Shown here piece by piece: positions 1 to 56,391 of a DNA stretch of 56,391 nucleotides. The stretch spans positions 1 through 56,391 of the forward strand of contig MHXZ01000032.1 in NCBI GenBank assembly GCA_001825665.1, read 5' to 3'. Each line of letters begins with the position of its first letter. The stretch's first letter is position 1. A program made the translations under genes and the position numbers. The DNA is from Planctomycetes bacterium GWF2_41_51. GTDB lineage: Bacteria; Planctomycetota; Phycisphaerae; Sedimentisphaerales; UBA12454. The notes beneath the pieces are model-generated. The model was not told the origin of the DNA. It did not search any database and was given only the letters and a program-made list of their open reading frames with translations.

Positions 1-77
1 AAAAAGAACAAACTCAAAATGCCGAGATAGTCCTTATGGCGCTGACCTTCAATATCATGATCATCCTATTTATAAAA

Positions 78-96
78 GAGCTTTTCTACAGAGCTC
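78..96 (-). terminator. Candidate intrinsic terminator after the 116-3541 operon
   Basis: On the minus strand, 20 bases past the stop of the Gfo/Idh/MocA gene, the arms GAGCT and AGCTC (9-base loop) are followed at once by TTTTATA. The stem is short, so efficiency is uncertain, but the position at the operon end fits. The rest of 1-77 shows no gene. Confidence 0.5.
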
Positions 97-115
97 AATG
101 TTGGAAGTTCTTTTT

Positions 116-1258
116 TTAGACTTCAATCCATTTCTGGGCTTTACTGCTCTCAAGCACTGCTTCAACAATACAATCCGCTATATGCCCGTCTTCAAAAGTC
201 GCAAAATCAATTTCTTTCGGCTCACCTGCAATATATCTATATACGTTTCGGCAAAAATTCTTAACTGCGCTTGGATAGCCTTCGTTATGACCTGCAGGAT
301 AATGCGCGAAGTCTCTAATGCTTTTGTCCATCAGCACAGCGTCCTTCATTTGCAACTGGTTTGGCCGATTTCTATGACCTATCATCAATTCATTCGGCCT
401 TTCATGATCCCACCAGATACTTTTTTCTGTACCGTTAAGCTCAAAAACTATATGATTCTTCCTGCCTGCTGAAACATGCGTTATGCAAGTCATACCTTTT
501 GAACCATCATCAAATTGCAGCAGAACATGACCATAATCTTCGGTATTAATTTTTACTTTCTCATAATCTTCCGGCTTTAGTTCTTTACCGGAGAACGTTT
601 CAATCTGCATTTTTGGCTTTTTGCGATATTCGTGAAGTGTAAGCAAATCTGCAAAAACTTTTACAATTTTCTTTCCGGTTACAAATTGAATCAAATCAAA
701 CCAGTGCGAGCCGATATCTCCTATCACCCTGCTGTCACCTGCTATTTGGGGATCTAAACGCCAGCTCCAGTCTGTATCATAAAGCAGCCAATCCTGCATA
801 TAACAGCCCTGAACAGCAAACACCCTGCCAAGCTCTCCTTTTTTAACCATCATTCGTGCCTGCTGAACAAGCGGATAATATCGATAATTGAAATTTACAG
901 CATTAACCAGCCCTTTTTCCTTCGCAAGTTGTACGAGTTCTGCCGATTCGTTGCTGTTCATACCTAAAGGCTTTTCACTAATACAATGCTTGCTGGCATT
1001 CAAAATATCCTTATTAACCTGCAAATGCATAAAGTTCGGCGTGCAATTATGAATCACATCTATGCTTTTATCATTAAGCATGTCTCTGTAATCGCCGTAT
1101 GCTTTGTTAATGCTTAACTGCGTTGCCTTTTTCTCCGCCAATTCCTGATTCACTTCTGCAACTGCTGAGACTTCAACATTGCCCAGTCTCCGTAATGCTT
1201 CAACGTGCGCCGGTCCTATATAACCTATTCCGATTATCCCTGCTTTCAACATTTTCAT
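116..1258 (-). CDS. Gfo/Idh/MocA family NAD(P)-dependent oxidoreductase
   Basis: This 380-residue protein is a probable cytoplasmic sugar or inositol dehydrogenase. The N-terminal Rossmann fold shows GIGYIG at residues 10-15 and the family signature EKPLG at 95-99. A GDIGSHWFDL segment around residue 180 is where the catalytic His/Asp of the family normally sits. The ATG is preceded by GAGG at good spacing. The gene is last in a three-gene operon, 7 bases after the aminotransferase. A dehydrogenase plus DegT aminotransferase pair is the usual way to make a 3-keto and then 3-amino sugar, but with a xylose-isomerase-like partner a catabolic role is equally possible. The substrate is not readable from the sequence. 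Confidence 0.88.
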   Translation of the reverse strand: MKMLKAGIIGIGYIGPAHVEALRRLGNVEVSAVAEVNQELAEKKATQLSINKAYGDYRDMLNDKSIDVIHNCTPNFMHLQVNKDILNASKHCISEKPLGMNSNESAELVQLAKEKGLVNAVNFNYRYYPLVQQARMMVKKGELGRVFAVQGCYMQDWLLYDTDWSWRLDPQIAGDSRVIGDIGSHWFDLIQFVTGKKIVKVFADLLTLHEYRKKPKMQIETFSGKELKPEDYEKVKINTEDYGHVLLQFDDGSKGMTCITHVSAGRKNHIVFELNGTEKSIWWDHERPNELMIGHRNRPNQLQMKDAVLMDKSIRDFAHYPAGHNEGYPSAVKNFCRNVYRYIAGEPKEIDFATFEDGHIADCIVEAVLESSKAQKWIEV

Positions 1259-1265
1259 CCAGACC

Positions 1266-2504
1266 TCAATCTTTTAAAGCTTCTTTTATTACTGCAACCG
1301 CACTCTTTTCCTGTTCTGGTGTCAATATCGATGGAATCGGCAGTAGTATCGAACGTAAAAATAAATCGTCGCTTTTTGGGCATGCGCCTTTTTCATAATT
1401 GTAATTGCTCTTTGAATTTTCAGATAAACACCAAGGATTTCCTGCTTCTGATAAAGGAACTTTATTTACTAAAGACGGTATATTGTAGTAAATATGAAGA
1501 CCGTAATCCGCTATTCTGAAAACATTGTGAAGTCCCCACGCTTTCATCTTTTCAACAGCAGAAAGAGCTTTCTTTTCGTTTTCAAGTATCATTATGATAA
1601 ACGGCCCGCTGTCCCCTTGCGGATCATGAATTTTCCTGAACGCAAGTCCCTTAATTCCTGAAAGCATCTTTTTAATACGTTTTTTGGAAGCAAGCATACT
1701 TTTTACAATTTTAGGTAATTTCTTTATTTGTACCGATGCGACCGCTCCGCAAAGTTCGGTCATTCTTCGTCCCTGCCCCCACGCTATTGCGTAAGGTTCA
1801 GGTTTCGCCAGTCTGCCATTAATTCGAATCAAGCCCATATCATGCCCGGAAAAAACTTTATAATAAAGTTTTTCATTATTGGTGATAATAAGACCGCCCT
1901 CTCCGCTGGTCATATTTTTATTAAGCTGAAGACTGAAAATCCCGATATCGCCGAATGTCCCGACTTTTTTACCTTTAATACTCCCGCCATTGCATTGTGC
2001 ACAGTCTTCGAGCACTGCTATTTTGTGTCTTTTTGCTATTTTCATAATAGCGGCCATATCACATGGATTACCTGCCATATGAATCGGCACAATCAATTTA
2101 GTACGAGCTGTTATTTTCCTTTCCAGATCATCAGGACACATATTGAAGCTTTCATCAAATTCGCATAATACAGGTATTGCATTATTTTGAATGATTGCTC
2201 CAACAGTCGCTACCCACAAAAATGCCGGTACTATCACTTCGCAGCCGGGTCCAACACCAAGTGCGTTCATTGCTATGGATAACGCGCCTGTTCCGCTGTT
2301 AACACCCAAAGCATATTTGCACCCATAAAATGATTTGGCATAAGCTTCATATCTGTCTACATATTTAGCTTTACCTAAACCATAGTATCTGAATAAAGAA
2401 CCCTTCTTTATGACATCCGATACCGCTTCTTCTTCCTTTTTATTAATCCAGTATGCCCCTGGAAATTCGTAAGGCCAATCAATTTTTTTCATTTCGGTTT
2501 CCAT
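1266..2504 (-). CDS. DegT/DnrJ/EryC1/StrS family PLP-dependent aminotransferase
   Basis: This 412-residue, fold-type I PLP enzyme would transaminate a keto sugar or a related keto compound. Visible family signatures are GTGA at 71-74, the cofactor-binding EDCAQ at 166-170, and the Schiff-base lysine K196 in LQLNKN, followed by GEGG at 201-204. The start is five bases after the stop of the preceding isomerase gene, so translation is probably coupled. An alternative ATG at 2492 (MKKIDW) has a better placed GGA. It sits between the isomerase-like and dehydrogenase genes in the LacI-facing operon. The amino donor and sugar substrate are not inferable. Confidence 0.87.
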   Translation of the reverse strand: METEMKKIDWPYEFPGAYWINKKEEEAVSDVIKKGSLFRYYGLGKAKYVDRYEAYAKSFYGCKYALGVNSGTGALSIAMNALGVGPGCEVIVPAFLWVATVGAIIQNNAIPVLCEFDESFNMCPDDLERKITARTKLIVPIHMAGNPCDMAAIMKIAKRHKIAVLEDCAQCNGGSIKGKKVGTFGDIGIFSLQLNKNMTSGEGGLIITNNEKLYYKVFSGHDMGLIRINGRLAKPEPYAIAWGQGRRMTELCGAVASVQIKKLPKIVKSMLASKKRIKKMLSGIKGLAFRKIHDPQGDSGPFIIMILENEKKALSAVEKMKAWGLHNVFRIADYGLHIYYNIPSLVNKVPLSEAGNPWCLSENSKSNYNYEKGACPKSDDLFLRSILLPIPSILTPEQEKSAVAVIKEALKD

Positions 2505-2509
2505 TAAAT

Positions 2510-3541
2510 TTATGCCAATAGATGTTTAATTATCAATAGATCAAGCTCTTCATAATCTCTTTGCGAAATTAATGATTGAACTTTCGTTTCATCAAGACTT
2601 CGCGAAAGCTCAAGCAGCTTCAAAAATACTTCTCTGCTGTTTCTAAGATGTTTTGTCGCATCCGCGTCTTTCTGTGTCCGCATAGCTTTCACATCCAATC
2701 CCACCCATTCGCCATTTTGGCCATAATTATATTTGTCAAGGATTCTGACCTGGTTAAAAGCCCTTCTCAAATCTACACTGCCGAAAGATTTATCCTGATC
2801 GAACTTTAGCCCGTTCTGATCATTCAAGTGAACTGACCATAATTTATTATGAGCAAGTGCGTATCCCATCTCATCCGAAGGATCAAGACCTGCAAGTATT
2901 GAATGCGCAGATTCGATTACACAGCCCACTCGTGAAGCGTCTTTTGTCAGCATACCCAGCCCTATTGCATGGCCGATTGTCGGAATATAAGTATGATCCA
3001 TCGGTTCATTTGGCTTTGCTTCGATTGCGATTTTTACATCAGGGTTATAATCGAGCATTTGATTAATAGCTTCCGCCAGTCTGTCAACAGCTATTTTACT
3101 GTCTTTTGATTCCCGAATATAAGTACCTTCCCTTGCCAGCCAAAGCACAATTAAATTCGTGCCAAGTTCATCAGCTATATCTATAGCTCTTCTGCTTCTG
3201 TCAACAGCGTACTTCCTGCATTCGGCATCATTGCTCGTATATCCACCGTCAATCGTTCTGGCATCTTCCCACAATCGCGGTGCTACAAATTCAGCAGCAA
3301 GTCCTTCATTATCCAGCATGGTTTTTAATTTCCTGGCCTCGGCTTTGATTTGAGTAGCCGAAAGATTATTCATATCTGGCACAGCATCGTCATCATGAAA
3401 CTGAACACCATCAAAACCCATCTTTTTATAAAGCTTTAATTTATTACCGAACTCAACTTTTTGCCTGACCATTGGTCCGAAAGGATCCGCACCTTCATGA
3501 ATATTCCATGGACCAAACGTAAATTTAAATTCACCTGCCAT
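2510..3541 (-). CDS. Xylose isomerase-like TIM-barrel sugar isomerase
   Basis: This 343-residue protein follows the class I xylose isomerase pattern: FTFG and FHDDD with H49 and D52, IEAKPNEP with E174 and K176, E210 and H213, then D241, D248, D250 and D283 in the positions of the two metal sites. The second-site motif is VIESAH instead of VGHEQM, so the active site is recognisable but not canonical and the substrate may differ from D-xylose. A strong GGAGG precedes the ATG by about six bases. It is the first gene of the operon and faces the LacI gene, with an operator 35-50 bases upstream. I do not assign xylA because the flanking aminotransferase and dehydrogenase point to another sugar. 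Confidence 0.8.
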   Translation of the reverse strand: MAGEFKFTFGPWNIHEGADPFGPMVRQKVEFGNKLKLYKKMGFDGVQFHDDDAVPDMNNLSATQIKAEARKLKTMLDNEGLAAEFVAPRLWEDARTIDGGYTSNDAECRKYAVDRSRRAIDIADELGTNLIVLWLAREGTYIRESKDSKIAVDRLAEAINQMLDYNPDVKIAIEAKPNEPMDHTYIPTIGHAIGLGMLTKDASRVGCVIESAHSILAGLDPSDEMGYALAHNKLWSVHLNDQNGLKFDQDKSFGSVDLRRAFNQVRILDKYNYGQNGEWVGLDVKAMRTQKDADATKHLRNSREVFLKLLELSRSLDETKVQSLISQRDYEELDLLIIKHLLA

Positions 3542-3575
3542 ATAAAACCTCCAACATCCAGATTCTTTTAATTTG

Positions 3576-3589
3576 CATTAACGTTATTG
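3576..3589. promoter_or_regulatory. LacI-type operator O1
   Basis: CATTAACGTTATTG lies inside the longer inverted repeat TGCATTAACGTTATTGCA (3574-3591), with the central CG typical of LacI-family operators. The same site recurs as CATTATCGATATTG at 3725-3738, differing only in the two bases flanking CG on a symmetric pattern. O1 lies between the probable promoter and start codon of the minus-strand isomerase operon, where bound repressor would block transcription. Confidence 0.75.
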
Positions 3590-3616
3590 CAGTTTATTCG
3601 CTTTTTGCTCAAATGC

Positions 3617-3645
3617 AATATAAATTCTTAAAATAATGTTAAAAT
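3617..3645 (-). promoter_or_regulatory. Candidate promoter of the isomerase operon
   Basis: On the minus strand TATATT (3617-3622) could be a -10 element, with only a poor TTTTAA-like -35 about 16 bases upstream. The start site would fall near 3610, placing O1 at about +21 to +34. The surrounding DNA is very AT-rich, so the assignment is weak. Confidence 0.3.
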
Positions 3646-3716
3646 TATTGCTTTTTATTCTATTTCTTACATAATTTTATTGTATTTTGCTGATTTCTTT
3701 TTTATTTTATATTAGA

Positions 3717-3722
3717 TATAAT
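3717..3722 (+). promoter_or_regulatory. -10 element of the LacI-family gene
   Basis: A perfect TATAAT sits 32 bases before the ATG at 3754. No good -35 is visible (TTTCTT at 3694-3699 is the best at 17-base spacing). The predicted start of transcription near 3729 falls inside operator O2, implying autorepression. Confidence 0.55.
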
Positions 3723-3724
3723 TG

Positions 3725-3738
3725 CATTATCGATATTG
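3725..3738. promoter_or_regulatory. LacI-type operator O2
   Basis: CATTATCGATATTG matches O1 at 12 of 14 positions, including both CATTA/TATTG arms and the central CG. It covers the predicted transcription start of the LacI gene and the in-frame TTG at 3736, which argues that the gene really starts at ATG 3754. O1 and O2 centres are 149 bp apart, compatible with looping. Confidence 0.72.
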
Positions 3739-3753
3739 TTGCATCCAAGGCTC

Positions 3754-4830
3754 ATGACTAATCGAAAAAAAACTAATATTACTCTTGCCGAAGTAAGTAA
3801 AGCAGCAAAAGTTTCACTAAATACAGCCGCAAAAGTCCTTGCAGGCCAATCAAAAACCGCGCGCATCAGTGAAAAAACAGCAAAAAAAGTCCAGAAAATT
3901 GCTCAGACTCTCGGCTATGTCCCAAATCAAATGGCACGCAATCTCAGGGCTCAAAAAACTCGCATTATAGGCATTTTCGTCGCCGATATGATTGATCCCA
4001 TTTACGCTGCCATTACGCATGCTATTTTGGAAGAGTTGCCAAAACACAATCTTTTCCCATTATTGACTGTTGCCGAAGCGGGTTATGAAATGTGCCGCCA
4101 AACATGGCTCCGCAATCGAATTGACGGTCTGATTTTCTGTGGGACAAACGCTGAAATGACCCCGCAAGTTTTTGCCGAATTAAAAAAACGCAATATCCCT
4201 GCTGTTATTGCTGGCAACTATTATTTACCTTCAAATCATAGTGCTTTTCTCCCGCAAGTCTCACTTGTCCACATAGATAACCACGCCGGCATGCAATTGG
4301 CTATTAATCATTTGGTAGAACAAAAAAAACAAAAAATTGCTTTCATTACAGGCCCAAAGTTTCATTCCGATGCACAAGACAGATTGCAAGCCTATGAATA
4401 TATCATAAAAAATTATCAAAAAACCATTATTGCTGATTTAAACACGGATGAAAGATTCTGGCAAAGAGGATATTTAGCCCTAAAAAAAATATTTGAACAG
4501 AACATTAAGATTGATGCTGTCATTGCTTATGACGATTTGGTAGCAATTGGAGCCATTAAATTCCTCAATGAAAACAGCGTTAACATTCCAAATGATGTTG
4601 CGGTTGTCGGATTTGATAATCTGCCGCAGGCAGAATACTCTACACCTTCCTTAACAAGCCTCTATCAGCCCGCACAGGCAATTGGCCAACGAAGCGTCGA
4701 ATTACTTGTCAAACATTTGGAACATGAAAACAAAATCGAACATGTGCATATGATGCCTGTACTGGTTCCTCGTGAAAGTACCCAATTTGGAAATGCAAGA
4801 AATAATCAGAATTATATTTCACATTTGTAA
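3754..4830 (+). CDS. LacI family transcriptional regulator
   Basis: From ATG 3754 the protein has 358 residues, the usual length for the family. Residues about 6-28 form the LacI helix-turn-helix (ITLAEVSKAAKVS), followed by the hinge-like LGYVPNQMARNLR. The rest is a periplasmic-binding-protein-like sensor domain ending with GFDNLP and SVELLVKHLE. An in-frame TTG at 3736 would add six residues but lies inside operator O2, and AAGG precedes the ATG closely. It probably represses itself and the divergent isomerase-aminotransferase-dehydrogenase operon. The inducer is unknown and likely a sugar handled by that operon. Confidence 0.9.
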   Translation: MTNRKKTNITLAEVSKAAKVSLNTAAKVLAGQSKTARISEKTAKKVQKIAQTLGYVPNQMARNLRAQKTRIIGIFVADMIDPIYAAITHAILEELPKHNLFPLLTVAEAGYEMCRQTWLRNRIDGLIFCGTNAEMTPQVFAELKKRNIPAVIAGNYYLPSNHSAFLPQVSLVHIDNHAGMQLAINHLVEQKKQKIAFITGPKFHSDAQDRLQAYEYIIKNYQKTIIADLNTDERFWQRGYLALKKIFEQNIKIDAVIAYDDLVAIGAIKFLNENSVNIPNDVAVVGFDNLPQAEYSTPSLTSLYQPAQAIGQRSVELLVKHLEHENKIEHVHMMPVLVPRESTQFGNARNNQNYISHL

Positions 4831-4838
4831 TTCTGATT
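4804..4838 (+). terminator. Hairpin spanning the stop codon of the LacI gene
   Basis: AATCAGAATTA (4804-4814) and TAATTCTGATT (4828-4838) are perfect 11-base inverted arms around a 13-base loop, and the stop codon is part of the second arm. There is no U-tract after it, so it may protect or attenuate the 3' end instead of being a classic terminator. Confidence 0.4.
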
Positions 4839-5131
4839 CAAGCAGTAGTGCAATAAAATCCGTCATTTTCAAAAGCCTATTGTCATCAGGTTATTTTTCT
4901 GAATCATTTACAACTCTTCAATCACCATTTTGGGACTAAAACAAGACAGGGAGCACAGTAAGCCGGCAGTAGTAACGAAGTGTAACTTATAGGAGTTTGT
5001 TGACAGCATAGGAATTAACGCTATATTTATTAACCTGGGTGGCTCAAAATTCGTTGCGCACACCGGCTCCATTCGATGCTATTCATCATTGTAATGGAAG
5101 AAAAAGATAAAATATTTTGAAAAGAGAAATC
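4839..5131 (+). promoter_or_regulatory. Gap before the plus-strand beta-helix gene, with sigma70-like promoter
   Basis: TTGACA at 5000-5005 and TATATT at 5022-5027, 16 bases apart, form a good vegetative promoter about 100 bases before the beta-helix start. Directly after the -10 is TTAACCTGGGT (5030-5040), an 11-mer that recurs at 45251-45261 beside the ribosome site of a secreted half-dockerin protein gene. Nothing else coding is seen in 4839-4999. Confidence 0.6.
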
Positions 5132-6577
5132 ATGAAAACGTTCACAACCATTTTGACTGTTATTATTATAACCATTCTCTCATCATTAGCAGTTACAAAA
5201 TCTGCCGATCTGACAGATGATGGCCTGGTCAATTTTGACGATTTGTCCATAATGACCGAACAGTGGCTTTCAGCGAATTTACCCACCCGTGTTTCAATTA
5301 ATGTCAAAGATTACGGCGCGATTGGCAATGGCTCTACAAACGATTCCGCGGCAATTAACGCTGCGATAGCCGCACTTCCGTCATCCTATTGTGTTTTATA
5401 CTTCCCTGCCGGTGTATATCGCTGCGGAACAGTCAGCATCAAAAACAAAACTGGGTTAACCATTTGCGGAGACGGCTGGGCATCATCTGTTATTAAATCC
5501 AACGTATATTTTGACGCCCTCGATGGTTATGGCACTACTCCCGGCGGACAGGTAATCAATATTGGCCAATCATGCAGCAATGTTCTGGTTTTTGGCTTAA
5601 CATTTGACGGAAACTGCACACACCGTAAAGCAGGACAACAAGCGGTGATGATTTCTGCTGACAATACGACTTTCCGTGACAATTATACAATGAATTCCGG
5701 CGAGTTCGCTAACTGCTTCGGCCGAGACAATTCAGCTGGAATGGATAATCTTGTTGTTACCGGCAACCGTATCGGTCTGAATTGGGCAGACGGCATTAAT
5801 CTGTACAATGTTAAAAATGCTGTCATATCCAATAATATAGTTGATGGCGCCAATGATGATTTAATAGCTGTCAGCGAAAGCTCGAACGTTGTTATCAGCA
5901 GCAATGTCCTGCGTTCAAGAACTGATTTACCTTCGAAAGTCGGCCGAGGAATTGCGGTTTTATGGGGTGCTAACAATGTACATGGCACAGGCAATCTAAT
6001 TGAACAGGTGAAACAGTACGTTCTTTACGTTGCGTCTGAACAAAGCGGTGCTCGTCCGAATAATATTACCTTTTGCGACACAACCGTACGAAATGCCGCT
6101 ATAAATTCGGGAAGCGCAGTTTTCGTTGAACGGGCGGACAATGTTACACTTTTAAATACACGTGTTTTTAATCCGGGAAATGGCTCTTGCATATACATTG
6201 CCGATTGGAATAATCTTACGATTGCAGGCGGCGAACTGACTCAAACATTAAATCAATATTGCAGAGGCATTCATGTGGCAGAACAGAATGGATATACATC
6301 TGTTTGGTCCGGCCTTATAATTAAAGACCTTCAAATCAATCTCCTTGGTATATCAACAAATGAAGCCTTATATTTACGTCCTCTTAGTTATGTAACTATG
6401 GACATAGTTTTATTAAGTGGAATAACAGCCAGAAATGCAGCCAATTGCAATTACATTTCAGTCGATACTGGCCGTTGTGCAACAATGTTAAAGATTATCA
6501 ATAATGCATCTTTAAACGGTCGTTCAATTAGTCCATCTTCTTCCGGTGGTATTGTTACAGTAGCTAATAACAATTAA
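5132..6577 (+). CDS. Secreted right-handed beta-helix protein (pectate lyase 3-like) with half-dockerin segment
   Basis: From ATG 5132 (AAGAGA upstream; an in-frame TTG lies at 5117) the protein has 481 residues. It has a hydrophobic signal peptide at about 1-25, then a single EF-hand-like half dockerin (LTDDGLVNFDDL...QWL, residues 27-46). From residue 55 a pectate-lyase-3-type parallel beta-helix begins with VKDYGAIGNGSTND and later shows repeated NV/NI rungs. Such proteins are exported polysaccharide lyases, hydrolases or epimerases. I cannot place catalytic residues. It is only distantly related to the six paralogues at 24-43 kb. It has its own promoter and stands alone between a regulator and the end of the superlocus. 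Confidence 0.85.
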   Translation: MKTFTTILTVIIITILSSLAVTKSADLTDDGLVNFDDLSIMTEQWLSANLPTRVSINVKDYGAIGNGSTNDSAAINAAIAALPSSYCVLYFPAGVYRCGTVSIKNKTGLTICGDGWASSVIKSNVYFDALDGYGTTPGGQVINIGQSCSNVLVFGLTFDGNCTHRKAGQQAVMISADNTTFRDNYTMNSGEFANCFGRDNSAGMDNLVVTGNRIGLNWADGINLYNVKNAVISNNIVDGANDDLIAVSESSNVVISSNVLRSRTDLPSKVGRGIAVLWGANNVHGTGNLIEQVKQYVLYVASEQSGARPNNITFCDTTVRNAAINSGSAVFVERADNVTLLNTRVFNPGNGSCIYIADWNNLTIAGGELTQTLNQYCRGIHVAEQNGYTSVWSGLIIKDLQINLLGISTNEALYLRPLSYVTMDIVLLSGITARNAANCNYISVDTGRCATMLKIINNASLNGRSISPSSSGGIVTVANNN

Positions 6578-6592
6578 TTTTTGAATGATAAC

Positions 6593-6639
6593 AAAAAAAA
6601 AAACGGTCTGACTGCTGCGTTGACAACCCGAGAGTCGGC
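6593..6639 (-). terminator. Candidate terminator at the end of the minus-strand superlocus
   Basis: Read on the minus strand, imperfect arms CCGACT and AGTCAG (6634-6639 and 6609-6614, 19-base loop) are followed by ACCG and a run of 12 T (6593-6604). The stem is weak, but the long T-tract and position after the last gene remnant fit. The flanks also carry GAATGATA (6584-6591) and TATCATTC (6648-6655) in inverted orientation. Confidence 0.3.
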
Positions 6640-6655
6640 ACCTAAACTATCATTC

Positions 6656-6895
6656 GTTTCCGGACAATTCCCAATTGCTATCGCAGCCTAGCCCGGACAT
6701 ACATCCGCAATATACGCGAAACCTGAAAAATCTGTGAAATACACTTTATTCCTTATTATCAGTTTTCATAAAACTAAATCCATTAGAAGAAAGAAATATT
6801 ATAATGAAAAACTCAATCGAAAAAAGTTTTTTATGTATAAATCATCGCTACGGGCCGATTTTAAGTGCATATAGTACGAGACCCTCATCCGAATC
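6656..6895. other. Gene-free stretch
   Basis: No reading frame, RNA gene or repeat can be supported in this stretch. On the minus strand, right after the NagB-like remnant, a 15-codon open run ends at TAG. It may be more decayed coding sequence but matches nothing I recognise. Confidence 0.4.
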
Positions 6896-6976
6896 TTATA
6901 TCGCCCATTTGATATCTTCTTCCAGCGTCGTGTAATCCCACCATTCAGGCGCTAACATACTTATTTTACGTGACAT
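6896..6976 (-). pseudogene. Truncated remnant of a glucosamine-6-phosphate deaminase-like (NagB superfamily) gene
   Basis: A 26-codon frame with a GGAG upstream of its ATG starts MSRKISMLAPEWWDYTTL and then stops. From memory, this opening matches the N-terminus of a planctomycete/verrucomicrobial family of NagB-like sugar-phosphate isomerases that is normally about 300 residues long. The remainder is missing. It lies 34 bases after the epimerase stop, so it was probably the last gene of the operon. It is not the same subfamily as the intact NagB-like gene at 53662. Confidence 0.45.
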
Positions 6977-7010
6977 TATTTTATTTCTCCGTTTATATAT
7001 AATGATAAAA

Positions 7011-7925
7011 TTAAATCATTTTATAACTTTTCATCCATTCAACTGCACGATAAATACTTTGCTCAGGCGTATATTGAGGCTGGTAACTAAGAAGTCTATT
7101 AGCTTTTGATATATCGGGACACATATGAGCTTTGAAGTGCCACCAGCTACCAATATCGGGACTAACGTTAGTAACATAATCATTCCAGGGAACTCGTTTG
7201 ACTGGAATTCTCACATTGTAAATTTCAGAGTATGCGTTGACCAATTCTGCAGCGGTAATCGCATATGAGGAACCAACATTGAAAATATGATACGCTGACT
7301 TATCCTGATTCAGTACAGCTTTAACAAAACAATCTGCTATATCCTCTGCATCGCAGGGACCTATTAAAACATCTGCACCATCAGGTAAAACAACTTCTTT
7401 ACCCTGGGCATGAGCTTTATGAATTTCGAGACTGCGACCGCCGAGACAGTCCAATGGTATTTTGCCTGAGCCGGATATATTTGGCGGCATAATCGCAGTA
7501 AATGCAACTCCGTCCTTTCGTGCAATTTCTATGAGTGATAAAATTTCTGAATAACGTTTCTTATACACTTCAAAAAGACATTCATTTTGGGTTTCTTCTG
7601 GAGTTGGAATAACTTTAGGTTCTCCATACATCCAGATGGACCCGCACGCAATTACGTGCTTACTTATCGTTCTTAAGTTATGATAGATATTCCAAACACT
7701 TCCGGGCATATCAACCACAACATCAGGTGCTTCAATTTTTAATTTGTTAATTTCTTCTAAATTTTTAACGTTGCATAATACATATTTAACTTTAGACCAG
7801 CTTTTATCTTTTGGAACAGGCTTTCGCCCTGAACCAACAACGATAACTTCGGCACCCATTTCAACAAGCTTAGGTACCATAAAATTGCCAACGTGACCCG
7901 TTCCGCCTATTATCATTACTTTCAT
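7011..7925 (-). CDS. NAD-dependent epimerase/dehydratase family protein (extended SDR-like)
   Basis: This 304-residue protein has an N-terminal dinucleotide-binding GGTGHVG at residues 8-14 and a C-terminal segment like sugar-nucleotide epimerases (FNVGSSYAITAAELV, YQPQYTPEQSI). Where the SDR catalytic YxxxK is expected, the sequence reads YKKRY, so the lysine position seems to be tyrosine. The reaction may be a non-classical reduction or oxidation. AGGA precedes the ATG. It is the last intact gene of the minus-strand superlocus, 13 bases after a Gfo/Idh/MocA gene, so a two-step oxidation/reduction of a sugar is a reasonable guess. Confidence 0.8.
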   Translation of the reverse strand: MKVMIIGGTGHVGNFMVPKLVEMGAEVIVVGSGRKPVPKDKSWSKVKYVLCNVKNLEEINKLKIEAPDVVVDMPGSVWNIYHNLRTISKHVIACGSIWMYGEPKVIPTPEETQNECLFEVYKKRYSEILSLIEIARKDGVAFTAIMPPNISGSGKIPLDCLGGRSLEIHKAHAQGKEVVLPDGADVLIGPCDAEDIADCFVKAVLNQDKSAYHIFNVGSSYAITAAELVNAYSEIYNVRIPVKRVPWNDYVTNVSPDIGSWWHFKAHMCPDISKANRLLSYQPQYTPEQSIYRAVEWMKSYKMI

Positions 7926-7938
7926 TAGTTAGTCCTTG

Positions 7939-9339
7939 TTATTGAGGTGCTGATATTTTCATCGGGATATTAGCTTCGGCTACTTCCTCACCTAACATTC
8001 GTTTAGTATCTTTTACAAACTCAATGTCCTCGTCATCTGGAATAATTGCAAATTCAGGTTCGGGCAAGCCACTAACTAAATCATTAATTATTATATCCTT
8101 ACCACTATCCATGGATTTGTTCGCAGCTATTCCTGTAAGAATCGAATAAGCCCCCTGCACATAATCTGCGTCGCGTTTCAAAGGATCAGCAACAGGCGTT
8201 CCAAAAATATGATTAAGCATTACAATATCTCCGCCGCCATGCGAGCCTTCACCTTCGTCGACTTTAACCTTATATGACGTCTGAAAATGCGGATAAACCA
8301 TAATACAAGATTCGAGCGGCTGGAAAGCACCCTGAACTCGTCCATCACCGCTTATATATGAAGATTCGTGGCAGTTTTGTTCCAATCGCCCTTTAGTGCC
8401 ATTGAAAGCCACATGATAACCTTCCCAAGGCGTAAAAGAGTTTAAGCAGTAACTCATATACACATTATTTTTATATCGTACTAAGACATTCATTGTATCT
8501 TCAATATTAATCTCATCGCTAAATATACATTGGTCACGCTCATAACCATCATATTTTTCATTGTCAAGATACAGATTTTTCATGGCATCGAATTTTTCCA
8601 TATCCAAAAAGAAATTGCACTTGCCGCTGACAGAACAATCACGGCATCGTTTGCCATGATTTTCCAAGCCATAACGTTTTGCCTGCGTTTCGTTATAAAA
8701 GACTCTCTCGCCTTTGGCAAAAACAGATTGAGGATAGGAACCAAGCCACCAGTTAATAAGGTCAAAATGGTGTGTCGCTTTGTGAATCATCAGGCCGCCT
8801 GAATTAGCTTTGTCACGATGCCATCGGCGATAGTAATCCGCGCCGTGATTCGTATCAAGAAGCCATTGAAATTCCACGCTAAGAATTTTGCCAATCACAC
8901 CGCTAAGCAGTAATTTTTTAATTTGCGTCCTCGGCGGGGAATAACGATAATTAAATGTCACTCGAACTTTTTTGCCTGTTCTTTTGACCGTATCTACTAT
9001 CCGCTGGCATTTCTTTTCATCTATAGTCATTGGCTTTTCAGTAATCACATCGCAACCCATTTCCAAAGCTTTGCATATATACACATCATGCATACTGTCT
9101 TTGGTGCAAACAATAACACAATCAGGCTTATTTTCCTGAATCATCTTTTCGAAATCCTGCGAAACGTAACATTTAAGATCAGGGCAGGAATCCGCAAGCT
9201 CTTTTTTACGTAATTCCATACGACCTTTATTTATATCACACAGGGCAAGAAGCCTGCTATCTTTTTTGAATTCACCGCTCAATGCATCAGTAAACATCAC
9301 CGAACGACCGCCAACCCCAACCAGTACATACGTTTTCAT
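7939..9339 (-). CDS. Gfo/Idh/MocA family oxidoreductase with cysteine cluster
   Basis: This 466-residue protein is longer than the usual 340-380. It has a Rossmann fold with GVGGRS at 8-13, EKPM at 101-104, and a C-terminal alpha/beta domain. At about residues 230-240 it carries CRDCSVSGKC, a three-cysteine insertion that two other family members in this window also have (18169 and 23048). The cluster may bind a metal. A GGAG lies seven bases before the ATG. It stands between the esterase gene and the epimerase gene, all same strand with short gaps. The substrate is probably a sugar or uronate and cannot be named. Confidence 0.85.
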   Translation of the reverse strand: MKTYVLVGVGGRSVMFTDALSGEFKKDSRLLALCDINKGRMELRKKELADSCPDLKCYVSQDFEKMIQENKPDCVIVCTKDSMHDVYICKALEMGCDVITEKPMTIDEKKCQRIVDTVKRTGKKVRVTFNYRYSPPRTQIKKLLLSGVIGKILSVEFQWLLDTNHGADYYRRWHRDKANSGGLMIHKATHHFDLINWWLGSYPQSVFAKGERVFYNETQAKRYGLENHGKRCRDCSVSGKCNFFLDMEKFDAMKNLYLDNEKYDGYERDQCIFSDEINIEDTMNVLVRYKNNVYMSYCLNSFTPWEGYHVAFNGTKGRLEQNCHESSYISGDGRVQGAFQPLESCIMVYPHFQTSYKVKVDEGEGSHGGGDIVMLNHIFGTPVADPLKRDADYVQGAYSILTGIAANKSMDSGKDIIINDLVSGLPEPEFAIIPDDEDIEFVKDTKRMLGEEVAEANIPMKISAPQ

Positions 9340-9356
9340 TAACTATCTCCAAGAAC

Positions 9357-10028
9357 TTACTTTGATTTATTTTTTTTTAAATACCTTTTTAAGCTCGGAA
9401 CTTTCCTATTAACCTCCGTAACGACCATCTTTGTTATGGTCCTCGCCCCATCCTTTGTGAAATGTGTACGATCTGTCTGAGATGTCGGATTCATATAACT
9501 ATATCCATTTTCACCACTTAACTCGTAAAGTTCAACACTTTTATAGTGTAAATCAATCACTGGCACATTTTCTCTTTTGCCGACTTTTTTCATAGCTAAA
9601 GAATATTGGAATAGTGTCTGGTTTACTTTTCCCCTATCGTCGAAATTCCTCCGCTCTACCGGTGTCACGAGAATCGGCTGATCGCCTGACTTTCGGCAAT
9701 CTTTTATATATTTAAGAAGATATTTTTGATAATCGCTATTGGGGTCGGTTGTCCTTTCACCTTTATCGGGACAGTCATTATGCCCAAACTGAATCATCAC
9801 ATAATCCGGCTTGGTCTCAATAGCTTTATCCCATAATCCTTCTTTTATAAAAGATTTAGAGCTTCTTCCAGATTTTGCAAAGTTTTTTATTACAATATTA
9901 TCATGAAAAAATTCAGGCATTATTTGCCCCCATCCACGCAATTCATTTTCGGCTGCATAATTAGCTACTGTCGAATCACCAACTAATACTATAACAATTG
10001 ATTTTAATTGAATATCTTTTTTAATCAT
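9357..10028 (-). CDS. SGNH/GDSL esterase, rhamnogalacturonan acetylesterase-like (CE12 type)
   Basis: From ATG 10028 (AAAGG seven bases upstream; an in-frame TTG lies at 10046) the protein has 223 residues. SGNH blocks are clear: GDST with Ser19, the block III GHND at 82-85, and the catalytic pair D186 and H189 in TDRTHF. The sequence GWGQ and the spacing match rhamnogalacturonan acetylesterases, which remove acetyl groups from pectin-type backbones. No signal peptide is visible, so it would act on imported oligosaccharides in the cytoplasm. It is a main reason to suspect an acetylated rhamnogalacturonan-like substrate for the locus. Confidence 0.85.
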   Translation of the reverse strand: MIKKDIQLKSIVIVLVGDSTVANYAAENELRGWGQIMPEFFHDNIVIKNFAKSGRSSKSFIKEGLWDKAIETKPDYVMIQFGHNDCPDKGERTTDPNSDYQKYLLKYIKDCRKSGDQPILVTPVERRNFDDRGKVNQTLFQYSLAMKKVGKRENVPVIDLHYKSVELYELSGENGYSYMNPTSQTDRTHFTKDGARTITKMVVTEVNRKVPSLKRYLKKNKSK

Positions 10029-10114
10029 AATAAAACCTTTCGTCAAACATCCACTAAAAAAAAAAATGAAAGCATCAACATGCTATAAATGGCAGATAAT
10101 CCAAGCCTTTTCAT

Positions 10115-10135
10115 AAGTATTCCAATAAAATACTT
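10115..10135. repeat. Perfect inverted repeat in the 10029-10274 gap
   Basis: AAGTATT and AATACTT, seven bases each with a seven-base spacer, lie between the URO-D-like gene and the esterase gene. No U-tract follows on either strand. It could be an operator or an RNA hairpin; no regulator can be linked to it. Confidence 0.3.
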
Positions 10136-10144
10136 TAGCTAATA

Positions 10145-10234
10145 CTAATTCAGATAATCGCCATCAAACAACTCATATGAAATCATACCTTTGCTCCCCA
10201 GTTTAAGGCCTTCGGATAAATTATCGAACTGATG
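10145..10234 (-). pseudogene. Possible C-terminal remnant of a lost gene
   Basis: A 29-codon open stretch without a plausible start reads like a protein tail (SEGLKLGSKGMISYELFD, then a few residues and TAG) and is preceded by an in-frame TGA. It fills the unusually large gap between the URO-D-like and esterase genes. The parent family is not recognised; the gap could hold the end of a deleted enzyme gene. Confidence 0.2.
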
Positions 10235-10274
10235 TCAATCATCGAGTAGTACATAATTTCACTCTCAATATTTC

Positions 10275-11330
10275 TTAAGTATTCCTTTTCAGCCAATCAA
10301 GTAATTCTTGTCCTTCTTCAGGAGATTTGGCCCATGCTTCATAAACTATAAGTTCGGGTTTGTATTGTCCATGAAAACTTTTAATTTCTTCGCAGGTTCC
10401 ATATAATACAGTTGATTTTCCCACTGCCTGTATCTTATGTATAACTTCAGGCCATTGATAATTCGGCTTGCGTCCTTCGCCGGGAACCCATTGAACAACT
10501 TTAATTTCTTTTATTGCCAGAATATCGTCAAGATGTTTTAGGGCATCGGGGCCATCCAAATGGAAAGCCGCGTCAGTAAGAAATTCGGCCTCATCCTTAA
10601 TAGCAGGTAACACAAAACGGCGAAACATGTCCGGGCTGAGGAGGCATATAAAATCTGCCTGGATCATATCCGTTTGGCCCCTGCTAAAAAGCTGCAGACT
10701 GGTGCTGCTTCCCACTCGCTGTTTGTCGCCATACTTCCAAAGCTCATTATAAATTTGTTTGTAAATTGGACGGATTTGATTCATCAGTTCATCGACAAGC
10801 TGCGGTTTGTCAATAATATCAAAGAGTAGGTTTTCCGCTCCTCTCATTGCTTCGAGACAGTCTATGCTCGAATGGAGGTCAATATTCATAAGCGGACATT
10901 TATCTTTACAAAATTCCTGTGCAGCTTTATGGAATTGTTTCATTCTTTGCCAGACATGATTATTTTCGTCAAGACGCAAAGGCATGAAATCTTTCCAGTC
11001 CTCGACAATTTTTTCCGTCCAACTCGTATCACGGCTGTCAGGATTAATTTGTAAAGGCATACCCAGGAAAGCTGCCATCTGGTCTGGGCCAAAACCGGGT
11101 CGAAAGCCAGGCATGGCTTCCCCTAAAAATGCAGTATTATCAAGGTACTTTTGACCGGCAGAAAAACTTACGCTAAAATCATCGTCAACCGCTTGTAAAC
11201 GCGACATAAATAATTGTTCATTACTTTTTTGAGCAAAAATCATCGTACAAGGTCTGTCGATCAATTCGTGTGACCAGAAAGCATCCCAGTACTTTAGTGC
11301 ATGTTCAAAATCCGGCTTATATTTCAACAT
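10275..11330 (-). CDS. Uroporphyrinogen decarboxylase (URO-D) superfamily protein
   Basis: This 351-residue protein resembles the URO-D/MtaA-like TIM-barrel family found in planctomycete and lentisphaeral sugar loci. Features are PGFRPGFGPDQMAAFLG near residue 75, HLDGP near residue 255 and VQWVPGEG near residue 275. The arginine-rich N-terminus of true heme-pathway URO-D is absent, so heme synthesis is unlikely. MtaA-like relatives move methyl groups with corrinoid proteins, but no corrinoid gene is present here. AAGGA precedes the ATG. It follows the alpha/beta hydrolase gene by 19 bases. Confidence 0.7.
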   Translation of the reverse strand: MLKYKPDFEHALKYWDAFWSHELIDRPCTMIFAQKSNEQLFMSRLQAVDDDFSVSFSAGQKYLDNTAFLGEAMPGFRPGFGPDQMAAFLGMPLQINPDSRDTSWTEKIVEDWKDFMPLRLDENNHVWQRMKQFHKAAQEFCKDKCPLMNIDLHSSIDCLEAMRGAENLLFDIIDKPQLVDELMNQIRPIYKQIYNELWKYGDKQRVGSSTSLQLFSRGQTDMIQADFICLLSPDMFRRFVLPAIKDEAEFLTDAAFHLDGPDALKHLDDILAIKEIKVVQWVPGEGRKPNYQWPEVIHKIQAVGKSTVLYGTCEEIKSFHGQYKPELIVYEAWAKSPEEGQELLDWLKRNT

Positions 11331-11349
11331 TTTAAAATTTCCTTCAAAT

Positions 11350-12393
11350 CTATTTTTTCAAATTATCTTCAAAAAACTTGAATGCCTTGTTGCCTGCGAA
11401 TCCATGTGCTCCTTCAAATATGTCTGTTTGGTAATTTTCAGGCACGCCTGCTGCTTTATAAATTTTCTTCACTTCATTACAACAGCTCAAAGATTCATCA
11501 GAAAGGAAACATAAATCATTGACACCAACTTCAGCCAATAACGGCCTTGGAGCGATAAGACCATGTAAATCTGGAACATCGCAAAGATCATATAGACCAA
11601 AGAACATCTGCGAGCCGCAAAAATTACTGTATTTTAAAGCAAACTCTGACAATCTCGAACTGTAACAAATAATGTCCGCAGCTTTTATTCGTTCATCCAT
11701 CAACGTTATCCACGTTGTCATTGTGCCGCCAAAACTTAATCCCATACAGCCAATGTTCTTTGAATCAACAAAGTCAATTGAGCACAGGTAATCGATGCAC
11801 CTGATTCCATCAAAAATATCCATTGCCAACAAATTGTAACCAAGTATTGCGCCTTTGATAAAGTTTACATTACACTCATCCCGGCCGGCAAAAATATTGC
11901 CTTCACTTCTTTCACCAAAACCTCGCCAATCGATTGAAATTGTTACAAACCCCCGTTTTGCCATTTGCAGACCATAATCATAATTGAATTGTTTAATTTC
12001 CTCTGCCCTTTGAGCATAATAAGGGTTTGTGATACCCATCACGGAATCTTTGCCGAATTGTCCGTGACCATGGCAGCAAAGTATTGCAGGGGCAGGCTTT
12101 TTGAATGCAGATTTGGGAATGTACAGCCATATCGCGGCAGACATATCTTTCTCAAGGTCAATTAGTATCCGTCGTTTGATAAGACCATCGCCCTCTACTT
12201 CGTGGACTATTTCCGCATTCAAGTCAACAGGCTGAGGCAGTGGTCCTAATTGCTTCTTAAGTTCGCCGAGTAATTTTGATTTCCACGACTTAAAATCCTT
12301 TGGTGTTTTCCCGTCAAACCTGTACCTGGGCTGAAATTCATTAGACTTTCTTTTGAAATATTCGCCCAAAAGTAAGTTTCTATCGCTTTTCAT
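11350..12393 (-). CDS. Alpha/beta hydrolase (dienelactone hydrolase/acetyl xylan esterase-like)
   Basis: This 347-residue protein has the alpha/beta-hydrolase core: CCHGHGQFGKD (oxyanion region) near residue 106, the nucleophile elbow GLSFGG near residue 218, an acid in GVNDLCF near residue 290 and the histidine in GAHGF near residue 330. A long N-terminal extension and the DWRGFGER segment are typical of the AXE1/peptidase-like esterase group. No signal peptide is seen. It likely deacylates sugar oligomers, complementing the SGNH esterase. A strong AAGGA lies before the ATG. Neighbours on both sides are URO-D-like genes. Confidence 0.8.
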   Translation of the reverse strand: MKSDRNLLLGEYFKRKSNEFQPRYRFDGKTPKDFKSWKSKLLGELKKQLGPLPQPVDLNAEIVHEVEGDGLIKRRILIDLEKDMSAAIWLYIPKSAFKKPAPAILCCHGHGQFGKDSVMGITNPYYAQRAEEIKQFNYDYGLQMAKRGFVTISIDWRGFGERSEGNIFAGRDECNVNFIKGAILGYNLLAMDIFDGIRCIDYLCSIDFVDSKNIGCMGLSFGGTMTTWITLMDERIKAADIICYSSRLSEFALKYSNFCGSQMFFGLYDLCDVPDLHGLIAPRPLLAEVGVNDLCFLSDESLSCCNEVKKIYKAAGVPENYQTDIFEGAHGFAGNKAFKFFEDNLKK

Positions 12394-12431
12394 CTGTAAT
12401 TCCTTATTTTAAAATTAGTTATTCGATACTA

Positions 12432-13658
12432 TCAAGAATATTTAGCCGCTAATTCTTTAGCAATGGCAGTCCATGCATGAAGCCTATCTTGATGACCACA
12501 AAGGGTTTGCAATTCTCTAAGCACTACCTGAAAATATTGACCTTTCAATTTTTTGAAGCCTTCTTCAAGGTCCTGCCGAACTTTTTTTATGTTATCAGGG
12601 AATACAACATCACTTGCTTTCTGTCGCCACATTATGCAGTAATCTTTGTTTACTCTTTCAAGCACAGCATCAAGACCCGTCCATGCACTGCATACTAGTA
12701 TCCGCAGATTAGGTATCGAAAGTACACCATCAATTTTTTTTGCTAAATTTTCACAACATCCATAACAAACATACCCAAAACGTTTTAATATTTTTTTCTG
12801 ATAATTGAGGCAGAATTCTTCCCACATTGCAGGCGATACCTGGTCAAATTCCTGCGAATTAGCTGCGCACCAGCAATTGGAAAGCGTATAAGTGCCATCT
12901 GCCCTGCGTTGCCCAACCGGATCACTTAAAAGCATAGGCATATTATTATTTGGCGTAATCATGCCGCTTTTTTCCCACATATCAAGCTTTGTCTGCTGCG
13001 CTTCAAGCAGGTAGCTGGCAAGCCGATGCATCAGCTTAGGTTCGGCAATCATATCCATCATTATTTGTTCAAGGCCGCGAAGGTCGGCGGCAGCCGTTCC
13101 CATTGTCGCACTATCAAAATCAGGTCCATATTGAAGCCGAACTTCCATAATATCGCCAAGCAATTCGTTAGTTTGTTCCATCAACCTGGCAGTCGCAACT
13201 TTATTATATATATATTTTGGGAGAATAAGCTTATCAAAGTCAGTTTCTATTTTTAAAGGTGGATCATACGCCCATGCCCCACCATCAGAAGTTGACTTAT
13301 GTTTTCCAACTTCAACTCCCCAGATATTGGAAGGTTTTGCATCGAAGACCGCATTAACTTCAAAATATGGCATTATAGGTTCGTCATCGCCAATATATCG
13401 TTTAATGAGCAATTGCCTGAATTTGTATTCCAAACTTCTAAGCCATGGATTTTTGCATTGAAGGATCTCTTGCGGCAATAATTCCTTCCAACATCCAACA
13501 GGTCTACACCAAACAGGGGCTCTGTCAGGCTTGCGAAGCGCATTTACATCTTTCCATCGCTGAATAATTCTTTGGTTTTCGGTTTCACTTGAATATTCTG
13601 CTACTTTTTCAACAAGCGATCTAACTATCTGCCGTTCATGCTGTAATGAATTTTTCAT
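12432..13658 (-). CDS. Distant URO-D-like superfamily protein
   Basis: This 408-residue protein begins with a helical region and then WKDVNALRKPDRAPVW, the opening typical of URO-D-like proteins of unknown function. Later it shows a DPVGQRRADG segment and the strand-turn patterns CYGCCENL and LRILVCSAWT, which resemble the URO-D barrel end. Similarity is weak and the function is unknown. GGA precedes the ATG. It lies directly after the isomerase-kinase-aldolase cassette and may belong to the same transcription unit. Cysteines 300-303 (approximate) in CYGCC could bind a metal. Confidence 0.55.
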   Translation of the reverse strand: MKNSLQHERQIVRSLVEKVAEYSSETENQRIIQRWKDVNALRKPDRAPVWCRPVGCWKELLPQEILQCKNPWLRSLEYKFRQLLIKRYIGDDEPIMPYFEVNAVFDAKPSNIWGVEVGKHKSTSDGGAWAYDPPLKIETDFDKLILPKYIYNKVATARLMEQTNELLGDIMEVRLQYGPDFDSATMGTAAADLRGLEQIMMDMIAEPKLMHRLASYLLEAQQTKLDMWEKSGMITPNNNMPMLLSDPVGQRRADGTYTLSNCWCAANSQEFDQVSPAMWEEFCLNYQKKILKRFGYVCYGCCENLAKKIDGVLSIPNLRILVCSAWTGLDAVLERVNKDYCIMWRQKASDVVFPDNIKKVRQDLEEGFKKLKGQYFQVVLRELQTLCGHQDRLHAWTAIAKELAAKYS

Positions 13659-13683
13659 TATTGTTCCAAAATCAATTATATAT

Positions 13684-15051
13684 TTAACAAAAAGTTTTTA
13701 TTTCAATACCCATAAATGTGCAAAAATGCATAATTAAGTTTGTTACGTCTCCCTGCATTACCGCAAAATGCTGCGAACCAATTTTTTCGATAATTTCTGA
13801 TGTCGGTTGTTTAACTCTTAATGAAAGATTTTGATATTGTTTGCAGCCGAATTCGCAGAATGGTCCTGAATCGTTTGTATGTTCACCAAGAATAATCTGC
13901 AGATAAGGTTTTTGGTTTTCAAGTACGTTCAGCCTGGCTAACGTATACACGCCGGGTTCATACTGTGAATTATTGATGACTCTATTGAAAGTAAGTTCGT
14001 TTTCATTCTGCCCGGTTTGCGAGCAGCCTATTTGCCGCAGGTTGCCGGAAGCATATTTAAATGCCCCGAAACCACAGCATGCGCAATGAATGCAGAACTC
14101 TTCCATTATAAGCAGATCAGCATAAGGCGAAGCTTGCTGTGTTAGATAAGATAAAATCAACTGTGTAATTGTAACTGGTATATCGCATTCACAAGAAGTA
14201 ACACATTCATCAGAAAGAATAGATAACGGTACACATGGCGCAAAACCAAAATTAACCGCAAGCTCGTAACAGCATTTGAGGGAAATAGCTGAAAGTTTAT
14301 TTCTTTTTACAAGTTCTTTGATTGCATGAATCATGGATATACAGAGATGTTTCTGTTTTTCTGATATAGATTCAGTAAATTTGAAATTCTTAAAAAGTAT
14401 TTCAGACTGTTTGTCTAAATCAGGCTGCCCAAGATTTTTTTTGCATAATTCTATCAATGTGTAATTATCCAGGAAAATGATTTCCGTGCCGAACAGTTTT
14501 TTAATCTGTAAAGGGTGGACCATTCCCGGATAAATGCCTAACGCAGTATTTCCTACCATAGCCGCTTTTGCAGTTTTCAATTTTGAAACAGCACTTGCGG
14601 CTCTGACCATCCCGGAGAGTTCTGAAGCAGTATTTGTTTTTGCGAAAGCATCATAGAGATAAACAGCATTAAAGTTGAGTTGTTCGAAAGAGCCTTTTAT
14701 TGGCAGAAAAGCTGCGAACGCTCCTGTTTGCTGTTTTTTATCATCGATGACACGATAATCACTACACCAAATGATTGCAGGATACTCTTTAAGTTTAAGG
14801 GCTAAATCTACAGCGACATTCGGATCAATCCAGGTAATCAAATAAATAATTAATACATCATAGTTTTGTTTTTTACTTTCAAATTTAATTGTCTCAATAC
14901 TGTCCAAATCACTTAATGGTGAAGTTTGAGTACAATCTAAATTTAACTTATCCAGAGTCTCTTTTCCTTTTTCAAGAAAATTGTTTACCCAGCCCTGATC
15001 AGCATTGTTATAATAAGCCGGTACAAATAGGATTTTGGATTTTTCAATCAC
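13684..15051 (-). CDS. L-fucose/L-arabinose isomerase-like protein
   Basis: This 455-residue protein resembles FucI/AraA-fold ketol isomerases. The N-terminal part has a Rossmann-like sugar-binding region (ILFVPAYYN, VLIIYLITW). The C-terminal part has SLKCCYEL, then SCECDIPVTITQL and HCACCGF, which align with the metal-binding E, D and H segments of fucose isomerase. The start is GTG, overlapping the kinase stop as GTGA, with GAGG seven bases upstream inside the kinase gene. It would isomerise an aldose to the ketose used by the kinase. It is unusually cysteine-rich. The exact sugar is unknown. Confidence 0.72.
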   Translation of the reverse strand: MIEKSKILFVPAYYNNADQGWVNNFLEKGKETLDKLNLDCTQTSPLSDLDSIETIKFESKKQNYDVLIIYLITWIDPNVAVDLALKLKEYPAIIWCSDYRVIDDKKQQTGAFAAFLPIKGSFEQLNFNAVYLYDAFAKTNTASELSGMVRAASAVSKLKTAKAAMVGNTALGIYPGMVHPLQIKKLFGTEIIFLDNYTLIELCKKNLGQPDLDKQSEILFKNFKFTESISEKQKHLCISMIHAIKELVKRNKLSAISLKCCYELAVNFGFAPCVPLSILSDECVTSCECDIPVTITQLILSYLTQQASPYADLLIMEEFCIHCACCGFGAFKYASGNLRQIGCSQTGQNENELTFNRVINNSQYEPGVYTLARLNVLENQKPYLQIILGEHTNDSGPFCEFGCKQYQNLSLRVKQPTSEIIEKIGSQHFAVMQGDVTNLIMHFCTFMGIEIKTFC

Positions 15052-16541
15052 TTTTGCGCCTCAAGAAAATCATTAAAAGATTTTACATTATCATATATCT
15101 GAAGATATTTTTGGTATTTTGCCTCAAACGCTTTCATTGCATTAATTTCGGGCTCAAACGCAGCTTTTTTTACTATCCATTTTGCAACAGCTTCTTCAAC
15201 ACTGTTGAATGCCCCTACGGCACAAGCACCAAGCATGGCGACGCCCATCGAGCTGCCTTCATCGCTGCGTAGTGTTGTTATCGTCAAGCCAGTGATGTTT
15301 GCCAGAAGCTGCATCCATACATCCGAACGCGAACCGCCGCCAACTACACGTATTTCTTTAATGCCTGCATTTTTTCTTTCCAGCAGCCTGTAATTACGTT
15401 TCAGATCGAAAGCAATTCCTTCATAGATGGCTTTTAGGATATCTTCACGTTTAGTGTCAAAATTTAAACCGAGTATCATACCTTTAGAATGGGAATCATT
15501 ATATGGCTGCATCGCACCGCCAAAATGAGGCATTACAAACAATTTTGAAGGTCTGTCCGATGATATTTGATTATTATAGTAGTCATATGTACGGTTTTCA
15601 TTTTTTACCAATTCATTAAAGAACCAGTTTAATACCGCGCATCCGTTAAAAGTAAAAAACATGCCCATATGCTTATTTTTTAACAGAGAGCAGCAATATG
15701 AGTAGCTTTTTTCTTTTTTATTGTGTTCTACTTCCAAAAGCCAATGGCTAGCGACAACTGTACCAAGACTTAATGAAAAAACCGATGAATTGATAACTCC
15801 AGCACCGAGACATGCAGCAGGCTGATCAAAACCGCCGGTTACAACTTGGCAATCAACCGGAAGGGACAACTCTTGTGCCATTTCATTTTTAATTATGCCA
15901 ATAATTTTTCCAGGCTCAATAATATCTGGAAATTTCTGAGGATCGATATCCAGACTTTCCATGAGTGAATTAGACCACTGTTTTGTGTTAATGTCGAAAA
16001 GTAAAGTACGTGAAACAAGTGAATGGTCTGAGATACATTTGCCGGTCAACAGGTAATTGAAATAATCTTCCCAGCACATGAACTTCCAGGTCTTTTGATA
16101 TATCTTCGGCAGATGTTCTTTAATCCAAAGAATTCTGTGAAGCGGATAAACATTTCCTCTGATTGGCTGGCCTGTAGTTTGAAAGATATTATCTTCGTTG
16201 CCAAATTTTTCAATAATATAATTCTCGTATTCTATTCCAGTATTCTGATAAGCTGAAATAACATTTACCAAGGGTCTGCCTTGATGGTCTGCGGAAAAAA
16301 AATCATCTCCAGACACTGAAAAAGAAATTGTTTTTACTGGATCTTTTGCCTGGTTACATCGGCATGTCTGAATTATATCTTTCACTTCATTCCAGATACC
16401 AATCGGATTGATATCTTTTTGCAGATTCTTTTTATAGTCGCTACCATAGTCGGTATATTTTCTTTCTAAAATATTACCGTCCTCGGCAACGAGCAAAGCT
16501 TTGGCACCTGTCATGCCAATATCAATACCAAGATAACTCAT
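15048..16541 (-). CDS. FGGY family carbohydrate kinase (xylulokinase-like)
   Basis: This 497-residue protein is full length for the family. The first ATPase domain opens with GIDIGMTGAKALLV, the central signature is GGFDQPAACLGAG near residue 236, and the nucleotide-binding VVGGGSRSDVWMQLLAN lies near residue 400. It phosphorylates a ketose or related sugar. The ATG overlaps the preceding TIM-barrel stop as ATGA and its own stop overlaps the isomerase GTG, so the genes are translationally coupled. Xylulokinase is the closest general type, but the neighbours could equally suit fuculose, rhamnulose or a tagaturonate-derived ketose. Confidence 0.87.
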   Translation of the reverse strand: MSYLGIDIGMTGAKALLVAEDGNILERKYTDYGSDYKKNLQKDINPIGIWNEVKDIIQTCRCNQAKDPVKTISFSVSGDDFFSADHQGRPLVNVISAYQNTGIEYENYIIEKFGNEDNIFQTTGQPIRGNVYPLHRILWIKEHLPKIYQKTWKFMCWEDYFNYLLTGKCISDHSLVSRTLLFDINTKQWSNSLMESLDIDPQKFPDIIEPGKIIGIIKNEMAQELSLPVDCQVVTGGFDQPAACLGAGVINSSVFSLSLGTVVASHWLLEVEHNKKEKSYSYCCSLLKNKHMGMFFTFNGCAVLNWFFNELVKNENRTYDYYNNQISSDRPSKLFVMPHFGGAMQPYNDSHSKGMILGLNFDTKREDILKAIYEGIAFDLKRNYRLLERKNAGIKEIRVVGGGSRSDVWMQLLANITGLTITTLRSDEGSSMGVAMLGACAVGAFNSVEEAVAKWIVKKAAFEPEINAMKAFEAKYQKYLQIYDNVKSFNDFLEAQK

Positions 16542-17221
16542 TGCCCTAACCGTTTTAGTTTATCACTAACTGCAACAATTTGGTCGTTAAACAAACCGCC
16601 TTTAACAAATTTTTTATCGAAAAAAGCACTGCCAATGGTAAATGCCCACAAGTTCGCCTTGGTTGTCAGTTTGATCCGTTCCCAATCATTTATACTGCCG
16701 GCAAGAATTAGGGGCAGATCGATTTCTTTAACACATCTATCGATTAATTCCTGTATTTTTTCGCTGCACTCATATCGATAGGCTACAAGGTCAAGACCAT
16801 CAACACCTTTATCTTTTAATTTTTTGCCATGTTCGATTATCTCATCAACGGTCCCGCCGAGTGTTACCGGATGGTCATAAATCTTCCCAAAAAATGGAAA
16901 GTATTTTATATTTTCATTTTTTACAATATCGATTATCGAATCAAAACAAATTGTACCTGTGAGATAATCAAATCCACATTCCAGTGCTAACTTTGTGGCC
17001 TCAATACATTCGCTTTCCTCATAATGCACAACCTCCAGGAAAGTGGTTTTCCCGACAGCCCGCATTTTTTGGACCAACTGTTTCATATGCGGCTTATTAA
17101 GACCTATATCCTTAAATCCCCAGAATTTTACTGGTATGTTCTTAGACGTTTCAAAAACATCAATCGCATCCGATACCGTAACATCGTTATATGTAAGCAT
17201 TATTATCAAATTATTGTTCAT
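16538..17221 (-). CDS. Phosphate-binding TIM-barrel protein, possible sugar-phosphate epimerase or aldolase
   Basis: This 227-residue protein has a half-size barrel pattern. Strands include TTFLEVVHYEESE, KYFPFFG and GVDGLDLVAYR, and the C-terminal phosphate-binding pair is LILAGSI and AFTIGSAFF, as in ribulose-phosphate-binding barrels. The family is not recognised more precisely; NanE-type epimerases are the nearest idea. The ATG lies inside the end of the aldolase gene (11-base overlap) with AAGGTG four bases upstream. It sits between kinase and aldolase, so it most likely acts on the phosphorylated ketose or its cleavage product. Confidence 0.6.
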   Translation of the reverse strand: MNNNLIIMLTYNDVTVSDAIDVFETSKNIPVKFWGFKDIGLNKPHMKQLVQKMRAVGKTTFLEVVHYEESECIEATKLALECGFDYLTGTICFDSIIDIVKNENIKYFPFFGKIYDHPVTLGGTVDEIIEHGKKLKDKGVDGLDLVAYRYECSEKIQELIDRCVKEIDLPLILAGSINDWERIKLTTKANLWAFTIGSAFFDKKFVKGGLFNDQIVAVSDKLKRLGQ

Positions 17222-18107
17222 TTTGCACCTTTGAAAAATAAGCGTTCAAAACTTTATTCGCATTCCCGGCAGAACCGAGCAGTTCTAATTTTCTTACAAC
17301 AGCACTTGTCATAGCTTGTCTGGCCGGAGTAAAAAGAAGCGTGGGGTCAACCATTTTGGGGCCGTTGGCTTTTCTTACTTCATCAAGTTTCGAGAAAAAG
17401 GCATAACGAAATTCTGTAGCACAGCCATAATAAGTAATGCCCCCTGCCAGGCATTTTCTGATTTCTTCATCACTTATGAACGAAACTCCATGCAGACATA
17501 AATGGGTTTTATCGCCGACGGCTTTATTGATTTTTTCCAATCTGTCAAACTCAATATTGCCGCTGCTGAAACCACTGACTTCGCCTATCGCTATCGCAAG
17601 GGCATCGACGCCAGTCTGCTCTACATATTCTTTTGCTGCATCAGGCTCTGTCAACTGATGCTGCTCTTCTTCGGTAGGATTGTCCCATGTTCGTGTTATT
17701 GCGCCAATCTCGCCTTCGACAGAAATACCGAGCGGCCGGCAAATATCAATCACCTTATTTGTCAATGCAACGTTTTCTTCAAACGCGCGATTTGCGGCAT
17801 CTATCATGATTCCATTATATCCGCCTCTGACAGCCCTTAGAATTAAAGTCATATTTTGGGTATGGTCGAATTGCACACCGATCGGGAGCTGGCTTTTAGC
17901 AGCTGCGCCGATTATCATAGATTCAAAGCTTCGATAACGCGGAAACTGACCTTCTGGTTCGTTTACGGCCAATGCCATCGGTGATTGAGCTTCTTGTGCT
18001 GCCGCCAGGGCAGCTTCAGTTTCTTCAAGATTACTTACCACAACCCGCAAAAAACCATAGCCATCATTTTTTGCCTGATCCAACATAAATCTAATAGGGA
18101 CTAACAT
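17211..18107 (-). CDS. Class II fructose-bisphosphate/tagatose-type aldolase family protein with altered metal site
   Basis: This 298-residue protein follows the class II aldolase barrel: QFDHTQ with D81 and zinc ligand H82, VEGEIGAI at 130-137, and LHGVS with zinc ligand H206. Two key places differ. The AIGTxHG motif that gives a zinc histidine reads AIGEVSG, so Ser178 replaces it. The phosphate-binding NVAT reads GCAT, so Gly228 replaces Asn. The protein may use another ligand, or a different, possibly non-phosphorylated, substrate. AGGA lies six bases before the ATG. It is first in the four-gene overlapping cassette that continues with the TIM-barrel, kinase and isomerase genes. Confidence 0.82.
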   Translation of the reverse strand: MLVPIRFMLDQAKNDGYGFLRVVVSNLEETEAALAAAQEAQSPMALAVNEPEGQFPRYRSFESMIIGAAAKSQLPIGVQFDHTQNMTLILRAVRGGYNGIMIDAANRAFEENVALTNKVIDICRPLGISVEGEIGAITRTWDNPTEEEQHQLTEPDAAKEYVEQTGVDALAIAIGEVSGFSSGNIEFDRLEKINKAVGDKTHLCLHGVSFISDEEIRKCLAGGITYYGCATEFRYAFFSKLDEVRKANGPKMVDPTLLFTPARQAMTSAVVRKLELLGSAGNANKVLNAYFSKVQNEQ

Positions 18108-18168
18108 CTTTTTTCCTAATAAAACAGTATCATATTTTGTATCCTGAACAGTTCAGGCATATCTGGAT

Positions 18169-19464
18169 TTAAATCTTTTTTCTGCATTCGCTTTCAAATT
18201 CATTTATATCTACGACCAAATTATTAAGACGTGCTTTTTCGGCGGCAAATGCCATTAAATGACTATCAAGAGACATCTCCACAGGGGTAATAATATGTTT
18301 TTTTTCACCTGTACATATAGCATCAACAAATGCATCCATAATAGCCTTATCACCTCCCATATGAGATGATTCCATACCAGCAGGTTTAATAATTTCTTCA
18401 TTAGCAGGTGCAAAAGTACTAGCTTGTATTAATCCTTCATTAGTGTCAAAGTAAATTTCGCCGTTAGTCAATGATAGTTTTGTTATTCTGCGTTCTAAAT
18501 AATTATGACCAGCCATTTGAAAACTGCCAGTTATGCCATCTTCAAACTCGATATGAACAACCTGATGGTCAACAACATTATTATTACATTTAAAAACACA
18601 ACGGCCAAACTGATTATGACGTAAAAGTTCAAAAAGTTCCTGGTTGTTTTTAACTATACCCATCTGGCGAATATATGCAGGGTCGGTATTTTCATTGAAG
18701 TAGATTTTCTGAACATCATACGGGCAATTTTTATACTCGTGACAACCTTGAAGACAATAGTTAGGGGCACCTTCTGGTGCATTTTCCTTTCTAAAATAAT
18801 TTAGATTTCCAAATGATGAAACTCTCAAAGGGCGTTTATCAATCAAATATCTCATAATATCCATATCATGGCATGATTTGGCCAGAATCATTGGCGTCAT
18901 CGAATCATTATTAAAGAGACCCCTTACAAAAGAATGCGCCATATGATGATAGCTCAAATTTTCACTATGCTGCATAGCAATAATTTTGCCAAATCGACCG
19001 GACTTTATAAGAGATTTAATAATGTCATAACCAGCCACATAGCGCATCTGATGACAAACAACGAAAATCTCTTTGAAACGACTTGCAGCATCCGCTATTT
19101 TTAAAACCTCTTCCATAGTACAACCAAGAGGTTTTTCGACAAGTATATTATATTGCTTGTCAATAGAACCAAGAATTATATTCAGCCGTTCCGTTTCTAA
19201 TGTCGCTATAATAATTGCATCAGCAATTTTTCCATTTTTTCTAAAAAAATCCTCTGAAGCTTTAAATCTTCTTGATTCAGGTATATTATGTTCAGCCCCA
19301 AAAATCGCTCTTTTCTCATCGTCAGGCTCCACAACAGCTACATATTCAGCCTTATGCGGATTATCTAATGCATATCGTCCAAACACACCTCTGCCTCGAT
19401 TGCCTGCACCAATGAGCACCATCTTAATCTTGCTCTTAGTTGTATTTAAATCCACCATCAACAT
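18169..19464 (-). CDS. Gfo/Idh/MocA family oxidoreductase with cysteine cluster
   Basis: This 431-residue protein has VLIGAGNRGRG near residue 16, the family EKPLGC near residue 113 and a C-terminal sheet domain. Around residue 235 it carries CLQGCHEYKNCPYDVQKIY, the C-x4-5-C-P-Y form of the cysteine insertion common in this family in planctomycetes. AGGA lies four bases before the ATG, and a second ATG two codons later is also possible. It lies between the MFS transporter gene and the aldolase cassette. The role is presumably NAD-dependent oxidation, or the redox step of a glycoside cleavage by elimination. The substrate is unknown. Confidence 0.86.
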   Translation of the reverse strand: MLMVDLNTTKSKIKMVLIGAGNRGRGVFGRYALDNPHKAEYVAVVEPDDEKRAIFGAEHNIPESRRFKASEDFFRKNGKIADAIIIATLETERLNIILGSIDKQYNILVEKPLGCTMEEVLKIADAASRFKEIFVVCHQMRYVAGYDIIKSLIKSGRFGKIIAMQHSENLSYHHMAHSFVRGLFNNDSMTPMILAKSCHDMDIMRYLIDKRPLRVSSFGNLNYFRKENAPEGAPNYCLQGCHEYKNCPYDVQKIYFNENTDPAYIRQMGIVKNNQELFELLRHNQFGRCVFKCNNNVVDHQVVHIEFEDGITGSFQMAGHNYLERRITKLSLTNGEIYFDTNEGLIQASTFAPANEEIIKPAGMESSHMGGDKAIMDAFVDAICTGEKKHIITPVEMSLDSHLMAFAAEKARLNNLVVDINEFESECRKKI

Positions 19465-19525
19465 CTTATCCTAAAGGTCTGTGATATCATATTTTCCTGC
19501 TTTTCTGTATTATATATTATATTCA

Positions 19526-20938
19526 TTATATCATCTTCTCACATTGCATTTGATAACCTTCTTTTCCGCCCATTGCTTTCCATTTTTTATAAATTATCAA
19601 TGCACCAATGACGCCAACTAATTGAAATGCAACAGGCCATAACAAGGCATATCTATAATTATTAACCAAATCGATAAATTGTCCGCATAATATACTTAGC
19701 AATGCAGCTCCTATGGAAGAGATCATTGCGCCTGCCGAAGCAAATTGTCCATATTGTTTATTCGGATAAAGATCAACGATCCACTTGCTGACACTTATAG
19801 TGATAAGGCAATAAGGAATAAGCCATAAAATATTGCAGATAAGCAACGACCAATAATTATTAACAAGGAAGAAGGCAACTAATTTGACCGCGCAATATAA
19901 GGTCATTGCGGCTATATAAGATTTGTGGCTGCCCAAACGATCAACGAGCATACCTGCCGGATAAACGAAGAGGACACTTGTGATCTGCGCAAAAGCGGTA
20001 ATTTTACCAATTTCGTCGAGCGTCAATCCAATTTGGTCCCGGTATAAAAATACCAAAAAAACATCTGAAGCATTGGACCATATACGTATGCTGTAAACTA
20101 TAAAAATAATCAAAAAGAACGGATGTCCAAAACACTGGACAGCATAGTTGCGAATGCCGCTCCACCAATGGCCAGTTGCCTCTTTTTTATTTGGCGGAGG
20201 ATAATCGCCTTCTTTTACTTTCAGGCACATTATTGTAATAATAATGCCGTAAATAATCGCTGTTCCAACAAATATTTCATGGAGATGTGTTTTGGCCATT
20301 CCAAAAATCCAATAGCTGAAAACAAAAGCCCCGAGGTTGCAAAAAACGTACAAAAGTCCGTAAAAACGTGCAATGAAAGCCTGCGGCACCACATCAACAA
20401 TCAGATAGTAATATACTGATGAAACAAACATATTGAAGACCTGGAACAATGCGACTAAAGCGCCGCTTAAGAGAACGAGGGTGGTTATCGGACTATTTTT
20501 CATGAATGCAGCTATCCAGGCAATGGCTTCCAATCGATGGGTCATTGCCGGCGCAAATGGAATCAATGCAAGCAACAAAACTACAAACGGCGTAGTCAGC
20601 AGAATAAATGGACGTCTGCGTCCCCACCGGCTTCGGTAACGGTCTGATTTGTAACTGATAATCGGATTAGCGACAGCATTGACTATCATATAAAGGCCGG
20701 TAACAATAAACCCTACTGATTTATTGCTCGCACCATTGTCTTTCAGCACCAATGGCAGCAATAAAGGCATCACATTTTCCATAATCGCGAAAATGAATGC
20801 CCCGCCCAACAGCCATGAAAACAATACTACCAGACTTGCGCGAGTATAGCACAATGTACCAACACAAAAACGCGAGACATCTTCGATATCAGGTTTACGA
20901 TCCAACGCTGTTTCTAATCCTTTGTTTGTTTTTAGCAT
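19526..20938 (-). CDS. MFS sugar transporter (GPH/SUT-like)
   Basis: This 470-residue protein has about twelve hydrophobic segments. The conserved MFS loop 2-3 motif appears as SDRYRSRWGRRRPFIL near residue 98, the form seen in sucrose/glycoside-cation symporters, and a related AGMLVDRLGSHKSYIA lies in the second half. It would carry sugars or small oligosaccharides across the inner membrane by cation symport. It is the only transporter in the window and so the probable uptake route for the secreted enzymes' products. The ATG follows the glycosidase stop by 12 bases with AAAGAG upstream. Confidence 0.87.
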   Translation of the reverse strand: MLKTNKGLETALDRKPDIEDVSRFCVGTLCYTRASLVVLFSWLLGGAFIFAIMENVMPLLLPLVLKDNGASNKSVGFIVTGLYMIVNAVANPIISYKSDRYRSRWGRRRPFILLTTPFVVLLLALIPFAPAMTHRLEAIAWIAAFMKNSPITTLVLLSGALVALFQVFNMFVSSVYYYLIVDVVPQAFIARFYGLLYVFCNLGAFVFSYWIFGMAKTHLHEIFVGTAIIYGIIITIMCLKVKEGDYPPPNKKEATGHWWSGIRNYAVQCFGHPFFLIIFIVYSIRIWSNASDVFLVFLYRDQIGLTLDEIGKITAFAQITSVLFVYPAGMLVDRLGSHKSYIAAMTLYCAVKLVAFFLVNNYWSLLICNILWLIPYCLITISVSKWIVDLYPNKQYGQFASAGAMISSIGAALLSILCGQFIDLVNNYRYALLWPVAFQLVGVIGALIIYKKWKAMGGKEGYQMQCEKMI

Positions 20939-20950
20939 TATAAATACTCT

Positions 20951-22999
20951 TTATTTCTTTATCTGCTGTAAATTGGATGTAAATTTTTCGCCGATGCAGC
21001 ATTTATGTTTTTTGCTGTTTATCGCAACAGTATACTCTTTTCCTTTTGCCGAAATATCAATATTATTGCCTCTGATACGCAATCCCTTGAGGCTAATTTC
21101 CGGTGAATATGATGGCGGAACGGGATTAATGGTCAACAGGCCATCAACAGTTACCTGAATGCCAAACATTCCAAAGATTATACTTTGGGCACCGGAAATC
21201 GAACCGATGGTATTTTGCAAAGGCGAATCTTTGCGATAATCGATATTGTTTGCAACAAATGAATCGCCCCAATACGGGAATCTTTCGCCCCACCACAAAA
21301 TTCTTTTGAAAATATCTTCAGCTATTTTTGGATATCCTGCTTTGTATAATTTTTCGATAACCTGCGGGGGGAAGCCTGTGTATGCACCGCCGCCGCCATT
21401 ATCAATATCTACCTGGTCATAGGCAGGGTCTTTTTTGGACATGCTATGCATGCCGTAATCTGAAAGGAATTCTTCTTCATTTATGTGGCTAAGCAAACCT
21501 TTGCGCTGCTCGGCATCCAAAACATCGCTATCAATTAACTTGAACATCTGGATTGTATAACGCAACTCTTTCTGATTTTTAGCATTGAGGAAATAAAACC
21601 ATTTGTCTTTAGCAGACCATAATTGCTGTTTGAGCAATTTCTTGAGCGGTTCCGTTCTTTGGAGAAGCTGCTCATATTCGTCTCTGCCGGCGGCTTTACA
21701 GAGGACAGCGGCTGCCTGATAGTTAGCGTATCTTCGGGCATTGAGGTCGGGCATAACATAATCGTAAATGTACTCACGGCGCAGTTCGAGAAGATGATTT
21801 CCTTTTCCATAGTTCACAAGAACAGCGGGCTTTGCAAAATCATCACCGTATTTTGCGTTATCCATTACTAAATCGATTATAGGTATTCGTTTTACTTTCT
21901 CATCGAGGAAATCAACATCGCCGCTAAGCAAAACGTAATAATAAATAAGGAAAATTAGTTTTTCCTGGTTAATTTGATAAAATGGTCCGATAGCTCTGCC
22001 CTTAGCGGGACTAAACGCAAAATGCCTTGTCATATCATTGTTTAAAAAAGTTTTAAGGTGGGTTTTTAAAGCATCCGGGTCATACATACCGAATAATTCC
22101 CAGCCTTCGCCGAAATCCCACAAATAATTGCATATACAACCGCCGTTGATGCCGCCTGTGGAATAATATGGATGCAGTAAAAATTCTTTAACGTCCCATT
22201 TATTCAAGATTAAATGTACTAACGAACGGTGATAAAATTTTTCAAGGCGTTTATCGGAGGCAGTAAATTCAGGGATTTTATTAAATAAATCCTTAACTTT
22301 TTGCTCGCAGGCAAAATCAGCTTTCACAATTTCCTTCTTTATATTCACTGCTATCTGGTCGCAATCTTTTTGCGACTCTCTATCATTTCCAATCGAAACA
22401 ACAATGTTGAAGGTTTTTTGGCCTCGTGCGGGAATCTCAAATTGACCATCCCAGTGCAGACAATAATCGTGCCACTTCATACCTTTGATATCGGTATAAA
22501 TTACAATGGTTCCTTCTTTATTGCTTTTTATTAACCTGTTGCCTTTTTGGGTATCCTTACAGCCAGTTACGCTTTCAGGTTTTGCAAACTCCCAATCCTG
22601 GTAATAGTCCAATTTTCCCTGTATATCGAATTGGACAGGGACTTTCTTTTTGGTTTTGCTTTGATTATTGAGCGTAACTGATAATATTACCGCTCTTTTG
22701 TTCTCAGCGAGAACTAAAGAGCTTAGAATATTAACATCATTTGATTTGCCCCAACGCAGGACCTTATGTGGATACCATTTGTAACCATCAGTAGAAACCT
22801 TTTCGCCAAACAGCCGCACATCAAACAAAAAATTAGAACTGACAAAAGGTGGGGCATATATTTTTTTGAAAGACAGTACATCCCTATAGGGAACGTTCAA
22901 TGCAAGTTTGCCATTGATAATGCCAAAATCCTGCTCTTCAAGGAGGTTTGATTTTCCATTCAATGCAAAAATTTCCATATATTTTGCGTCTGAAGCCAT
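20951..22999 (-). CDS. (Alpha/alpha)6-barrel glycoside hydrolase-like protein (MGH1/GH63-like)
   Basis: This 682-residue protein has no signal peptide, so it is cytoplasmic. Residues about 1-230 form a beta-rich N-terminal domain. From about 245 the six-hairpin barrel follows, with YLWDFGEGWELFGMYDP, FLIYYYVLLSGDVDFLDE, NARRYANYQAAAVLCKAAGR and GGGGAYTGFPPQVIEKLY. The tail (DGLLTINPVPPSYSPEISLKG) is the C-terminal sheet common to GH63, GH65, GH78 and GH94 relatives. Candidate acids are in WDFGEGWE and near GGGGAYTG. It likely cleaves imported oligosaccharides. AAAGGA precedes the ATG. It is followed by the transporter gene. Confidence 0.75.
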   Translation of the reverse strand: MASDAKYMEIFALNGKSNLLEEQDFGIINGKLALNVPYRDVLSFKKIYAPPFVSSNFLFDVRLFGEKVSTDGYKWYPHKVLRWGKSNDVNILSSLVLAENKRAVILSVTLNNQSKTKKKVPVQFDIQGKLDYYQDWEFAKPESVTGCKDTQKGNRLIKSNKEGTIVIYTDIKGMKWHDYCLHWDGQFEIPARGQKTFNIVVSIGNDRESQKDCDQIAVNIKKEIVKADFACEQKVKDLFNKIPEFTASDKRLEKFYHRSLVHLILNKWDVKEFLLHPYYSTGGINGGCICNYLWDFGEGWELFGMYDPDALKTHLKTFLNNDMTRHFAFSPAKGRAIGPFYQINQEKLIFLIYYYVLLSGDVDFLDEKVKRIPIIDLVMDNAKYGDDFAKPAVLVNYGKGNHLLELRREYIYDYVMPDLNARRYANYQAAAVLCKAAGRDEYEQLLQRTEPLKKLLKQQLWSAKDKWFYFLNAKNQKELRYTIQMFKLIDSDVLDAEQRKGLLSHINEEEFLSDYGMHSMSKKDPAYDQVDIDNGGGGAYTGFPPQVIEKLYKAGYPKIAEDIFKRILWWGERFPYWGDSFVANNIDYRKDSPLQNTIGSISGAQSIIFGMFGIQVTVDGLLTINPVPPSYSPEISLKGLRIRGNNIDISAKGKEYTVAINSKKHKCCIGEKFTSNLQQIKK

Positions 23000-23047
23000 T
23001 ATTAATCCTTTATCAAATAAGTTAAAATTTCTTTTTTTGGGGTTCTG

Positions 23048-24247
23048 CTAAATTGAAACTGGTTTGCCGCTATCACATGAGGCTGTTGCGGCTAATGCCA
23101 ATTGAATTGACAATCTGCCTTCTTCCCAGCTTGTTAGAGCTTTTTTTCCTGTACGACAGGAGTCAAAGAATTCTTCCATAATATTTGTATCAGCCCCGTT
23201 ATGACTGCTCTTTGCCATTTCGTTCAGGTCATAAACTCTTTTTTCAGCTTCTTTTTTGAAACGATTCCAGACCGTTACTATACCGGCATTCAAATCGCCT
23301 TCTGCTGAACCCTTGGTTCCCATTAATCTCACAAGACGAGTATTTCGCGCGCTTACCACATTCAGAGTATAATTGGCAAGAACACCGTTTTCATATTCCA
23401 CCATTGCCATACCATTGTCGAATGTATCTTTATCCGAATTAAACAAGCATATATCTCGCGGCACACCAGTTTTTTCTTCCGCAATTTTTGCCAAGTTATC
23501 CCAGAATTCCAAAATATCTTTTGGCGCTTCATAATATGTAACATCATACCGGTCGTTACATTGGTCTTTGATTTTGCATTGTCTGCAATTTTTACCCGCA
23601 TCTGATCTGGGTTTATAATGACTAAGATGGTTAATGGCGAATACCTTTTTGGGTTTAGCACCTGCAAACCAGTTTATAATATCAAAATCATGACATGCTT
23701 TTGTGATCCAGAGTCCGCCGCCGAATTTGCGAAGTCTGTTCCATCGCCTGAAATAGGTTCTTCCTTCAACATAGTATTCACTTGCTTCTATGGTTAGGAG
23801 CCTGCCAAGCTCACCGCTTGAAAGGACATTATACAATTTTTCATAAACGGGAGCATGCCGCAGGTTCATCCCGAGATAAAAAATCGCCGATGAATTTTTC
23901 GCGGCATTTATTATCGTATTGCAATCTTCCAGCGTTGTTGCTATGGGCTTTTCACAGAAGACATGCTTATTTGCCTTCATTGCCGCTACCGCCGGCTCTA
24001 CATGGGCGTAATCAGTTGTCCCAATAAATACAGCTTTAGCGTTATTATCAGTTACGGCTTGTTCAAGAGAATCGTAAATAACAGCATTGTTAACCTGAAA
24101 TTTGTCAATGATAAGTTTACTTTTTTCACGCATCAGGTCATAAACTCCTGTTATAAACCCCTGTGATGGATTATTTCTTAAATAATCCATTATCATGCCG
24201 CTTCGCATGCTTGCACCAATGACTGCTACACCAATTTTATCTGACAT
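23048..24247 (-). CDS. Gfo/Idh/MocA family oxidoreductase with cysteine cluster
   Basis: The start is ATG 24247, which has AGGA five to six bases upstream; the longer frame to 24310 has no support. The 399-residue protein opens with VAVIGASMRSG, has the family EKPIA near residue 98, and carries CRQCKIKDQC near residue 220, the same cysteine insertion as two other genes here. It is a probable NAD-dependent sugar dehydrogenase or a redox glycosidase-like enzyme. It lies between the cytoplasmic glycosidase and the first beta-helix gene and marks the border between intracellular and secreted functions of the locus. Confidence 0.85.
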   Translation of the reverse strand: MSDKIGVAVIGASMRSGMIMDYLRNNPSQGFITGVYDLMREKSKLIIDKFQVNNAVIYDSLEQAVTDNNAKAVFIGTTDYAHVEPAVAAMKANKHVFCEKPIATTLEDCNTIINAAKNSSAIFYLGMNLRHAPVYEKLYNVLSSGELGRLLTIEASEYYVEGRTYFRRWNRLRKFGGGLWITKACHDFDIINWFAGAKPKKVFAINHLSHYKPRSDAGKNCRQCKIKDQCNDRYDVTYYEAPKDILEFWDNLAKIAEEKTGVPRDICLFNSDKDTFDNGMAMVEYENGVLANYTLNVVSARNTRLVRLMGTKGSAEGDLNAGIVTVWNRFKKEAEKRVYDLNEMAKSSHNGADTNIMEEFFDSCRTGKKALTSWEEGRLSIQLALAATASCDSGKPVSI

Positions 24248-24349
24248 ATTATCCTGCAAAAAAAACAAAACTTTAATAAGAGCCTTTAACGCCAAACAAT
24301 ATTTTAACACTTTTGTTTTTAAGTTAAAGGCACATACACTAAAATATTA

Positions 24350-27016
24350 TTAATATTTAATCACTTTTACTTTCCATAAGCCGCTTGCCAAATCCTTTGC
24401 GGAACCGCTCCCGTTATGAATTCTGATTTCAACGTTACCGGTTGAAGCAACATAACCAGTAACAATCGTATCCTGTAAATCATATGGCGGATAAACTATG
24501 ACGCTATCGCCGACAGCCGCACCTGCAACCGCAATAGAGCTGGAAGTTGCGCCAGTATTATTACTAAGACTTGGAGGATTCCAGGTGATTGAACCACTTT
24601 CTCTGCTTAAAGCCCAACTTCCGGTCTGATTAACAATATAAAAGTTAGGGCCTAAAGAACGAATCGTCAGCTTACTGCCCGGAACATTGGATGAAATATT
24701 ACCGGAACCACTTGGGTAAAGAGTATAGTTGCCTGCATCGATTGTCATTTTATGACCGGCAACAACTTCAAACGTATATTCATTACCAAATAAAGCAGAA
24801 TCTACATTGTTTGGCGATAGAGTGATATCGCCTGTTGCGCCTTCATTGGTAATTGTCTGGCTGATATATTTAGTCATATCAGCGGCGCTTATGCTCGATG
24901 TGGTTGCGTATTCAGAGTCGTCGGTGAATTTTACTTTGCAATAACCATAAAACGGCCCGTTTGCCTTATACAAGCGTTTATTGTTCGGCATATTTGTTGA
25001 GACTTCTATGTCGATATTCTCAATACCGGCGTTAGCTTCATAATTATGCAGGCATACGGCCTTTAGAGCCTTGCCGTCTGTCGATTCGACATGAACGTTT
25101 TGAGCTGTAATATTTCCAGCCATCCTGTTACTTGCATTCATAACCACTACAAGGCCGCTTGCGTAACGTTCCCAGCCGGCGCCAAGATTGTTCTGATTTG
25201 GATTTATAATCTCCAGACCATCGATGGTAACCGGTAAATTGGCCGATGTGCTGCTGAATCCGGTTGCTTTTGCGTTTATACTATAGCAATCCTTTATATA
25301 AACCATTCCTCCGCCATTGGAATCACTAGGTCCCTGATCAACACCGAACCCCATATTATCACCAATACTGACACAACCCCGGATTATAACTGATATTGGA
25401 GTGTTAAGCCCGCCATCTTTGGCAAAAGAAAAACCAGCCGAGTAATTATCAAAGGAATAACAATCTTCGAAAATTATATTTTGAAGATAATCGCTGGCAT
25501 AATCTGGTTCAATATCGACGCCTTTCTGCGGACTGGTTCCGTTCGTATTCGAAAACGTACATTTCTTGAATAAAACATTCTTTGCGCTTGTAATTGAACA
25601 AGCATTACGTCTATTGTTATTGAAAGTGGAGTTTTCTACATAGACGCCGTCCGGAGCACCACCGCCCACGCAGATCCCATCGCCCCAACAATTATATACA
25701 TTAACATCTTTTATTACAATGTCTGCTGAAGCGTTTTCTATTTCTATTCCATGTCCCCATTCGCCGGTTGCACCCAGATGGTCGTATCTTTCACCTTCTA
25801 TTGTAGCTCCTATTATTTTTATATTTTTTTTGCCGTCAAGAAGGATAACGGAATACATCCCTCTATCGTTTGGAATGGCTTTTAATTTAGAGCCGGGTTC
25901 AAAAATTAGTGATGTATTATTGGCAGGCTGCAATCCTCCATATATACCTCCCGGTCCCGTCGGGTCAATGGCATATGTTACTGACGGGAAACGGATTGTT
26001 TTCGCGCCTGAATCAAGAGCTGCCTGGCAAACGGCAGTATCATCTACCGCACTGATTTGTCCCCACCATTGTGGATAAGCTTCTTTTACGAGTGGTCCCA
26101 AAACAACATTACCAGCACCTGAAAAGATTTGGCTTATTGGTGCTTCAACGGTTCCATTGATTGTTACTGTATCGCCGCTTGCAACAAAAAGGCGTGCTCC
26201 CTGCTCGAATTTCAGATTTACATTGGCCGGTATAGTAAGTGAGTTAGATACCTGCCACACACCTGCTTTGAGCAATAATGTTTTTTTAGAACTGCCTATG
26301 GCGTTTAACGCAGAAGTTATAGTCGCATCGGTGAAACTGCCATAGTCTCTTGCGTCTATCCACGGCATAGAGGAAGTTAAATAATTTGAACCTATAACAG
26401 TTGTGATTGAACCATTATAATTGACAATTACTTCGCCCATACCGCTATAGGCACTAATATAACCACTGTTTTCATAATCTTTAACAAGATTGTAGGCGTT
26501 ACCAATGATTGTCAAAGTACCACCTGAAATATCAAGCAAAGCATCGCCGCCCATCGTCAATGCCCGCACATTTATTGTACCGCCATTGAGATAAAATCTC
26601 TCAGTACCGGGCCTGTTCATATGAAGAGTACCATAACCGGCACCTGTTGCAGTAACTGTTCCGCCGCTCATGGTAACTGTCGCAGTTCCGCCAGCATAAT
26701 AAGCCAAATCAAGATTGTATGTGCTTACTGTAAGAGAGCCGCCGGTAATAGTTAAACTTGCGCTGCTGCCGCTGCCGGGCATAAGTGAAACATCAGCGGC
26801 ATTGGCTGTTTCATTGTCTATAACAGGATTATAAGTTGTACCGTTAATAAAAACATTGTCAAAAGCAGTAGGCACAGCGTTAGTAGACCAATTTCCCGCA
26901 GTTGACCAATTAGTGTAGGAACCTACAACATCGCCCTGCCATGTAGCATTTGCGCCAAAGGCACTGTTAATCAAAGTCATGATAACAAACAATAAATAAA
27001 AATTTTTCTTTGCCAT
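24350..27016 (-). CDS. Secreted beta-helix paralogue A with N-terminal surface module
   Basis: This 888-residue protein has a signal peptide (1-22), then a beta-rich module at about 23-215 with the W-x-G...NW start and ASLTITGGSLTVSTYNLDLAYY, shared with three other proteins here. The beta-helix core starts at about 218 with PWIDARDYG and includes GTWQ/GVWQ-type rungs, KEAYPQWWG, a long array of turns with VENSTFNNNRR, and SPQKGVDIEPD. Unlike its paralogues it has a C-terminal extension of about 90 residues ending WKVKVIKY. AGGAGG precedes the ATG. It probably binds or cuts polysaccharide outside the cell; catalytic residues are not identified. Confidence 0.83.
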   Translation of the reverse strand: MAKKNFYLLFVIMTLINSAFGANATWQGDVVGSYTNWSTAGNWSTNAVPTAFDNVFINGTTYNPVIDNETANAADVSLMPGSGSSASLTITGGSLTVSTYNLDLAYYAGGTATVTMSGGTVTATGAGYGTLHMNRPGTERFYLNGGTINVRALTMGGDALLDISGGTLTIIGNAYNLVKDYENSGYISAYSGMGEVIVNYNGSITTVIGSNYLTSSMPWIDARDYGSFTDATITSALNAIGSSKKTLLLKAGVWQVSNSLTIPANVNLKFEQGARLFVASGDTVTINGTVEAPISQIFSGAGNVVLGPLVKEAYPQWWGQISAVDDTAVCQAALDSGAKTIRFPSVTYAIDPTGPGGIYGGLQPANNTSLIFEPGSKLKAIPNDRGMYSVILLDGKKNIKIIGATIEGERYDHLGATGEWGHGIEIENASADIVIKDVNVYNCWGDGICVGGGAPDGVYVENSTFNNNRRNACSITSAKNVLFKKCTFSNTNGTSPQKGVDIEPDYASDYLQNIIFEDCYSFDNYSAGFSFAKDGGLNTPISVIIRGCVSIGDNMGFGVDQGPSDSNGGGMVYIKDCYSINAKATGFSSTSANLPVTIDGLEIINPNQNNLGAGWERYASGLVVVMNASNRMAGNITAQNVHVESTDGKALKAVCLHNYEANAGIENIDIEVSTNMPNNKRLYKANGPFYGYCKVKFTDDSEYATTSSISAADMTKYISQTITNEGATGDITLSPNNVDSALFGNEYTFEVVAGHKMTIDAGNYTLYPSGSGNISSNVPGSKLTIRSLGPNFYIVNQTGSWALSRESGSITWNPPSLSNNTGATSSSIAVAGAAVGDSVIVYPPYDLQDTIVTGYVASTGNVEIRIHNGSGSAKDLASGLWKVKVIKY

Positions 27017-27044
27017 AATTTGCCTCCTGAATAATAAGATTTTT

Positions 27045-27066
27045 ATGAGTTCTACGTCGAACTCAT
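27045..27066. repeat. Perfect 8-base hairpin upstream of beta-helix gene A
   Basis: ATGAGTTC and GAACTCAT are separated by six bases and lie 29 bases before the start codon at 27016, just upstream of the ribosome site. No T-tract follows on either strand. It is a candidate operator or a 5' mRNA-stabilising hairpin. Confidence 0.45.
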
Positions 27067-27086
27067 TATTCCATTCAAAGATATTT

Positions 27087-27106
27087 TGATAAGAGTATGC
27101 TTATCA
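27087..27106. repeat. Perfect 7-base inverted repeat upstream of beta-helix gene A
   Basis: TGATAAG and CTTATCA are separated by six bases, 20 bases from the neighbouring palindrome at 27045-27066. The pair suggests a control region between the CBM9/GH123-like gene and the beta-helix gene that it precedes, but no matching regulator site elsewhere was found by eye. Confidence 0.35.
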
Positions 27107-27156
27107 TCAGGGAGCCTTTAAATAGACAACAATTCTATAACGTGTCATCCATTACA

Positions 27157-29757
27157 TCAGTTACTCTTCAGATACGGATTTAACAAATTATTAAACTTTA
27201 CTATATAAGCTGCCAGCATTTCCTTTCCGGCATTGTATTCTTTTTGCGTTTTCTGACCCGGTTTGACATACTTTTCGATATCCGATCGACATTGCTTTAG
27301 TAAATCTTCGTTGCCGCTGTCTTGCAGTTTTGCGATTTGTTTCGATAAAATATTCAAATATATCCAGTCTTTTACGCCATCGCGAATTGCTTCAAGGCGT
27401 TTAGAACTTACAGGATGAAAGACATTGTTATCATTCCTAAAATATACCAATGTAGCCAAAGCCTGCTGTTCAGTTGGACGATTTACAAGACTGCCATATG
27501 CACCGTATTGTGAATAGCCGTAAGCATAATTAAGTTCCGGAACTATATCCATTGTCCAAACTGTGTATTCATCAGCGTTGATTTTCCAAATCCAATGTAA
27601 ATCCTTGCGTCCCTGCAATGCAGGCGCACGACCAGCCCAGGAAGGCCAATTAGTATAAATCGCGAACTTCTTTCCGAATGCCTGTTCAGATTGGAAGAAC
27701 TTAAGCCATGTAGGCCATGCCCCAACCGAATGACTGCACATATAACAATCGGCATATGGCTGATAAACTGAAATATCCCAATCTCCTGCCGGACAGAACA
27801 TCAAATTAAATTTCGGATCTATTTCCTGGAATGTTTTAAAAATGGGAATTGACCACGCGGCGAAATCTTCATCAGAAACTTTGTAACGCATATCATCATA
27901 ACCATAACCGGCTTGTTTGAGATATTCGATATACGCAGGCAGCAGCTTGGCGGGGATCAAACCTCTGCCGCTGTATAAATGAAGTTTTAGCCCGTACTTT
28001 CGCATTATCTTCATTCGCTCAAGATTATCCCATTTTTGTCCTGCGATTGTAATTTTTTTACCTGTCAAATCCATGTTCAGTTCGAGATCTTTAACATCTC
28101 TTCCCTGGATATTCAGTTGTTTGTCGCCGACATAAATATCGCCGGGCAGTTCCATCCCAACATAGCTTACATAATGTTCTGAAAGAAATCTCGCCCATAG
28201 CTCTGCGCTTTGTCCGCCCCAAGGGATGCCTGTAAAAATGCTTAAATCAAGCGAAGGTTTTCGGGGTAAATCAAACGGCCAAATCTTTACTTCAACTGGC
28301 ATTGATTTTAATACTTTTGCATCAGCAGATATTTCAATTGTACCTTTATAATCTCCGGCTTTAGCTCCTATTGAATTTATGGTTACCCATATATGCCGGC
28401 TTTCCATTTGTTTAACCGAAAAAGGTTTGCGAAGTTCTTCTACAAGCTCAGGAATAGCTTCTTTGTTTACATTTAAATATTTACCTAAATCGTCTTTTGC
28501 CGGCTCAAGATAACCAATCATTAGGCATTGCACATTATCTGATGAAATTTTGTCGCCTGAAGATGAGACTAAATCAGAAACATTCAAAGTTAAATCATCA
28601 ACAGGTGCCTGAGCAGAAATGACAAATGAATCGTGTTCATATTCGTTAATTGCCTGTGCATATGATAATTTGATTGGGGCATTAATATCTTTCAGAATCT
28701 TACCCATGTATGCCAATTGCGAAATACGATCTTTTAAAAATGGCTCATAAACATCTATCTTCGATAAAATCAAATTTTCTGCGTTCTGGCTTGCTAAATT
28801 GTTTTGTGCATTTGCATCAGCCGTTATGCTGTCGGCAATATCGGCGGCAGCCTGTAAAGCAGAATGAAAATCACGAAGAGTATTTTGAAAAGCCTCTTCA
28901 CTTTTTACTTCAGAAAGTCCGGTTGTTTTTTCATCAAACTGCTTCAGGTTTTTCTGCATCTGCTCATTGCCTGTAAACAAACGCGAAATATCTTCGAGTT
29001 TTGTTTTAATATTTTGTGATTGTGCCTTCAAAGCCTGACCATAGTTGTCGAATATAAGATAGCCAAAACCATCCGGCTCGTGATAACCGCGAGCAAGCCT
29101 TGACCAGCAGCCATTTTGATGTTGTTTGGGGGAAATCTCTGCACCCTGTCTTGTACGGCATATATTAATTTTCCAATGGCCGCCTTTTTCGGGTGGCAAT
29201 ACTTTTAAACTTGCGTAAGGTATTTCTACTTCAAGCGTCCAGCTTCCCTCATCAACTTTAGCAGCCGCTGACCATAGAATGTCAATTGTCGGATCCTGAT
29301 CCAATGAATCGTACCTAACTGCATTGGAATTAACAGAAAGATGATAATATGCCGTTTGTTCGGGATTGGCCTGAATAAATAATTCTATGCAATCGTCATT
29401 GTAAACAGGGCCGTCATATTTTTTAATTTTTGTAACTAACTGATTAGTATTCGGTTCTTCGACTTCAACTCCCAAATAGATAGCAGATTGGGTATAAACA
29501 ACATAAAATGAAGTTCCGGGATTTGTTAATTGTCCTGTTTGATAATCAACAAAATTTGAGGTTTTCTCACTGTTCTTCCAGCATTCATCTGTCAGCGATC
29601 CATCCAATACCGGAATTTGATTAACTTCAACAGCAGCGTATGCTCTTGGTACAAAAAACGTGTCTTCTTTGGCGGACACAACTTCAAGGCTGGAAAATAT
29701 AACAAACAAAAACAATGTAACCTTTAGTACATTTAAAAGCTGTTTAAATCGCATCAT
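27157..29757 (-). CDS. Secreted CBM9-GH123/DUF4091-like glycoside hydrolase
   Basis: This 866-residue protein has a signal peptide (1-29). At about 38-225 it has a CBM9-like sugar-binding domain (LDGSLTDECW, DDCIELFI, WTLEVEIPYASL, GYLIFDN). A helical linker follows to about 350, then a beta-sandwich to about 490. The C-terminal barrel has SDED near residue 630, the Asp-Glu pair position of GH123-type enzymes, and ends with RLEAIRDGVKDWIYL, a DUF4091 hallmark. GH123 enzymes use substrate-assisted hydrolysis of N-acetylhexosaminides, though DUF4091 proteins are broader. AAGGA precedes paired ATGs; the second (29754) is better spaced. It is transcribed between the GH4 gene and beta-helix gene A. 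Confidence 0.8.
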   Translation of the reverse strand: MMRFKQLLNVLKVTLFLFVIFSSLEVVSAKEDTFFVPRAYAAVEVNQIPVLDGSLTDECWKNSEKTSNFVDYQTGQLTNPGTSFYVVYTQSAIYLGVEVEEPNTNQLVTKIKKYDGPVYNDDCIELFIQANPEQTAYYHLSVNSNAVRYDSLDQDPTIDILWSAAAKVDEGSWTLEVEIPYASLKVLPPEKGGHWKINICRTRQGAEISPKQHQNGCWSRLARGYHEPDGFGYLIFDNYGQALKAQSQNIKTKLEDISRLFTGNEQMQKNLKQFDEKTTGLSEVKSEEAFQNTLRDFHSALQAAADIADSITADANAQNNLASQNAENLILSKIDVYEPFLKDRISQLAYMGKILKDINAPIKLSYAQAINEYEHDSFVISAQAPVDDLTLNVSDLVSSSGDKISSDNVQCLMIGYLEPAKDDLGKYLNVNKEAIPELVEELRKPFSVKQMESRHIWVTINSIGAKAGDYKGTIEISADAKVLKSMPVEVKIWPFDLPRKPSLDLSIFTGIPWGGQSAELWARFLSEHYVSYVGMELPGDIYVGDKQLNIQGRDVKDLELNMDLTGKKITIAGQKWDNLERMKIMRKYGLKLHLYSGRGLIPAKLLPAYIEYLKQAGYGYDDMRYKVSDEDFAAWSIPIFKTFQEIDPKFNLMFCPAGDWDISVYQPYADCYMCSHSVGAWPTWLKFFQSEQAFGKKFAIYTNWPSWAGRAPALQGRKDLHWIWKINADEYTVWTMDIVPELNYAYGYSQYGAYGSLVNRPTEQQALATLVYFRNDNNVFHPVSSKRLEAIRDGVKDWIYLNILSKQIAKLQDSGNEDLLKQCRSDIEKYVKPGQKTQKEYNAGKEMLAAYIVKFNNLLNPYLKSN

Positions 29758-29799
29758 AATTCCTTATAAAAAATTTCCGTTTACAGTTATCTTGAAACA

Positions 29800-31137
29800 T
29801 CAACGCAATGAAACATACTTTTCATGAGCTTGCAGCAGTCGTTGACCCATTTCCTTAATTTGATCGCAGTTAAGATGTGAACAGACAGGATCAAGCCTCA
29901 GAGCCTGTAACGCCAATTCCCTGTTGTTCTCAAAGCAAGCTTTTACAGTCAAATTAAACACGTATGCCAAAGGCTCTATTAAACCAACAATGCTATCAGG
30001 CAATGCGCCGTAATTTAGAGGCGTTACGCTGTTTTTATCAATCATGCACGCTGTTTCAACAACGGTTCCTAATGGCAGGTTTGAAATCTGCCCCTTATTC
30101 TTAACATTGCCGACATCAATAAATTTCTTGCCGGTTAAATGAGCATTGATAATATCTGCTGCGGTTTCGCGGCTTCGCTCAAGGTATTTATCATTAATTT
30201 CACCTTTAAGCATTCTTTTAAGTGCATCCTCTCGATCCTTAAACATTTTTCGGCGATTTGAAATACTCGTTCGTTTGATATTGTATTTACGCAGATTCTT
30301 TTTATTTGTGATAAACCATGGAAAAGATTCGCATGTATGCCTGTCACCAAGATAAGGCAAATAATTTGTCATTCGGAAAAGCTCATCAGCAACATACCTG
30401 CCGCTTTTGAAACCCATGGAATCGCTGTGGTCGATTTTGAGCAAATCGGTTATAGACTTGGTTTGCAGCTTTTTACGAAGATCAGCAATAATATCGATAT
30501 TGCCAACCCTGCCCTCTGTTATCCAAAAAAAGTGGTTCAACCCGGCATATTTCAAATAAATTTCATCTTCAGATTTGGCGCCATAAAGCTCCTGAAGGAA
30601 ATGGATATTCTCAAAAAGTCCGTGGCAAAGGCCTATTACCGGCCCTGTACATAGCTGCTGAAGAACATCTGTTAACACCGGCATAGGATTTGTATAATTC
30701 AAAACCATCGCACCGGGACAGTATTTATTTAAAGAATTTGAAATATCGACAAATGCGCCAAAATTACGAATACTTCTTGCCCATCCGCCCGGCCCTTGAG
30801 TATCGCCAACCGTATGATAAATACCATACTCTTCCGGAATTGCGATATCATGGGCCATCGCGTCGAGGCCGCCTGTGGATATGGTAATAATAACATAGTT
30901 GGCGTCTTTTAATGCGTGGGCTTTGTTACTGGTCGTGATGATGTTACTCTCTATTTTTAATAATTTGCTGAGTTTATCCAAAAAGGCTTTATTTAAATCA
31001 GCCGGTTTTTTATTTATATCATAGAGAACATATTCGACATCCTGCAACGATTCTGTAAGAAGCATATCTTTGATAATTAATGGAGTCCATGCGTTACTGC
31101 CGCCCCCAATAATAACTATTTTGATTTTAGACTTCAT
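29800..31137 (-). CDS. GH4 family NAD- and metal-dependent glycosidase (alpha-galacturonidase/glucuronidase-like)
   Basis: This 445-residue protein has the GH4 dinucleotide fold with GGGSNAWTP at 11-19. The metal and active-site motif is LCHG with C171 and H172, and GLNHFFW with N201 and H202 follows. NYTNPMPV at 148-155 completes the family pattern. GH4 enzymes cleave glycosides by oxidation at C3 and elimination, using NAD+ and Mn2+. The CHG form is seen in uronidase members, which would suit a galacturonan-derived oligomer. No signal peptide is visible, so it acts in the cytoplasm on imported products. No good ribosome site is visible before the ATG. Confidence 0.87.
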   Translation of the reverse strand: MKSKIKIVIIGGGSNAWTPLIIKDMLLTESLQDVEYVLYDINKKPADLNKAFLDKLSKLLKIESNIITTSNKAHALKDANYVIITISTGGLDAMAHDIAIPEEYGIYHTVGDTQGPGGWARSIRNFGAFVDISNSLNKYCPGAMVLNYTNPMPVLTDVLQQLCTGPVIGLCHGLFENIHFLQELYGAKSEDEIYLKYAGLNHFFWITEGRVGNIDIIADLRKKLQTKSITDLLKIDHSDSMGFKSGRYVADELFRMTNYLPYLGDRHTCESFPWFITNKKNLRKYNIKRTSISNRRKMFKDREDALKRMLKGEINDKYLERSRETAADIINAHLTGKKFIDVGNVKNKGQISNLPLGTVVETACMIDKNSVTPLNYGALPDSIVGLIEPLAYVFNLTVKACFENNRELALQALRLDPVCSHLNCDQIKEMGQRLLQAHEKYVSLR

Positions 31138-31163
31138 AATACATTTTCAACAAACTAAACAAA

Positions 31164-33059
31164 TTAATCTTTTTGCCAGGTTCCTACTTGTTCGACGATA
31201 TGCCAATTAGTTCCATCAGACCTGATTTTAATTCTGCTTCCGATATCCTGTGACCATAATGCGTCAGCACCGCCGGGAAGAAGATTGCCGCACTTAAGTG
31301 TGATTTTGTGTGGAGAGGCAACTTCAATTGTATATTCGCTGTCTAATGATTTCGCCAGTGGATTAGTAAATGACAATACAATATCATCGGAAGCGCCGTG
31401 GTTAGTAATCTTTTGACCATTGTATAACTGTATTGAATTTACATCGATACTGGTTTTTGCCGCATAAACTGGATTATCAGAAAAATTCACTTTACAATAA
31501 TTTTCAAACGGACCATTTCCTTTATAGAAACGCTTGTCATTTGGCATGTTTGTTTTTAATTCAATGTCGAGATTTTTTAAGCCGCCATTTTCACCCGCAA
31601 AATTGTCAATAAACAGCGCATAAGCGCCTTTACCGTCATCTGAAAAAATATTGACATTGCGCGCCGTAATGTTTCCGGCAAGCCGGTGTTCTTCACCTTC
31701 AAGTCTCATTCCGTTAGCGGCTTTCCATTTGCGTGATGTAATAGAGATACCGCTTCCATAAGCAGGTTCATTTTTTCCCTGGTTAGGATTAATTACATAT
31801 AATCCATCTATCTTCGTTGGCAAATTAGCAGTAGTCATCCTGAAACCTGTGGCTTTTGAATCGAGAACTGTGCAATCATTGATAAACAATACGCCGGGCG
31901 TGTCACTGGGGCCGATGTAAATTCCAAAACCTCCGTTGTCATTCCTGCTTGTGCATCCGCGGAACGTAACTGAAACAGGCTGATTCTGACCGTCATCACG
32001 GCACATAAGAAAACCTTCCGCCTTATTGTTGTATGAAGTGCAGTCTTCAAAAACTATATTTTGAATGCAATCCGTAGGCTTGTCCGGTTCAATGTCAACG
32101 CCTGCCTGCGGTGCGGTACCGTTACTGTTTAAAAAAGTACATTTTTTAAATAAAATATTTGTTCCATTAGTAACAGCGCAGCCCAATCTTCTGTTATTAT
32201 TAAAGGTGGAATTTTCTACATAGATTTGATCCGAAGGCTTAGTCCAATGAACTCCGATGAGCAAGCCGTCTCCCCAGCAATTATAAACATTAGCATCCTT
32301 TATAACTATGTTAGTTGCGCCTTCCAGCATTATTCCCATGCCATACTCTCCCGTCGTGCCGGTATGAGAATCGCGCTCACCTTCGATTGTAGGCCCATAA
32401 ATTTTTACGTTATTCTTGCCTTCAATTTTCAAAATCGAATAACCAATTTTATCATTGGGTATGGCTTTTAATTTAGCGCCGATATCAAAAATCAAAGTTG
32501 TATCACTTGCAGGCTTCAATCCGCCGTACACTGTAACATTTCCATCTTTGTCGATAGTCTCATCAAAACCATCAATCGCGTACGTCCCGGCTGGAAAGCG
32601 GATTGTTTTTGCGCCGCAATCAAGAGCGGCCTGACAAATTGCTGTATCATCTATAGAATTTACATCGCCCCACCACTGCGGATAAACCTCTTTCAAATAA
32701 TGAGGCCCAAATACAACTTTGCCTTTTCCCGAAAAAATCTTCTGTAAACCGTTAACTTCCATATTACCGTTGATAGTAATAGTATTTGATTCGGCTATAT
32801 CGAAAACAGCACCTGGTTCCAATTTTAAATTAACATTCGAAGGTATCGTAATAGAATTATTGATTTTCCATGGGCCGGAAGCTAAAAATAAAGTTTTGCC
32901 GGATGTGCCTATCGACTCTAAGGCGGCCTTAATTACTGTATCGTTGAATCCATCTTTAGAATAATTTCTGGCATCTACAGATCGTGTATCGGAAGCACTT
33001 AAATCTGCTATTATAGAAAGAAGCACAATCATCATTATAGAAATAAACCTTTTGCCCAT
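31164..33059 (-). CDS. Secreted beta-helix paralogue B
   Basis: This 631-residue protein has a signal peptide (1-22) and then goes directly into the beta-helix core with no extra module. It begins SVDARNYSKDG, followed by LKLEPGAVFDIAESNTITING, FSGKGKVVFGPHYLKEVYPQWWG and repeated VENSTFNNNRR and FEDCTSYNN rungs. The tail reads SRIKIRSDGTNWHIVEQ and ends WQKD. AAGGAG lies eight bases before the ATG. Its first ~150 codons and upstream spacer are nearly identical to gene C, which marks a recent duplication. An exported polysaccharide lyase, hydrolase or binding protein is likely; no catalytic triad can be assigned. Confidence 0.83.
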   Translation of the reverse strand: MGKRFISIMMIVLLSIIADLSASDTRSVDARNYSKDGFNDTVIKAALESIGTSGKTLFLASGPWKINNSITIPSNVNLKLEPGAVFDIAESNTITINGNMEVNGLQKIFSGKGKVVFGPHYLKEVYPQWWGDVNSIDDTAICQAALDCGAKTIRFPAGTYAIDGFDETIDKDGNVTVYGGLKPASDTTLIFDIGAKLKAIPNDKIGYSILKIEGKNNVKIYGPTIEGERDSHTGTTGEYGMGIMLEGATNIVIKDANVYNCWGDGLLIGVHWTKPSDQIYVENSTFNNNRRLGCAVTNGTNILFKKCTFLNSNGTAPQAGVDIEPDKPTDCIQNIVFEDCTSYNNKAEGFLMCRDDGQNQPVSVTFRGCTSRNDNGGFGIYIGPSDTPGVLFINDCTVLDSKATGFRMTTANLPTKIDGLYVINPNQGKNEPAYGSGISITSRKWKAANGMRLEGEEHRLAGNITARNVNIFSDDGKGAYALFIDNFAGENGGLKNLDIELKTNMPNDKRFYKGNGPFENYCKVNFSDNPVYAAKTSIDVNSIQLYNGQKITNHGASDDIVLSFTNPLAKSLDSEYTIEVASPHKITLKCGNLLPGGADALWSQDIGSRIKIRSDGTNWHIVEQVGTWQKD

Positions 33060-33147
33060 TATATTAACTCCTTTCGTTAGATACTAATTCCTTAGATATA
33101 TTTTAATTAAAACTGATTTGCTGAACTTTCGATTTGGTTCAGGCATC
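33060..33147 (-). repeat. Duplicated intergenic spacer, copy 1
   Basis: The spacer before gene B is nearly the same as the one before gene C (35017-35104), sharing GATACTAATTCCTTAGATAT and the AACTGATTTGCTGAAC stretch. It carries the AAGGAG ribosome site of gene B. It shows that the duplication unit included the upstream DNA and ribosome site. Confidence 0.7.
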
Positions 33148-35016
33148 CTATTGCCAGGTTCCTATCTGTTCGATGATATACCAATTAGTTCCGTCAGATT
33201 TAATTTTCAGCTTACTGCCAATTGTGTCCGAATAATAAGAAGACTTATCGCCGGGCAAAAGTGGGAAACCAGTCATATCAATCGTCATGCGATAAGCAGC
33301 TTTTACAACAAATGTAAAGATACTACCATTAGTTACTGTCTTAGGATCAGTTAAAGCTATCGTTATATCCCCCAAAGCATCAGCGTTCGTAATCGTCTGA
33401 TGGATAAAACTTGCAGCATCGGTCGAACTTATATCTTTCGTTGTTGCATAAACTGGTTCATCAGGAAACCGCACGTTGCAATAGCCATGAAATGGTCCTT
33501 CACTTTTGAACATCCGCTTGTTGTTCGGCAAATTTGTTGTCAGTTCTATATCAATATTCTCTATGCCTGAATTAACCTTGGAATTGTCAGATTGCAGACA
33601 CAACGCCCTTAGGGCCTTGCCATCTCTTGATTCCACATACACATTTTTTGCCGTTATATTTCCTGCCAATCTATTAGGATCGCCCATAAATACAACAAAG
33701 CCGCTTCCATACTCGACCGACTTCTGTGATGACTGGTTAGGGTTGAGTACATATAAACCATTTATTGTTATTGGCAAATTAGCCCATCCACAGCTAAATC
33801 CCGTCGTCTTGGGATTTATAACGTAGCAATCGCTAATGAATACCATTCCGCCATTTGTATTACTCGGGCCCTGGTCAACACCGAATCCAAAACCATCGTC
33901 TTTGCTCGTACAACCGCGGAAAGTAACTGAAATAGGATTGTCAAGTCCATCGTCTTTAGCAATCGAAAAACCGGTAGATACATTGTTAAATGAACGGCAA
34001 TCTTCAAAAACTATATTCTGAATATAGTCGGTCGCTCGATCCGGCTCAATATCAACACCCTTCTGCGGGCTTGTGCCATTGCTATTAGAGAAAGTACATT
34101 TTTTAAACATAACATTTTTGGCATTCGTTACAGCACAACCAACCCTTCTATTATTGTCGAAATTGGAATTCTCCACATATACTCCATCTGGAGCACTGCC
34201 ATACCCGCCAATGCATATACCATCACCCCAAAAATTGTATGAATTCACATCCTTTACAACTATGTTGGTTGACTGACCTCTTATCAGGATTCCAAAGCCC
34301 CATTCCCCGGTTTTGCCGGTATGCTCATACCGCTCTCCCTCAAGGGTCGCCCCATATATTTTTACATTATTCTTGCCTTCGATCTTTATTACCGAATAAC
34401 CCTTTGAATCATTAACAATGGCTTTCAATTTCGATCCGGGATCAAAAATTAAGGTTGTATTACTTGCTGGCTGCAAACCACCCCATACGGTAACCTCCCC
34501 ATCTTTGTCAAGAGTCTCGTCGACACCATCAATCGAATATATTGCAGATGGAAAACGAATTGTTTTTGCGCCAGAATTAAGGGCTGCCTGGCAAATTGCT
34601 GTATCGTCTATAGAATTTACATCGCCCCACCATTGCGGATAAACCTCTTTCAAATAATGAGGCCCAAATACAACTTTTCCTTTTCCCGAAAAAATCTTCT
34701 GTAAACCGCTAACTTCCATATTACCGTTGATAGTAATAGTATTTGATTCGGCTATATCGAAAACAGCGCCTGGTTCCAATTTTAAATTAACATTCGAGGG
34801 TATCATAATAGAATTATTGATTTTCCAAGAGCCTGACGCTAAAAACAAAGTTTTGTTGCTTGCGCCTATCGCCCCTAAGGCTTCCTTAATTACTGTATCG
34901 TTGAATCCATCTTTAGAATAATTTCTGGCATCTACAGATTGTGTATCGGAAGCGCTCAAATCTGCTAATATGGAAAGAAGCACAATCATCATTATAGAAA
35001 CAAACCTTTTGCCCAT
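33148..35016 (-). CDS. Secreted beta-helix paralogue C
   Basis: The start is set at ATG 35016 (MGKRF), which matches gene B and has AAGGAG eight bases upstream; the ATG at 35034 is part of that ribosome site. The 622-residue protein has a signal peptide (about 1-22) and a core with SVDARNYSKDG, the YPQWWG motif, VENSNFDNNRR and SPQKGVDIEPD. The ending is SKLKIKSDGTNWYIIEQIG. N-terminal DNA nearly matches gene B, while the region 33812-33912 is identical to gene D, so the gene is a mosaic. The secreted carbohydrate-active role is inferred from family and locus. Confidence 0.83.
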   Translation of the reverse strand: MGKRFVSIMMIVLLSILADLSASDTQSVDARNYSKDGFNDTVIKEALGAIGASNKTLFLASGSWKINNSIMIPSNVNLKLEPGAVFDIAESNTITINGNMEVSGLQKIFSGKGKVVFGPHYLKEVYPQWWGDVNSIDDTAICQAALNSGAKTIRFPSAIYSIDGVDETLDKDGEVTVWGGLQPASNTTLIFDPGSKLKAIVNDSKGYSVIKIEGKNNVKIYGATLEGERYEHTGKTGEWGFGILIRGQSTNIVVKDVNSYNFWGDGICIGGYGSAPDGVYVENSNFDNNRRVGCAVTNAKNVMFKKCTFSNSNGTSPQKGVDIEPDRATDYIQNIVFEDCRSFNNVSTGFSIAKDDGLDNPISVTFRGCTSKDDGFGFGVDQGPSNTNGGMVFISDCYVINPKTTGFSCGWANLPITINGLYVLNPNQSSQKSVEYGSGFVVFMGDPNRLAGNITAKNVYVESRDGKALRALCLQSDNSKVNSGIENIDIELTTNLPNNKRMFKSEGPFHGYCNVRFPDEPVYATTKDISSTDAASFIHQTITNADALGDITIALTDPKTVTNGSIFTFVVKAAYRMTIDMTGFPLLPGDKSSYYSDTIGSKLKIKSDGTNWYIIEQIGTWQ

Positions 35017-35104
35017 GTTATTAACTCCTTTCATTAGATACTAATTCCTTAGATATATTTAAATTAAAACTGATTTGCTGAACATTCGGCCTGGTTCAGG
35101 CATT
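35017..35104 (-). repeat. Duplicated intergenic spacer, copy 2
   Basis: This is the copy of 33060-33147, with a few substitutions, that contains the AAGGAG of gene C. Together with gene starts B and C it marks the unit of tandem duplication. Confidence 0.7.
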
Positions 35105-37723
35105 CTATTGCCAGGTTCCTATCTGTTCGACAATAAACCAATTTGTTCCATTAGACCTGATTTTTAATTTGCTGCCGGTTATATTCGAATAATAAGATGT
35201 CTTATTACCGGGTAGAAGCGAAAATCCAGTCATATCGATTGTCATGCCGTTAGCAGCTTTTACAATAAAAGTAAATTCACTTCCCTTCGATGCGGATTTA
35301 GCGGATGTAAGGGAAATAGTAATATCATTTGCGGCGCCTTTATTGGTGATAGTCTGGCCGATAAATTTTTCTGCCGCGGCAGCATTTAAGCTAACGGTCG
35401 TATCGTAAACCGGCTCATCAGCAAATCGTACATTGCAATATCCATAAAAAGGACCTTCATTTTTGAACATACGTTTGTCATTCGGCAGGTTCGTTGTAAC
35501 TTCAAAGTCAATATTCTCTATACCTGAATTTGCCATTGAACTATCATTTTTTAAACATACGGCATATAAAGCCTTGTCGTCGGTTGATTCAACGCAGACA
35601 TTCTTTGCCATAATATTTCCAGCATACCTGTCTGAATCGCCCATATAAACCACAATCCCGCTGCCGTATTCAGGCGAAGTTTGTGATGACTGATTAGGAC
35701 TTATAACATTTAACCCATTTATCGTTATTGGCAAATTAGCCCAACCGCAGGCAAATCCTGTTGTCTTTGGATTTATAACGTAGCAATCGCTAATGAATAC
35801 CATTCCGCCATTTGTATTACTCGGGCCCTGGTCAACACCGAATCCAAAACCATCGTCTTTGCTCGTACAGCCTCGAAAAGTAACCAAAATTGGATTATCA
35901 AGTGCGCCATCTTTAGCAATCGAAAAACCTGTTGAGATATTGCCGTAAGAATAGCAATCTTCAAAAACAATGTTCTGAATAAAATCGGTAGCATGATCAG
36001 GTTCGACATCGACACCTTTTTGTGGGCTTGTGCCGTTGCTGTTCGAGAAGGTGCATTTTCTAAACAGAACATTTTTTGCGTTTGTTACCGAACAGCCGTT
36101 ACGTCTGTTGTTATTAAATATAGAGTTTTCAACGAATACGCCATCAGAAGGAGGATTCCAATGTGTGCCGATAAAGATGCCATCCCCCCAGCAATCATAT
36201 ACATTGGCATCTTTTACAATGATGTTAGTCGATGCGTTTTGTATCAATATTCCCATCCCGAATTCACCGGTTGTACCGGTATGTGTGCTTCTTTCGCCTT
36301 CAATCGTGGGAGCGATTACCCTTACATTATTTTTATTATCGATTTTAATAACTGAGTATCCGACTTCACCATTGGTTATGGCTTTTAACTTAGCACCCGG
36401 CTCAAAAACCAAAGTAGTATTACTTGCCGGCCTCAATCCACCGTACAATATCATATTACCTTCATTATCCAGGTTTCTGTCCACGCCATCGATAGAATAA
36501 ACCGCAGGTACAAAGCGAATTGTTTTTACGCCGCAATCAAGAGCCGCCTGACAAGCCTTCGTATCATCAATACCGCTTATCTGCGACCACCATTGCGGGT
36601 AAGCGTCCTTAACTAATGAGCCGAAAATTACGTTTCCTTCGCCGGAAAATATTTGATTTACAGGTGTTTCAATCGGCCCATTGATCGTAACCGTCTTTCC
36701 GTCAGATATGTTGAGGATTGCACCTTGCTGAAATTTGAGATTTATATTTTCAGGTATTATAATGGAATTATTAATCTGCCATGTACCCTCGGCAAGCAGA
36801 AGCGTCTTCGCAGATGACCCTATTGCACTTACTGCCTGCGAAATTGTTGTATCATTCAGCACCCCTGAATTAAAATTTCTTGCGTCTACCCATGGCAGTT
36901 TTGTTATGGATTGACCCGGCTCATCTAAATATTGCAGCGCGAGAATCGAGACATCAACCAGATTTACAATTTTATCCCCATTAATATCGCCCGGCAAATA
37001 ACCTGTAGTTTCAGGTATTATTTCAGTTTCCTGAATGGGCGTAATTGTTGTTTTATTGTTTTCTGAATCATATGTCGCGACGATACCGCGAGTATCTCCC
37101 CATTGCGGATCGCTGCTTCCCGCTCCTCTGTCAAGGATAGCAGTTCCTGCCCAATAATTATTTACGGTGTAAGTAATATCTCCATTTATAATTAATTTGC
37201 CTTTGTCGCTGGTAAAATTTATAAATTGGCGCCCATTTCCTCCGGGTGCTGCGTAAAGACCAAGGGTATTTGCTGAAACAGTTCCTCCGATATTGATATA
37301 TTGCAATCCCGGCCTGTTTCCATTGAGAAAATAGCCGCTAATATTAAGATTTGCGTTTTCATCAATCGTAAGAGTGCTACGATTTGAGGCGGTACCATAA
37401 TAACCCATGTCAAAGTTCGAGGGAGATACTGTAAGATTTGCGCCGGACTGAATTGTAAGCGTTACGTTAGTTTTTGTTCCGGTATTATACATTGTTAAAT
37501 CGGTAGTTACCCCGTTTGTTCCTGAATATATCATGCAGTTGCCCGATGAAGGCGCAACATCCGTGATATATACATTCCGAGTCGAATTGGGAACTCCGCC
37601 ATTCCAGTTTGTTGAATAGGCCCAGTTAGTGTTTAACCCTCCAATCCAGGTTGTTGTTGCGGCAAATACATTTGCTGTAAATAAAACAAAAGCTGTAAAT
37701 AATGCTTTTTTATACATACTCAT
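35105..37723 (-). CDS. Secreted beta-helix paralogue D with surface module and half dockerin
   Basis: This 872-residue protein has a signal peptide (1-21) and the shared beta-rich module (22-230: WIGGLNTNWAYSTNW, LTIQSGANLTVSPSNFDMGYY, GYFLNGNRPGLQYINIGGTV). A half dockerin lies at 245-266 (GDINGDKIVNLVDV...QYL). The beta-helix core starts at 277 with PWVDARNFNSG and contains KDAYPQWWS and SPQKGVDVEPD. It has the most complete architecture in the family. The ATG lies 14 bases inside the end of the upstream URO-D-like gene, with AGGG at suitable spacing, so translation is coupled. A 101-base block is identical to gene C. Confidence 0.84.
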   Translation of the reverse strand: MSMYKKALFTAFVLFTANVFAATTTWIGGLNTNWAYSTNWNGGVPNSTRNVYITDVAPSSGNCMIYSGTNGVTTDLTMYNTGTKTNVTLTIQSGANLTVSPSNFDMGYYGTASNRSTLTIDENANLNISGYFLNGNRPGLQYINIGGTVSANTLGLYAAPGGNGRQFINFTSDKGKLIINGDITYTVNNYWAGTAILDRGAGSSDPQWGDTRGIVATYDSENNKTTITPIQETEIIPETTGYLPGDINGDKIVNLVDVSILALQYLDEPGQSITKLPWVDARNFNSGVLNDTTISQAVSAIGSSAKTLLLAEGTWQINNSIIIPENINLKFQQGAILNISDGKTVTINGPIETPVNQIFSGEGNVIFGSLVKDAYPQWWSQISGIDDTKACQAALDCGVKTIRFVPAVYSIDGVDRNLDNEGNMILYGGLRPASNTTLVFEPGAKLKAITNGEVGYSVIKIDNKNNVRVIAPTIEGERSTHTGTTGEFGMGILIQNASTNIIVKDANVYDCWGDGIFIGTHWNPPSDGVFVENSIFNNNRRNGCSVTNAKNVLFRKCTFSNSNGTSPQKGVDVEPDHATDFIQNIVFEDCYSYGNISTGFSIAKDGALDNPILVTFRGCTSKDDGFGFGVDQGPSNTNGGMVFISDCYVINPKTTGFACGWANLPITINGLNVISPNQSSQTSPEYGSGIVVYMGDSDRYAGNIMAKNVCVESTDDKALYAVCLKNDSSMANSGIENIDFEVTTNLPNDKRMFKNEGPFYGYCNVRFADEPVYDTTVSLNAAAAEKFIGQTITNKGAANDITISLTSAKSASKGSEFTFIVKAANGMTIDMTGFSLLPGNKTSYYSNITGSKLKIRSNGTNWFIVEQIGTWQ

Positions 37724-38882
37724 ATTTACCCTGCCTTTTAAACTTCATGTCGTCTATGCTCCCGTATTGCTCCACTGTTTCGCCAACAGCTTTTAGATTT
37801 TCACATGGAGTACCATAGACTGTATCATCATCCGTACCAAGCATAAATCTGCCGCCGGATAACATCTTTGAAAGCACGTTCTTGGTTTTTTCTTTAATTT
37901 CCTCGATGCTTGAGGTTGCTAAAAAATTAGGAGCAAGTCCGCCGCCGATGATTGTGATATTGTTCTTCAATCCTTTGCATAACTTGTCGATAGTATCATC
38001 CTGACCCAAATCTGCAACACCATAAAGAGCATCGATATTAGAATCGTTTATCATATTAACAATGCCCCACAAAGGCTCGCCGCTGGTATGATTGGTGTAT
38101 AATTTGCCTTTGGAATGTAAAATCTCCGCATATCGTTTTGTATATGGCAAATAATACTCATTGAAAATATTAGGAGAAATCATGCCCGTTCCGGTTACCG
38201 CTGAATCATTAAATACCTCTCCCGGCGTATCAGCCATTATTTTATAAATTTGCTGATTCCTGGCATCCATAGCGGTTACGAGATCATCGAAAATATTCTT
38301 ATTATCCTGAATAATATAAACAGCATTCTCCAGTTTTAAATAATGAAGAAGCATATCTTTCAACGGAGGCGGCGGAACATATAAAAATATTACTCCTGCC
38401 TGGCCGAGAATCTTGAGATGTTCAAATAATCTTTCATCAAGCTGACAAGTTTGATTTTCAACTACGTATTGAAAAACTTTCATATCTTCTGCTCTTTCAA
38501 GCAGCATCTTTGAATGAAACCAGGTTTTTGCGACATCCGAATAACTGGTTTCTTCCGCGATAATTCCTACCGGCGTTCGGTATTCAGTTCTGTGTTTATT
38601 ATCGCTTTGACTTCGATGTATTTCTACTTTTGCCGAACAATTCAGATTATAAAAAAGTGCGCTCCATTGTAAATAATCGGCTTTGATCACGTTATTATAA
38701 AAATCGATTCGTGTTTTAAGGCCTTCCGCAGATAAATAATCTGCGCCTGCAGTATAATCTGGCACCGAACCAAAATATGAGTATGAGCATAACGGCATCC
38801 ATGGAATTCGATCCGGCTGCTGACCTTTTAAAACCGCCAGAATTCTTTGTCTTGATGTCATTTTGTCTTTTTTCGAATTCAT
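37710..38882 (-). CDS. URO-D-like superfamily protein (MtaA/CmuA-like)
   Basis: From ATG 38882 (AAGGA ten bases upstream; other in-frame ATGs at 38903 and 38861) the protein has 390 residues. MTSRQRILAVLKGQQPDRIP near the start is the classic URO-D superfamily opening. Later are the barrel elements LYTNHTSGEPLWGIVNM, DIDALYGVADLGQDDTI-like and MLGTDDDTVYG. It is cytoplasmic. Its position between two secreted beta-helix genes (D and E) is odd and suggests the protein is part of the same degradation pathway. True heme-pathway function is unlikely because the cluster has no heme genes. Confidence 0.78.
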   Translation of the reverse strand: MNSKKDKMTSRQRILAVLKGQQPDRIPWMPLCSYSYFGSVPDYTAGADYLSAEGLKTRIDFYNNVIKADYLQWSALFYNLNCSAKVEIHRSQSDNKHRTEYRTPVGIIAEETSYSDVAKTWFHSKMLLERAEDMKVFQYVVENQTCQLDERLFEHLKILGQAGVIFLYVPPPPLKDMLLHYLKLENAVYIIQDNKNIFDDLVTAMDARNQQIYKIMADTPGEVFNDSAVTGTGMISPNIFNEYYLPYTKRYAEILHSKGKLYTNHTSGEPLWGIVNMINDSNIDALYGVADLGQDDTIDKLCKGLKNNITIIGGGLAPNFLATSSIEEIKEKTKNVLSKMLSGGRFMLGTDDDTVYGTPCENLKAVGETVEQYGSIDDMKFKRQGKYEYV

Positions 38883-38908
38883 CTTCAAGATATCCTTATG
38901 CATAGAAT

Positions 38909-40759
38909 TTATTGCCAGGTTCCGATTTGCTCTACAATATACCAATTGCTTCCATCAGCTCTAACCTTCAGCCTGTCGCCTACCGTAGTAGAATAATAAC
39001 TGGTTTTATTTCCGGGCAAGAGAGGATAGCCTGACATGGCGAGAGTTATGCGATATGGCGATTTCACTTCAAACGTAAATTCGCTGCCGTTGGATACCGA
39101 TGCCGGAGCGGTTAATACAACTGTAATATTTCCTGCTGCCCCCTGATTGGTAATAGTCTGTCCGATATATTTTACCGCTTCTGTTGAGCTTACGTTACCT
39201 GTCGCATTATAAACCGGATTATCAGGAAAACGCACCCTGCAATAGCCCTTAAACGAATCAACACTGTCAGCTTTAAAAAATCGTTTATTGCTTGGCATAT
39301 TCGTTGTCAGTTCTATATCAATATTTTCGATACCGGAATTTGGTTGAGAACTGAAATGATGCAGGCACAATGCTTTTATAGCCTTCCCGTCAGTGGATTC
39401 CACATGAACATTTCTTGCGGTTACATTGCCTGCAAGCCTGTTGTCATCCATCATTAAGACAACAAGACCGCTTGCGTATCTTGCCCATGATTCATCAAGA
39501 CCATCCTGATTGGGATTAATTACAGTAAGTCCATTTATTGTTACGGGCAAATTAGCTGAACCGGTGGCAAACCCATTTGATCTGGCATTTATGCTATAAC
39601 AATCGGTGATAAAAACCATTCCTCCGTTGGTATCGCTTGGGCCTTGGGCAATGCCAAAACCGGTACTATCACCATAACTTGTACAGCCCCGGAAAGTAAC
39701 CGAAAAAGGATTATTAAGCGGACCATCTTTTGCAATTCCAAAACCTGTAGCCGCGTTGTTATATGAACGGCAATCTTCAAAAACAATATTTTGAATGTAA
39801 TCCCCGGCGTAATCCGCTTCGACATCAACACCATTCTGCGGGCTTGTGCCATTTGTATTCGAGAAGGTGCATTTTTTAAAAAGAACATTTCTGGCGTTCG
39901 TAATTGAGCACCCCTGTCTTCTGTTATTATCGAAGATTGAATTTTCTACGTAAACATCTTCCTGCGTTCCGCCGCCGATACAAATTCCATCGCCCCAGCA
40001 GTCGTAAACGTTTGCGTCTTTTATAACAATCCCTTTTGACTGGTCTTGTATCAAAATTCCCATTCCCCATTCGCCGGTTGTTCCGGTATGAGTCTTGCGA
40101 TCTCCCTCAATCGTCGGGCCATATATTTTTACATTTTTCACGTCTTTAATATTTAGGACGGCATAATGGGCTCTGTCGTTTGTAATCGCTTTTAATTTCG
40201 ATCCTTGTTCAAAAATCAAGGTTGTATTGCTTTTAGGCTGCAAACCGCCGTATTCAATAATTTGCGGGTCATGAGGAAGAATATTATATGTGCCAGGCAA
40301 AAAGCGAATTGTTGCAGCTCCGCTGTCGAGAGCGGCCTGACATACGTTATTATCGTTCACTGTACCGACATTACCCCACCATTGCGGGTAAGCCTCTTTT
40401 ACAAGCGAACCAAGTTTAACAGTTCCATCTCCTGAAAAAATCTGTCTGACAGATGATTCAATGTTGCCATTGATCGTTAATGTTCTGCCGCCGGATATTT
40501 TTAAAATTGCTCCATGTTCGAATTTCAATGTTATGTTCGATGGTATCGTGATTGAATGTGTTATGTACCACATACCGGCAGCCAAAAAAATAGTTTTTTC
40601 AGATGGCCCTGCCGCATTCAATGCTCCGGTTATTGCCGCACCATCATAATCGTTGTAATTTCCATCATGATAATCTCTTGCGTCTATCCATGGAACGTCA
40701 ACGCCCCAGGAGCTTACAGATATAAATAATATCAAGAATAAAATTGTTAATTTTTTCAT
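38909..40759 (-). CDS. Secreted beta-helix paralogue E
   Basis: From ATG 40759 (three bases after the previous stop; the longer frame overlaps gene F) the 616-residue protein has a signal peptide at 1-19 (MKKLTILFLILFISVSSWG). It goes straight into the beta-helix core with PWIDARDYHDGNYND, a KEAYPQWWG motif, VENSIFDNNRR, SPQNGVDVEAD and a VGDRLKVRADGSNWYIVEQ ending. The C-terminal half is closest to gene F. GGA lies about eight bases before the ATG. It is presumably a secreted polysaccharide-active protein; catalytic residues are not assigned. Confidence 0.83.
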   Translation of the reverse strand: MKKLTILFLILFISVSSWGVDVPWIDARDYHDGNYNDYDGAAITGALNAAGPSEKTIFLAAGMWYITHSITIPSNITLKFEHGAILKISGGRTLTINGNIESSVRQIFSGDGTVKLGSLVKEAYPQWWGNVGTVNDNNVCQAALDSGAATIRFLPGTYNILPHDPQIIEYGGLQPKSNTTLIFEQGSKLKAITNDRAHYAVLNIKDVKNVKIYGPTIEGDRKTHTGTTGEWGMGILIQDQSKGIVIKDANVYDCWGDGICIGGGTQEDVYVENSIFDNNRRQGCSITNARNVLFKKCTFSNTNGTSPQNGVDVEADYAGDYIQNIVFEDCRSYNNAATGFGIAKDGPLNNPFSVTFRGCTSYGDSTGFGIAQGPSDTNGGMVFITDCYSINARSNGFATGSANLPVTINGLTVINPNQDGLDESWARYASGLVVLMMDDNRLAGNVTARNVHVESTDGKAIKALCLHHFSSQPNSGIENIDIELTTNMPSNKRFFKADSVDSFKGYCRVRFPDNPVYNATGNVSSTEAVKYIGQTITNQGAAGNITVVLTAPASVSNGSEFTFEVKSPYRITLAMSGYPLLPGNKTSYYSTTVGDRLKVRADGSNWYIVEQIGTWQ

Positions 40760-40761
40760 AT

Positions 40762-42738
40762 TTAATTCCAGCTTCCGATTCTTTCGATGATGCGCCAATT
40801 AGTTCCATCTGCCCTGATTCTTAATCTGTCGCCCACGGTTGTTAAATAGTACGATGTCTTATTGCCGGGCAGAAGAGGATATCCAACCATGCTAAGTGTT
40901 ATTCGATATGGCGATTTCACTACAAAGGTAAATTCGCTGCCGTTAGATACAGATGCAGGCGCTGTTAATACTACTGTAATGTTAGCCGTTGCACCTTCAT
41001 TTGTGATAGTTTGACCAATATATTTAGCAGCTTCGATTGAACTTACATTTCCCGTTGTCGCAAACACAGGCTCATCAGGAAAGCTTACATTACAATAACC
41101 TAGAAATGACGACGCGCTGTCAGCCTTAAACATACGCTTATTATTTGGCATATTCGTTGTCAATTCGATATCAATATTCTTGATACCGGAATTTGGCTGC
41201 GAACTGTAATGATGCAGGCATAACGCTCTTACGGCTTTACCATCAGTTGATTCGACATGAACATTTCTGGCAGTAACATTACCTGAAAACCTGTTATCAT
41301 CGTTCATCAAAACCACAAAACCGCTTGCATATCTTATCCATGATTCACCAAGATTATCCTGATTGGGATTTGTTATAGTTAAACCATCAATCGTTATAGG
41401 CAAATTTGCCGAAGAACTGCTGAATCCTGTACTTCTGGCATTTATACTGTAACAGTTACTAATAAAAACCATTCCTCCACCGTTTGAGTCACTGGGCCCT
41501 TGAGAAATACCAAAGCCCATATTATCGCCATTACTTACACATCCTCGAAAAGTAACTGATATCGGATTGTTGAGTCCTCCATCTTTAGCCAATCCAAAAC
41601 CGCTGGCCAAATTATTATATGAATAGCAATCTTCAAAAACTATGTTTTGAATATAAGAAGTAGCCTTATCCGGTTCTACATCCACGCCTGCCTGGGGACT
41701 AGTGCCATTGGTATTGGAAAAAATACATTTTTTAAATGATATATTTTTTCCTTGCGTAATAGAACAGGCATTACGTCGGTTATTATCAAATATGGAATTT
41801 TCAACATACACTCCATCCGGAGGAGGATTCCAATGAATACCAACATAAATGCCGTCTCCCCAGCAATCATATACATTAGCGTCTTTTATCACAATGCGAG
41901 TCGATGCATTACTTATCATTATTCCCATTCCCCACTCACCTGTTGTGCCAGTATGAGTATAGCGATCGCCCTCGATTGTGACGCCATATATTTTTACATT
42001 ATCTTTTTTATCTAGGAGTATAACGGAATAACTCGGTTTGTCGTTTGTGATCGCTTTTAATTTCGAGCCTTGTTCAAATATCAATGTTGTACCACTTGCA
42101 GGCTTTAGGCCGCCATAATCATTGGTTATATTATCAACCGGATTGATATTGTATGTTCCAGGCATAAAGCGAATCGTTTTGACCCCGCAATCAAGTGCCG
42201 CCTGACATATATTATTATCGTTCACTGTACCAGGGGGCCCCCACCATTGTGGATAAGCCTCTAAAACTGACGGGCTAAGATTTACTTTGCCTGCACCTGA
42301 AAATATCTGACTTATCGTGGCCTCGATATTTCCATTTATTGTTAATGTTTTTCCTGCGGCAACGTTAAGGACCGCGCCATGTTCAACCTTTAAATTTATA
42401 TTTGCAGGTATGATAATCGAATTGGTTATTTCCCATGTGCCTGATGAAAGCATTAGTGTTTTAACAGATGAGCCAATTGCACTTACCGCTTCATTGATTG
42501 TTATGTCGTTCAGGTTGCCATTATTATATATTCTTGCGTCTATCCAGGCGAGTTTCGTACCGCTGCCGTCCGAAGGTTCAAGCCATTGCTCAACCACGCC
42601 GAATATATCGAACAAGTTAACAACGCCGTCACCATTAATATCCCCTGTAAAATAACTATTACCTTCAATATCGCCTTGAACAACAGTTGATGAAAACAAC
42701 ACGATATTTAAAAGAATTATTATTGATTTGATATACAA
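40762..42738 (-). CDS. Secreted beta-helix paralogue F with N-terminal half dockerin
   Basis: The only available start is TTG 42738, with AAGGTG a few bases before it, because an in-frame TGA lies just upstream. The 658-residue protein has a signal peptide (1-22), a half dockerin at 32-53 (TGDINGDGVVNLFD...QWLEP) and a beta-helix core from residue 65 (WIDARIYNNG) with LEAYPQWWG, VENSIFDNNRR and SPQAGVDVEPD. The end reads VGDRLRIRADGTNWRIIER. It is the first of the tandem beta-helix genes in transcription order. Confidence 0.83.
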   Translation of the reverse strand: MYIKSIIILLNIVLFSSTVVQGDIEGNSYFTGDINGDGVVNLFDIFGVVEQWLEPSDGSGTKLAWIDARIYNNGNLNDITINEAVSAIGSSVKTLMLSSGTWEITNSIIIPANINLKVEHGAVLNVAAGKTLTINGNIEATISQIFSGAGKVNLSPSVLEAYPQWWGPPGTVNDNNICQAALDCGVKTIRFMPGTYNINPVDNITNDYGGLKPASGTTLIFEQGSKLKAITNDKPSYSVILLDKKDNVKIYGVTIEGDRYTHTGTTGEWGMGIMISNASTRIVIKDANVYDCWGDGIYVGIHWNPPPDGVYVENSIFDNNRRNACSITQGKNISFKKCIFSNTNGTSPQAGVDVEPDKATSYIQNIVFEDCYSYNNLASGFGLAKDGGLNNPISVTFRGCVSNGDNMGFGISQGPSDSNGGGMVFISNCYSINARSTGFSSSSANLPITIDGLTITNPNQDNLGESWIRYASGFVVLMNDDNRFSGNVTARNVHVESTDGKAVRALCLHHYSSQPNSGIKNIDIELTTNMPNNKRMFKADSASSFLGYCNVSFPDEPVFATTGNVSSIEAAKYIGQTITNEGATANITVVLTAPASVSNGSEFTFVVKSPYRITLSMVGYPLLPGNKTSYYLTTVGDRLRIRADGTNWRIIERIGSWN

Positions 42739-42754
42739 TTTGCACCTTAGTCAT

Positions 42755-42769
42755 TTAAGTGTAGCGCTT
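42755..42769. repeat. Imperfect palindrome before gene F
   Basis: On the minus strand TAAGCG and CACTTA, with three bases between, pair at five of six positions, about 17 bases upstream of the start of gene F. It could be a regulator site; nothing links it to a specific regulator. Confidence 0.2.
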
Positions 42770-42795
42770 AGCATTGAATAAAACGTCTGACAAAA

Positions 42796-43671
42796 CTATA
42801 ATGATTCACCCTCACGTTTGGGGCTATATTCCCTTCGGTCAAATATCCACAAAAGGTCGGGATTATTTTTGCTGGCCCATCCAATTTTCCCTTTTTGCTC
42901 AGAATAATCTCTTATATTAGCAAGCGTTATAGTTCTCTTGTCTCGCCATATTTGTGTTTCTGCATGCCCGTCAGCAAAACCCCAGTTGCTTCTGTTATAA
43001 TGCCAGGGAGCTACTACATTATTCCATACAAGCCCTCTATCGTTGTCTTTCGCATCTATATCCCAACAACCTTGATTCCATCCTCTCGAATCAGTTGCTT
43101 CCACAAAGACATATCTGCGCGCTGGTGTTCTGATTTGGCTGATCATTTTAGCATTTTTCACATACCACCACGGCGCATTCATCCCTGCGCCAATATTATA
43201 ACTTCGTCTGGCAGGTTGTTTACCTTTATTATCTTGCAGTCTTGGGTCGCCTCCGCAATGATATACATCAAGAGTCTTAACGTAAGAATAAAGCAAACCT
43301 TTTTTAATGCCTCTTTCTTTATCAGCCAGAGGAGCGTCAGCCCAACTGCTGCCATCGAATGAAACTAAAGTTCCACTTTCATTAGATGGCGCTTCAACCC
43401 ATGAATACCACATATCGCTTGTTATCTGGGGATTGTTAGATGTGCCGCTTACCCCTGCATACCCGCCAACTAATCTTCCAGAATTACTTGTTGCATAAGT
43501 AGTCCATGCTATCGCTAATTGACGTATACTGCTTTGGCATACGACACATCGCGCAATATTCCTGGCTTTATTTAACGCTGGTATCAAAACAGCCAAAAGC
43601 ATTGCTATGATTGAAATTACCACTAACAATTCAACCAACGTAAACCCGCGAACAGTTTTATAATTTCTCAT
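42796..43671 (-). CDS. Type II secretion-type pseudopilin with H-X9-DG tail (DUF1559-like)
   Basis: This 291-residue protein begins with a class III leader: positive residues and then the prepilin cleavage site G9-F10 followed by TLVELLVVISIIAMLLAVLIPAL, with glutamate at +5. Near residues 227-238 it has H, nine residues, then DG (HYNRSNWGFADG), the signature of planctomycete pseudopilin-like proteins. These form short fibres or surface proteins through a type II secretion-like machine, the likely export route for the neighbouring half-dockerin and beta-helix proteins. AGGA lies eight bases before the ATG. Other secretion genes are not in the window. Confidence 0.88.
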   Translation of the reverse strand: MRNYKTVRGFTLVELLVVISIIAMLLAVLIPALNKARNIARCVVCQSSIRQLAIAWTTYATSNSGRLVGGYAGVSGTSNNPQITSDMWYSWVEAPSNESGTLVSFDGSSWADAPLADKERGIKKGLLYSYVKTLDVYHCGGDPRLQDNKGKQPARRSYNIGAGMNAPWWYVKNAKMISQIRTPARRYVFVEATDSRGWNQGCWDIDAKDNDRGLVWNNVVAPWHYNRSNWGFADGHAETQIWRDKRTITLANIRDYSEQKGKIGWASKNNPDLLWIFDRREYSPKREGESL

Positions 43672-43731
43672 TTTGCGTTTCCTATTCTCATAGACGGCTT
43701 TTTATACTTCACTTATCCTTATGCCGATTAT

Positions 43732-43769
43732 ATATGGTGCCCGCACTTTTATTAATGCAGACACCATAT
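43732..43769 (-). other. Strong RNA stem-loop between secreted-protein genes
   Basis: On the minus strand the arms at 43757-43769 and 43732-43744 form a 13-pair stem (with two G-U pairs) and a 12-base loop. No U-tract follows, so it is more likely an mRNA-processing or stability element between the half-dockerin gene and the pseudopilin gene than a full terminator. Confidence 0.55.
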
Positions 43770-43803
43770 TGAAAACTGTTTAAATTAAATCAATGCTGCC
43801 AGA

Positions 43804-45237
43804 TTAAAAATTACCGCATGCTGCTGCCGGCTCGAATGCACATGTCATCCAATTCTCGGCAATCAGAGCGAAATCTTCAAAATCCACATCGCAATCGCCG
43901 TCTTCATCACCTGCAAAGCGTAATCCACCATTGCATACCGGTGTAATCGTGTGGAATTTCCATGTAGGACCTGTAACCGTGATCGGACCCGGGAATACTT
44001 CGTCAACACGCCAATCGTAGGCCCTGCCGTAAAGCAGTGTAGGTGCATAGGTTGTAGCCGCCGGTGCATTAATTGTCGAAACCAAAGCCCATGCCCCGTT
44101 TCGTTCACGCATATAAACCAGGTGACTTGTAGCTGCCGGATCGCTTGTCCAGTTCAAAGTTATGTTTGTCGCTACTTCCGGAGAATCAGTATCTGTCGGG
44201 CTTACAAGAACTGCTGCCCCTGCCATTGTTGTATCGAAAGTCCATACATCGCCGGTAATAGTGATTGGATTACCAAAATTAGCGTCAGTTACATCTACAC
44301 GCCAATAATATGGTGTTTCGGAAAGCAGATTGCCGCTTGGATCGTATGATGTCGCTGAACCAACATTAACACCGCTTCCCATAGCTGAAGGATTTGTACT
44401 CAAATATACTTTGTATGCCAGAGCATCTCCTGAGGATTTAAGAGGAGCTGACCATGATAATACTGGAGTAACAGTGACATCGATCGCTTCGTCTTCAGGA
44501 ACTGGATCTATCGCAGCTTTTGCGTTTTCTACATACTTTAAAGATTTAAATGTTGTAGTGTCAGTTCCAGCATCATATTCAGATACGAAACCGTAGGTAA
44601 CGCCCCATTCCGGAACAATCTCACCATCCAAAACACCACTTGCAAAATCTCTGTCAAGCCAATAACGCGCCCACCATGTGATATACCATGGATCTGAATA
44701 ATCCCCTTTAAGAACTAATTTACCTGTTCGCTCTGTAAAATTAATTATGATACGAGCATCTTTATTAAAGCCAAGATTACGGGCTTTAACGGTACCAGCA
44801 AGATTAACAACAGATCTGCCCTGCCTGTATGCGTTCAGGAAATTACCGAAAGGTGCGGCACCGGCCACATCCAACAATGCGCCTTGTTCAACGTTAAGAA
44901 CTGAATTAGCTTCGGTTGCAGTGTAGCCAAGTTCAAAGTTATACATATTCGTTGTCAAACTTGCGCCGGATTTAATTGTGAGTGATGCTGCTGATTGTGA
45001 CGATCCGGCTCCTGCATCAACCATTGCATCGTTTGCCAATCCAACAGTGCCGAGATAAATAACGCAATTTCCGTCATTGATTGACACCATATCCTCTTCG
45101 TTTGGCATCCAATAAGAGCTCCAATTGTCATCCAAACTCCAATCATCGCTGATAGTTCCCAGCCAAATCGCATTTAGCGCAAATACATTCACGCTCAAAA
45201 ATAAAACAACAATCAAAGATATAATTTTTTTTGTCAT
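43804..45237 (-). CDS. Secreted surface protein: shared beta module, two FN3-like repeats, C-terminal half dockerin
   Basis: From ATG 45237 (AGGAGG seven bases upstream) the 477-residue protein has a signal peptide at 1-20. The shared beta-rich module spans about 21-240 (WLGTISDDWSLDDNW, LTIKSGASLTTNMYNFELGY). Two fibronectin-III-like repeats follow, with VTPVLSWSAPL...YKVYLSTNP...YYWRVDVTD and ITLNWTSDPAATSHLVYMRE...YDWRVDEV. A half dockerin ends the protein near 443-464 (GDEDGDCDVDFEDF...NWM). No catalytic domain is recognised. It may be a structural or substrate-binding surface protein. The perfect palindrome TTAACCTGGGTTAA sits right beside its ribosome site. Confidence 0.82.
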   Translation of the reverse strand: MTKKIISLIVVLFLSVNVFALNAIWLGTISDDWSLDDNWSSYWMPNEEDMVSINDGNCVIYLGTVGLANDAMVDAGAGSSQSAASLTIKSGASLTTNMYNFELGYTATEANSVLNVEQGALLDVAGAAPFGNFLNAYRQGRSVVNLAGTVKARNLGFNKDARIIINFTERTGKLVLKGDYSDPWYITWWARYWLDRDFASGVLDGEIVPEWGVTYGFVSEYDAGTDTTTFKSLKYVENAKAAIDPVPEDEAIDVTVTPVLSWSAPLKSSGDALAYKVYLSTNPSAMGSGVNVGSATSYDPSGNLLSETPYYWRVDVTDANFGNPITITGDVWTFDTTMAGAAVLVSPTDTDSPEVATNITLNWTSDPAATSHLVYMRERNGAWALVSTINAPAATTYAPTLLYGRAYDWRVDEVFPGPITVTGPTWKFHTITPVCNGGLRFAGDEDGDCDVDFEDFALIAENWMTCAFEPAAACGNF

Positions 45238-45250
45238 AATATACCCTCCT

Positions 45251-45264
45251 TTAACCTGGGTTAA
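45251..45264. promoter_or_regulatory. Perfect 14-base palindrome before the half-dockerin gene
   Basis: TTAACCTGGGTTAA lies directly upstream of the AGGAGG of the 45237 gene. Its first 11 bases also occur at 5030-5040, directly after the -10 of the lone plus-strand beta-helix gene. Shared binding by one regulator is possible but unproven. Confidence 0.4.
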
Positions 45265-45314
45265 AAAAAGTTTTAAAAAGGCCAACGTATCCTTCTGAAA
45301 ACCAGATTTTTTCT

Positions 45315-46052
45315 TTATTTATTTTTCCTAATCAAAACCAATCCAAGACCTAAAAGCAACATACTTGCTGGTTCTGGCACTGCGGCAAAAGTTGTTTTAC
45401 CATCAGCATAGCTGACTGCTAAATTCCAGCCTTCTTCGCCATAAGCGACTCCATTATGGAGCATCCACGGCAGCCAGTTATTGGCATACCATGATACATC
45501 GCCTTCTGGAATGTTTGAAACGGTAATAGAGCCTGCGTCACCGATAAAGTCCACATAAACCGGGTTTGTCTTGCTGAAACCAAAGCTTGCCGCGTTAACT
45601 GTTCCGCCAATATTAACGTACTGTGGTGACAATCTATTGCCATTAATAAAATAACCCGCGACTGTCAATGAAGCGCCTGCTTCAAGATTGAGAGTACCGC
45701 TCTCAGTACCCGCATAATAATTTAATTCAAAGTTGTACGACGTAACATTTAAACTTGCCCCAGCCTTGATCGTAATTGACTGATTACCGCCTGAACCACT
45801 ATTGGCCGACATTCCATAATCCGCACATACAGCACTTGTACCGGAATAGATCGTCAGATCGCCTGAACCTGGATAACCTGACCGGTTATCAGCATCTGTT
45901 ATCCACAACATGTCACCTGCTGCAGGAACTATGCCGCTCCACCAATTGTCGGGATTTGCCCAATCATTATTTGTTCCGCCATAATATGATTGATTTATGG
46001 CCATTACATTACTTACAGTCACAACCATTAATAAAATAATAATCTTCTTCAT
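45315..46052 (-). CDS. PEP-CTERM sorted surface protein carrying the shared beta module
   Basis: This 245-residue protein has a signal peptide (1-18), the shared module (19-220: QSYYGGTNNDWANPDNW, ITIKAGASLNVTSYNFELNYY, AGYFINGNRLSPQYVNIGG) and a PEP-CTERM tail at 225-245 with VPEP, a hydrophobic stretch and RKNK. PEP-CTERM tails direct cleavage by exosortase, with attachment to or release at the cell surface. GGAG precedes the ATG. It is the first structural gene after the GntR/LacI-type regulator, with an operator-like palindrome just upstream. Confidence 0.85.
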   Translation of the reverse strand: MKKIIILLMVVTVSNVMAINQSYYGGTNNDWANPDNWWSGIVPAAGDMLWITDADNRSGYPGSGDLTIYSGTSAVCADYGMSANSGSGGNQSITIKAGASLNVTSYNFELNYYAGTESGTLNLEAGASLTVAGYFINGNRLSPQYVNIGGTVNAASFGFSKTNPVYVDFIGDAGSITVSNIPEGDVSWYANNWLPWMLHNGVAYGEEGWNLAVSYADGKTTFAAVPEPASMLLLGLGLVLIRKNK

Positions 46053-46082
46053 AACTCTTCTCCAAAATAAAACAGCTTTTAA

Positions 46083-46101
46083 ATTTGGCGACGCACCAAA
46101 T
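46083..46101. promoter_or_regulatory. AraR-like operator
   Basis: On the minus strand ATTTGGTGCGTCGCCAAAT is a near-perfect inverted repeat with a central CGT. The Bacillus AraR site (ATTTGTACGTACAAAT) has the same outer ATTTG/CAAAT arms and central CGT. It lies 31 bases before the start of the first structural gene of the superlocus and directly after the AraR-like regulator gene. Confidence 0.6.
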
Positions 46102-46120
46102 AATTGCTAATTTTTATAAA

Positions 46121-47224
46121 TCATTTTTTAAATGGAATACATGTTTCGCCAAGCGATAAAACCCCCGGAACCTCTTGAAATGTGCAAATGTTCGATTTGA
46201 CAGCCCTTACAACCGCCTCAACCGTCATTTGCGCAACATATTCACTTTGAACGCTTATACAAGTCAGCTTCGGTGTAAATCCATGCGTAAGTCTTTTATC
46301 ACCGATAGCTATCATGCTTATATGTTCAGGAACCTTTAAACCACTCGTTACCATTTGAGCCATCAACCTGTAACTGTGTTCCGTTCCTAAACTTACCATT
46401 GCTGTCGGCTGCTGGGGCATATTCCTGATGTTATTAACCAATTCATTCATATTCCCAGTTGTATACCCAAGCATTTCAGTACACACATCGGCCTCCTGTG
46501 AAGCCGCTTTTAGGCCGGCGTCAAATTCCTGACACAAAACAGGCAATGTCGTATCAGTACATACAACGCCGACAATATGCTTATGGCCGAATCCCGCAAA
46601 AAAACCTGCTGCCTGCAATACTGCTGATTTATAGTCCAAAGTGATTTTGCTCAAACCTTCTTCATTACTGCAAATCGTCCCGCCAATAACAACGAAATGT
46701 TTGACATTTTTTCGTAATATATTCAGAAGGTTGTCATCAATATAGCCCATCAAAATAACGCCATTAAGTCCTTCAGACCATTGTGTAATATGCTGCTCTT
46801 CACCTTGCTGGCCTGTAAAGTAAGTATCAAACACAATATTTATCCCACTATTGTGAGTGTATTTTTGAATATCCAATTGCACAAGATGATTGAAATGTGA
46901 ATTGAGCGAACTTCCGGCAAAAAGAAAACCTATCTTGTATTCACATGCAGCTTTGGCGGATTTTTCATAGGCTGATGCATCTTGAACAAAAATACCTTTA
47001 CCGTGTACGCTTTTCAGCAAGCCTTCATTTTGCAGCACCTCTACTGCTTGCCTGACGGTCGTCAATGCAACTTTATGCTGATTAACCAATCTCTCCTGCG
47101 ATGGAACACATTCACCAATTTTAAACTTTCCATCAAGTATATCCCTGCGAAGCTTTTCTGCCAGTTGAACATACTTTGGCAATCGCCGAGATTTTATGGT
47201 CGTTAACGTTTCCGTATTATTCAT
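46121..47224 (-). CDS. GntR/LacI chimeric transcriptional regulator (AraR-like)
   Basis: From ATG 47224 the 367-residue protein has a GntR winged-helix domain (about 15-85: YVQLAEKLRRDILDGKFK, VPSQERLVNQHKVALTTVRQA, GKGIFVQD) joined to a LacI/periplasmic-binding-protein-like sensor from about 95 (KIGFLFAGSS, VILMGYIDDN, GFGHKHIVGVVC, KLTCISVQSEYVAQMTVEAVV). This is the domain order of AraR. It probably represses the superlocus through the palindrome at 46083 and is released by a pathway sugar. Its promoter lies directly before the ATG, so the message may be leaderless. Confidence 0.87.
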   Translation of the reverse strand: MNNTETLTTIKSRRLPKYVQLAEKLRRDILDGKFKIGECVPSQERLVNQHKVALTTVRQAVEVLQNEGLLKSVHGKGIFVQDASAYEKSAKAACEYKIGFLFAGSSLNSHFNHLVQLDIQKYTHNSGINIVFDTYFTGQQGEEQHITQWSEGLNGVILMGYIDDNLLNILRKNVKHFVVIGGTICSNEEGLSKITLDYKSAVLQAAGFFAGFGHKHIVGVVCTDTTLPVLCQEFDAGLKAASQEADVCTEMLGYTTGNMNELVNNIRNMPQQPTAMVSLGTEHSYRLMAQMVTSGLKVPEHISMIAIGDKRLTHGFTPKLTCISVQSEYVAQMTVEAVVRAVKSNICTFQEVPGVLSLGETCIPFKK

Positions 47225-47230
47225 AAGTGT

Positions 47231-47259
47231 ATAATAGTAATTCACAACTGTTAAGTCAA
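47231..47259 (-). promoter_or_regulatory. Promoter of the GntR/LacI regulator
   Basis: TTGACT (47254-47259) and TATTAT (47231-47236) on the minus strand are 17 bases apart. The -10 is only six bases from ATG 47224, so transcription would begin at or near the start codon, giving a leaderless mRNA. This also rules out the longer frame to 47245, whose start lies between the two boxes. Confidence 0.65.
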
Positions 47260-48284
47260 GCTTTTTATACTGATTTTATAAAAAATCATAACTACTTACT
47301 ATGCAATCAGTTACAACGTTTAATATCCGGACAACACTCATATCATTATGTTTTTTTTAAACCAAATTTAACAGAATTTCAACGCCTGTCTTGAACCATA
47401 AACCACCTCATTCATATGAGTTGTAATTGATAATTATTTTTCTCTGAACTTGCGCTGCAGCAACCCCATCTCCAACAGTGTTACTCAGTAAAGGCCAATT
47501 GCCTCCGCTATAAATCCTGTCAAGTATTTCGATAGCCGATTGTTGAAATTTTATCCCGAACTTGCGGCCGTTTGGCATGTCAATAGACTATTGCATGTCT
47601 TCCTGCATCTCTGAATTTTGTAAACTATTCCTTGTTAAAAATCTAAAAACGTAACGCTGTGCGGTCTGAATAAACCTGCTGATTTCAGTGACATTCTTCG
47701 GCACACTATGAATACGCAACTACAGATAGTTACAATGCGTTTTTAAAGCAAAAAAAATAAGACTTGCAAGTCATTAACAAGTGAATAAAAAGTTATTAAC
47801 AACTTGCCACCAAGTGAAGACTGACCCACTTTGTTAATTTGATATCAAGAAATGGCTGACAACTGTATACACCGCTCACTGATTAACCTTTTGACAAACT
47901 TTTATTTATAGTTTTTGAACACGAGGTTAGCCTGAAAGACTGTTGCAAATTTTGTTGCAAGTCTCTTTCGGATTGCTAAAAGGTAAAGAGCCGAAAACCG
48001 ATAAGTGTTTGTCAGTAAAAGAACTATCAATTATAAATCAGCCATCTCAATCTAACGACCTCTGGGTTACAAGTTCCAAATATCTTGTAAGTACTTGCCA
48101 ATAAACGAGTAATAATTGCATAATAAAGACTTATAAATCCTGACCGAAGCCGAACCGTACATGGCTGTTCGCATTTTGTTGCGCGCGCCCTTGGCTGGGT
48201 TAATCCATACATGCTTTTTCGGCACTGCAGAGTTTAGATAAGAATGGTCGGATATTATTCTGAAGTCCCCTGCTCAAGAGCTGT
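47260..48284. other. Gene-free stretch of about 1 kb
   Basis: This is the longest stretch without a supported gene. It holds an open minus-strand run at 47408-47578 (56 codons, no ribosome site, no recognised family), an inverted repeat at 47937-47964, a cluster of AAC(A)AG/TTGCAAG repeats at 47760-47815, and a tRNA-Thr-like fragment at 48046-48073. Together these look like decayed sequence, possibly a former insertion. Confidence 0.45.
47937..47964. repeat. Inverted repeat with TTGCAA half-sites
   Basis: AGACT and AGTCT flank two direct copies of TGTTGCAA, and outer CTGAAAG/CTTTCGG arms extend the symmetry imperfectly. It lies mid-way in the gene-free stretch; it could be an operator, an attachment-site remnant or a terminator. 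Confidence 0.3.
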
Positions 48285-49430
48285 TTAATCAATGTCTATA
48301 GCAGCATTTTTCTTTTGGGATTCCAATGCCGCCGTGAATAATTTATGACTTAACGCCGCTTCGTCAGGAGTTACGCAGCCTGAAAATTTGTTCATCGGTT
48401 TACCATGATGAAGCTCATATAAAAATGCCGCCCACATCTGAAGTATTGAATCAGAAAATCCAGACTGGAAAATCCCGCCGGTAATGGATTTGAAAGCCGT
48501 CTCGTGACCCATATCAATTATCTGCCATGCCTGCTCGCCGCCAGTGTATTCCAAAACCTCGAGTGTATTAATTTGCTTGCTCGACCAGCGGGCAGAAGTT
48601 TTCGTTCCTAGTATTTCCAAATACCATGTATTTTTATTTCCCGGAGCTATACGTTGGGTTTTTATAGTCCATGGAAATTGCAGTTTCATATTTTTATCCT
48701 CGGCAAGACAAAATAAGGTCGCATTATCCCACGTTTCACAAGCAGCCATGCCGCCCTTTCCATCGGGTCTTTCTTTAACTATATTGGAAAGAATCGCCCG
48801 AACATTTTTTGGTATCCAGCCGGCGCGAAAAGGCATGTGGCAGGCATGCATTCCCAAATCGCCCATGCAGCCATATTCGCCGTTGAACTTTAACATTCTT
48901 TTCCAGTTAATCGTCTTATTGAAATCTAAATCGCTCGAGTGCAGAAAACCGCTGTTGACTTCGATTATTTCCCCAAAAACACTTTTTTCAATCATTTTGC
49001 CGATTTTCTGGACGGCTGGAAAAAACGGCGATTCACTCGAGCATCTGACAAATACATTTGGATGTTTTTTGATACATTCAGAAATTTTTTCATTATCCGC
49101 TTTATCAATACCGAATGGTTTTTCGCCCAATAAATGTTTGCCTGCTTCTATCGCGTCACAATAAAGTTCCGCGTGAAGATTATGCGGCACGGCAATATAA
49201 ACAGCTTCAATTTCAGAATTTGCAAGAAGCTGTTTATAATCGTTTGTAACCTGTTTTATTGAATTAAAATTATCTGTGTACCATTTCAATATTTTGTCGC
49301 TTGTATCGCAGACAGCAACAATCTCCGGTTTTACATCCATTTCAGGAAGATGACACCAACGGGCTACTGCACTTGCAAATTCCCTGCCCATAAGGCCGCA
49401 GCCTATAATTCCGAATTTTACTGTTCTCAT
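48285..49430 (-). CDS. Gfo/Idh/MocA family oxidoreductase
   Basis: This 381-residue protein has FGIIGCGLMGREF near residue 7, EKPFGIDKAD near residue 100 and a C-terminal domain with GDLGMHACHMPF near residue 193, where the catalytic histidine region of the family lies. It lacks the cysteine insertion seen in three other family members of this window. The ATG overlaps the aminotransferase stop as ATGA, so translation is coupled. A dehydrogenase-aminotransferase pair under a DeoR regulator suggests processing of an amino or keto sugar, or of an inositol; the substrate is not readable. Confidence 0.87.
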   Translation of the reverse strand: MRTVKFGIIGCGLMGREFASAVARWCHLPEMDVKPEIVAVCDTSDKILKWYTDNFNSIKQVTNDYKQLLANSEIEAVYIAVPHNLHAELYCDAIEAGKHLLGEKPFGIDKADNEKISECIKKHPNVFVRCSSESPFFPAVQKIGKMIEKSVFGEIIEVNSGFLHSSDLDFNKTINWKRMLKFNGEYGCMGDLGMHACHMPFRAGWIPKNVRAILSNIVKERPDGKGGMAACETWDNATLFCLAEDKNMKLQFPWTIKTQRIAPGNKNTWYLEILGTKTSARWSSKQINTLEVLEYTGGEQAWQIIDMGHETAFKSITGGIFQSGFSDSILQMWAAFLYELHHGKPMNKFSGCVTPDEAALSHKLFTAALESQKKNAAIDID

Positions 49431-50809
49431 TTGAGCAATTCCTTTTCTGTTTCACCAATTGCTTCATCGATAATATCAAGGCCTTTAAGCAAGACTTCAT
49501 CTTCCATAATGATTGGAGGAGACATTCTTAAAATATGGCCTGCCGGTATCCACGCAAGACCTTTTTGGAAAGCTTTTTGATAAACAAGAGTGCCGGCCTT
49601 ATCGAACGGTTCTTTTGTTTTTTTATCTTTAACAAGCTCGATACCCATGAGGCAGCCTTTTGCGCGGACATCGCCGACGATTGGATGTTCTGCTTTCATT
49701 TTTTCCATTCTCTTTAAAGCAAGCTCGCCAAGATAAGTTGAACGCTCAAGCAGGTTTTCGTCTTCGATAGCTTCAATGCAAGCCAAAGCCGCCGCGCAAG
49801 CCATCGGGTTGCCACCATAGCTGCTCGATGCAGATATCGATTCAAACGATTCTTTATATTGTTCACGAACAGCAACGCAAGTTACAGGGAAACCATTACC
49901 GAAACCTTTTCCGATTGTAACAATATCAGGAACCACGCCCCAATTTTCCATGCAAAGCCATTTGCCGCATCTGCCGAAACTTGTGAGAACTTCATCAATC
50001 ATCAAGAGGATTTTTTTCTCATCGCAATATTTGCGAAGTTTCGGGAAGAAATCATCCGGCGGCATAACCGAACCGCCCCAGCCCTGAATCGGTTCAAGTA
50101 CAAAACCGGCTACATTGCCAACAGTACCTTTATCAATATATTCATCGAAAAATTCAATATACTTTTCGGTATCAACAGAACCATCCACTCTAGTGAACAT
50201 CGGTCTGTATGTATTTGGCCTTGGAACCATATGCATTCCAGGTGCTCTGCAGGGGCCGTAAACAAATGAACGAATATGGCCGAGCGAAACGCCGCCATAG
50301 GTTTTGCCATGGTAATCATAGAAACATGATATCATTTCACTTTTTCCCGTAGCTGCGCGAAGGACACGCTGGCCTGCTTCAACGGCGGTTGTTCCGGAAT
50401 CATAGAATTGGAAACCATTTAAATCGCCGGGTAGAATTTCAGCAAGTTTTTCAACTAGCTTTGTTTTAATCTCAGTTGTAAAATCATGGCAGTTCATTAA
50501 CTTGCCTGCCATTTTTTGGACAGCTTCGGTTACTTTAGGGTGACAATGCCCGAGAGTAGTTACATAAATGCCTGATGAAAAATCAATGTATCTGTTGCCG
50601 TCAACATCGACCAATTCACAGCCTTTGCCGTAATCAAAAACGACCGGAAAAAGCTTTACCTGACTGCTTAAACCTTTGAAATACTTTGTGCATCTTTTGT
50701 GCAATTCTTTTGATTTCGGTCCCGGAGGAGTTATCTTTACATTTGGTACTTCATTCAAATTGAGATGAGCCCACCCGGGTGCTGCTGAAATTTTCTTATT
50801 TTTTTGCAT
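49427..50809 (-). CDS. Class III PLP-dependent aminotransferase
   Basis: From ATG 50809 (GGAG six bases upstream; the TTG at 50833 is not needed) the protein has 460 residues. The class III pattern is clear: GTTAVEAGQRVLRAATGK near residue 116, YHGKTYG, LMIDEVLTSFGRCGKW near residue 250, and the PLP lysine in TIGKGFGNGFPV near residue 280. Such enzymes move an amino group from an omega-amino or amino-sugar-like donor. It directly follows the DeoR gene and overlaps the dehydrogenase gene. The exact substrate is unknown; GABA- or dialkylglycine-type are only family labels. Confidence 0.87.
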   Translation of the reverse strand: MQKNKKISAAPGWAHLNLNEVPNVKITPPGPKSKELHKRCTKYFKGLSSQVKLFPVVFDYGKGCELVDVDGNRYIDFSSGIYVTTLGHCHPKVTEAVQKMAGKLMNCHDFTTEIKTKLVEKLAEILPGDLNGFQFYDSGTTAVEAGQRVLRAATGKSEMISCFYDYHGKTYGGVSLGHIRSFVYGPCRAPGMHMVPRPNTYRPMFTRVDGSVDTEKYIEFFDEYIDKGTVGNVAGFVLEPIQGWGGSVMPPDDFFPKLRKYCDEKKILLMIDEVLTSFGRCGKWLCMENWGVVPDIVTIGKGFGNGFPVTCVAVREQYKESFESISASSSYGGNPMACAAALACIEAIEDENLLERSTYLGELALKRMEKMKAEHPIVGDVRAKGCLMGIELVKDKKTKEPFDKAGTLVYQKAFQKGLAWIPAGHILRMSPPIIMEDEVLLKGLDIIDEAIGETEKELLK

Positions 50810-50829
50810 TTTTGCTCCAATTCTAAATA

Positions 50830-51609
50830 TCAAATTTTACAAATTATTATCTTTGTTCCGGTTTTTTCCAATTCTGCCATTCGCTCTTTTGTGATATTAC
50901 TATCAGTTATAAACGCCTCTGCCTCCGAAAGCGTTCCGTTAGAAGCGAGATCTGTACGGCCTATCTTAGAACTATCGGAGAGAATATAAGTTTTTTGGGC
51001 GCGGCGACGAATCTTCTGGTCAACTTTGGCTATTCGCATATCTGCATTAAATAATTCGCCATTTAAGCCGATTCCATCAGCCCCCTGAAAAGCCAGATCA
51101 ACCATAAACATATCAAGAACCTTCTCGGCAACCACACCAGTTAAATCAGGACTGCCCTTTCTTAATATCCCACCAAGAAGAACTGTTTGCACACCTGCAG
51201 AAAACTGCAATATCGATGCCACTGCGAGACTAGGTGTAATTACTGTCAAATCACTAAAATCTTTTAGCAAATACGCAAGCTCGAGCGTGGTCGTACCAGT
51301 ATCAATAATAATCTTACTGCCAGGTTTAATAAATTCTAAAGCCTTTTTGGCGATAGCATTTTTTGCTTTTTTGTTGGCACTGCGCCTTGCAGCAAAATCA
51401 AACTCGAATTCCATTCTTTCGGCGGGCATGACGCCCCCATGTGTTCTGGTTATATGGCCCTGGTTCTGGAGTTTATTTAAATCACGATGAATTGTCATAT
51501 CACTGACATTAAATTTCTTCGCCAATCTACTTACATCAAAGACCTCTCCTGCCTTTATCATCCGGCATATAGCATTTTGTCTTTCGTGTGAAATAGATTT
51601 TTGTGCCAT
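50830..51609 (-). CDS. DeoR family transcriptional regulator
   Basis: From ATG 51609 (a TTG four codons upstream is possible) the 259-residue protein has a DeoR helix-turn-helix at about 1-57 (SHERQNAICRMI, FDVSRLAKKFNVSDMTIHRDLNKLQNQG, GGVMPAERM). The effector domain from about 72 has SKIIIDTGTTTLELAYLL, the phosphosugar-binding signature of the family. It likely represses the aminotransferase-dehydrogenase genes behind it and, from the shared control region, possibly the divergent nag genes. The effector is probably a sugar phosphate. Confidence 0.88.
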   Translation of the reverse strand: MAQKSISHERQNAICRMIKAGEVFDVSRLAKKFNVSDMTIHRDLNKLQNQGHITRTHGGVMPAERMEFEFDFAARRSANKKAKNAIAKKALEFIKPGSKIIIDTGTTTLELAYLLKDFSDLTVITPSLAVASILQFSAGVQTVLLGGILRKGSPDLTGVVAEKVLDMFMVDLAFQGADGIGLNGELFNADMRIAKVDQKIRRRAQKTYILSDSSKIGRTDLASNGTLSEAEAFITDSNITKERMAELEKTGTKIIICKI

Positions 51610-51622
51610 CTGCAATTCCAAT

Positions 51623-51652
51623 ATATGTTAATTTAATACAAAAATAACATAT
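51623..51652. promoter_or_regulatory. Inverted repeat operator candidate between divergent regulators
   Basis: ATATGTTA (51623-51630) and TAACATAT (51645-51652) are perfect 8-base arms with a 14-base spacer. They overlap the -10 of the DeoR promoter (51641-51646). The TAACAT core is repeated twice more toward the divergent gene. Confidence 0.5.
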
Positions 51653-51669
51653 TATAACATTATTGTCAA
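51641..51669 (-). promoter_or_regulatory. Promoter of the DeoR operon
   Basis: On the minus strand TTGACA (51664-51669) and TATTTT (51641-51646) are 17 bases apart. This is the best promoter for the DeoR, aminotransferase and dehydrogenase genes. Its -10 is inside the inverted repeat described above. Confidence 0.55.
51652..51661 (+). promoter_or_regulatory. Direct repeat copy 1 (TTATAACATT)
   Basis: TTATAACATT occurs here and again at 51728-51737, 76 bases apart start to start. Direct repeats of about 10 bases are typical for DeoR-family sites. The second copy overlaps the -10 of the GntR/UTRA gene, so the protein could control both directions. Confidence 0.45.
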
Positions 51670-51707
51670 CAACTAAAAAAATAATTAGGCATTTTTTTGT
51701 ATTACAC

Positions 51708-51736
51708 TTGACTTATTTCTAAATTGGTTATAACAT
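51708..51736 (+). promoter_or_regulatory. Promoter of the GntR/UTRA-nag operon
   Basis: TTGACT (51708-51713) and TAACAT (51731-51736), 17 bases apart, lie 27 bases before the start at 51764. The -10 is embedded in GTTATAAC, a perfect 8-base palindrome (51726-51733), and in the second direct-repeat copy, so binding here would block transcription. Confidence 0.5.
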
Positions 51737-51737
51737 T
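51728..51737 (+). promoter_or_regulatory. Direct repeat copy 2 (TTATAACATT)
   Basis: This is a perfect copy of 51652-51661, overlapping the -10 of the plus-strand promoter. See the first copy for the interpretation. Confidence 0.45.
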
Positions 51738-51763
51738 TAAATAATACTAAATCGAGTTAAAGA

Positions 51764-52495
51764 ATGCCGGAATACAACAGATTATATAACTCTTTAAGAG
51801 AACAGATTTTAGACGGCTATTATGCCGCCGGTCAGATAATCCCACCAGAAAGGTTGTTGTGTAAAAGCTTCGGAGTCTCAAGAATTACAGCAAGACATGC
51901 GATAAGACTTCTGCAGGAACAAGGACTTGTTGAAAGGTTTCAAGGCAGAGGAACTTATGTACGCAGTATTAATCCGAAAAAAGTATCTATTGTAAATTGT
52001 GATTTTTCAGGTTCGATTCGCAAAAACGCCCCGGAAATGACAAGGAAACTAATTTGTTTTGAAAAAATCCTGCCCCCGCAGCAAATCGCTGAACAGCTTC
52101 TTCTTAATAAAAATGAAGAATGTATGCTGGCGAAAAGAAGCGATATTATGAATAATGAGCCGCTCGCTTTTGACCGAGCTTATATACCTTTAAAATATTC
52201 ATCGTCTCTAAATGAAAAACTGCTTGTGAAAATAGATTTTCTGGAGATGTGGACGAGATCAGAAAAAATAAAGATTTCTTATGGTACTCAAAATATTGAA
52301 GCTACGGGCGCAAGCAGCGAAGATGTTGAAATATTAAACGTCAAACCTGAAAGTCCGATGCTATTTGTTACTGACGTTGTATTCAATTCAGACGGCAAAG
52401 CTGTGGCGGTTTTCGAATCTGTATATCGCGGTGATAGAATAAAATTTATTTCAACAAACTCTAAAGGCAAAGTAAATGTCAACGCTGTTGATTAA
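51764..52495 (+). CDS. GntR family regulator with UTRA effector domain (NagR/YvoA-like)
   Basis: This 243-residue protein has a GntR winged helix at about 1-70 (LYNSLREQILDGYYAAG, PPERLLCKSFGVSRITARHAI, GRGTYVR) and a UTRA sensor domain from about 90 to the end, with the ATG ASSEDVEILNVKPESPM-type strand-turn. NagR/DasR-type members sense GlcN-6-P or GlcNAc-6-P. The gene starts the plus-strand operon and overlaps nagA by 20 bases, so it probably regulates nagA. Only a weak AAAG precedes the ATG. Confidence 0.87.
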   Translation: MPEYNRLYNSLREQILDGYYAAGQIIPPERLLCKSFGVSRITARHAIRLLQEQGLVERFQGRGTYVRSINPKKVSIVNCDFSGSIRKNAPEMTRKLICFEKILPPQQIAEQLLLNKNEECMLAKRSDIMNNEPLAFDRAYIPLKYSSSLNEKLLVKIDFLEMWTRSEKIKISYGTQNIEATGASSEDVEILNVKPESPMLFVTDVVFNSDGKAVAVFESVYRGDRIKFISTNSKGKVNVNAVD

Positions 52496-53645
52496 AAACG
52501 CAAATATTGTTTTTCCAGACAAAATAAGCAGGAATTCGGCTGTACTCATTGTTGATGGTAAAATCGCGAAAATATATTCCTCAAAGAATACGCCCGATAA
52601 ACGAGTTAATGAGATAATAGACGCAAACGGCAATTATCTCGCTCCAGGATTCATAGATTTACATATCCACGGTCTGCAAAATTTCTTAATAGATAACGGC
52701 ACAGAAGAGTTAAATGAAATATGCAAAATTCTGCCGCAATATGGTGTAACAGGTTTTTTGCCGACAGTCTGCCCCCTGCCAAAAGGAAAGGACTCTGAAT
52801 TTCTCTCCACACTTTCAAAGGCGGAAACTACTGGAGCACAAATTTTAGGCTTTCATCTTGAAGGGCCATTCCTGACATTGACAGGCGCACTGTCGGAAGA
52901 AGCATTGGGAAAAGCAGATATTGAGAGAATAAAAAATCTAATAACTGCGGCTAAACCTTATCGAGCAATTTTCAGTATTTCTCCGGATTTCGAAGATATA
53001 ACAAAGTTAATACCTGTAATGGCCGAAAATGGACTTCCTGTTTTTATTACTCATACAGCAGCCAACGTAAAACAAACTATGGATGCAATAAAAGCAGGCG
53101 CAAGTCACGCTACGCATTTTTATGATGTATTTTATCCCCCTGCCGAAACAGACCCGGGAGTAAGACCTTGCGGAGCAGTTGAAGCAATACTTGCCGACAG
53201 AAATGTAAGTGTTGATTTTATTCTTGATGGTGTTCATGTTGACCCAATTGCGGTCAAGATGGCCTTGCAGTGCAAAGGAAATGATGGAGTTTGCCTTATT
53301 ACCGATGCCAATATCGGAGCAGGTATGGGAAAAGGCATTTATAACTTCGGCAGCGAAAAAGTCGAAATCGATAAGTATGGTTCGCCGGCAAGATTAGTCA
53401 AAAACGGCGGACTGGCAGGAAGCGGATTAACAATGGACACTGCTGTCAGGAATGCAGTGTCTATGCTTAATATTGATTTGCCATTAGCTGTAAAAATGGC
53501 AAGTACGAATCCGGCAAGGGTTCTTAAAGTTGATAACCATAAAGGTAAGATTGCAGAAGGATATGATGCCGATTTTGTTTTAATGAACGATAAATTTAAA
53601 GTATTACAAACCTGGATAAACGGAAATTCCTCTTTTAAAAATTAA
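52476..53645 (+). CDS. nagA: N-acetylglucosamine-6-phosphate deacetylase
   Basis: This 389-residue protein belongs to the amidohydrolase superfamily. The first metal motif is PGFIDLHIHG with H63 and H65, the metal-binding glutamate is in HLEGPF (E129), and then come ITHTAANVKQ, GASHATHFYDVF, FILDGVHV and the catalytic aspartate in LITDAN. It removes acetate from GlcNAc-6-P in the cytoplasm. The ATG lies inside the end of the regulator gene with AAAGG eight bases upstream. HFYDVF takes the place of the more common HLFNAM, a modest departure. The following gene encodes a NagB-like protein. Confidence 0.9.
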   Translation: MSTLLIKNANIVFPDKISRNSAVLIVDGKIAKIYSSKNTPDKRVNEIIDANGNYLAPGFIDLHIHGLQNFLIDNGTEELNEICKILPQYGVTGFLPTVCPLPKGKDSEFLSTLSKAETTGAQILGFHLEGPFLTLTGALSEEALGKADIERIKNLITAAKPYRAIFSISPDFEDITKLIPVMAENGLPVFITHTAANVKQTMDAIKAGASHATHFYDVFYPPAETDPGVRPCGAVEAILADRNVSVDFILDGVHVDPIAVKMALQCKGNDGVCLITDANIGAGMGKGIYNFGSEKVEIDKYGSPARLVKNGGLAGSGLTMDTAVRNAVSMLNIDLPLAVKMASTNPARVLKVDNHKGKIAEGYDADFVLMNDKFKVLQTWINGNSSFKN

Positions 53646-53661
53646 TTGAAAAGGCAGCAAA

Positions 53662-54597
53662 ATGTCAAAATTTGAATTTGAACCGGCGAAATTTATCCCA
53701 TTCAGAGATAAAAAGGTAATTTCGAAATGCAGAGCTATCAAGCGTGAGGATATCGAAAAACATCCTAATCCAGACTTTAGAATAAAAGTCGTCAAAGATG
53801 AAGATTTAACGTTTTTATGGTTTGGTGATTTAATTGCCAGGCTCAAGCTTGCCAGTGATGCAAACAAAAAAATTGTAATGATTCTGCCAAATCCCTGGCC
53901 GGGCTATCGTCATGTTGCAAGAATTATCAACAGATGCAAAATAAATTGTAAAAAACTTTGGGCTTTTGCGATGGACGAATACGCTGACCAGAACGGCAAT
54001 ATCGCTCCGGAAGACTGGGAATTTGGCTTTAGCCATGCAATGCTGAAATATTTCTACTATGAAATAGACGAAGACCTGCGTCCCCCACGCAAGCAGTTTG
54101 TATGCTTCAGTGATTTAAAAGATATCAATGATTACAGCAAAATGCTCGCGGACCTGGGCGGAGCTGACATTTGTTACAGCGGCCCCGGCTGGACAGGACA
54201 TCTTGCATTCATAGAACCGGACGCTCCAGAACTGCAAGCCCCCCTTGAAGAATGGAAAAGGTTGGGTGCTAAAATTGTAACACTTAGTCCATTTACAATC
54301 GCTCAAAATTCTCTGCACGGCTGTTTCGGTTTTAGCGGAGATCTTACTGCGGTTCCGCCAAAAGCGGCTACTTTGGGGCCGGCAGATGTCATTGCCGCCA
54401 AGGCACGTTTTGACATGCACGGCATAACTATAGCTGGAAGCAAAAGCTCTTGGCAGAGACTTACAACTCGCCTGGTACTTCATGGGCCGGTAACACCAAT
54501 GCTGCCTGCATCAATACTGCAAACATTAAGAACTGATGTTTATGTTACTGAAACATCTGCGATGAATATAGAAACAAATTGGGACATAGGGTATTAA
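53662..54597 (+). CDS. Glucosamine-6-phosphate deaminase-like protein (NagB superfamily)
   Basis: This 311-residue protein is longer than classical NagB (about 266). The NagB-type signatures are present: FAMDEYADQNG with D105/E106, and SGPGWTGHLAFIEP with H180 and E185 near the positions of the E. coli catalytic histidine and glutamate. ITIAGSKSSWQR and VLHGPVTPMLPAS fit the phosphosugar-binding end. An N-terminal extension of about 40 residues is unusual. It probably converts GlcN-6-P to fructose-6-P and ammonia, the step after nagA, but the divergence leaves other amino sugars possible. AAAGG precedes the ATG, 16 bases after nagA. Confidence 0.78.
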   Translation: MSKFEFEPAKFIPFRDKKVISKCRAIKREDIEKHPNPDFRIKVVKDEDLTFLWFGDLIARLKLASDANKKIVMILPNPWPGYRHVARIINRCKINCKKLWAFAMDEYADQNGNIAPEDWEFGFSHAMLKYFYYEIDEDLRPPRKQFVCFSDLKDINDYSKMLADLGGADICYSGPGWTGHLAFIEPDAPELQAPLEEWKRLGAKIVTLSPFTIAQNSLHGCFGFSGDLTAVPPKAATLGPADVIAAKARFDMHGITIAGSKSSWQRLTTRLVLHGPVTPMLPASILQTLRTDVYVTETSAMNIETNWDIGY

Positions 54598-54621
54598 TTG
54601 CAATAAGAAAGGGACAAAACA

Positions 54622-55938
54622 ATGGATAACAAATTATTTGCAGGTGCAGCACAAGTTGATATTTCGCCTAAGGATTCACAATTTCTTTTCGGTTATCCGC
54701 ACATAGAAAGATACAGCACGGGGATCAATGATCCGCTGTTGAGTTCGGCGCTCTACCTTAGTGATGAACGGACGGCGGCAATAATGGTCGCTAATGATAT
54801 TGTGTTCGTGGGCAAAAAAAGTGCACAGCGTATCCGTGAACGTATTACTGCACAAACCGGCATTCTCGCCGGCCATATCATGATAAGCGCAACGCATACT
54901 CATTCTGGGCCTATCACGGTGGATTACATCAGCAACGAGGCCGATCCCATCGTGCCAAAGACCGATCAGAAATATGTTGCGTTTATGGAAGACCGTATCG
55001 TCGAAGCAGCCATCGCGGCATATAAAAATGCGCAGCCCGCCCGCGTCGGCCTTGCTTGTGCCGACAGTACCGGCATCGGCACAAACCGCCGTGATCCAAA
55101 AGGCCCTGCCGATATGCAAGTTCCGGTACTGCTTGTGCAAAACGCAGCAGGCACGAATTCTATCGCGTGTATGCTCGTATGCTCGATGCACCCGACCGTT
55201 TTACATGAAGACTCCAAATTGGTCAGCGGCGATTTCCCGGCATACTCGCGGATGTATCTGCAAAAACATTGTGTTGACGCTAAATGCGCCGTGCTGCATC
55301 ATACAGGCCCCGCGGGCAATCAAAGCCCTCGGCATGTGACCAAAGCAAATACCTTTGCCGAGGCGCAGCGTCTTGGCGAGATTCTGGGCAAGGCGGTCGA
55401 AAAAGTTCTTCCGACGATCCAATTCACAACCTCTGCAACAATCCAGTGCAAACAAGCGCTGCTCGATCTGCCCAAGCGGACGTTTCCCGATGTGCCGACC
55501 GCACAGAAAAAACTCGACAAAGCCATTGCACAACTTGAATACCTTCGCACAAGCGGCGCACCGCGTCAGGAAGTTCGCACCGCCGAATGTGATTGGTTCG
55601 GCGCAGAAGAGACATTAACAATGGCAAAAGCCGCTGCCGAAGGCAGGCTGTCGCAGGCTTATGAATTAGCATTGCCTGCCGAAATTCAGATTGTAAAAAT
55701 CGGGCCGTGGGCATTTGTCGGCTGGCAGGGCGAATGTTTTGTCGATTACGCGCTGGCACTCAAAAAACTTTTTGCCAATACCTTTGTCATCTCATGTGCC
55801 AATGGCGAACTGCAGGGCTATATTGTGACAGAAGAAGCGAGTAACGAAGGCGGCTACGAGGCGTCAAATGCGCTTTTGAGCTATAAAAGCGGCGACATAA
55901 TGGTGCACAATAGCACCCAATTGCTGCGGACAATGTGA
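54622..55938 (+). CDS. Neutral/alkaline ceramidase-like protein
   Basis: This 438-residue protein shows the family start AGAAQVDISPKDSQFLFGYP and the metal-binding THTHSGP at 91-97. VCSMHPTVLHED near residue 193 completes the pattern. There is no signal peptide, unlike secreted ceramidases, so a cytoplasmic amidase is more likely; in this operon it may act on an N-acyl sugar or amide. The DNA is clearly richer in G+C than the neighbours (about 58% by hand count over 55021-55140, against about 35% in a comparable stretch of 24001-24120). This suggests recent transfer. AAAGGG precedes the ATG. Confidence 0.82.
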   Translation: MDNKLFAGAAQVDISPKDSQFLFGYPHIERYSTGINDPLLSSALYLSDERTAAIMVANDIVFVGKKSAQRIRERITAQTGILAGHIMISATHTHSGPITVDYISNEADPIVPKTDQKYVAFMEDRIVEAAIAAYKNAQPARVGLACADSTGIGTNRRDPKGPADMQVPVLLVQNAAGTNSIACMLVCSMHPTVLHEDSKLVSGDFPAYSRMYLQKHCVDAKCAVLHHTGPAGNQSPRHVTKANTFAEAQRLGEILGKAVEKVLPTIQFTTSATIQCKQALLDLPKRTFPDVPTAQKKLDKAIAQLEYLRTSGAPRQEVRTAECDWFGAEETLTMAKAAAEGRLSQAYELALPAEIQIVKIGPWAFVGWQGECFVDYALALKKLFANTFVISCANGELQGYIVTEEASNEGGYEASNALLSYKSGDIMVHNSTQLLRTM

Positions 55939-56042
55939 GGTCGGCGTGGAATTTGTTGCCGGCATAGACCTTGACGCATACAGAAATATTTTAAAAATTA
56001 TAGAATATGATGTTAAAACAACAAATATAAGGCAAAACATTC

Positions 56043-56391
56043 ATGAAAAAGAATAAAAATGTATTATTTGGCATGTCTGGCGGACCGACGCCGGTGATCA
56101 ACAACTCTCTGAGAGGAGTCATAGAAACCTGTCGCGCTTACCCATCCGAATTCGGGAAAATATATGCCGGCTGGCACGGAATTGAAGGCGTTCTCCAAGA
56201 GGAACTGATTGATATATCGGCTCAACCCCAAAAAGAAATTGATCTATTGGCTACAACTCCTGCCGCAGGAGCTGTTGGCACATGTCGCTATAAGCTGTCG
56301 GATGATCGTGCGGAAGATTTTGAGCGAATTATCGAGGTGCTAAAAGCTCACAATATTGGCTACTTTTTCTACAATGGCGGCAATGACTCTA
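56043..56391 (+). CDS. Pyrophosphate-dependent 6-phosphofructokinase, 5' part
   Basis: The gene begins at ATG 56043 (AAGG about ten bases upstream) and runs off the window, leaving 116 codons. The start reads VLFGMSGGPTPVINNSLRGV, the nucleotide/phosphate-binding opening of PFK, and the last visible residues NGGNDS form the GGNDS motif of PPi-dependent enzymes (ATP-dependent ones have GGDGS). It would phosphorylate fructose-6-P made by the NagB-like enzyme, which links amino-sugar use to glycolysis. The 104 bases between it and the previous gene have no other feature. Confidence 0.85.
   Translation, partial: MKKNKNVLFGMSGGPTPVINNSLRGVIETCRAYPSEFGKIYAGWHGIEGVLQEELIDISAQPQKEIDLLATTPAAGAVGTCRYKLSDDRAEDFERIIEVLKAHNIGYFFYNGGNDS

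Follow-up and report, generated by a model that had tools for sequence, protein, structure and literature searches.

On the minus strand of one contig from Planctomycetes bacterium GWF2_41_51, six related genes carry different front ends ahead of one recognizable core. The stretch analysed here, 56,391 nt in length and called the window, is contig C32 (MHXZ01000032.1) of a 4.83-Mb genome in 138 contigs. The locus raises 2 questions: what the 6 proteins do, and how a single core came to be joined to several front ends.

Layout of the array

The 6 open reading frames, named A to F, were found on the minus strand where an earlier sequence-only reading had put them (Table 1). That reading described a tandem row of 6 paralogues. 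The row is real, but 3 other genes interrupt it (for the GH123-like/CBM9, GH4 and URO-D-like proteins), and 6 is the count for the window, whereas the whole genome holds 9. Two of the listed starts are probably spurious, namely the first ATG of gene C, for which MGKRF at about 35016 is a better start, and the TTG of gene E, for which MKKLTIL at about 40759 is better.

Table 1. Positions, strands and contents of the array genes, their tracts and neighbouring genes in the window
Feature	Coordinates	Strand	Contents or remarks
MGH1-like glycoside hydrolase	20951..22999	-	core-adjacent copies, about 50% identical, in both other loci
Gene A	24350..27016	-	signal peptide, surface module (about aa 20-218), core (aa 221-801), tailspike-type C-terminal domain (about aa 802-888)
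CBM9-like and GH123-like (beta-GalNAc-ase-like) protein	27157..29757	-	between A and B
GH4 enzyme	29800..31137	-	between A and B; nearest solved relative alpha-galacturonidase LplD (3fef)
Gene B	31164..33059	-	signal peptide, core; no module
Matching tract in B	32601..33147	-	probable donor side
Gene C	33148..35034	-	signal peptide, core; no module
Second tract, C versus D	C 33757..33972, D 35714-35929	-	215 nt at 91.2% identity versus 65.5% outside; 101 nt identical
Putative catalytic signature segment of C (aa 181-362)	33949..34494	-	E244, WGDG 269-272, N295/R297, GT 320-321, P323, G326-D328-E330-P331, N351
Recombination tract in C	34558..35104	-	88-nt leader, signal peptide and adaptor (to aa 159); near-copy of B 32601-33147
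Gene D	35105..37723	-	signal peptide, surface module, one dockerin F-hand (about aa 245-260), core (aa 280-871)
URO-D/MtaA-like methyltransferase homologue	37710..38945	-	between D and E
Gene E	38909..40798	-	signal peptide, core
Gene F	40762..42738	-	signal peptide, one dockerin F-hand (about aa 32-67), core (aa 67-657)
Prepilin-type (N_methyl) protein	42796..43671	-	adjoins core in all three loci
Stand-alone surface module with Ig-like domains and C-terminal dockerin-like end	43804..45285	-	
Stand-alone surface module with PEP-CTERM sorting signal	45315..46052	-	

A common core and its signature

Taken from DAR to the final (T/S)W, the cores of A to F are 55.0–73.1% identical in pairs (573–591 aligned residues), far above chance, and 203 of 593 columns are invariant among the 6. 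They share the motifs DAR(D/N/I)(Y/F), (K/L)(E/D)(A/V)YPQWW(G/S), VENSxFxNNRR and GVD(I/V)E(P/A)D, and a tail motif (I/V)(I/V)(E/N)(Q/R)-hG(T/S)W. Homology of the cores, which the sequence-only reading proposed, is thus borne out over ~590 residues at 55–73% identity, and non-homology is refuted; the motifs that it listed were confirmed across the cores, except that the tail of gene A, IVNQ, lies outside the proposed (I/V)(I/V)E(Q/R). Three parts make up the core: an adaptor (core positions 1–140; ..IFSGxGxVxFG..YPQWWG..DDTxxCQAALDSG), which also precedes other helices in many IMG/VR contigs, a helix, and a tail of ~100 residues. No relatives of the tail outside the set were detected, and a phage origin of this domain (aa ~525–627) was rejected, as searches of phages, the PDB and PHROGs gave it no convincing counterpart.

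The signature E..GDG..N-R..GT.P..GxDxEP occurs in the helix of all 6 genes, with GVDVEA as the variant in gene E. In an alignment of 30 diverse rows, phages included, E244, G270-D271-G272, N295, R297, G320-T321, P323, G326, D328, E330-P331 and N351 (numbered as in gene C) are 93–100% conserved, and E244, GDG, R297, D328 and E330 are kept by all 6 window genes. Invariant columns make up 46% of the putative catalytic segment, against 36% of the rest of the core and 17% of the tail. The presence of the same putative catalytic residues in all 6 genes, within the best-conserved segment, suggests one chemistry.

The sequence-only reading had suggested, instead, one fold diversified for many linkages, such that each paralogue would be specific for its own linkage in a complex polysaccharide. 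The paralogues persist at 55–73% identity, and their loops vary beside the GDG coil (HWNPPSD, GYGSAPD or GGAPD) and at about aa 168–184, as might be expected of such a division of labour. Yet every putative catalytic residue is common to the 6, the segment that bears them is the best conserved of the core, and B, C and D are kept mixed by the recombination described below. The loop differences would allow different subsites, but a division of labour by linkage is not supported, and we regard it as unlikely.

Kinship with phage tailspikes

The sequence-only reading did not recognize the family. We found no core-specific model in Pfam or NCBIfam, where PF13229 scores above its cut-off in all 6 genes, so the family indeed has no name of its own there; its kin, however, are known. 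Helix positions 140–400 strongly match phage tailspikes, and also planctomycete proteins of a wider subfamily. Phage matches to the core comprise 382 records, including tail spikes of Corynebacterium, Vibrio, Bacillus, Bacteroides and Acinetobacter phages. To judge from sequence, the cores belong to a tailspike-related beta-helix signature family of the crAss001 gp22 kind, a relationship that was absent from the earlier reading and that we rate as the best lead to function.

The gp22 protein of Bacteroides phage crAss001 (tail fibre or 'polygalacturonase-tailspike'; PDB 7qoj) was matched at E 3.7e-30 by the core profile, and at 1.5e-55 by a family profile that includes gp22 itself as one of its 12 rows. 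It has the same E..GDG..NRR..GTSP..GxDIEP in its central helix, but is only about 30% identical to the cores, has other ends and has no signal peptide, being a virion-bound trimer whose N-terminus is docked to the tail hub (PMC10172136). The same segment is found, at 29–38% identity, in phi674 gp19 (Corynebacterium phage), the Vibrio phage K174 tail spike, SPbeta-like YorA and SPO1 gp19.1, which differ from the cores as phage genes with other N- and C-terminal parts. Our literature searches found no reported activity for gp22, no measured activity for any member with the full signature, and no paper on the core family in Planctomycetes. Among proteins with a reported activity, the nearest by sequence is the tailspike gp49 of Acinetobacter phage Fri1 (6c72), which the core profile matched at E 6e-6 and the family profile at 2.1e-10; it is reported to be a hydrolytic glycosidase/depolymerase of the K19 capsule (PMC11126041). 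Fri1 gp49 resembles the cores in being a beta-helix with the RR..DIEPN part of the signature, but it lacks the equivalents of E244 and D271 and is a phage particle protein.

Gene A alone has an extra C-terminal domain of ~87 aa. It matches the ends of two phage protein families, phrog_19253 (last 81 positions, E 4.7e-12) and phrog_23388 (E 1.6e-6), and aligns weakly with the C-terminus of the tailspike of Escherichia phage HSE2 (E 0.1). Ends of this type cap trimeric tailspikes, so by analogy the gene A protein may be a trimer.

We also considered whether the 6 proteins are phage virion tailspikes, or the row a prophage remnant, and rejected both: the N-termini are hydrophobic and signal-like rather than virion-anchoring domains, the neighbours are metabolic genes and not a phage tail module, and no phage genes were seen in the window.

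Predicted fold and chemistry

A model of the gene C core (AlphaFold2, 11 sequences; pLDDT 88.3, pTM 0.85) is a right-handed parallel beta-helix. The model of gene D had a pLDDT of 84, with module residues 21–190 mostly at 65–92 and the dockerin linker below 50. A structure search with the C model returned mostly polysaccharide-acting enzymes and tailspikes: AlgE6/AlgE4 (Z 41–42), phi29 gp12 (36), Sf6 (35), polygalacturonases (32–34), RbmB (33), K5A lyase (31), the PfbA adhesin (31), Fri1 gp49 (30) and PL6 (29). The phi29 gp12 and Sf6 tailspikes, for all their likeness to C in fold, went undetected by sequence in PDB searches. The prediction and PDB search that the sequence-only reading had proposed gave a predicted beta-helix similar in structure to known enzymes and tailspikes.

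Signature residues are spaced 23–31 apart, about one coil each, and lie at or beside DSSP strands on the predicted model of C. This spacing and position predict that the residues line up as a ladder along one face of the helix, where the active site of a beta-helix enzyme would be expected.

The modelled fold by itself cannot separate a hydrolase from a lyase or an epimerase. Hydrolysis is favoured by the reported activity of Fri1 gp49, and neither the DPH motif of AlgE nor the motif set of GH28 is present. It is a lean only, as the best structural match is an epimerase and the lyases RbmB and K5A score high. Two GH28 assignments were rejected. The NTD, GDD, GHG and RIK set of polygalacturonases is in no core (there are stray GHG or RIK strings only), and the rhamnogalacturonidase model of BT4146 (NF049898) scored 25.4 bits over 56 residues against a threshold of 500 bits.

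If the cores were polysaccharide lyases, acting on uronate by beta-elimination, the structural matches to RbmB, K5A and PL6 would be accounted for, the invariant R297 could serve such chemistry, and the neighbouring GH4 enzyme, nearest to an alpha-galacturonidase, would hint at uronates. The nearest characterized sequence relative is nevertheless hydrolytic, and paired acids are more typical of hydrolases than of lyases; we think a lyase rather improbable. Non-catalytic surface or binding proteins, adhesin-like or of a matrix, are less probable again. The match to PfbA indicates that this fold also serves binding, and the surface modules and PEP-CTERM context would suit such a role, but the acid/Arg ladder is conserved across bacteria and phages, and glycoside hydrolases are consistently nearby. 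Mannuronan C5-epimerases of the AlgE kind, whose A-modules are closest to C in overall fold (AlgE6: Z 41.7, 353 residues, 2.4 A), are very improbable, since the catalytic YG(F/V)DPH is missing from 10 of 10 cores and AlgE6 matches only weakly by sequence (E 7e-4).

Copies in the genome and in relatives

The family profile has exactly 9 matches in this genome. The 3 outside the window lie together on another contig, C56, and are 47–50% identical to the window cores; C56a has a module and an F-hand, C56b has no front end and C56c has a module alone. In C56c (L013 12025-14616), GVRLEP replaces GVDIEP and the common tail is swapped for a different C-terminal domain, changes with which catalysis may have been lost or altered.

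The profile had no match in 6 other genomes of the genus and matched in only 6 of 58 other relatives. Among samples of 397 genomes of the class and 392 of the phylum, a full-length core was found elsewhere only in the Phycisphaerales MAG SJ194, of the same class, in one copy (JADLBV010000081.1; about 50% identity). Like the window array, it is adjoined by a prepilin, a stand-alone module and an MGH1-like glycoside hydrolase; unlike the array, it is a single copy without a front end and is followed by different sugar-acid genes. The 9 copies are a lineage-specific expansion, or belong to a family that was acquired and then expanded.

After the SJ194 core gene there is a second beta-helix (L010 11762-13069) with the same signature, in the form GEWRHGI..GDGIYLG..HRQG..GIDFEPN, and a PEP-CTERM; further members of this wider subfamily are present elsewhere in the class. 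The source genome, at 4.8 Mb, is about twice the size of most congeners (1.8–2.9 Mb; one has 4.9 Mb), and its listed contamination is 3.8%, so that mixing in the assembly is possible.

Front ends

Our examination agreed with the sequence-only reading on every front end: a signal-peptide-like stretch only in B, C and E; one dockerin F-hand in F (DINGDGVVNLFD); a surface module of ~200 aa in A; and in D one F-hand (DINGDKIVNLVD) plus a module related to that of A. The F-hands score 16.6 bits (F, Dockerin_1) and 14.2 bits (D) against a Pfam cut-off of 22.9. Single F-hands below the cut-off are not a type I dockerin, which has two, and a cellulosome component was rejected on that count; no cohesin (PF00963) was found in the genome, which is about 96% complete. 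N-terminal half dockerins extend beyond the 6 genes: in an unrelated PF12708 beta-helix protein of the window (5117-6577, plus strand), one dockerin-like F-hand immediately follows the signal peptide.

The surface module, of the type 'NW..P..D', had no Pfam match above cut-off. Outside the array, at 43804-46052 of the window, L014 8973-12785 and L010 8094-8999, it occurs alone with PEP-CTERM, with Ig-like domains and a dockerin-like end, and as a tandem double.

The sequence-only reading had suggested changing front ends on one core, and phylogenies of cores and front ends as a check; the 2 kinds of tree conflict. The module of A is sister to that of C56a (95/93), yet a grouping of the A and C56a cores is rejected (AU p 0.0013). 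Within the C56c locus, the module of C56c and that of a stand-alone PEP-CTERM gene are sisters (99/98), and the 4 fused modules are rejected as one clade (p 0.003). On the core tree, module presence requires at least 3 changes and the full front-end state 5. These values, like those given below for the adaptor and the rest of the core, come from small trees, some with long module branches, and the clades tested were picked after the trees had been seen. It would appear that surface modules joined cores about 3 times, once from the same-locus stand-alone PEP-CTERM gene. This conflict, together with the tract shared by B and C, bears out the claim of changing front ends.

Recombination between neighbouring genes

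Over 440 coding nt of their tract, genes B and C have 92.7% identity, as compared with 61.7% outside it, and their best-segment score, 280, compares with a maximum of 67 in 500 codon shuffles. The match extends over the whole 88-nt leader at about 90% identity. Conservation was rejected as the cause, because the same windows show no rise in identity for other pairs, and agreement at fourfold sites is higher inside the tract (49 of 57) than outside it (57 of 113). In the adaptor tree, B, C, SJ194 and C56b fall on one side (91/94), all with an insertion of one residue ahead of YPQWW, and a C+D grouping is rejected (p 0.00012). The remainder of the core places C as sister to D (100/99) and rejects B+C (p 0.02). 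Most simply, gene C acquired a B-type front end and either lost a D-type module or never carried one. C and D share a second, internal tract (Table 1). In no other pair did a tract beat its own shuffles (E–F, 46 versus a shuffle maximum of 48).

One may extend these observations to the array as a whole: gene conversion would move 5' cassettes (made up of leader, signal peptide, adaptor, and surface module or F-hand) as well as internal segments between neighbours, and one catalytic helix would thereby be re-displayed as a free, surface-bound or F-hand-tagged enzyme and its specificity re-mixed, in a bacterial counterpart of the modular exchange of phage tailspikes. We offer this extension tentatively, as a possibility that we would not favour over its negation.

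Neighbourhood and possible substrate

A prepilin-like protein, a core and an MGH1-like glycoside hydrolase occur together in 3 loci of 2 species, 2 in this genome (39–41% GC) and one in SJ194 (56% GC), with stand-alone module proteins near each. The MGH1-like protein, which had no PDB match at E 0.1 or better, is by its place beside beta-helix genes in the 3 loci a candidate partner enzyme. Other genes of the window encode 2 esterase-like proteins and an MFS transporter, and there are isomerase-kinase-aldolase genes as well. In SJ194, a galactonate/rhamnonate-type dehydratase and a relative of didehydro-deoxy-rhamnonate hydrolase were found, both below cut-offs. The contents of the cluster hint at galacturonate, GalNAc and unassigned sugars simultaneously. 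An acidic polysaccharide, perhaps with GalA and a deoxysugar, fits; plant pectin, an algal polymer and bacterial exopolysaccharide are candidate sources.

Two further observations concern the sugar cluster. It has 3 URO-D-like proteins (10275-11330, 12432-13658 and the one between D and E), 2 of them with weak Pfam scores, and the first is 68% identical to a protein of the C56 locus; such proteins possibly act in methyl transfer from methylated sugars. Sugar isomerases in both loci of this genome, at 13684-15051 of the window and L014 14114-15433, are distantly like SftI, a sulfoquinovose isomerase (74 and 149 bits; cut-off 700).

Function and meaning

The explanation that we consider probable is that the 6 genes encode exported, tailspike-related beta-helix depolymerases in a polysaccharide-utilization cluster of this Phycisphaerae bacterium, in an array built by duplication whose front ends have been re-sorted by recombination of neighbours. 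Secreted endo-acting depolymerization of polysaccharide is likewise the most likely function of the proteins, and a probable one. Going beyond the homology, signature, predicted fold, recombination tract, conflict of modules with cores and shared neighbourhood, we infer catalysis, its hydrolytic nature, the substrate class and the role of the front ends as follows. The N-terminal cap or adaptor (..YPQWWG..DDT..QAALDSG..) would lead into the right-handed helix, on which the residue ladder (E244, D271, R297, D328/E330 and N351 in C), with one residue per coil, would make internal cuts in an acidic polysaccharide, probably hydrolytically. The tail would cap the helix, as in A would the tailspike-type domain also. 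Front ends would set the location of the enzyme: secreted alone, held by a surface module of the kind shared with PEP-CTERM proteins, or carrying a single F-hand. After import of the released pieces, their breakdown would be completed by the GH4, MGH1-like and GH123-like enzymes, together with the products of the downstream isomerase-kinase-aldolase genes. On this account the array arose through duplication, and its neighbouring genes recombine and so re-sort front ends and segments among the cores, the front end of C coming from B.

The fold is known; the lineage-specific array and the mode of front-end exchange look new. An unnamed, putatively catalytic signature that extends from crAss-like gut phages to planctomycetes is here tied to a polysaccharide-utilization locus with neighbours that hint at substrate, and the locus may therefore be a route to the activity of tailspikes of the crAss001 gp22 type. 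The locus also provides a specific example of neighbouring genes whose recombination swaps the display domains of secreted carbohydrate enzymes.

Follow-up and report, generated by a model that had tools for sequence, protein, structure and literature searches.

A cluster-private beta-solenoid module shared by PEP-CTERM proteins and neighbouring secreted enzymes of a planctomycete suggests a means of surface retention

In Planctomycetes bacterium GWF2_41_51, small PEP-CTERM proteins and the secreted enzymes encoded beside them carry a common module in versions private to the gene cluster, which suggests a hitherto undescribed way to hold digestive enzymes at the cell surface. The window (the whole stretch of 56,391 nucleotides analysed here; GC 40%) contains a long gene cluster on the minus strand, with a GntR/LacI-type regulator (46121..47245) upstream of a PEP-CTERM anchor (45315..46052), an adaptor-like protein (43804..45285), a prepilin-type pseudopilin gene (42796..43671; PF07963 above cut-off) and six beta-helix paralogs interspersed with GH4 and GH123 genes. 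The module copies of the window are surrounded by GH4, GH123, beta-helix and sugar isomerase genes. Proteins are named below by their lower coordinate, and the features of the cluster all lie on the minus strand.

The anchor, 45315, has 245 amino acids and consists of a signal peptide, the module (45375-45998, pairwise BLASTP) and a PEP-CTERM sorting signal, VPEPASMLLLGLGLVLIRKNK (45318..45380), which scores 26 bits against a PF07589 cut-off of 20.7. Besides the signal peptide it shows the PEP motif, the hydrophobic stretch and the basic C-terminal end expected of such proteins, and the genome encodes two exosortases (PF09721, E 6.5e-53 and 1.1e-48), in agreement with the view of the first-pass annotation that the module is surface-sorted. 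Genome-wide there are about 74-80 PEP-CTERM genes, about 74 of them over the cut-off. The adjacent protein, 43804, has a signal peptide, a module (44536-45177, pairwise BLASTP), two FN3-like segments and a half-dockerin, GDEDGDCDVDFEDFALIAENWM (43846-43911), and its start is more likely ATG 45237 than the TTG at 45285 first assigned. Its description as an FN3/half-dockerin protein stands in so far as a clear one-loop EF-hand motif is present, but this has no Pfam match, and the FN3 part receives only a sub-threshold Ig-like match from Pfam; the single-sequence model of this part has a pLDDT of 37 and was left out of structural readings. A scaffold-like role in the cellulosome sense had also been considered possible for 43804. 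This was not upheld, since the protein bears a half-dockerin instead of cohesins and no cohesin (PF00963) is detectable in the genome at E <= 1 (assembly 95.6% complete), making 43804 adaptor-like rather than a scaffoldin. A paralog occurs in a second cluster of the same genome, on contig C56 (E 6.5e-37).

Two putative enzymes, both with a beta-helix above the Pfam cut-off, carry the remaining copies, as had been proposed. In 35105 (35105..37723) the N-terminal module (37031-37660, pairwise BLASTP) is followed by a half-dockerin (36926-36991, read from the sequence) between module and beta-helix, an addition to the earlier description, and 24350 (24350..27016) has an N-terminal module of divergent type (26384-26953, from BLASTP and profile-profile comparison). 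The module is absent from the four other beta-helix paralogs of the window, one of which (40762..42738) has an N-terminal half-dockerin at 42580-42645. The six paralogs, at 24350-42738, are 50-72% identical over ~600 residues and show four N-terminal layouts: bare, half-dockerin, module, and module plus half-dockerin. On the opposite strand, a divergent rhamnogalacturonase-like beta-helix protein (5117-6577) also has an N-terminal half-dockerin (5204-5266).

The N-terminal ~200 residues of 45315, 43804, 35105 and 24350 are homologous (pairwise BLASTP, E 1e-34 to 2e-6) and score 9 to 42 standard deviations over shuffled sequences, confirming that the four proteins carry one module, which in each case immediately follows the signal peptide. 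It starts with W-x-G ... W ... NW ... VP ... D, proceeds into a repeat body of GG-x-(I/L)-x and ends in most members with GDxxxxxxxYIxxGxIxAYxGxGxVxxxYDxxxxTTV. The motifs originally quoted for all four proteins apply in part: the module is indeed present in 24350, but as a distant member with deviating motifs (SLTITGGSL, YNLDLAY, YLNGGTI). A tight alignment of the window modules matches a separate alignment of 14 members, drawn from this genome and its relatives, at a profile-profile E of 1e-16. Because of this match, and because the profile has a fixed N-cap, a solenoid body and a C-terminal motif, the four segments are neither unrelated nor generic beta repeats; chance similarity is ruled out by the shuffle scores and the profile-profile match together. 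Some proteins at other loci have two to four module copies in tandem (L046, 1919-6793; L054, 10727-14713; L074, 3845-6232; L017, 15451-16872), and those of L074 and L017 finish in dockerin motifs.

Sequence searches of Pfam and the PDB found no known family for the module. Among 44 members searched, Pfam gave three isolated weak matches and no model that covers the module, and the PDB search returned no relative. Of the four proteins only 45315 has NCBIfam matches, and these lie on its PEP-CTERM end or far under their cut-offs. The carbohydrate-binding family Cthe_2159 is matched by one of the 44 members (E 0.0013), and the other 43 have no carbohydrate-binding match. The predicted structure, built from the window sequences only on an alignment four rows deep (pLDDT 74.6, pTM 0.81), is a beta-solenoid of stacked parallel strands. 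Foldseek found no match to this model at E <= 0.001, and a second structural comparison gave Z 8-10 to solenoids, reaching ~10 for the tapirin/adhesin domains 4wa0 and 6n2b and the SRRP adhesin 5nxk, with autotransporter passengers also among the neighbours. For a predicted model, such neighbours indicate the fold class of the module and not its function. That the module might be a generic autotransporter-type repeat is contradicted at the sequence level, where the PATR model matches 0/44 members at E <= 0.01, although its predicted fold class is the common beta-solenoid.

A further lead concerns the N-cap. Amnionless (6gje) aligns with the N-terminal part of the module model over 71 residues (2.6 A, Z 4.3), and the Amnionless Pfam model has four matches genome-wide, all of which fall on module N-caps, including that of 24350. 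These matches are below the cut-off (E 0.23-1.0; best 11.9 bits against 30.4), so that by this measure the module does not belong to the family and the resemblance does not reach significance. Amnionless holds the unanchored protein cubilin through beta-helix to beta-helix docking (PMC6283879).

The arrangement seen in the window is not confined to it: this genome has more than 30 module copies, spread over about ten clusters, and related genomes show the same pattern. A broad profile search of the genome gives about 44-54 matches, the weakest of them partial. A small gene for signal peptide, module and PEP-CTERM accompanies larger signal-module proteins on contigs C32 (the window), C56, C34, C134, C81, C103 and C94, and in most clusters one such small protein is paired with larger module enzymes of unrelated kinds. 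A module enzyme lies within 10 kb of 8/11 module-bearing PEP-CTERM genes, compared with 0/69 other PEP-CTERM genes of the genome. Since the 10-kb neighbourhoods of module enzymes make up 3.9% of the genome, the probability of 8/11 is 8e-10, although the eight co-located anchors are not all independent because three share one contig. In relatives, a large copy lies within 10 kb of 16/28 small copies (1.0 expected) among the matches listed, which are the strongest part. The module is present in 28/40 near genomes at E 1e-5 and in 2/78 further genomes sampled from the phylum at the differing threshold of 1e-12, and therefore seems to have expanded within one order, probably the Sedimentisphaerales.

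The cargo of these clusters is diverse. In this genome it includes beta-helix, metallophosphatase, GH99, BNR repeat, LamG and CBM35/6 domains, which differ between clusters, and relatives add GH42, GDSL esterase, FAD oxidoreductase and DUF5010. As these domains are unrelated to one another, the enzyme fold does not account for the common module. In at least one cluster, on contig C134, phosphoesterases are the sole recognisable cargo. The cluster of the window has a similar, paralogous counterpart on another contig (locus L017, C56:11501-31500), which contains a regulator, a PEP-CTERM module gene, module-dockerin genes, a module beta-helix, a prepilin, a glycosidase-like gene and a transporter. 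Prepilin-type genes occur in most module clusters, and in this genome a prepilin gene (n=81) lies within 5 kb of 34/80 PEP-CTERM genes, where 10.7 are expected. This proximity agrees with the 'fishing rod' uptake of polysaccharides by pilins proposed for planctomycetes (PMC12078418).

Module versions are private to their clusters to a considerable extent. In six clusters of this genome, 21 of 24 copies have their nearest relative in their own cluster (shuffled mean 3.6, maximum 16 in 5000 shuffles). For the anchors of this genome, the closest cargo copy is in their own cluster in 6/8 cases, a value reached in 0/2000 shuffles. Across 12 genomes, the best same-genome cargo copy of the anchor is in its own cluster in 18/22 cases (shuffled mean 6.2, maximum 12 in 2000 shuffles); the loci for the multi-genome comparisons were partly picked for close-lying copies, a choice that does not affect the 10-kb counts given above. 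In a 120-copy tree (quick maximum likelihood, short search) the cluster label needs 62 changes, against a minimum of 44 and 105 after shuffling, and in about ten clusters an anchor copy and a cargo copy of that cluster come out as immediate sisters. There are exceptions: the copies of 24350 and C56_11382 come from different clusters but pair with one another and not with the anchors of their own. At locus L056 of genome G019 (4615-15670) two anchor-enzyme pairs adjoin, with modules 91% and 86% identical, and each anchor is closest by pairwise score to the FAD-oxidoreductase protein adjacent to it.

Among the youngest pairs, DNA similarity sets in 130-170 bases ahead of the start codon, covers the signal peptide and the module and ends there, which indicates that copies arise by duplication of the 5' part of a gene onto its neighbour. 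Synonymous divergence between paired copies ranges from 0.22 to saturation, and measurable dN/dS is mostly 0.16-0.30, with two pairs near 0.5. Paired copies remain even where synonymous divergence is saturated (39-55% identity), and purifying selection retains both. At 39% identity and with saturated synonymous sites, the pair of the window is old, and saturation in many pairs rules out that all of them are young copies. Perpetual homogenisation within clusters is not general either, because the anchors of the related clusters L050 and L079, which lie in different families, match each other best. Cluster matching is thus more than recent copying, yet ancestry alone could yield it.

A half-dockerin is present on 53/79 module proteins without PEP-CTERM, on 0/27 with it and on 11/219 other ORFs of the same loci, so that the two elements are mutually exclusive on module proteins. 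The window has half motifs, and some full dockerins elsewhere exceed the cut-off. A possible C-terminal membrane helix occurs in 1/79 copies without PEP-CTERM, which leaves the cargo with no evident anchor.

From these sequence comparisons, the module is proposed to be a locus-private surface-retention domain, perhaps docking solenoid to solenoid, with a probability of roughly 0.4. In each cluster an exosortase would attach the small PEP-CTERM copy to the cell surface or matrix, and the remaining copies, N-terminal on secreted unanchored enzymes or on FN3/dockerin adaptors, would be retained by the attached copy, so that what one gene cluster encodes stays in one place on the cell surface. The most direct route would be for modules to dock onto each other by their solenoid ends or edges, on the model of amnionless and cubilin, because the domains of anchor and cargo are alike and matched by cluster. 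The idea that the module recruits enzymes to one surface site would accordingly be better put as one site per cluster, since the versions are cluster-specific. A fuller proposal, in which a PEP-CTERM anchor in each cluster recruits unanchored enzymes by like-with-like docking and so forms several separate cohesin-free assemblies on one cell without cross-talk, has less than even odds. Against docking stand the four module-less beta-helix paralogs of the window, the anchors without a module-bearing neighbour (C28, C90, C70) and two orthologous clusters in which two enzymes have unlike modules and the anchor is absent.

Glycan binding comes close behind docking, at clearly less than even odds: on the anchor the module would tie the substrate to the cell, and on the enzymes it would direct them to the glycan that their cluster breaks down. 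The clusters are glycan-degradation loci, to judge from the gene neighbours of the window modules listed above, the best structural neighbours include the tapirin and SRRP adhesins, one member matches Cthe_2159, and cluster-matched versions agree with glycan specificity. However, the structural matches are generic to solenoids, 43/44 members lack a carbohydrate-binding match, and copies also occur on phosphoesterases and an FAD-dependent oxidoreductase. Docking is preferred because of these non-glycosidase carriers and because the anchor is just module plus sorting tag; the phosphoesterase-only cluster on C134 likewise suits retention better than substrate binding. A single cell-surface or exopolysaccharide ligand common to every cluster would recall the association of PEP-CTERM proteins with exopolysaccharide genomes (PMC1569441), but it predicts no cluster-private versions, which are seen, and is very improbable.

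The matching could also be a by-product of secretion, in which leader, signal peptide and module are copied locally as a front end and the module is a mere spacer or folding aid. The extent of DNA homology in young pairs points this way, matching follows physical clustering, and this account keeps weight because ancestry alone could give cluster matching. It is nevertheless unlikely, as the pattern recurs in many clusters with unrelated enzymes and is specific to module-bearing PEP-CTERM genes (8/11 against 0/69), selection retains pairs beyond synonymous saturation, and PEP-CTERM and dockerin are never on one copy.

Parts of the arrangement have counterparts in known systems. The modular logic common to anchor, adaptor and enzymes resembles the cellulosome, as do the frequent half-dockerins, but here anchor and enzyme bear the same module in cluster-private versions and not complementary partners, and a cellulosome was rejected for lack of a detectable cohesin-bearing scaffoldin. 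The cohesin-dockerin 'planctosome' proposed for other planctomycetes (PMC6461901) similarly requires the cohesins that were not detected in this genome. Tapirins, SRRP and other beta-solenoid adhesins share the fold, and Cthe_2159 one weak sequence match, but there is no detectable family-level sequence relation and they are not known to be common to an anchor and neighbouring enzymes. The amnionless-cubilin complex (cubam) offers a likeness in that a membrane-anchored beta-helix retains a partner without an anchor (PMC6283879); it is eukaryotic, however, and the docking part of cubilin is a trimer and no copy of amnionless. Most PEP-CTERM genes described so far form operons of one gene, and their ectodomains vary (PMC1569441), whereas here the ectodomain is common to neighbouring enzymes. 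PEP-CTERM sorting, solenoid adhesins and dockerins are known; a search of open-licence papers yielded no description of a cluster-private module that an anchor has in common with the enzymes next to it.

The finding bears on how anaerobic degraders without cellulosome scaffolds or SusCD-like systems hold dozens of secreted enzymes near the cell. If docking is true, the modules would be ready-made orthogonal pairs for protein assembly, and even on the modest reading a protein family that Pfam lacks is added, together with a simple rule by which to read the degradation clusters of this order.
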